A stretch of 24,118 nt of DNA from Candidatus Aminicenantota bacterium (GTDB lineage: Bacteria > Acidobacteriota > Aminicenantia > JAMOAD01): contig JAMOUT010000090.1 of the NCBI GenBank assembly GCA_027061995.1, positions 1 to 24,118 of the forward strand, given 5' to 3'. Under the pieces are notes generated by a model. It saw only the letters and a program-made list of their open reading frames with translations, was not told the DNA's origin and made no database searches. Each line of letters begins with the position of its first letter. Position 1 is the first letter of the stretch. Shown here in pieces: positions 1 through 24,118 of the stretch. The translations under genes and the position numbers were made by a program.

Positions 1-6
1 GGATGG

Positions 7-51
7 AAAAAAATATTGAATATTCTTATTAATAATTCTTTTTCAAATATT
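7..51 (-). terminator. possible AU-rich terminator after the RNA ligase gene
   Basis: Read on the minus strand, an arm of about 9 bp at 42-51 pairs with 12-20 (AATATT, a one-base bulge, then GAA, against TTCAATATT). A run of T follows (A7 on the plus strand at 7-13). The position, about 70 nt past the RNA ligase stop, suits an intrinsic terminator. The stem is almost all A-U and the loop is about 20 nt, so this is a weak call. Confidence 0.28.
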
Positions 52-119
52 AGACTGAATAAGGATAATACATAAAATGATAAAAACATCGAAGATATTC
101 ATTCAAAGATAGACTGAAA

Positions 120-878
120 TTAGTCGAATTTATCCTGATTCTCCTCTTTGTCTTTCCCTTTTTTATCATAATCATATATCTCTATTTTATCCGAATAATA
201 CCATGGAAACATATCTCTTCTTAATTTAGCCATCCATGTTTTTCCTTCCGCTTTTCTTTTAAGATTATAAAACACCACTCCCTCCGCGAATACTTTATCT
301 TTCCATCCCATCTTAGAAGCCCTTTTTGTATAATATCTTGAAAAGAGCCAATCTTTAAACCATGAACTCCAATTATCAAAAGTTCTTTCATGCTCATCAA
401 ATGATTTGTATCTTAGCGAGTTAATTGCCTTTTCAAAAGGATACCATTCATGCAAATCGAGTTTATAAGGATTTCCCTGAACTTTCGGACCTATCAATTC
501 TCCCGCCTGTTCTCCATTCTCTTTAACATATCCTTTCCCGATTGCCATGAAAATCCCTTCCATGATAAATGCTTTACCCTTAATTATTTGCAGAGGATCA
601 ATAATATTCAATCTGTTTTGAACAGTTATAAGTCTTCCGTTCTCAGTTAATATTTTGACATTTGTTCCATTAAGTTTTTCAACTGCGAATGTTTCAGAAT
701 CTTCAAAAACCCATTCATAACCGGGATTGATTCTATCAACAACAAGATAAACTTCGGGATTTCTCATCCCGAGTTTTCTCCCCTCTTTTTTCCACTGATC
801 TTTATTGACCTTAAAAGTTTGCCTTATAAAGGGACAATATAATTTGGGAAAATCTGATAATAATCTTTTTTCTTCCAT
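120..878 (-). CDS. RNA ligase family protein (ATP-dependent nucleotidyltransferase, Rnl2-like)
   Basis: A 252-residue covalent nucleotidyltransferase that probably seals RNA ends through a lysyl-AMP intermediate. Motif I is K68-L-N-G-T-N, which resembles the KxHGTN of T4 Rnl2 more than the KxDG of DNA ligases. A motif III-like stretch is FIMEGIF (about 105-111), motif IV is EGVVF (199-203) and motif V is MAKLRR with K218. A conserved-looking GPKVQGNPYKL segment lies at about 130-140. There is no OB fold or extra C-terminal domain of any size; the protein ends in a charged tail. The ATG has no Shine-Dalgarno site and sits 5 nt after a -10-like box, suggesting a leaderless transcript. It lies 40 nt after gmhB on the same strand. 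RNA repair is inferred; the substrate is unknown. Confidence 0.8.
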   Translation of the reverse strand: MEEKRLLSDFPKLYCPFIRQTFKVNKDQWKKEGRKLGMRNPEVYLVVDRINPGYEWVFEDSETFAVEKLNGTNVKILTENGRLITVQNRLNIIDPLQIIKGKAFIMEGIFMAIGKGYVKENGEQAGELIGPKVQGNPYKLDLHEWYPFEKAINSLRYKSFDEHERTFDNWSSWFKDWLFSRYYTKRASKMGWKDKVFAEGVVFYNLKRKAEGKTWMAKLRRDMFPWYYSDKIEIYDYDKKGKDKEENQDKFD

Positions 879-883
879 ATATA

Positions 884-912
884 AAAATACTATTTTTTTT
901 ATAAAATATCAA
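884..912 (-). promoter_or_regulatory. putative leaderless promoter of the RNA ligase gene
   Basis: On the minus strand TTGATA (907-912) is followed by 17 nt and TATTTT (884-889), then 5 nt and the ATG at 878. A start 6-7 nt after the -10 box would fall on the start codon. No purine-rich ribosome-binding site precedes the ATG. The -10 box matches consensus only moderately in a very AT-rich stretch. Confidence 0.5.
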
Positions 913-918
913 GTATTT

Positions 919-1470
919 TTATTTATTTAAAATATATTCCACCGCTTTTAAAAGATTATCGATAACTTTTACCTGTTCGGAATATTCTTTATTTTTCAAT
1001 TTTTCGTTTTCCTCTTTTCCTTTGCCCGTTAGGACAAGGAGAGGCTTAATTCCCGTATTAATCCCAAGCTCTATATCCGAGAGTTTATCTCCTATAATAA
1101 ATGATTTATTTAAATCAATATTAAACTCTTTTTCAGCTTCCTCAATCATACCGGGAGCCGGTTTTCTTCTCCTTGATTTTTCATCGGGATGAGACGGACA
1201 ATAGTATATCTTATCAATTTTAGCTTTCTCTTCTTTATATATCTCACTTTTTAATTTTTCATGTATTTTGGCAAGGTCTTCGTGATTATAATATCCTCTA
1301 CTAATACCAGACTGGTTTGTTACGATAATAACAAGATACTTTGCATCATTAAGCATTTTTATAGCTTTTGCGGCAAATGGATATATAATAAGTTCATCCT
1401 CGGATTTAACATAATTCGTATCTATATTAATGGTTCCGTCTCTATCGAGAAATACAGCCCTATTTTTCAT
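919..1470 (-). CDS. gmhB: HAD-family phosphatase, D-glycero-D-manno-heptose-1,7-bisphosphate 7-phosphatase-like
   Basis: A 183-residue HAD hydrolase of GmhB/histidinol-phosphatase type. Motif I is FLDRDGTIN with nucleophile D9 and acid/base D11, motif II is VTNQSG (about 50-55) and motif III/IV is IIGDKLSDIE (about 125-134). GmhB removes the 7-phosphate from heptose bisphosphate in ADP-heptose synthesis for LPS inner core. The usual zinc site is mostly missing: C91 and H94 (CPSHP) are present, but the CxC before RKPxPGM is replaced by S-R-R. The start overlaps the end of the heptosyltransferase gene by 11 nt, indicating translational coupling and a shared pathway. A polynucleotide 3'-phosphatase role is a less likely alternative, raised only by the adjacent RNA ligase. 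Confidence 0.82.
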   Translation of the reverse strand: MKNRAVFLDRDGTINIDTNYVKSEDELIIYPFAAKAIKMLNDAKYLVIIVTNQSGISRGYYNHEDLAKIHEKLKSEIYKEEKAKIDKIYYCPSHPDEKSRRRKPAPGMIEEAEKEFNIDLNKSFIIGDKLSDIELGINTGIKPLLVLTGKGKEENEKLKNKEYSEQVKVIDNLLKAVEYILNK

Positions 1471-2452
1471 TTAAAAACTCCTCTCCCGCTTTTATAACTT
1501 CTTCCGGTTTTATTAAATCCATACAAAGTTTTAGTTTATACGGGCAAACTCTTTTTTTACATGGTGAACAATATGTTTTATGAAATATTATTTTTCTATT
1601 GGTATTATACGGATAAGTGCTTGTAGGTGAAGTTGAACCGAAAAGACCTATTGTAGGCACCCCGAGAGCATTTGCTACATGCATCAGACCCGAATCATTG
1701 GAGATAAAAAGATTCATCCGTTTAATTAATGCCATAGCTTGTCTTAAATCTGTTTCTCCGCAAAGGTTAAGAGATTTGACGGTGGACGCTCTGACACAAT
1801 CCTGATAATCTCCGGAACCGCCGAAATAAAAAATTCGAGCATTATATTTTTTTTCAAAAGATTCAGCAACTTCTTTGAATCTTTCGGGGAACCATTTTTT
1901 TGAGTCTCCGAACGATGCTCCCGAAGCAAAACCTATTTTGATTCTGTTTTTATAAGTTTTAAGAAAAAGCTCGGCTTTATTGTCCTCCTCTTCCGAAAGA
2001 TAAAGTTCTATATTCTCGGATTTTTTAATTTTTAAACCCGAGTCTCTTAAAAGATGAAGATAATAATCGGAAAAATGATAATCATAAGAAAAATTCGGTT
2101 TAATCCTTTCGGTTAATAAAAATCCTCTCCCGTCTCTATTATAACCTATCCTGTTTTTAATATTTGCCATATAAAAGACAAGAGCTGAAATAAATGAATT
2201 AGGGAAAAGATAACCGATATTGAAATTTTGTTTTTTTATCGTTTTGATAAATTTCAACTCATTAAAGACCCCTTTCCCGCGAATCTTTATCAGAGAATTA
2301 ATCCCCGGATAATTCTCAAAAATATCAATTGCCGGAATTCTTCCGAGTAAATGAATTTTACTGTTCGGAAAATTATTTTTTATGATTTCAAGAGAGGGTA
2401 TAAACATTACCGCATCCCCAATCCAATTGGGGATGCGGATTATTATTTTCAT
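1460..2452 (-). CDS. waaF: ADP-heptose:LPS heptosyltransferase (GT9), WaaF-like
   Basis: A 330-residue GT9 glycosyltransferase that adds heptose to the LPS inner core on the cytoplasmic face of the inner membrane. The N-terminus has the GT9 signature RIPNWIGDAVMFIPSL (about 6-21). The C-terminal nucleotide-sugar fold shows NDSGLMHVANALGVPTIGLFG (starting near 252) followed by the S/T-P stretch. A Cys-rich segment CSPCKKRVCPYKLKLC (about 294-309) is typical of the WaaF branch. Length is normal for the family. It ends inside gmhB and begins 25 nt after the small exported protein, so it belongs to the ompA-like operon. No close Shine-Dalgarno site is visible; a weak TTGAAA, 18 nt, TAAAAA array lies 7 nt before the ATG. 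Confidence 0.88.
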   Translation of the reverse strand: MKIIIRIPNWIGDAVMFIPSLEIIKNNFPNSKIHLLGRIPAIDIFENYPGINSLIKIRGKGVFNELKFIKTIKKQNFNIGYLFPNSFISALVFYMANIKNRIGYNRDGRGFLLTERIKPNFSYDYHFSDYYLHLLRDSGLKIKKSENIELYLSEEEDNKAELFLKTYKNRIKIGFASGASFGDSKKWFPERFKEVAESFEKKYNARIFYFGGSGDYQDCVRASTVKSLNLCGETDLRQAMALIKRMNLFISNDSGLMHVANALGVPTIGLFGSTSPTSTYPYNTNRKIIFHKTYCSPCKKRVCPYKLKLCMDLIKPEEVIKAGEEFLNEK

Positions 2453-2477
2453 TAAATATTTTTTATCTCTTTATCCC

Positions 2478-2822
2478 CTATTTTTTCAAATAAAAATAAC
2501 CCATAACCAAATTATTATTATGATAAAATGAGATTCTAAAATATTCTTTCCCTTTTAAAACCTGTTTTTTAACACCTTTAAAAGAATATTTAACCGGTTT
2601 TACAACTGCCAACTCTTTTAAAACAAGGTTTCCCTTTTTGAAAAGGGAAAAATAGTAATTTCCGTTTTCTTCATTAACTTTCACTTTATACCTGCCTGCT
2701 TTATACACTTGACCTTTATGGACAAAAGAGGGAAAATACACATTCCCAATATTCCTTTCATAAGAAAAAAGGAAAAATGTTAAAACAACTATCGTTATAA
2801 AAACTATAATAATTTTTTTCAT
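2478..2822 (-). CDS. small exported protein of unknown function
   Basis: A 114-residue protein with a signal peptide or membrane anchor (about residues 1-20, MKKIIIVFITIVVL...), followed by about 95 residues rich in Lys, Tyr and Val. The sequence VYKAGRYKVKV...YYFSLFKKGNLVLKE suggests alternating beta strands, a small beta-sandwich in the periplasm. No lipobox Cys or catalytic motif is visible and I do not recognise the family. The ATG is supported by GGAGGA at a good distance. It lies 15 nt after the OmpA-like gene and 25 nt before the heptosyltransferase gene, so it is probably co-transcribed with envelope genes. Confidence 0.72.
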   Translation of the reverse strand: MKKIIIVFITIVVLTFFLFSYERNIGNVYFPSFVHKGQVYKAGRYKVKVNEENGNYYFSLFKKGNLVLKELAVVKPVKYSFKGVKKQVLKGKEYFRISFYHNNNLVMGYFYLKK

Positions 2823-2837
2823 AATCTTCCTCCGATA

Positions 2838-4136
2838 TTACCTTTTTTTAATATAAGCTCTTCTGTTAAATCTCCTTGTTTCCTCTGTTGTATTATCATA
2901 TTTGGGATTTTCCTCTCCATAACTTATGGTCTGGAATCTTGCGGGCTCTATCCCGTTGGAGATAAGAAAATCTTTAACAGCTTGTGCTCTTTTCTCACCA
3001 AGAGCAAGATTATAAGCATTAGTGCCTATATTACAGGTGTGTCCTTCTATCACCACATTAAGTTCGGGGTGTGCTTTCAAGTCCTTTACTTCTTTTAGAA
3101 GGATTGTTTTTGCTTCTTCCGTTAATTCATAACTGTCAAAGGCAAAATAGGTATCTTCAAAAGACAAAGGTTTAACAACAGGTTTGGGAGGAGGAGGTGT
3201 TTCCTTTTCCTCTTTTATAACAGGAATGGGTTTAACCTCTTTCACTACCTTCTCTTTAATCGCTTCGGGAACGGAATTATAAACTATGGAAACGGCTCCA
3301 CCTTGGGAGGTAGCAAGACCGTCGGTAAAGAGAAGATTCTTTTTATAAGCGATATTTATCTTCCAATTTTTATTCAGAAGAAATTGAAAACCAGCCCATA
3401 CATCAAAACAATCTTCTTGATTTGCTTCCGAGTTCATATATTTTGTGTAAAGAGCTGTTCCGATAAGATATACTCTGTTGCTGAGTCTGTATTGTCCTCC
3501 GGCAGCGAAAGTGAATTCATCGGTTAGAATATCACTTGCCGTAGGGACTACAAAGGTTGTCAGATTTTTCTGCATGTAATTGATATAATCCGTTTTATTG
3601 AGTCTTCCGTTAAAAGTATATCCGAGGTTTACGGAAAAAATCCCTGTTTTACTTTTTTTGGTAGATACTATCAGGTTTCCGCCGAAAGCCGGCTTTGTTG
3701 TCGTAACAGCAACATCCTTGTCGGACATGGGCATTGAGATAAAACCTCGAACAGCAAAATTATCGGATAATGAAAATTTTAAACCGAAGTCCGCATAACC
3801 AACTCCCTGATAAAATCCTTCGTGGGCATAAGGAGTTCCATTATAATAGGAATCTTTCAAATTATCAGGGTCAACTCTTCTCAGAAAATTGATTCTGCCG
3901 CCGATTTCAAGATTATCGGTTAGTCCGTAACCAAAGCTAATATAGAAATCATTAATATCCGTATCCTGCTTTTGTCTGTCAATATTATCAAGTCCGAGAG
4001 AGAATTGATAATTTCCTTTCATTATCGAATTAGCATAAAAGAGTTTGAACAAACCGGAATTTCCATATTCGGAAGATATCAGAACCAAAGGTGAGATTAG
4101 TAAAATAACTAAAATAAATAAAATAAATTTCTTCAT
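2838..4136 (-). CDS. OmpA-family outer-membrane protein (beta-barrel plus peptidoglycan-binding domain)
   Basis: A 432-residue protein. Residues 1-21 form a signal peptide ending ISS. About 25-290 look like an outer-membrane beta-barrel: alternating hydrophobic strands with repeated FGYGLTDN / GLKFSLSDN / GGQYRLSNR turns. Residues 300-322 form a Pro/Lys/Glu linker (TPPPPKP). About 325-432 form an OmpA/MotB C-terminal domain with FDSYEL, IEGHTCNIG, YNLALGEKRA and FNRRAYI. This domain type binds peptidoglycan non-covalently and ties the outer membrane to the wall. GHTCNIG has Cys where GHTD is usual. A GAGGTGA ribosome-binding site supports the ATG. It leads an operon with a small exported protein, waaF and gmhB. 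Confidence 0.9.
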   Translation of the reverse strand: MKKFILFILVILLISPLVLISSEYGNSGLFKLFYANSIMKGNYQFSLGLDNIDRQKQDTDINDFYISFGYGLTDNLEIGGRINFLRRVDPDNLKDSYYNGTPYAHEGFYQGVGYADFGLKFSLSDNFAVRGFISMPMSDKDVAVTTTKPAFGGNLIVSTKKSKTGIFSVNLGYTFNGRLNKTDYINYMQKNLTTFVVPTASDILTDEFTFAAGGQYRLSNRVYLIGTALYTKYMNSEANQEDCFDVWAGFQFLLNKNWKINIAYKKNLLFTDGLATSQGGAVSIVYNSVPEAIKEKVVKEVKPIPVIKEEKETPPPPKPVVKPLSFEDTYFAFDSYELTEEAKTILLKEVKDLKAHPELNVVIEGHTCNIGTNAYNLALGEKRAQAVKDFLISNGIEPARFQTISYGEENPKYDNTTEETRRFNRRAYIKKR

Positions 4137-4164
4137 TCTTCACCTCATTAATTAATCTAATTTA

Positions 4165-4193
4165 ATTATAGATTAAAAATATTTTTTTTTCAA
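4165..4193 (-). promoter_or_regulatory. sigma-70-type promoter of the ompA-like/waaF/gmhB operon
   Basis: On the minus strand TTGAAA (4188-4193), a 17-nt spacer and a perfect TATAAT (4165-4170) lie about 28 nt before the OmpA-like ATG. This leaves a short leader carrying the GAGGTGA ribosome-binding site, in contrast to the SD-less promoters elsewhere. The -35 box overlaps the last codon of the upstream kinase gene. Confidence 0.72.
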
Positions 4194-5329
4194 TAGTTTT
4201 TCTTTTTTTTGTCTTCCGATATTCTATTTTCTATCTTTCTGATAATGTAATTGTTGATTTCTTCAGGAGATTGATCGGCTGATATAAAATGGATATCTCT
4301 TCCACAAAAATCAAAATAGTTTTCCCTGACTTTTTCAAGAAATTTTTTATTTTCAAAAAGGGGATCTTTTTTCCTGAAACTGATTCTTTCCCATGAATCA
4401 TTTACGGATATATCAAGGATAATTGCTATTTCCGGTGGAGAGCAAATCCTCAAATTATCCCTCAAAATCCTCTTCTTATCAATTCCTCGCTCACCTTGAT
4501 ACGAGTATGTTGAATGATAGTATCTGTCAAGAAGAACTATATACCGTTTTTTTAAATATGGTAAAAGATTATTATTAAAATCATATTCCCTGTCTTTCAA
4601 AAAGAGTTCATATTGCTCTTTTGGTGTTAAACTATCTTTTATTTTTGCTTTTTCACGGATAATTTTACCCCATTTTGAATCTGATGGTTCTCTGAATTTA
4701 ATAACTTTTCTCCCGCTCTTTTTCAAATAATCATATGCCATATTAATTTGCGTGCTTTTCCCTGAGCCATCAATCCCTTCAAAAACAACAAGATATCCAG
4801 GGTATGACAATCTTTTTTTCGAGTGCTTAAAAAAGATGGAGAGTGGTGTTATGAAATCATCGAAACCAATCTCTTCCCCTTCAAGATAGAGAAAAATATG
4901 TTTAATGGATTTATCTGTAAATTGTTGTTTTATTTTATTTATGAAATCATATAATCGGGTGAACCCAACTCTGTTTTTTTTATAATCCTTGACAATGGAT
5001 TTAAGTTCTTTACTATTGTATCGTTCGATATTGTTAACTTTATTTATCCATCTGTTATCAGTGGTAATAGCAACTTTTTTACCTTTTATATTATTAAGAT
5101 AAAATTCAACCTCGGCAGGTAAATTAAACACGGATAAATCCATACTTTCCGTATTCATTTTATAATAATTATAATGAGGTGATAATGATAAATCAAAGAT
5201 ATGATTCAAATGATGGTTTATTTTATTTGAATTTATAATCCATAAATTATCTTTATTCCATCTTTTTGATTGATGAAATTTTGCCGTGTTGGAAACCACA
5301 TTATTAAAAAAAATAGCATAATCTTTCAT
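4190..5329 (-). CDS. dTMP-kinase-like P-loop kinase with an unknown N-terminal domain
   Basis: A 379-residue fusion. The C-terminal half (about 178-370) is a thymidylate-kinase-type P-loop domain: FEGIDGSGKST (P-loop 185-193), FREPSDSKWGKIIRE (about 212-226) in place of the usual REPGGT stretch, LLDRYYHSTYSYQG (DRY 268-270) and a lid FRKKDP (about 318-323). Such kinases phosphorylate dTMP or related nucleotides. The first 177 residues match nothing I recognise; they are rich in Asn, Lys and aromatics, with KKVAITTDNRW (about 84-94) and KHIFLYLEGEE (about 143-153). A normal Tmk is about 200-215 residues, so the N-terminal half is an added domain. It lies 46 nt after the aminotransferase gene and may share its transcript. 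The ribosome-binding site is weak. Confidence 0.75.
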   Translation of the reverse strand: MKDYAIFFNNVVSNTAKFHQSKRWNKDNLWIINSNKINHHLNHIFDLSLSPHYNYYKMNTESMDLSVFNLPAEVEFYLNNIKGKKVAITTDNRWINKVNNIERYNSKELKSIVKDYKKNRVGFTRLYDFINKIKQQFTDKSIKHIFLYLEGEEIGFDDFITPLSIFFKHSKKRLSYPGYLVVFEGIDGSGKSTQINMAYDYLKKSGRKVIKFREPSDSKWGKIIREKAKIKDSLTPKEQYELFLKDREYDFNNNLLPYLKKRYIVLLDRYYHSTYSYQGERGIDKKRILRDNLRICSPPEIAIILDISVNDSWERISFRKKDPLFENKKFLEKVRENYFDFCGRDIHFISADQSPEEINNYIIRKIENRISEDKKKKNY

Positions 5330-5375
5330 TACATATCCATTTTAAATATCTATAAATTTTTATATATTTATTAAC

Positions 5376-6635
5376 TTACGGGAAAACCACTGAATCTCCG
5401 AACTTTTTATTTTTAATCTCTTCTTCATATTCTTTTATTGCATTAGCAAGTCTTTTTATCCCCTCTTCAATGTTTTCTTTTGTTGCATAAGAAAAATTCA
5501 ATCTGAAAGAATTTTTACATTTTGCTTGGGGATGAAATGCCTCCCCTATGACAAATGCCACTTTTTTATCAATGGCTTTTAGAAATAGTTCCCTCGAATC
5601 CATATATTCCGGTAGATTAACCCAAAGAAATAAGCCTCCTTCAGGGTGAGTCCATGATAACCCTTCCAATTTAGGCATAAATTTTTCAAGGCTTGAAAGC
5701 ATTTTATCTCTTTTTTCCATATAATCCTTTCTTATAATATTAATTTGTTTTTCCAAATAGCCCCTTTTAAGGTATTCATAAGTGATTGATTGTGTGAAAG
5801 GGGATGTGCAAAGATCAGCCGCTTGTTTTGCCATTATTATTTTTTCTATCAATTCCTTAGGCCCCACTATCCATCCTAATCTGAACCCCGGAGCAAAAAT
5901 TTTTGAAAATGTAAAAAGTGAAATAACTCTATCGCTGTTATCAAGTGTTATCATTGGAGTTATGCTATTCCCTGAATATCGGAGCTGTCTGTAAGGGGTA
6001 TCCTCAATAACAATGAGATCATATCTTTCAGCTATATCCAAAATCCTTTTTCTTCTCTCCTCCGAGGTTGTAATTCCCGCAGGATTTTGAAAATCCGGGA
6101 TTATGTATATTAGTTTTAATTTATCTGAAAAACCTTTATCAATTAGTGTCTTTATGTTTGCTTCAAGACTTTCGGGAAGAATCCCGTCTTTATCAGATTT
6201 AACGGCAACCATGTTGGCACCGTAAGAATTAAAAGCTTGAATTCCTCCAACATAGGTGGGTTCTTCCACAAAAACAAAATCTTTTCTATTAAGAAATATT
6301 TTCGCGACCAAATCCAATGCTTGCTGAGATGCTGATACAATCAGGATGTTATCTACGGTTGTTTCTATCCCTTCATCTTTCATATGTCTGACTAATTCCT
6401 CTTTTAATCTTGTATCACCTTCGGTAGGACCATATTGCAAAGCGATTTTACCCTCTTTTTCAAGAATATAATCTGTAACATCTTTAACCTCTTCAATAGG
6501 AAAAAGATCGGGAGCCGGAAGCCCTCCTGCGAAAGATATTATTCCGGGAATTCTTGTTACTTTTAATAATTCCCTTATTTCACTTCTTTTCAAGCCAATA
6601 GCATTTTTTGAAAAAAGTTTTTCATAATTAATCAT
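5376..6635 (-). CDS. PLP-dependent aminotransferase (class I/II, aminoadipate/LysN-like)
   Basis: A 419-residue fold-type I aminotransferase. Visible features are ISFAGGLPAPDLFP (about 33-46), YGPTEGDTRLKEEL (about 68-81), PTYVGG, PDFQNPAGIT (about 180-189), EDTPYRQLRY and the PLP lysine K245 in FTFSKIFAPGFRLGW. R378-type arginine is near NSFRLNFSY at the C-terminus. This pattern is that of the LysN/aminoadipate/aromatic group and of the MocR aminotransferase domain, but no DNA-binding domain is attached. The amino donor and acceptor cannot be read from sequence. GGAGGA precedes the ATG; the gene begins 16 nt after the glycoside hydrolase stop, so the two are probably co-transcribed although no pathway link is evident. 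Confidence 0.86.
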   Translation of the reverse strand: MINYEKLFSKNAIGLKRSEIRELLKVTRIPGIISFAGGLPAPDLFPIEEVKDVTDYILEKEGKIALQYGPTEGDTRLKEELVRHMKDEGIETTVDNILIVSASQQALDLVAKIFLNRKDFVFVEEPTYVGGIQAFNSYGANMVAVKSDKDGILPESLEANIKTLIDKGFSDKLKLIYIIPDFQNPAGITTSEERRKRILDIAERYDLIVIEDTPYRQLRYSGNSITPMITLDNSDRVISLFTFSKIFAPGFRLGWIVGPKELIEKIIMAKQAADLCTSPFTQSITYEYLKRGYLEKQINIIRKDYMEKRDKMLSSLEKFMPKLEGLSWTHPEGGLFLWVNLPEYMDSRELFLKAIDKKVAFVIGEAFHPQAKCKNSFRLNFSYATKENIEEGIKRLANAIKEYEEEIKNKKFGDSVVFP

Positions 6636-6650
6636 ACTATTCCTCCGTTT

Positions 6651-8126
6651 TTATCTGTTAATTAATAATTTAAGATTCAGCGTATATATTAAATCAAATA
6701 AACTTCTGTTAATTGTTGTTTTTTCATATATATTTAAAAGGGTAATCGCTCTTTTAATCTTCTGTTTTAATTCCTGTTTTTTACTGACTTTTTCAAGTGT
6801 TTTTAAAAAAATATCGGTTCTTCGGATAAGATTATCCGGTAAATCTTTATCAACTCCTTTATCAAAAACATTAAATACTTCATCTGTCCATAAATAGAGG
6901 AGTTTCCTTAATTCTTTTTTTAGCTTTGGATTTTGGTTTATAATCTTATAAAATTCCTCACTTAATGAATAATATAATTTAATATTGTCTCTTGCGGTAT
7001 TGTATTTTGTTCCGTAAATTTCATCCCTTATATATCTCCCTTTCCTTATCGTCTCTCTATCAAAAGGGATGATATATTTATATGCGCAAATTTTCTTTTG
7101 ATTATTGTTATTATCATCGTCTCCTATATAATCTGATTCATTTGCAATAAAATTTTTGTATGTATAATAAGCTTTCTTAGGTGTATTATTACTTTTGAGT
7201 ATGCCGTAATACGAGACATCTTCTATATCTTTAATCTCATAAAAGAAAATTTTATCAACCGAGGATGAATTTAAAACTTTCTTAAGTATATTCAAATAGT
7301 GTTCCGCCTGCTGATCTTCGGTTATATTTGTGGTAGGCCAACCTGTTTCTGTTAACCAAAAATCTTTTCCGCCACACCCCGTAATATTTAAAATATGCAT
7401 AACCGAATCATAAACAACATCCCCTTTTTCAATTTTATCCATAATCGCTTGCGCCCCTTTACTATCGTATATATGCATGGAAATGATATCTATGTATTTT
7501 TTCCCCATATTTAAAACAGGGGTAAGATATGTATCCCATCTGCTACCGGGGGATGTCAGATATGTTATATCCGGTGCGACTATTTTAGAGTTAGAATCTA
7601 TTGCTTTTATGGTATTAACCGCCGGAATTAAAATATCGTTAACATATGTTCGAGGTGAGCCTTTAAAAAAATCATCAACATTAGGCTCATTCCAAATACT
7701 CCAATATTTTATTTTGCCTTTGTATCTTTTTGTGGTAACGGAGATAAAATTTGTCCAATATTTTGTTTTTAAAGGGGGAAAATTTTTGCTTTTTCCGCCG
7801 TTTGCCCAACTTGGGGTATCTCCTAAGATTGCAAGGATTTTCAAACCATTATTTATTGCATAATGAACAACCCTATCAACATTCCCGAAGTTATAATGTC
7901 CCCTTCTTGATTCGATATCAGCCCAACTTACATCAATCCTTATCCACCCTATATTAGCCTCTTTTACTTTTGCAAGAACAGTATTATTCCAAAGATGAAC
8001 ATTTATACCGTAATTATCGGAAGAGGAATAAGCAGGCAAACCGACTAATAGTAGAATAAATATTAAAATAAAATAATTTAAGTTAAATTTGGATTGATTG
8101 TTCTTTTTAGGTTGATTTGTTTTCAT
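6651..8126 (-). CDS. exported glycoside hydrolase, clan A (GH39/GH5-like), with helical C-terminal extension
   Basis: A 491-residue protein from the ATG at 8126. A short basic N-terminus precedes a hydrophobic segment (about 15-30) ending PAYSSS, a signal peptide. About 35-325 form a TIM-barrel glycosidase: IRIDVSWADIE, GDTPSWANGG, WSIWNEPN with acid/base E147, and WLTETGWPT with nucleophile E260. Residues about 340-491 are a Lys-rich helical region of unknown function, separated by an Asp/Asn linker (GDDDNNNNQ). Possible roles include exopolysaccharide hydrolysis, as for PslG. An in-frame TTG at 8141 is less likely because the ATG lies 5 nt after a good -10 box. There is no Shine-Dalgarno site. 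First gene of an operon with the aminotransferase. Confidence 0.82.
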   Translation of the reverse strand: MKTNQPKKNNQSKFNLNYFILIFILLLVGLPAYSSSDNYGINVHLWNNTVLAKVKEANIGWIRIDVSWADIESRRGHYNFGNVDRVVHYAINNGLKILAILGDTPSWANGGKSKNFPPLKTKYWTNFISVTTKRYKGKIKYWSIWNEPNVDDFFKGSPRTYVNDILIPAVNTIKAIDSNSKIVAPDITYLTSPGSRWDTYLTPVLNMGKKYIDIISMHIYDSKGAQAIMDKIEKGDVVYDSVMHILNITGCGGKDFWLTETGWPTTNITEDQQAEHYLNILKKVLNSSSVDKIFFYEIKDIEDVSYYGILKSNNTPKKAYYTYKNFIANESDYIGDDDNNNNQKKICAYKYIIPFDRETIRKGRYIRDEIYGTKYNTARDNIKLYYSLSEEFYKIINQNPKLKKELRKLLYLWTDEVFNVFDKGVDKDLPDNLIRRTDIFLKTLEKVSKKQELKQKIKRAITLLNIYEKTTINRSLFDLIYTLNLKLLINR

Positions 8127-8131
8127 AAAAA

Positions 8132-8160
8132 AGTATATCAACTAATAATCATTCAGTCAA
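8132..8160 (-). promoter_or_regulatory. putative leaderless promoter of the glycoside hydrolase operon
   Basis: On the minus strand TTGACT (8155-8160), 17 nt, TATACT (8132-8137), then five T and the ATG at 8126. Each box is 5 of 6 to consensus. Normal start-site spacing puts the first nucleotide on the A of the ATG. This also argues against the in-frame TTG at 8141, which would lie inside the promoter. Confidence 0.68.
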
Positions 8161-8247
8161 TTGGAAATATCCTTTACAGAGCCTTGATTAACAGACTCCT
8201 TTTATTTCAATTGTTTTATTAACAGCTCTTAAAACATTGATATGATT

Positions 8248-10512
8248 CTATTTTTTGCCGGTTTTATAAAAGATTATCTTTTTTATACTTTTATTTCCGG
8301 CATAATCCCAAACAATAGCAGACAGATTGTTTTTCCCTTTTTTAATAAATTTTGATATCGGATAAAACATTGATGCTTTGTCAGGATCATAAATCGCCCA
8401 AACTTTTTTTCCGTTAATAATAAAAAATGTTTTATGATAATCTATCCCTTTTCCTATATCTCTGATAATTGCAACCGCTCTTCTGATTTTCCCGTATCTT
8501 CTCCCGTTTTTCGGATAATAAAATTTAAGTTCAGGGGGATATTCATCTGCCATTAGTGCATAAGTTCCCCCAAGCCAAATTTTTGCAGACATATAACCGT
8601 TTTTTATCTTTTCCCCTACCATTTTCCATCTTCCCGCCATTTTATCATATCGGAAAATACCCAACCTTTTCTTAAAACTATAATCGGTTAATTTTGTTTT
8701 AAGTATAACTTTTTTCTTGAAAGGAAAATTATCGGGTGAAATTGTGAAAAAATCCCTTAAAGGAAAGAGTCGGGGTTCAAAAGGATATTTTTCTTTTGAT
8801 ATTTTAAAAATAAAATTTTTATAAAGAGAATTTTTACCGAAAATCAATTGATAATTATTAAAATCAATAGTTTTGCTTTCCCCTTTTTTAACAAAAAAGA
8901 ATCTTTTAAAATCGGGCTTTATCTTTTTGTAATAGTAATCTCCCATATATATTGCTTCGGGCATATATCTCTTTGTTTTTATCACTATATCATCAATCAA
9001 AAGGAGTTTTTCCTCTTTTGCCTTTACCCCGTTTTTTCTAAAAACAAAAGGATAATAATTTTTTCCAAATCTGAGCCTTAATACCCCATTGTAGAGAGGA
9101 AGATTTGTTTTCCCTTTTTCAATTTTACCCGATTTTTTCCAAAATTCCCATTTCCCTGTTTTAAAAGAGTCTATTATTAACCTGTTATCATTCTTTTGTA
9201 TATTAAAACCATCTGTTTTTTCCGAAATAATATTAAACCTGTTTAACCCCCATGGAGAAAATCTGTTTTTTCTTACCCTTATATAATATTTTAATCCGTC
9301 AAAAGGTCTGGGAATAGATATTTCAACTCTTCTCTCATCAATTACTCTGTAATTTTTACCGTGAAAGAGTTTTTCCTCTTCCCCTCTTATCTGAATCTCC
9401 ATATTATTAATTATATTTTCAAATGTTAACTCAAATTTTGTCGGTGATATCTTTTTGATTATTGATATTACGGGAGGGGTATTATCTGTTTTTATAATTT
9501 CAATGGTTTTAACAGTTTGGTTTCCCCAATAATCAAAAACTTTTATTTTTAACAGGTGTTTCCCTTTTTCAATTTTTTCAAATAGGGTGGAAGGGGGAAT
9601 GTCCATTTTTGCTATCCCTTCTCCGTAGTAAGGATAAATATTATAAAAAAAATAATCTTTCTTGTATGATGATTTATTAAGGTCATAGATTAACCCTATT
9701 TGATGACTTCTGTAAAACGGAATTTTATCAAACTTAACCTCTGATATAAGTGTTTGATCAAGATAAAGTTTCCAACCGTAAATTCCCGTCCTGTCATATT
9801 TATAATATTTGTCCCAAGCTGTAATTGTTATTGAAAAAGGGCCTGAAATATAAACAGGTTTATTATGCTTTTTCTTTCCATTCAATTTAATTATTTCCGT
9901 TGTAAGTTTTCCATTGATGAAGCTTCCGAATTTAAGGGGTTTTAATATTATTTTTCCTATTCTCGGAGAGAGGGTATCATCAATTTTAATGTATGTGAAA
10001 GTATTAATAGGGTTATTATCCAAATCCCTTATTTCAAAATGAAGATGAGGAGGGCCGGCACCTGTTTCTCCGCTGTAAGCTATTATCTGACCTTTTTTAA
10101 CAAATACCCCTTTATCCTCAAAAAAATAATCACCGAAGTATCTCCCGTCCGTCCCTTCGACAAGTTGTTCTGATAAATCTTCCAATTCTAATACTTTATT
10201 TTCAAACTTGTCGAGATGTCCGTAAACACTCATGAAATTTTTATGTCTTATATATACAGCCTTTCCGAATCCGTAAAATTTATTCGACAATCTGAATATA
10301 TATCCCTCTTCCACGGCTCTGACAGGGATACCGATTTTCCCGAAGGTGGAAAAATCAATCCCTCCGTGAAAATGGTTCCCTCTGAAACCGGCGAATATGG
10401 ATTTTATCCTTATATCAATGGGAATAGGGTAGATGAAACTTTTTTTCGATGGGTAAAGATTAAAAGAGAGTGATAAAATAAAAAACATGATTAAAATATT
10501 TTTTCTTTTCAT
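8248..10512 (-). CDS. large exported M23 metallopeptidase with C-terminal beta-sandwich regions
   Basis: A 754-residue protein. Residues 1-20 are a signal peptide (MKRKNILIMFFILSLSFNLY). About 27-175 form an M23/LytM domain with the zinc ligands intact: H49 and D53 (HGGID), HLHFE with H156/H158, plus VYGHL (about 96-100). Such domains cut peptidoglycan cross-links in the periplasm. The remaining 570 or so residues are beta-rich and repeat motifs such as DNTPPVISI (about 350), resembling Ig-like/FN3 segments, and end in a DYAGNKS repeat region. An upstream in-frame ATG at 10551 would add 13 residues without signal-peptide character and would lie before the -35 box, so the ATG at 10512 is chosen. 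No Shine-Dalgarno site. Apparently monocistronic. Confidence 0.84.
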   Translation of the reverse strand: MKRKNILIMFFILSLSFNLYPSKKSFIYPIPIDIRIKSIFAGFRGNHFHGGIDFSTFGKIGIPVRAVEEGYIFRLSNKFYGFGKAVYIRHKNFMSVYGHLDKFENKVLELEDLSEQLVEGTDGRYFGDYFFEDKGVFVKKGQIIAYSGETGAGPPHLHFEIRDLDNNPINTFTYIKIDDTLSPRIGKIILKPLKFGSFINGKLTTEIIKLNGKKKHNKPVYISGPFSITITAWDKYYKYDRTGIYGWKLYLDQTLISEVKFDKIPFYRSHQIGLIYDLNKSSYKKDYFFYNIYPYYGEGIAKMDIPPSTLFEKIEKGKHLLKIKVFDYWGNQTVKTIEIIKTDNTPPVISIIKKISPTKFELTFENIINNMEIQIRGEEEKLFHGKNYRVIDERRVEISIPRPFDGLKYYIRVRKNRFSPWGLNRFNIISEKTDGFNIQKNDNRLIIDSFKTGKWEFWKKSGKIEKGKTNLPLYNGVLRLRFGKNYYPFVFRKNGVKAKEEKLLLIDDIVIKTKRYMPEAIYMGDYYYKKIKPDFKRFFFVKKGESKTIDFNNYQLIFGKNSLYKNFIFKISKEKYPFEPRLFPLRDFFTISPDNFPFKKKVILKTKLTDYSFKKRLGIFRYDKMAGRWKMVGEKIKNGYMSAKIWLGGTYALMADEYPPELKFYYPKNGRRYGKIRRAVAIIRDIGKGIDYHKTFFIINGKKVWAIYDPDKASMFYPISKFIKKGKNNLSAIVWDYAGNKSIKKIIFYKTGKK

Positions 10513-10519
10513 TTGAGAT

Positions 10520-10548
10520 ATTATAATGCAATAGTGCAAGATATGCAA
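10520..10548 (-). promoter_or_regulatory. putative leaderless promoter of the M23 peptidase gene with TTGCA iterations
   Basis: On the minus strand TTGCAT (10543-10548), 17 nt, a perfect TATAAT (10520-10525), 7 nt, then the ATG at 10512. Transcription would start at or within a base of the ATG. TTGCA occurs three times, 9 and 8 nt apart (10544-10548, 10535-10539, 10527-10531), covering the -35 box and spacer, which could be an operator. Confidence 0.68.
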
Positions 10549-10600
10549 CATAAACCGAGGAGTTTCGTAATAAAAGTATTACTATGATAAGGAGAGGAAG

Positions 10601-11836
10601 ATGAAAAAGAAAATTATTATAGCCGGTGTTATTATATTATTTTTGATAATCATAATATCCAATATAAAAGGAAAAAACGGAATAGTTAAAAAAGTGAAAG
10701 TCAGGCAGGTAAAAAAAACGGATATTGTTCAGAAAGTTAATGCTACGGGGGAAGTAAAACCCAAAAAATTTGTTGACTTATCTTCGGATATTTCCGGCAG
10801 GATTGTTAAAATAGCGGTGAAAGAGGGGGAATTTGTCAAAAAGGGGCAGTTTTTATTGAAAATCGATTCCACCTATAATGAATGGGAAGTTCAAAGGGCA
10901 AAAGCAAGTCTCGAAAATTTACAAGTCCAGCTGAAGATTCAAAAAGCGAATCTTGATGCAAGGAAAAGGGAATTTCATAGATACGAATTATTATGGAAAG
11001 ATAAGATGATTTCGGATGAGATGTATGAAAATAAAAAACTTGCTTATGAAAATGCTCTTTATACCTATCAATCATACTTGCATAGAATAGATGAGTCAAA
11101 AGCTTCTCTTAAAAGTGCAGAGGAAAAAATAAAAAAAAGTATCATAAATTCACCCATTGACGGAGTTGTGAGTTCCTTAAAAGTTGAAGAGGGGGAAGTT
11201 GCTATTATCGGAACAATGAATAATCCGGGGACAGTCTTGATGACAATAGCGGATCTATCGGTTATGGAAGTTGAAGTTGAGGTTGATGAAACGGATATTA
11301 TAAATGTTAGAGTAGGGCAGGAAGCCGAAGTTAGTGTTGATGCTTTCCCCGATATAAAAATAAAAGGTAAGGTGAGTGAAGTGGGAAGTTCCGCTCTTCA
11401 AAAAACGGGGTTACAACAATCTTCCGATGAAGCCAAAACATTTAAAACTGTTGTAACTTTAATAAATCCTCCAAAAAAGATAAAGCCCGGGTTATCCGCT
11501 TCCACTGATATAATAGTAGCCAAAGCAAACAGCGTTCTTACAATTCCCATCTCCGCAATAGTTGTAAGGGAATTCCCTGATACAAAAGGTGAAAACACAA
11601 AAAAGGATAAGAAGAACAAAGAAAAAGAGGGAGTTTTCATATATAAAAACGGAGTCGCCAAATTTTCGGAGATAAAAAAGGGGATTACGGGAGATATGGA
11701 TATAGAGGTTAAAAAGGGTTTATCCTTAAAGGATAAAATAATCATAGGGCCTTTTAAAATTCTAAGATTATTAAATGACGGAGACAGAGTTGAGATAATA
11801 AAAAACAGGAAAAAGAAAAACTTTGATTTTAAATAG
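10601..11836 (+). CDS. HlyD/MacA-like periplasmic adaptor protein
   Basis: A 411-residue membrane-fusion protein of the MacA/RND-adaptor type. One N-terminal membrane anchor (about 4-22) is followed by a split biotinyl-lipoyl hairpin (SSDISGRIVKIAVKEGEFV, starting near 67, and its mate SPIDGVVSSLKVEEGEV, near 183). A coiled-coil hairpin (about 92-178) separates them, and beta-barrel and membrane-proximal domains follow. Such adaptors link an inner-membrane transporter to an outer-membrane channel. AAGGAGAGG supports the ATG. A Lys/Glu-rich insert (about 325-345) is charged and probably a loop. The ATPase gene starts 10 nt after its stop, so the pair is an operon, but no permease follows. Divergent from the M23 gene. 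Confidence 0.86.
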   Translation: MKKKIIIAGVIILFLIIIISNIKGKNGIVKKVKVRQVKKTDIVQKVNATGEVKPKKFVDLSSDISGRIVKIAVKEGEFVKKGQFLLKIDSTYNEWEVQRAKASLENLQVQLKIQKANLDARKREFHRYELLWKDKMISDEMYENKKLAYENALYTYQSYLHRIDESKASLKSAEEKIKKSIINSPIDGVVSSLKVEEGEVAIIGTMNNPGTVLMTIADLSVMEVEVEVDETDIINVRVGQEAEVSVDAFPDIKIKGKVSEVGSSALQKTGLQQSSDEAKTFKTVVTLINPPKKIKPGLSASTDIIVAKANSVLTIPISAIVVREFPDTKGENTKKDKKNKEKEGVFIYKNGVAKFSEIKKGITGDMDIEVKKGLSLKDKIIIGPFKILRLLNDGDRVEIIKNRKKKNFDFK

Positions 11837-11846
11837 GGAGAAAATA

Positions 11847-12539
11847 ATGGATAAAACTCTTATAAAGATAGAGGGGTTAAAAAAAACCTATCAAATGGGA
11901 AAAACCGAGGTTCACGCTCTCAGAGGAGTTGGGTTCTCCATTCAAAAGGGGGAATTTTTATCCATAATGGGACCCTCAGGCTCCGGAAAATCAACCTTAA
12001 TGAATATTCTCGGATTTCTTGATACGGCGAGTTCGGGAAAATATTATTTTAAAGGGGAAGATGTTAGCTCAATAGGGGAAAACAGAGCGGCTCTTATAAG
12101 AAACAGAGAGATTGGTTTTGTTTTTCAAACATATAATCTTTTACCGAGAGCAACCGCTTTTCATAATGCGGAATTACCATTGATATATGCGGGTGTAAAT
12201 AAACAGGATAGAAAAGAGAGAGTTGAGGAATTGATGAATCTTATGGGGCTCTCGGAAAGGATGAACCATAAACCCACCGAACTTTCGGGAGGTCAGCAAC
12301 AAAGAGTGGCAATTGCAAGAGCACTTGCAAATTCTCCCTCTCTTATTCTTGCGGATGAGCCTACCGGTAATCTTGACACGAGAACCGGAGATGAAATTAT
12401 GGCTCTTTTTAAGGAATTGTATATGAAAGGTAATACCATAATTATTGTTACCCATGATCCTGAAGTGGCGGAACAAACAAATAGGATTATCCATATCAGG
12501 GACGGTTTGATTTCGAGGGATGAATCAAACAATAGTTGA
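11847..12539 (+). CDS. ABC transporter ATPase (MacB/LolD type)
   Basis: A 230-residue ATPase subunit. It has Walker [10 protein letters not shown] (42-50), a Q-loop in [10 protein letters not shown] (about 92-101), signature [15 protein letters not shown] (starting near 146), Walker [13 protein letters not shown] (about 167-178) and switch H203 (VTHD). Sequence and size fit the MacB/LolD/FtsE branch, which works with a permease and here probably a MacA-like adaptor. The start is the ATG at 11847, preceded by AGGGAG; an in-frame TTG at 11823 lies inside the adaptor gene. The gene is the last on this strand: the next gene is convergent, 48 nt away, so the expected MacB/FtsX-like permease is not encoded here. 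Confidence 0.88.
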
Positions 12540-12587
12540 CATTATTATTGTCCATCATGATTTATGAAAAGATTATGCAAACGGTTA

Positions 12588-13883
12588 TTACTTAACTTCC
12601 CAATAATTTCCGGTTCCACCCATATTCTCTATTATATTCAGAGTTGTTGCATGAGTCTGAAGATTCATATTATACATCATCTTAAACATATTCTGTTTTG
12701 CCTGAAACTCCCTCTGTTTTTCAAGAAGAGACTTTTTCCCCGAACGGGATGAGTAAACCTTTGATCTATTAATATTATTAATTATGTTTTGAGCCATTCT
12801 TCTCCCTGTCCGAACCCCTCTGTTAAAAGAGTTATTTACGGTTGAATAACCGGTTTGTCCTCTGTATTTTAGGATGAATTCTTGTTTTTGAGCCAAGGAC
12901 ATCCTTTTCCAATTCATCTCGATTATTGTCCATAAAAGATCTCCCGAAGCGATTATCTTTTTTTTATCGAGAGAAAGAGATTGAAATTTCTTAATCAAAT
13001 CCGATGTAATGGCTTTTCTCAAATCATAACTGAATCCTGTTTGAATTCCTTGTAAATACTGCATAAACATCAGATAATTTATAAACCCGTCAACATCCTT
13101 TCGGGTTAAAATAAGTCCCGAGGATTTGTCATAGGCAAGAATCCTTACATGTTTATTCATAATTTGGAAAAAAGCCGGTTGTTTATTTTGTGGAAGTTTG
13201 TTAAAAGCAAAATACAGTTGATTGAAAAGAGCTGCTCTTGAGATTCCCAATTGAATCGGATCCGAGATTTTATATAACTTTTGCATCGAATTATTAACTT
13301 TTTCAATCTGAGAAACTTCATTTTGAGGATTCTGATTGAACCCGTTTAATTCCGCTTTTTTAAGAAATTCCCTCTCTTGATTGGAAATTTTTTCTCCGAC
13401 AATAAATTCGAGGAATTTGACGATAGCTGAAAAATGATTTTCCGTGAATCTGTATCCGTTTTTTTGAGCTAATATTCTCCCTTTATTTAAATTTTCCGAT
13501 AAGTTTTCTTTCGGTTTGTTATATTGCCGCTGAGAATTAATTTGTCTGTAATAGGTTATAACAGCTCCGTTACCGCTTTGAAGAGAGATTGCCTTTTGGT
13601 TGAAAAACACCACTCTATAACAGGTAACAACCCCATTGTTACTATCTTTAAAACAGAGGTTTCCGTTTTGATATCCCCATTGTCCCACACTTGTCTTCCC
13701 GTTATATTTAAAGGAGTATGTAAAATTATTGTTCAACACAAATACAATACCATAATTTTGATTAACCCATGAATACGCAAGTTCGTTAACACTGTTCGGT
13801 AATCTGTTTGTTTGAGAGATCAAAGAGATGGAGAAACAAAATGTTAATAGTATGAATATAAATAAAATTTTCATTTTTTTCAT
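12588..13883 (-). CDS. exported protein of unknown function with a possible N-terminal lipocalin-like barrel
   Basis: A 431-residue protein with a signal peptide (about 1-24, ending SLISQ). About 30-110 have alternating strands with NFTYSFKYNGKTSVGQWGYQNGNLCF, a layout like small calycin/lipocalin-like domains (F..G..W....L). The rest (about 125-431) is Gln/Asn/Lys-rich and mostly helical, with no recognised catalytic motif. Two Cys in the first domain could form a disulfide. The ATG is well supported by AAGGAGG. It appears to be a single-gene unit with its own promoter, downstream of the DUF4097 gene on the same strand. Its 3' end faces the ABC ATPase gene with no clear terminator between. 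I cannot assign a function. Confidence 0.7.
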   Translation of the reverse strand: MKKMKILFIFILLTFCFSISLISQTNRLPNSVNELAYSWVNQNYGIVFVLNNNFTYSFKYNGKTSVGQWGYQNGNLCFKDSNNGVVTCYRVVFFNQKAISLQSGNGAVITYYRQINSQRQYNKPKENLSENLNKGRILAQKNGYRFTENHFSAIVKFLEFIVGEKISNQEREFLKKAELNGFNQNPQNEVSQIEKVNNSMQKLYKISDPIQLGISRAALFNQLYFAFNKLPQNKQPAFFQIMNKHVRILAYDKSSGLILTRKDVDGFINYLMFMQYLQGIQTGFSYDLRKAITSDLIKKFQSLSLDKKKIIASGDLLWTIIEMNWKRMSLAQKQEFILKYRGQTGYSTVNNSFNRGVRTGRRMAQNIINNINRSKVYSSRSGKKSLLEKQREFQAKQNMFKMMYNMNLQTHATTLNIIENMGGTGNYWEVK

Positions 13884-13912
13884 ATTAATAACCTCCTTGT
13901 TTTTTACTTATA

Positions 13913-13941
13913 ATATTACATAATAACTCTGATTTTTTCAA
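13913..13941 (-). promoter_or_regulatory. putative promoter of the 12588-13883 gene
   Basis: On the minus strand TTGAAA (13936-13941), 17 nt, TAATAT (13913-13918). The ATG lies 29 nt beyond, with AAGGAGG in the leader, so this gene is read as leadered. The -10 box matches 4 of 6 and neighbouring AT-rich hexamers are possible alternatives. Confidence 0.45.
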
Positions 13942-14024
13942 TTGTCCGATTTATTATTTTGAAATTTATGAAAGTAAAAAAAGATTTTAAATTATATTAC
14001 AAACTTTATATTATTAAATTCATA

Positions 14025-15275
14025 TCATTCTCTAACAATAGTGATTGTGGAGTATTTTGAATTAAGGAGAAAAATGTTTTTTTCACCATTATTGCCATAA
14101 ATCCCTTTTATAATATTTTTATCCGTTGATATTTGTAAAAAATCGGAATTGAGAACTCCCCAATTAAGATTAATATTAAAAAAAGTATTATTTATATCCT
14201 TTATTTTTATAAAAGTTGTAGTTGATATAAGATTAAAAGAGATTGTTCCCGTTATTTTTTCTATATCAATCTTTATATTCCCTTGCTCTTCAATAATATC
14301 ACCTTTGTTTTTGATTGACATATTGAGGTTATCATATTTTCCTTTTAGAGAAAGTTCATCACTGCTTCCCTTTATTTTATTCCCTTTTCCCTTAACCTGA
14401 AGTTTCTTGAGTTTTCCGAATATTCTGTTTTCTTTCCCGATTAATAACAGGGAGTTTGAATTATTAACCGAGATATTTGAATAACTTGTTTCAATCTCTA
14501 TATCCTTTGAATTATTAATTTCCAGATTTTCACAGTATTTGTTTTTTAGTTTTAATGTTCCCGAAACATGATTTATTATCACGGGGGTAAATTTAGTGTC
14601 AAGTTTTAAATCCCCGCCAACATTTTTAACACTGATTGATTTTCCGTATTTTGTTTTTACGGAAAGAGAGCCTTTTATATCGGAAAGTTGCATCTTACTG
14701 TATTTTGTTACTATATTTACGCTATCTTTGACTCCGTTAATATAAATATCTCCGTATCCCGATTTTATAAAAGCGGAGTCTATGTTTTTTATATTCATAT
14801 CCGAATATTTATCATCCACTTTTATTTTTAAAGCACCATCTATCTCTATGGTTCCATCACGATTCACTAATTCATAATCGATTTTACTCGGAGTCTCAAT
14901 TTCATAACTTATTTCTCCTCTGAAATTTTCAGGGGTTATGTTTTTTAAAAATAATTCTCCGTTTTTTATGGTTCTTTTTATATTAGCCTTTTCCCCCGAA
15001 TAACCGATTGTCGCTTTGATTTTTATTTTATCTATTTTTGGATTGGTTTTTATCAGGATTCTCCCCCGATAAGCTTTAAGTTTAATCTTTTTTATCCCCG
15101 ACTCTTTAAATAATATGCGGCTGTATTTTAAATTCTTAATCGGACTCACTCTGCGAGAATCATTAAAATCAATGATAATATTCTTTTTGATCTCCGGTAT
15201 TTTTCTTCTTCCCTCATAGTAGAAGATGGAAAGGATTATCAAAAAAACAGATAAACCTATCTTATTATTTTTCAT
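14025..15275 (-). CDS. membrane-anchored DUF4097-like (toastrack) beta-repeat protein
   Basis: A 416-residue protein with one N-terminal hydrophobic segment (about 5-20) and then an almost all-beta protein. From about 154 to 279 it has imperfect repeats of 18-20 residues, each opening with K/T-Y-S or K-Y-G (DKYSDMNI, SGYGDIYI, TKYSKMQL, TKYGKSIS, TKFTPVII, NKYCENLE, TSYSNISV). This is the stacked-strand pattern of DUF4097/toastrack domains, usually found next to LiaI/LiaF-like membrane segments in envelope-stress systems. The ATG at 15275 has GGAG at the right distance, inside the preceding gene; another ATG at 15293 is less well placed. Last gene of the sigma-factor operon. It probably acts at the outer face of the inner membrane. 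Confidence 0.75.
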   Translation of the reverse strand: MKNNKIGLSVFLIILSIFYYEGRRKIPEIKKNIIIDFNDSRRVSPIKNLKYSRILFKESGIKKIKLKAYRGRILIKTNPKIDKIKIKATIGYSGEKANIKRTIKNGELFLKNITPENFRGEISYEIETPSKIDYELVNRDGTIEIDGALKIKVDDKYSDMNIKNIDSAFIKSGYGDIYINGVKDSVNIVTKYSKMQLSDIKGSLSVKTKYGKSISVKNVGGDLKLDTKFTPVIINHVSGTLKLKNKYCENLEINNSKDIEIETSYSNISVNNSNSLLLIGKENRIFGKLKKLQVKGKGNKIKGSSDELSLKGKYDNLNMSIKNKGDIIEEQGNIKIDIEKITGTISFNLISTTTFIKIKDINNTFFNINLNWGVLNSDFLQISTDKNIIKGIYGNNGEKNIFLLNSKYSTITIVRE

Positions 15276-15498
15276 CTGTTTCTCCGGTTTCATTTTGTGT
15301 TTCTATGGTTTTTTCCCTGCTATTTTGGGTAAAATACTCGTATAATGCTTTACCTCCGAAATAGATTAAAATAACAGGCCAAAATTTAAGAATTTCCCCT
15401 ATACTGATATCAACTCCGAGATTATTAAGCAAGAATACAAAACCTATAACCAATAAAACAATTCCCCAAAAAAGTGAATCTGTTTTTCTTTTACTCAT
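15265..15498 (-). CDS. small LiaI/LiaF-like two-TM membrane protein
   Basis: A 77-residue protein with two membrane segments (about 10-27 and 35-52) in the LiaI/LiaF-like arrangement: WGIVLLVIGFVFLLNNLG, then a WPVILIYFGGKALYEYF hairpin. A charged tail of about 25 residues follows. The second half resembles the C-terminus of the preceding 159-residue protein (WPVILI-GGK-YEYF against WPIVLIILGGKLVYNYF), so the two genes may be partly duplicated. AAGGAGG precedes the ATG, which overlaps the upstream stop (ATGA). Its last codons overlap the DUF4097 gene. The likely role is a membrane partner or sensor of the sigma-factor operon. Confidence 0.75.
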   Translation of the reverse strand: MSKRKTDSLFWGIVLLVIGFVFLLNNLGVDISIGEILKFWPVILIYFGGKALYEYFTQNSREKTIETQNETGETDEK

Positions 15499-15974
15499 TT
15501 TTTTCCTCCTTTAAAATAATTATATACTAATTTACCGCCTAATATAATCAGAACAATAGGCCAATAGCTTCTTATTGAATTCCAATTGATGATATCAAAA
15601 TTGATAAGCAAAAAAAGGATTCCGAAAAGCATAATGGTTGCGGAAATTAACGGATCCGTTGTTTCACCGGAACCCTTTGTTATAGTAATATCTTTCTCAG
15701 TTTGTATTGTTGAAGATTCTCCGTCCGCAAGGGCTTTTGCTTTATTATAGCTTTCAACAATAGTGTAAAAATAAAACCCTGTAAGGGCAAGCGATAAAAA
15801 AATCGCTTCAAATGTAATAATATGCGGTGCGTCAAGCAAATATACGAAGAGTGCAAATATCCCCATATATGAGATTCCTTTCATCAGTTCGCCGTTATAG
15901 ATTGCGCCTAACCCAGGAACAAATGATAGTAGTAAAGCGAGCCCCGGCGATTTTTCTCTGTTTTTATCTGCCAT
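15495..15974 (-). CDS. membrane protein with TM2/DUF5683-like and LiaI/LiaF-like parts
   Basis: A 159-residue protein. The N-terminal third (SPGLALLLSFVPGLGAIYNGELMKG, about 9-33) has the PGLG.IYNG pattern of TM2/DUF5683-like membrane hairpins, followed by two more hydrophobic segments (about 34-45 and 53-72). A polar loop (about 75-107) leads to a LiaI/LiaF-like pair (about 108-125 and 136-153), ending in a GGKK tail. AAGGAGG supports the ATG. The start lies 67 nt inside the preceding gene in another frame; the stop overlaps the next start by ATGA. Probably a membrane component of the envelope-stress operon. Confidence 0.75.
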   Translation of the reverse strand: MADKNREKSPGLALLLSFVPGLGAIYNGELMKGISYMGIFALFVYLLDAPHIITFEAIFLSLALTGFYFYTIVESYNKAKALADGESSTIQTEKDITITKGSGETTDPLISATIMLFGILFLLINFDIINWNSIRSYWPIVLIILGGKLVYNYFKGGKK

Positions 15975-16483
15975 TTTCTTTCCTCCTTGTTTTTTTTCTC
16001 TTTATTTATTAAATTTTCATAAACTTTTTCTATGTTTTTATCAAACATAAATACGAGTATATCTTTTGCTCCGGAAACTTTATCCATAAGATATTGAACA
16101 TTTGCTTTAACTTTATAGGAATAATAGGATAACTTATCATTATTCGGTTTAACATATGAAAATCCGAAAATAAGTAAAATCAAAATTATTGAAATTGCCG
16201 AGGAATAATTTAATTTCAGAAAAGAGAGACTTCCCGCAATAAATTCGAATATATTAAACTCTTTTTCATTATCGATCTTATCATAGATCTCTTGTAAAAT
16301 TTTGTTTTCCACTTTTGCGGGGATGATATCCATTTTAAAGTCAGGCAATGTGTCTTTTAACATCGTTTGAATCCTTAAAAATTCTTTTAATTTTTTATCT
16401 TCTCCGACTATCTTTTTCGCCTCTTCATATCTGTTATTATCCACCATCTCAATAATTTTTTGTTTTAAATCCTGTTTATTCAT
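15908..16483 (-). CDS. putative anti-sigma factor, single-pass membrane protein
   Basis: A 191-residue protein directly after the ECF sigma gene. A soluble N-terminal region of about 90 residues is followed by one membrane segment (about 94-112, SSAISIILILLIFGFSYV) and a Lys-rich tail. No HxxxCxxC zinc motif is seen, so it is not a ZAS-type anti-sigma factor; position and topology drive the call. The ATG at 16483 has AAGGAGG within the sigma gene, and the genes overlap by 8 nt. The 3' end overlaps the next gene by 67 nt, unusually long. An A8 run precedes the overlap, so the functional C-terminus could be shorter or altered by slippage. Confidence 0.6.
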   Translation of the reverse strand: MNKQDLKQKIIEMVDNNRYEEAKKIVGEDKKLKEFLRIQTMLKDTLPDFKMDIIPAKVENKILQEIYDKIDNEKEFNIFEFIAGSLSFLKLNYSSAISIILILLIFGFSYVKPNNDKLSYYSYKVKANVQYLMDKVSGAKDILVFMFDKNIEKVYENLINKEKKNKEERKWQIKTEKNRRGSLYYYHLFLG

Positions 16484-17012
16484 TGTTACCTCCTTCAAGA
16501 CTCAATATTATATCGGCAAGTTTTGACCTGACCCTATTCAGTCTTGATTTTACCGTTCCGATTGAGATTTTTTCCATTTTAGCTATCTCCTCGTAAGAAA
16601 AACCCTCAATCTCCCTTAAAATAATAAGATTTCTATCCTGCGGGTTTAATCTGTTTATCCCTTTCCACACAAGGTCCTTTAAAGTGAAATCGGGATCCCA
16701 ACCGGATACAAGATAATCTTTACTTTCGATAATAATAACTTTTTTATTCTTTCTGTAATTATCAATACAATAATTTTTCGCAATCCTATATATATATCTT
16801 TCAAAATCATTTTTAACAGGTTTTATTTTCTCTATATTTTTATAAACTCTGAAAAACACCTCCTGTGCCGCTTCTTCGGCAAACTCTCTGCTTCCGGAAA
16901 AACTGAGTGCATAAGAGTAAATCCTTCTTGAATAATTGTTCACTAACATTTTCCACGCCTTTTTATCATTGTTTTTTGCTCCGGCAATTAATTCATTAAA
17001 CTCCATACTCAT
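16476..17012 (-). CDS. ECF-family RNA polymerase sigma factor (RpoE-like)
   Basis: A 178-residue sigma factor. The region 2 part (about 10-85) includes FAEEAAQEVFFRVYKNI and the DNA-melting stretch YIYRIAKNYCIDNYRKNKK. Region 4 (about 120-172) includes LNPQDRNLIILREIEGFSYEEIAKMEKISIGTVKSRLNRVRSKL, a helix-turn-helix that reads the -35 element. Length is normal for ECF factors without extensions. ATGs at 17012 and 17006 are both possible; AAGGAAAT is better placed for 17012. It is the first gene of a five-gene operon with a membrane anti-sigma candidate, two LiaI/LiaF-like proteins and a toastrack protein, which suggests control by envelope state. Confidence 0.9.
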   Translation of the reverse strand: MSMEFNELIAGAKNNDKKAWKMLVNNYSRRIYSYALSFSGSREFAEEAAQEVFFRVYKNIEKIKPVKNDFERYIYRIAKNYCIDNYRKNKKVIIIESKDYLVSGWDPDFTLKDLVWKGINRLNPQDRNLIILREIEGFSYEEIAKMEKISIGTVKSRLNRVRSKLADIILSLEGGNNE

Positions 17013-17014
17013 AT

Positions 17015-17039
17015 AACGATATTTCCTTTATTTTGTTCC
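17015..17039 (-). promoter_or_regulatory. candidate ECF-type autoregulatory promoter of the sigma operon
   Basis: On the minus strand GGAAC (17035-17039) is followed by 16 nt and CGTT (17015-17018). GGAAC/-35 with a CGT-type -10 is the common ECF pattern, and ECF genes often drive themselves. The -10 would end 2 nt before the first ATG and 8 nt before the second (17006), so this promoter would express the shorter form without a leader. Confidence 0.35.
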
Positions 17040-17293
17040 TTTTTAATTATTTTTTCAATAACAATTATTTCGTTCATACAATAAGTGCTTATTATACTTC
17101 CGATTTTGAAAAATTGTTGCATCCTATTAAAGATGTTAATTTTTAATTTATTAATAATCATGTTATCAACTCTCTTTATTATTCATCTTTATAATATATA
17201 TTACTATATTCTTTGCTTTCTGCCTATCCTTCATTATCTTTTTTTGTCCTATAAATCACATGAAAATTGTTGTTTCCTAAAATAGTATTTCAA
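17040..17293. other. non-coding part of the divergent intergenic region
   Basis: The gap between the sigma gene and the exported rhodanese is 338 nt, very AT-rich. Apart from the two promoter candidates at its ends I see only a short inverted repeat AATAAG-TG-CTTATT at 17080-17093, abutting a minus-strand TATAAT that lacks a matching -35 box. No tRNA, riboswitch or other structured RNA is recognised. Confidence 0.5.
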
Positions 17294-17322
17294 TTGACAA
17301 AAAATATATTTCAATTTATAAT
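17294..17322 (+). promoter_or_regulatory. consensus sigma-70 promoter of the exported rhodanese gene
   Basis: TTGACA (17294-17299), exactly 17 nt, then TATAAT (17317-17322): both boxes match the consensus perfectly, the best promoter in the window. The leader would be about 20 nt and contains AGGAGGAGG (17335-17343). Confidence 0.85.
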
Positions 17323-17350
17323 TATTTTATACTTAGGAGGAGGAAAAAAA

Positions 17351-17836
17351 ATGAAGAAAACCATAATGTTTTTTTTAATATTCTGTTTCATGGTTATTAC
17401 TGTTTTCAGCTTTTCATTGCAAACATATTTAAAGAGATGTAGGATGTCAACAAATAAAGTATTACTCCAAAGAGCTCATAAATTGTATAATTCTTCAGGT
17501 TGGCTTTTCTTGGATGTTAGAGAAAAAGATGAAATAATGAAAAGAGGAACTATTCCGGGGGCAAAGCATATACCGCGAGGTCTATTGGAATTCAGAATAC
17601 AAACGGTAGCTAATTATAATACGCCCATTATTATATTTTCAAATTCAAATGCAAGGGCAACTCTCTCCGCTTTCACTTTATCTAAGACTCTCGGATACGG
17701 AAAAGTTTATGTTCTTGAAGGTGGTTTTGAGGCATGGAAAAGGGCGGGGTATATAACGACAAAGCAAAACACATCTGACAACCCTCATCATAAGAATATT
17801 AATCATAAAATATTAAAAAAAATTAAAAGAAGATAA
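17351..17836 (+). CDS. exported rhodanese-domain protein lacking the catalytic cysteine
   Basis: A 161-residue protein with a signal peptide (about 1-22, ending FSFS) and a single rhodanese domain (about 35-135): LFLDVREKDEIMKRGTIPGAKHIP (starting near residue 52), an active-site loop, and YVLEGGFEAWKRAGY (starting near 120). In active rhodaneses the loop reads C-R-S-G-N-R; here it is S97-N-S-N-A-R, so the sulfur-carrying Cys is Ser and sulfurtransferase activity is unlikely. The tail is His/Lys-rich. ATG 17351 is chosen for the very strong ribosome-binding site AGGAGGAGG; an in-frame upstream ATG at 17267 precedes the promoter. A binding or sensing role in the periplasm is possible. It lies 112 nt before the histidine-kinase-like gene, which has its own promoter. 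Confidence 0.85.
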   Translation: MKKTIMFFLIFCFMVITVFSFSLQTYLKRCRMSTNKVLLQRAHKLYNSSGWLFLDVREKDEIMKRGTIPGAKHIPRGLLEFRIQTVANYNTPIIIFSNSNARATLSAFTLSKTLGYGKVYVLEGGFEAWKRAGYITTKQNTSDNPHHKNINHKILKKIKRR

Positions 17837-17889
17837 TTACATCATAATCCTTTGCAATTTCTTTCGTATCATGTAGGACTATACTCTAA

Positions 17890-17918
17890 TTGACATTTTT
17901 TATCATAAACATTATCAT
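17890..17918 (+). promoter_or_regulatory. sigma-70 promoter of the histidine-kinase-like gene
   Basis: TTGACA (17890-17895), 17 nt, TATCAT (17913-17918): -35 perfect, -10 5 of 6. The expected start near 17925 leaves a leader of about 24 nt to the ATG at 17949. The architecture closely copies the rhodanese promoter upstream. Confidence 0.7.
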
Positions 17919-17948
17919 AAATTATGGTAATAGATTTTAAAAGAGTGT

Positions 17949-19460
17949 ATGTGTGATATGGGAAAAAAACAGGGATTAAAAAACAAAATATTGATTTTAT
18001 CTCTGATTGTTTCCATATCTATTACAATAGTGATATATTTTTCGGTTTTGAGTATTTTAAAAAACGAAAGGAAAATTATTTACACCGATTATCTCGAAAA
18101 ATATGCTTTTCAACTGAAAATGACTTTAACCCCCTATATTATTGAAAATAATTCTACAATGATTAGACTAAGAGGGGGGAAACTATTTGTTAAACCTGTG
18201 GATATGATAAAAATAAATTTTTTAAATAGCGGACAAGAGATTGTTTTTGTATCCGATAAGATTAACAAGAATAAAATTGATTATGAAAAATTCTTATCTA
18301 AGACCATAATCATTAAAAATGACGGGAAAAAAATTGCAAAAATCTCGGTTTATATATCAAAAGATATTATTAAAGGGGTGATTGTCTTATTTACTAAAAG
18401 ATATTTGATTTTTTCTTTTTTGATTTTAATTCTATTAAATCTGACCGTTTATTATTTAGCTTCAAGATATTTAAAAGGGCTTGAAAATTTTATAAGAGAG
18501 TTTGAATCTTTAAAAGAACCGTCAAAATCAAAGAAACTTCAAACTGATGTTAGTGATTTAATCCCTATAGTGGATTTAATTAATCAACTCCTGTTATCAA
18601 TTGAAAGAAATACTGAGGAACTGTTTTCACATGAAAAATTGTTGCAAAGGGCAATCAAAACAAGAAAGGAGCAATTAAATAATCAATTAAAAAAACTTAT
18701 TGATTTGGAAAATAGGATTAGTATAGCTAAGAAAGATGTTGAAATAGGGGATAAAATGTCTTTGTTGACAAATATTTATATGGATATGAATGAAAAGTTG
18801 GAAACACCCATAATGGATATAATATCAGAGATAACCGAGTTTCTTAAAAACAAAAAGGTTGATGATAATGCTCGTCAAAAGTTGGAGATAGCGAGAGATT
18901 CCGCACATAAAATATTAAATATGATTTATAAGATAAAAAATTATACTTCCTTATCAAAAGTTTCAAAAACAACGATAGTATTGGAGCGATTAATCAAAGA
19001 GATTATACTAAAATATAAAAAGGAAACCAATATAAATTTTGTGTTTAAAAAAGGGGAAAAACGGGTTAAAATACTCGGAAACAAAATTCAATTAATAGAG
19101 ACATTTAATCATATTATTCGTAATTCAATAGAAGCTTTTCAAGATTTTGAAGGGAAAGAAAATACTGTAAAAATCAGTGTTAAACTTGAAGACCCTTTTG
19201 TAAATATAATTATTGAAGATAATGGTCCCGGTTTCCAGGATATAGCAAGTGCTTTTAATCTTTTTTACACAACCAAAGTAAATCCCCAGAATAAGGGATA
19301 TGGTCTGGCCTTGGTTGAAAAAATTGTTTCCGAGCACGGAGGTAAAGTTATTTTGGAGAATTTAAATGAGGGGGGGGCAAGAGTGATAGTCTCTTTACCC
19401 GTTATTGAGATCAAAGGGATAAAAGAAGAAAATGATGATTATGATGAAAATATTTATTAG
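17949..19460 (+). CDS. membrane histidine-kinase-like protein without the phospho-acceptor histidine
   Basis: A 503-residue sensor. Membrane segments at about 12-34 and 152-173 enclose an extracytoplasmic domain of about 115 residues. A HAMP-like or coiled-coil linker (about 175-265) follows, then a dimerisation region (about 266-330) and an intact HATPase domain (about 370-485) with N-box N391 (HIIRNSIEA), G1 EDNGPGF, F-box FYTTK and G2 GYGLALVEKIVSEHGG. The dimerisation region aligns without gaps to the NtrB-type H-box from K269-M270 to I291, including P287, but the His position is E282 (MNEKLETPI). Autophosphorylation on His is therefore not expected. No response-regulator gene is nearby. 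ATG 17958 is an alternative start; neither has a good ribosome-binding site. Confidence 0.85.
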   Translation: MCDMGKKQGLKNKILILSLIVSISITIVIYFSVLSILKNERKIIYTDYLEKYAFQLKMTLTPYIIENNSTMIRLRGGKLFVKPVDMIKINFLNSGQEIVFVSDKINKNKIDYEKFLSKTIIIKNDGKKIAKISVYISKDIIKGVIVLFTKRYLIFSFLILILLNLTVYYLASRYLKGLENFIREFESLKEPSKSKKLQTDVSDLIPIVDLINQLLLSIERNTEELFSHEKLLQRAIKTRKEQLNNQLKKLIDLENRISIAKKDVEIGDKMSLLTNIYMDMNEKLETPIMDIISEITEFLKNKKVDDNARQKLEIARDSAHKILNMIYKIKNYTSLSKVSKTTIVLERLIKEIILKYKKETNINFVFKKGEKRVKILGNKIQLIETFNHIIRNSIEAFQDFEGKENTVKISVKLEDPFVNIIIEDNGPGFQDIASAFNLFYTTKVNPQNKGYGLALVEKIVSEHGGKVILENLNEGGARVIVSLPVIEIKGIKEENDDYDENIY

Positions 19461-19515
19461 ATAGAAAAGTTGAAATTATTCAAATGTTCGATTTTTAGGG
19501 GCGAATATAGTGATA

Positions 19516-19544
19516 TTGACTTGAAATTCTAATAAGTGTAAAAT
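19516..19544 (+). promoter_or_regulatory. putative leaderless promoter of the DUF6677/VanZ/ThiF cluster
   Basis: TTGACT (19516-19521), 17 nt, TAAAAT (19539-19544), 6 nt, then the ATG at 19551. Each box is 5 of 6. The sequence just before the ATG (TACCCA) has no Shine-Dalgarno character, so transcription probably starts on the ATG. Confidence 0.65.
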
Positions 19545-19550
19545 TACCCA

Positions 19551-19916
19551 ATGAAATTAAAAACTTATCTTGTTTTTTTTATCGGATGGTTTATTCCCGG
19601 AGCAGGTCATCTTTTGTTAAAAAAATATTTTAGGGCGGCTGTATTCTTTATATCCGTAAGTTTGATGTTCTTTGTCGGAATTCTGATCAATGGTAAATTT
19701 TTCGAACATGCCGGTAATCCTCTTGCACTCCTTGCTTATTTCGGCGATATAGGAAACGGACTTCTTTTTCTTATAGCAAAATACGGTAAACTATTGAATG
19801 TTGATTATTCCTCCATAACTTATGAATACGGGACGGCTTTTCTTGCCACTGCGGGGTTTTTGAATTATATGATAGCTTTAAATGCTTACGATATAGCCAC
19901 GGGGAAGAAAAAATGA
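19551..19916 (+). CDS. DUF6677-like small integral membrane protein
   Basis: A 121-residue membrane protein opening with FFIGWFIPGAGHLLLKKYFRAAVFF (about 9-33), the GW-x-PGAGH-x-L..-RA pattern I associate with DUF6677. About four hydrophobic segments are seen (about 5-20, 28-47, 60-78 and 95-112). Function is unknown for the family. It has no Shine-Dalgarno site and is the first gene of a four-gene cluster; its stop overlaps the next start by ATGA. Assignment to DUF6677 is from memory of the pattern and should be read as probable. Confidence 0.78.
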   Translation: MKLKTYLVFFIGWFIPGAGHLLLKKYFRAAVFFISVSLMFFVGILINGKFFEHAGNPLALLAYFGDIGNGLLFLIAKYGKLLNVDYSSITYEYGTAFLATAGFLNYMIALNAYDIATGKKK

Positions 19917-20089
19917 TATTTAAAAGTCATCTTTTTTCAATGATATTTTTTGCTTTGATTGTTTCCGTTGTTTTTGCTTTAATAAGAGAGGGGGATGTTA
20001 AAGTTCAAATAAAATACGGGATTTCTCTGTTTCTTTCTTTTGTTTTCGGTGCGGTTTTGTTCGGCTGGGTTATGTATTTTCTTAGATGA
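19913..20089 (+). CDS. 58-residue membrane protein, unknown function
   Basis: A short open frame exactly filling the gap between the DUF6677-like and VanZ-like genes. It starts in an ATGA overlap with the upstream stop (ATG 19913) and ends in an ATGA overlap with the downstream start (stop 20087-20089). Two hydrophobic segments (about 7-24 and 37-56) are separated by a short charged loop REGDVKVQIKYG. The two perfect stop/start couplings argue that it is translated. No family is recognised. Confidence 0.72.
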   Translation: MIFKSHLFSMIFFALIVSVVFALIREGDVKVQIKYGISLFLSFVFGAVLFGWVMYFLR

Positions 20090-20442
20090 AGAAAGCTTAT
20101 CTGCTTGCTATTATATTGTATTTGGTAATTATTTTTTATTTTTCTTCAATTCCCGTGCCAAAACAATTACAAAACAAACCCGACATTATCCTTCATCTTC
20201 TTGAATACGGAGGTTTGGGTTTTTTATTTTCGGGATATTATACGGATAATTTCAACCGAAAAATTGAAAAAAGAAAATTATTTTTCATTATTATTTTTAT
20301 TTTTATATATGCGGTGTCAGATGAATTTCATCAAAGTTTTATCGAAGGGAGAGTTTCGAGCATAAAGGATGTTATTGTTGATATTATAGGAGGGATGATT
20401 TTTCCTTTTATCTTTTATTGTAAGAATAAAGAAATAAAATGA
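20086..20442 (+). CDS. VanZ-like family membrane protein
   Basis: A 118-residue membrane protein with about four hydrophobic segments. It carries the VanZ-like signature SDEFHQSFIEGRVSSIKDVIVDIIGGMI (starting near residue 79), with the conserved D-E-x-x-Q, G-R, S, D and D-x-x-G positions, and an N-terminal YFSSIPVP stretch. VanZ of enterococci contributes to low-level teicoplanin resistance, but the broad family is of unknown function, so resistance should not be inferred. Both ends overlap neighbours by ATGA, implying translational coupling. Confidence 0.85.
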   Translation: MKKAYLLAIILYLVIIFYFSSIPVPKQLQNKPDIILHLLEYGGLGFLFSGYYTDNFNRKIEKRKLFFIIIFIFIYAVSDEFHQSFIEGRVSSIKDVIVDIIGGMIFPFIFYCKNKEIK

Positions 20443-21113
20443 ATGATTATTTTGTTCGTCAATCGGATTTAATCGGAAAAGATTGTCAGAAAAAAATATC
20501 AAAAAGTGCGATACTTGTGGCAGGTTTGGGAGGTTTGGGGGGATTTGTCGCCGAGTTATTAATAAGAGCGGGTATCGGAAAAATCCATATTATTGATGAC
20601 GGGATTATAGATGAACCTGACTTAAACAGGCAGATTCTATATACTGCGGGTGATTTGGGGAAAAAGAAAATTGACATAGGCTTACAAAGATTAAAAAGCA
20701 TAGGTTTATCAACCGAAGTTATCCCTATATATGGTAAGATTGACGAATCATTTAAACTCCCCGATGATATTAACGGAATAATTGATTGTCTTGATAATTT
20801 CAAGGGAAGATATATTCTTGATGAGCTTTCGCATAAAAAAAAGATTTTTTTGATTCACGGGGCTATAAATAGTTGGTTCGGACAAATCAGTTCCATCGTT
20901 CCGGGGAAAACAAAAACTTTAAAAGAGATTTTCCCGGATATAAAAGATTCAAGTTCCATTATCCCTGTTATAGGGTTTACACCGGCGATAATAGCATCCC
21001 TTCAGGTATCGGAAGCTGTTAAATTAATATGCGGGATAAAAGATAATTTAATGAATAAAATCCTGTTTATGGATTTAAAAAATTATTCTATTGAAATTAT
21101 TAAACTTTCTTAA
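20439..21113 (+). CDS. ThiF/MoeB/HesA-family adenylyltransferase (E1-like)
   Basis: A 224-residue E1-like protein. The Rossmann nucleotide site is GLGGLGG (29-35), the acidic turn is IIDDGIIDEPDLNRQ (about 51-65), with K75-K77 and D116/D119 (IDCLDN) completing the ATP/Mg site. Relatives adenylate the C-terminal Gly of ThiS/MoaD-type sulfur carriers. The CxxC pairs that bind zinc in ThiF/MoeB are absent (PGKTKTLKEIFPD stands where PxCYxCLFP is usual), as in a branch lacking zinc. No sulfur carrier or JAB protease gene is in the window. It is last in the ATGA-linked cluster, and its end overlaps the convergent Fe-S gene by 4 nt. Confidence 0.86.
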   Translation: MNDYFVRQSDLIGKDCQKKISKSAILVAGLGGLGGFVAELLIRAGIGKIHIIDDGIIDEPDLNRQILYTAGDLGKKKIDIGLQRLKSIGLSTEVIPIYGKIDESFKLPDDINGIIDCLDNFKGRYILDELSHKKKIFLIHGAINSWFGQISSIVPGKTKTLKEIFPDIKDSSSIIPVIGFTPAIIASLQVSEAVKLICGIKDNLMNKILFMDLKNYSIEIIKLS

Positions 21114-22189
21114 TCCCTGTTTTCAGAGATGATTTCGGATAGAAAAACAGCAAGATGAAAGGTTTCCGACCGTCTGCTTAACTGTAGTGTGCACCCGGGA
21201 CAATTTGTCAGTATCTTTTTTCCCCCGTCCGTATTAAGATTTTTTATTGATTTTGATAGTATGGCTGTTGAAACTTTATGGTAAGCGGATGAAAAAGTCC
21301 CCCCGAATCCGCAACACATCTGTCTTTCAGGTTGATATATATCCAATCCCTTTATTTTTTCGGCAATATTCTTAATATTATCGGAAGAGTCCGAGAAATT
21401 AAGATAATGGCAGGGAACATGAATTGATATTTTGTCTTTAAAATTAAGAGAATTCAGATAATCCGAAAACTTTTTATTTTTTAAAATAAAATCGGCAAAT
21501 TCATATATTTCGGTAAAATTATAATATTCTTTAAATGTATGAAGTCCCGTGGGGCAAAGGATAATAACTGGAATATCGGGATATTTTTTCAAGATATCAA
21601 GATTCTCTTTTTTTAATAGTTCAAATCTTTTATTGTCTCCCGCCGATAGAAACGGGAAGCCGCAACAATTAAATTCGGGAACCATAACTTCATAACCCAT
21701 CTTATTAAGAATAAAAACGGCTGAATTTTTAATCTCGGTGATAATATAGTTTGCAACACACCCCGAAAAAAGGATAACCTTTTTTGAAGATGTAAATTTG
21801 TCTTTTATCGGATTCACCTTATATTTCGGTAATTTTAACAGCGGGATATATTTTGTAAGAGAAAGATTTTTGTATAGATTTAAAAAATTCTTTTTAAAAA
21901 AGAATAATGCTATTTTTTTTGTAATGGGGGAATCTTTTTCAAATCTCTCTCTGTTTTTGATGAATATATCTGTTATTTTAATGTTTGCACTACAATTTTT
22001 TTCGCAACTTCCGCATATAAGACACTCTTGAAGAAAATCTTTTCTTAATTTTTTAAAATCGTGATTTTGAAGAAGCTCTATTAAAGATAATCTTCCTCTC
22101 GGAGAATATGTTTCCTCCTTTTCCATATTATATACCGGGCAATAAAACAGACAATTACCGCATTTAAGACATTCAAATTCATTAAGCAT
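21110..22189 (-). CDS. Fe-S oxidoreductase subunit with two CCG domains (GlcF-like)
   Basis: A 359-residue protein. Two [4Fe-4S] motifs of CxxCxxCxxxC form are at C7/C10/C13/C17 (last followed by P) and C56/C59/C62/C66. Two cysteine-rich CCG domains follow: SGC...NCCGFP (about 135-190) and HVPCH...MCCGFGG...NCPGC (about 250-335). This is the layout of GlcF and related subunits that pass electrons from a flavoprotein dehydrogenase (glycolate, lactate or similar). No GlcD-type FAD subunit is encoded here, so the partner is unknown. It begins 6 nt after the acyltransferase stop and belongs to the HDOD operon; the ribosome-binding site is weak. Confidence 0.87.
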   Translation of the reverse strand: MLNEFECLKCGNCLFYCPVYNMEKEETYSPRGRLSLIELLQNHDFKKLRKDFLQECLICGSCEKNCSANIKITDIFIKNRERFEKDSPITKKIALFFFKKNFLNLYKNLSLTKYIPLLKLPKYKVNPIKDKFTSSKKVILFSGCVANYIITEIKNSAVFILNKMGYEVMVPEFNCCGFPFLSAGDNKRFELLKKENLDILKKYPDIPVIILCPTGLHTFKEYYNFTEIYEFADFILKNKKFSDYLNSLNFKDKISIHVPCHYLNFSDSSDNIKNIAEKIKGLDIYQPERQMCCGFGGTFSSAYHKVSTAILSKSIKNLNTDGGKKILTNCPGCTLQLSRRSETFHLAVFLSEIISENRD

Positions 22190-22195
22190 TCTATC

Positions 22196-22942
22196 TTATC
22201 TTTTTTTGATAACTTTTGCCGGAGTTCCGACTGCTATTGAATATGAAGGGATATCTCTGTTTACAAGAGATGATGCTCCGACTATCGAGCCTTTTTCTAT
22301 TTTTATTCCGTCAATTATTGTGCATGATGCACCTATCCAAACATCGTCCTCTATTATAATCCCCCCTTTTGATTTTGAGGGTTGAAACATCATGGGTGTA
22401 TTTTTATCTTCATAACTATGATTTCCTCCGGCTACCATATAGGAATTTCCGGCAACAAAAACATATTTGCCGAGATATAATTTTGTTTCCGATATAAGAT
22501 AACAATTTGCCCCTATATTTGAATATTCCCCTATCTCAATATCTCCCTCTTTACAACTCAATATTGTGTTTCTCCCAATAAAAACATTATTATCTATCTT
22601 TATCCCTTTATTTTCCTCCCCTTTGGCATCAATAACACAATTTTCGTCAAAAATAACATTATCCCCTATCTCAATCTTTTTCGGATGTCTTATTGTTATA
22701 TTTCTGCCGAAAATCACCCCTTTGCCCGTTTTTTTAAATAACCCTTTTAAAAAGAGTTTTCTTAAAAAAAGTCCCAAAGCCCCCGGCATGGGATTTATAA
22801 ACATAGTTATAAATTCATATTTCATAAAGGTGAGAAAAGAGATATTTCCCGTGAAAATGGTTTTATATTTTGAAAACATCCCCCCATTTTTATCCAATAA
22901 GGTTTTTTGAGCGGATGCTCTTTTACTTTTTTCATCTAACAT
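22196..22942 (-). CDS. hexapeptide-repeat acyltransferase (WcaF/maltose O-acetyltransferase-like)
   Basis: A 248-residue protein. A N-terminal region of about 75 residues includes a hydrophobic/aromatic stretch (about 36-65). About 78-245 form a left-handed beta-helix of hexapeptide repeats (IEIGDNVIF, IKIDNNVFIGRN, IEIGEYSNIGANC, IIIEDDVWIGASC, IEKGSIVGASS), ending in the typical SIAVGTPAKVIKKR. H175 in GGNHSYED is the probable catalytic His. Such enzymes move acetyl or other acyl groups onto sugars, often for surface polysaccharide. GGGAG lies before the ATG. The gene is 20 nt after the HDOD gene. Confidence 0.86.
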   Translation of the reverse strand: MLDEKSKRASAQKTLLDKNGGMFSKYKTIFTGNISFLTFMKYEFITMFINPMPGALGLFLRKLFLKGLFKKTGKGVIFGRNITIRHPKKIEIGDNVIFDENCVIDAKGEENKGIKIDNNVFIGRNTILSCKEGDIEIGEYSNIGANCYLISETKLYLGKYVFVAGNSYMVAGGNHSYEDKNTPMMFQPSKSKGGIIIEDDVWIGASCTIIDGIKIEKGSIVGASSLVNRDIPSYSIAVGTPAKVIKKR

Positions 22943-22962
22943 TGTTTTCTCCCGATTTTAAT

Positions 22963-23817
22963 TTATATAAATGTTTCCGCATTTTCCATCTCCTCAAACA
23001 TAATATCCATAAGCTCTTTTATATCATGAAATTTAAGGTTAAGTGATTGAAGAGCGAATGAATCAAAAGTCGTTTCATATTCATCCATATCAAAAGAGTA
23101 TTCATTAAAGATACTGATTAAATTGGAAACATGCAAAATTGAAGATAATCTTTGATTAAGATTCGCTTGCGAAGGATAATGGTGGTTTGCTATGGAATCT
23201 GTTATATCCTCCGAGAACTCCCATTTATGGAGAAGGATGGCGGCTATTTCACTATGTGTTAAACCAAGCAATTGCTTTTCGATTTCATGAAGTCTCGGTA
23301 TATTGTTTTTATCTTTAAACTCTTTAATATCATATTTTGAAATAAATTCATTAAGGGCGATTTTACCTATATCTATAAGTATCCCTGCTGTAAAAGCAGT
23401 ATCAACGGGATGCACTTTTTTTAATCTTGCAAGAAATTGCGCACCTATTGCAGTATTAAGGGAGTGTTTGAAAACTTGTTCCTCCGATACTCCGTATCCT
23501 TCGAGATTATTTTTAAATCTTGATTTAACCGCATAAATCAGTGTTAATTTTTTTACCTCATTTACCCCTATAAGAGATATCGCATGATTAACGGAGGATA
23601 TTTTGCTTGTAAATCCGTAATAGGGGGAATTACAATGTTTTAAAATATTTGTTGTCAGCGAGGGATCTTTTTCTATTAATTCGGATAGTTTTTTTATGTT
23701 AATATCGGAAACTTTTAATAGTTTAAGTATTTCAGTGGGAACAGGTTTTAAAGGGGGGAGATAATTTAAGGAATCCAAAAATTCATCAAGATCTTTTTGC
23801 AAAATATCATTGTTCAT
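22963..23817 (-). CDS. HDOD-domain signalling protein
   Basis: A 284-residue protein made mainly of one HDOD domain (about 15-225): LPPLKPVPTEILKLL, LSELIEKDPSLTTNILKHCNSPYYG, SSVNHAISLIGVNEVKKL, FKHSLNTAIGAQFLA and AGILIDIGKIAL, where the His of the HD phosphodiesterase motif (HDIG) is Ile. HDOD proteins lack HD catalysis and act as regulatory or scaffold modules in signalling. An acidic C-terminus (about 240-284) follows. No output domain is fused. The ATG has no proper ribosome-binding site and lies 5 nt after a -10-like box. First gene of a three-gene unit with the acyltransferase and the Fe-S protein. Confidence 0.85.
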   Translation of the reverse strand: MNNDILQKDLDEFLDSLNYLPPLKPVPTEILKLLKVSDINIKKLSELIEKDPSLTTNILKHCNSPYYGFTSKISSVNHAISLIGVNEVKKLTLIYAVKSRFKNNLEGYGVSEEQVFKHSLNTAIGAQFLARLKKVHPVDTAFTAGILIDIGKIALNEFISKYDIKEFKDKNNIPRLHEIEKQLLGLTHSEIAAILLHKWEFSEDITDSIANHHYPSQANLNQRLSSILHVSNLISIFNEYSFDMDEYETTFDSFALQSLNLKFHDIKELMDIMFEEMENAETFI

Positions 23818-23822
23818 CCGTT

Positions 23823-23851
23823 ATATTAACAAAAAACCGGTTGTTTTACAA
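23823..23851 (-). promoter_or_regulatory. putative leaderless promoter of the HDOD operon with internal palindrome
   Basis: On the minus strand TTGTAA (23846-23851), 17 nt, TAATAT (23823-23828), 5 nt, then the ATG at 23817. Each box is 4 of 6, the weakest match of the set. An inverted repeat centred on CCGG (23831-23846, one mismatch) fills the spacer and could bind a regulator. Confidence 0.42.
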
Positions 23852-23903
23852 AAAAAACAATATTAAAAATCATGACTAATGTGAAAATTAATCTGTCCAA
23901 GAC

Positions 23904-23933
23904 TTGACAAAAAATAAATTATCGTGATATATA
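23904..23933 (+). promoter_or_regulatory. promoter-like site at the right edge, divergent from the HDOD operon
   Basis: TTGACA (23904-23909) is perfect; TATATA (23928-23933) follows at 18 nt, with other AT-rich choices nearby. A start near 23941 would be 2-3 nt before the ATG at 23943. Confidence 0.5.
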
Positions 23934-23942
23934 GTTAATATT

Positions 23943-24113
23943 ATGATTAATGGCGGAAAAATTAAGATGGTAGGATTAAAGGGAACGAACAGTTTTACTC
24001 TCTCTTTCTCTCTCTCTGTAAATATTGCATTTTCTGTGGAATCGGAGAGCGGAAAAACAAATCGGTTTATATCAAGGGTAGGGGAAAATGGGGGCAAAAG
24101 AATTAAGAATTGA
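23943..24113 (+). CDS. possible 56-residue small ORF or leader peptide
   Basis: The first ATG after the 23904 promoter opens a 56-codon frame with no ribosome-binding site, consistent with leaderless initiation. The product is Ser/Gly/Lys-rich with a short Ser-Leu-Phe stretch encoded by a CT tract (about 23997-24016). No domain is recognised. It overlaps the ATG at 24088 in a different frame, so it may be a leader peptide or only part of an untranslated region. Confidence 0.3.
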   Translation: MINGGKIKMVGLKGTNSFTLSFSLSVNIAFSVESESGKTNRFISRVGENGGKRIKN

Positions 24114-24118
24114 GAATA
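24088..24118 (+). CDS. 5' end of a gene running off the window
   Basis: The ATG at 24088 is preceded by AAGGGTAGGGG and opens MGAKELRIEN without a stop to the window edge. It is ten codons only, so the call rests on the ribosome-binding site, the purposeful-looking N-terminus and the promoter at 23904. Confidence 0.38.
   Translation, partial: MGAKELRIEN

Follow-up and report, generated by a model that had tools for sequence, protein, structure and literature searches.

Among the transcription-unit starts of the Aminicenantes genome studied here, about one in six or seven probably yields an mRNA that begins on the start codon itself. Where a sigma-70-type promoter places the end of its −10 box 5–6 nt before the ATG (a distance called the gap below), we are confident that the gene is leaderless and is served by an ordinary housekeeping promoter. 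The DNA itself establishes that the promoter motif is tightly spaced, occurs in excess of shuffled sequence, is restricted to unit heads, is excluded by Shine-Dalgarno (SD) sites and is conserved in relatives. The stretch that was analysed, referred to as the window, is 24,118 nt long and is contig C90 of an Aminicenantes MAG of 2.36 Mb (104 contigs, 95% complete, G+C about 31–32%). The aminotransferase encoded at 5376–6635 has its nearest named relatives in three Candidatus Aminicenantes MAGs (77–79% identity), with the next matches, from Cloacimonadota and others, near 50% identity.

A first-pass annotation of the window had described five genes without an SD site, each with a sigma-70-like promoter, an exact 17-bp spacer and a −10 box ending 5, 5, 7, 6 or 5 nt before the ATG. 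All five promoters proved letter-exact, and the SD energies of the genes range from +1.8 to −2.2 kcal/mol. At the RNA ligase-like gene (876–912, minus strand), the ATG at 878–876 is preceded by a 5-nt gap (879–883), a TATTTT −10 box (884–889), a 17-bp spacer and a TTGATA −35 box (907–912); the promoter scores 11.6 bits and the SD energy is +0.7 kcal/mol. These and the following bit scores come from a model trained solely on SD-led genes. The glycoside-hydrolase (GH) gene (8124–8160, minus strand) has its ATG at 8126, a gap of 5, TATACT at 8132–8137 and, across a spacer of 17, TTGACT at 8155–8160 (15.1 bits; +0.6 kcal/mol). For the M23 peptidase gene (10510–10548, minus strand) the ATG is at 10512, the gap is 7, and TATAAT at 10520–10525 is separated by 17 bp from TTGCAT at 10543–10548 (13.3 bits; +1.8 kcal/mol). 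On the plus strand, the DUF6677 gene (19516–19553) has TTGACT at 19516–19521, a spacer of 17, TAAAAT at 19539–19544, a gap of 6 and its ATG at 19551 (15.0 bits; −1.0 kcal/mol). The HDOD gene (23815–23851, minus strand), with its ATG at 23817, a gap of 5, TAATAT at 23823–23828, a spacer of 17 and TTGTAA at 23846–23851, has the weakest promoter of the five (9.3 bits; −2.2 kcal/mol). The same five start codons were chosen by a gene caller that uses coding content only and is blind to both promoters and SD sites.

The five had also been taken to be the first genes of their units, which divergent geometry bears out for the M23 gene but not, inside the window, for the other four. The RNA ligase gene starts 40 nt past a same-strand neighbour, and the GH and DUF6677 genes are each preceded by a same-strand gene, so that within the window only the M23 gene is a head by divergent geometry; next to the HDOD gene there is an opposite truncated ORF at 23943.

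Three further genes in the window had been described as leadered with SD sites, and proved to combine SD energies between −6.9 and −12.1 kcal/mol with promoters 28–29 nt from the ATG. The OmpA-family gene (2838–4136, minus strand; −6.9 kcal/mol) has TTGAAA-17-TATAAT ending 28 nt from its ATG, and the rhodanese-like gene (17351–17836, plus strand; −12.1 kcal/mol) has TTGACA-17-TATAAT at the same distance. For the gene of unknown family at 12588–13883 (minus strand; −12.1 kcal/mol) the distance is 29 nt.

To examine promoter spacing across the genome, 1.14 Mb were used, giving 993 genes, of which 958 had usable upstream sequence. Gene starts were computed with our own caller, and a unit head was defined as a gene with a divergent neighbour or with a same-strand neighbour at least 80 nt away. 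An EM promoter model, begun at the sigma-70 consensus but free to move and given no positional preference, was run on the unit heads and settled on TTGACA-17-TATAAT. The spacer is exactly 17 bp in 83–90% of the promoters of this genome. Boxes and spacing are those of a sigma-70 (housekeeping) promoter (TTGACA and TATAAT at 16–18 bp), and the spacer is 17 bp in 67 of 69 leaderless promoters, as called by a model that requires a −35 box. Since an exact 17-bp spacer occurs in nearly all promoters of the genome, it is no mark of leaderless genes. The gap, by contrast, separates the two kinds of head. For the 150 SD-less heads the model's mass at gaps 5 and 6 amounts to 24.6 and 14.9 genes; for the 177 SD-led heads there were almost none below gap 13, the bulk lay at 17–40, and only about 1 of the 177 fell at gap 5–6.

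A second, non-circular model was trained on 163 strongly SD-led heads only and so cannot have learned the gap-5 group. With this model the best promoter lay at gap 5–6 in 43 of the 150 SD-less heads, whereas shuffling these upstream regions 40 times with dinucleotide content preserved yielded 1.25 on average and never more than 4. The peak of −10 boxes at 5–7 nt over shuffled sequence, which the first-pass annotation had put forward as the check on its claim, is therefore present in the SD-less genes of this genome. The peak persists (of 88 genes, 19 have gap 5 and 14 have gap 6) when only forced starts are kept, that is, those with no alternative upstream start. An exact pattern search of the whole genome points the same way: TTGA-N19-TAWWWT-N5-6-ATG has 70 matches, compared with 4 for the reversed pattern and 22 at gap 13–14.

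Counting promoters at gap 4–7 with the non-circular model, 69 of the 958 genes (7.2%) are called leaderless. Their start codons are ATG in 67 cases, with one GTG and one TTG. Unit heads account for 49 of them (49/327, 15%), as against 5 of the 513 operon-internal genes (Fisher p = 3e-16). Two initiation modes, with leaderless starts at transcript heads, therefore coexist as had been suggested, but the suggestion does not extend to every SD-less head, since a large part of the 150 have no promoter near enough for a leaderless start. A pyrimidine at −1 and an A at +1 are expected at a transcription start. Among the 59 gap-5 and gap-6 cases, 36 have a T immediately ahead of the ATG, compared with 26% of SD-led heads and 19% of SD-less internal genes, which fits a transcription start at the A of the ATG.

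In the mechanism that we propose, the housekeeping RNA polymerase would use a standard TTGACA-17-TATAAT promoter together with its usual start-point distance, and the usual start point, 6–7 nt past the −10 box, would coincide with the A of the ATG. The resulting mRNA would open with 5′-AUG and ribosomes would bind it directly, with no SD pairing. We infer both the transcription start on the A of the ATG and this leaderless (70S-type) mode of initiation. Operon-internal genes cannot be initiated like this and for the most part rely on SD sites. The group with a gap of 8–10 likely carries a leader of a few nt.

The placement of the promoter could be followed in related genomes. Applied to two genomes of the window's family but of another genus (G003 and G004), the same test gave 20 promoters at gap 5–6 against 0.5 expected. 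For three of the five window genes, placement is kept at the orthologues across genera even though the surrounding DNA has changed. Orthologues of the GH gene in three other MAGs (L034, L035 and L036) have gaps of 5, 5 and 6 (5 in the window). Those of the DUF6677 gene have gaps of 5, 5 and 6 in G003, G004 and G002 (6 in the window), and 11 and 8 in two genomes of other families (G005 and G006). M23 orthologues in G003, G004 and G002 each have a gap of 8 (7 in the window), with a TTGC-type −35 box in common. The M23 gap is thus 7–8 in all four genomes rather than 5–6, which could mean a leader of 1–2 nt.

For the HDOD gene no promoter was seen ahead of the orthologues in G003 and G004, and its placement is not conserved. 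With the weakest promoter and no conservation, this gene is a counterpoint to the leaderless reading. The genomes of the six nearest relatives yielded no homologue of the RNA ligase. Reciprocal-best pairs between the window's genome and G003 or G004 included 8 whose member in the former is leaderless; in 5 of these both members are, a set too small for a rate of conservation and with paralogues mixed in.

Families of the class were compared by whole-genome exact counts of TTGA-N19-TAWWWT-gap-ATG at gaps 5–6, 9–10 and 13–14. The G+C content may differ among families and alter the raw counts, and gaps were therefore compared within a family and not across families. A strong peak at 5–6 was seen in the window's family, f1 (5 genomes; 286, 119 and 76), and in f5 (33 genomes; 1801, 750 and 563), and a weaker one in f4 (87, 64 and 33). 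There was no such peak in f3 (98, 136 and 82), f7 (93, 133 and 102), f9 (23, 34 and 13) or f2, represented by G005 alone (22, 42 and 36). In G005, the model run on SD-less heads found promoters at gap 7–11 in 13 cases, where 0.9 were expected, and very few at 5–6. Two further genomes, G013 and G016, were thinly sampled, and conclusions on G013, where the model gave no clear promoter, are limited to the pattern counts. One class thus holds families with the 5–6 nt peak (f1 and f5) and others that lack it (f2, f3 and f7), and this contrast makes the gain or loss of leaderless initiation traceable on the tree.

The gap-7–11 promoters of G005 are also what would be expected if leaders were ultra-short, with transcription starting 1–5 nt upstream of the ATG and the AUG being found by the 70S ribosome or by a small slide. 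The gap of 7–8 at the M23 gene in four genomes fits such an arrangement, as does a minor second group of promoters at a gap of about 9 in the SD-less heads of the window's own genome (8–9 genes). The main peak in the window's family, however, lies exactly at 5–6, which puts the standard start on the A of the ATG, and T is enriched at −1. We consider ultra-short leaders an improbable account of the gap-5–6 cases, and retain the reading that these are leaderless.

Start codons might also have been misassigned, so that the true start lies downstream behind an SD site and the promoter is 20–40 nt upstream of that start. This could apply to single genes, the starts being computed. As a systematic effect it was rejected: within the next 30 codons, a strong SD precedes another in-frame start in only 7% of the leaderless calls and in 12% of SD-led controls, and the DUF6677 orthologues align from residue 1. 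We hold it to be very unlikely.

Near-consensus −10 boxes are common in this AT-rich genome, at roughly 1–2% per position before internal ATGs, and TANNNT boxes could be expected by chance before ATGs everywhere. Chance is refuted by the composition-keeping shuffles and by ATG controls, in which a score of 9 bits at gap 5–7 was reached by just 0.2% of the in-frame ATGs inside genes (n=5022) and 1.2% of the non-start ATGs between genes (n=2422); the conserved placement in orthologues also stands against it, and we give it practically no weight. Equally negligible is a special sigma factor driving a leaderless regulon, such as the ECF sigma whose gene lies in the window at 16476–17012: leaderless and SD-led genes have the same TTGACA/TATAAT boxes, and the model trained on SD-led genes finds the leaderless promoters.

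A sixth promoter of the leaderless type, absent from the first-pass annotation, lies at 17890–17956 (plus strand), with TTGACA at 17890–17895, a spacer of 17, TATCAT at 17913–17918, a gap of 5 and an ATG at 17924 (15.9 bits). This ATG opens a 10-codon ORF, MVIDFKRVYV*, whose TGA (17954–17956) is separated by 1 nt from the start codon (ATG, 17958) of a histidine-kinase-like gene (HATPase_c; 17958–19460, plus strand) with a weak SD or none. The histidine kinase is possibly started by ribosomes finishing the small ORF. Its orthologues are diverged (28–31% identity). ATGs that open a frame other than the called gene at gap 5–6 below leadered promoters number 13 in the window's genome against 3.7 expected, or 9 against 3.0 with a stricter promoter threshold; in G003 and G004 together there were 0 against 1.5 expected. 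Leaderless small ORFs with translational coupling are accordingly presented as a candidate arrangement, a lead and not a result. A broader scheme seems to us possible but rather doubtful. Leaderless mini-ORFs of about 6–14 codons, with a promoter 5–6 nt before their ATG, would end at or across the start of a gene and hand the ribosome on by termination-reinitiation, and Aminicenantia families would have shifted between zero-nt leaders (gap 5–6) and leaders of 1–5 nt (gap 7–11).

As TTGACA-17-TATAAT ending 5–6 nt before an ATG would mark the start of both transcription and translation, it may improve the calling of starts and promoters in such genomes. Leaderless mRNAs had been described in the first-pass annotation as less often noted in LPS-bearing bacteria, which understates the record. 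Leaderless genes were reported in all three Acidobacteria examined (mean 13.3%, 9.7–19.4% of genes), in 8 of 33 deltaproteobacteria (15.8%) and in 2 of 5 Aquificae (26.5%) (Zheng et al. 2011, PMC3160421), and in Caulobacter crescentus 375 mapped leaderless mRNAs (9.6% of CDSs) are translated equally to leadered ones (PMC4117421). Like the genes of Zheng et al. 2011 (PMC3160421), those found here have a TA-type signal a few nt upstream of the start, lack an SD and are expected at proximal genes; unlike them, they belong to a group, the Aminicenantes, that is not listed in that study. The 7.2% of all genes found here is under the range given there for Acidobacteria (PMC3160421), although the criteria differ.

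Caulobacter crescentus is likewise LPS-bearing and leaderless, but its 5′ ends were mapped, whereas those described here are predicted from sequence; SD sites are also few in that species (24.6%, PMC4117421), whereas here they dominate inside operons. In mycobacteria, as may be the case here, leaderless transcripts and small ORFs share one translational landscape, which was documented there by RNA-seq and ribosome profiling (PMC4633059) and here by a statistical excess in one genome only. In Deinococcus-Thermus, too, the −10 box is a TANNNT motif lying a few bp ahead of the ORF; leaderless expression from it is experimentally established, and the spacing of this ORF-adjacent motif to the ATG was tested and found to matter (PMC12340547). 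There are two differences: the promoters here were nearly all assigned a −35 box at exactly 17 bp, by a model that requires a −35, and leaderless genes make up about one third of the total in Deinococcus radiodurans, far above the fraction here (PMC12340547). A search of the open-licence literature found no report on leaderless genes in Aminicenantes. Leaderless genes with an ORF-adjacent −10 box being well described in other bacteria, the novelty, from sequence alone, is one of lineage: a deep, uncultured, SD-using bacterial lineage would join those with leaderless genes.

The promoters of SD-less genes did not all place the −10 box 5–6 nt before the start codon (the gap). Within the genome that contains the window there was a minor peak at a gap of 9 nt (8–9 SD-less first genes of transcription units) beside the main 5–6 nt peak. 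In G005 (loci L199–L203 and L242–L251), a genome from another family of the class, the SD-less first genes had their promoters at gaps of 7–11 nt, with almost none at 5–6 nt. This spacing suggests that these transcripts would carry leaders of 1–5 nt rather than none.

For the M23 peptidase gene, a gap of 7–8 nt was retained in all four genomes compared (the window and the orthologues L228, L229 and L230). The −35 element of this promoter (window 10543–10548) was of an unusual TTGC type in each case: TTGCAT in the window, and TTGCAA, TTGCAT and TTGCCA in the orthologues. A truncated ORF divergent from the HDOD gene (23943 onwards) lacks an SD site and has TTGACA-18-TATATA 9 nt upstream of its ATG, and is a possible short-leader gene.

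A sixth leaderless-type promoter was seen at 17890–17960. It opens a small ORF of 10 codons, and only 1 nt separates the end of this ORF from the histidine kinase ATG (17958). Small ORFs with promoters of this leaderless type were over-represented in the window's own genome; no excess of this type was found in two relatives from another genus of the family (G003 and G004).

For the RNA-ligase-like protein (120–878), the Pfam score of 23.1 bits was below the cut-off of 27, and no homologue was found in the six nearest genomes. The 431-residue protein encoded at 12588–13883, whose gene has a strong SD site, had no match in Pfam or NCBIfam. An ECF sigma factor (16476–17012) is encoded by the first gene of a five-gene same-strand cluster (14025–17012).
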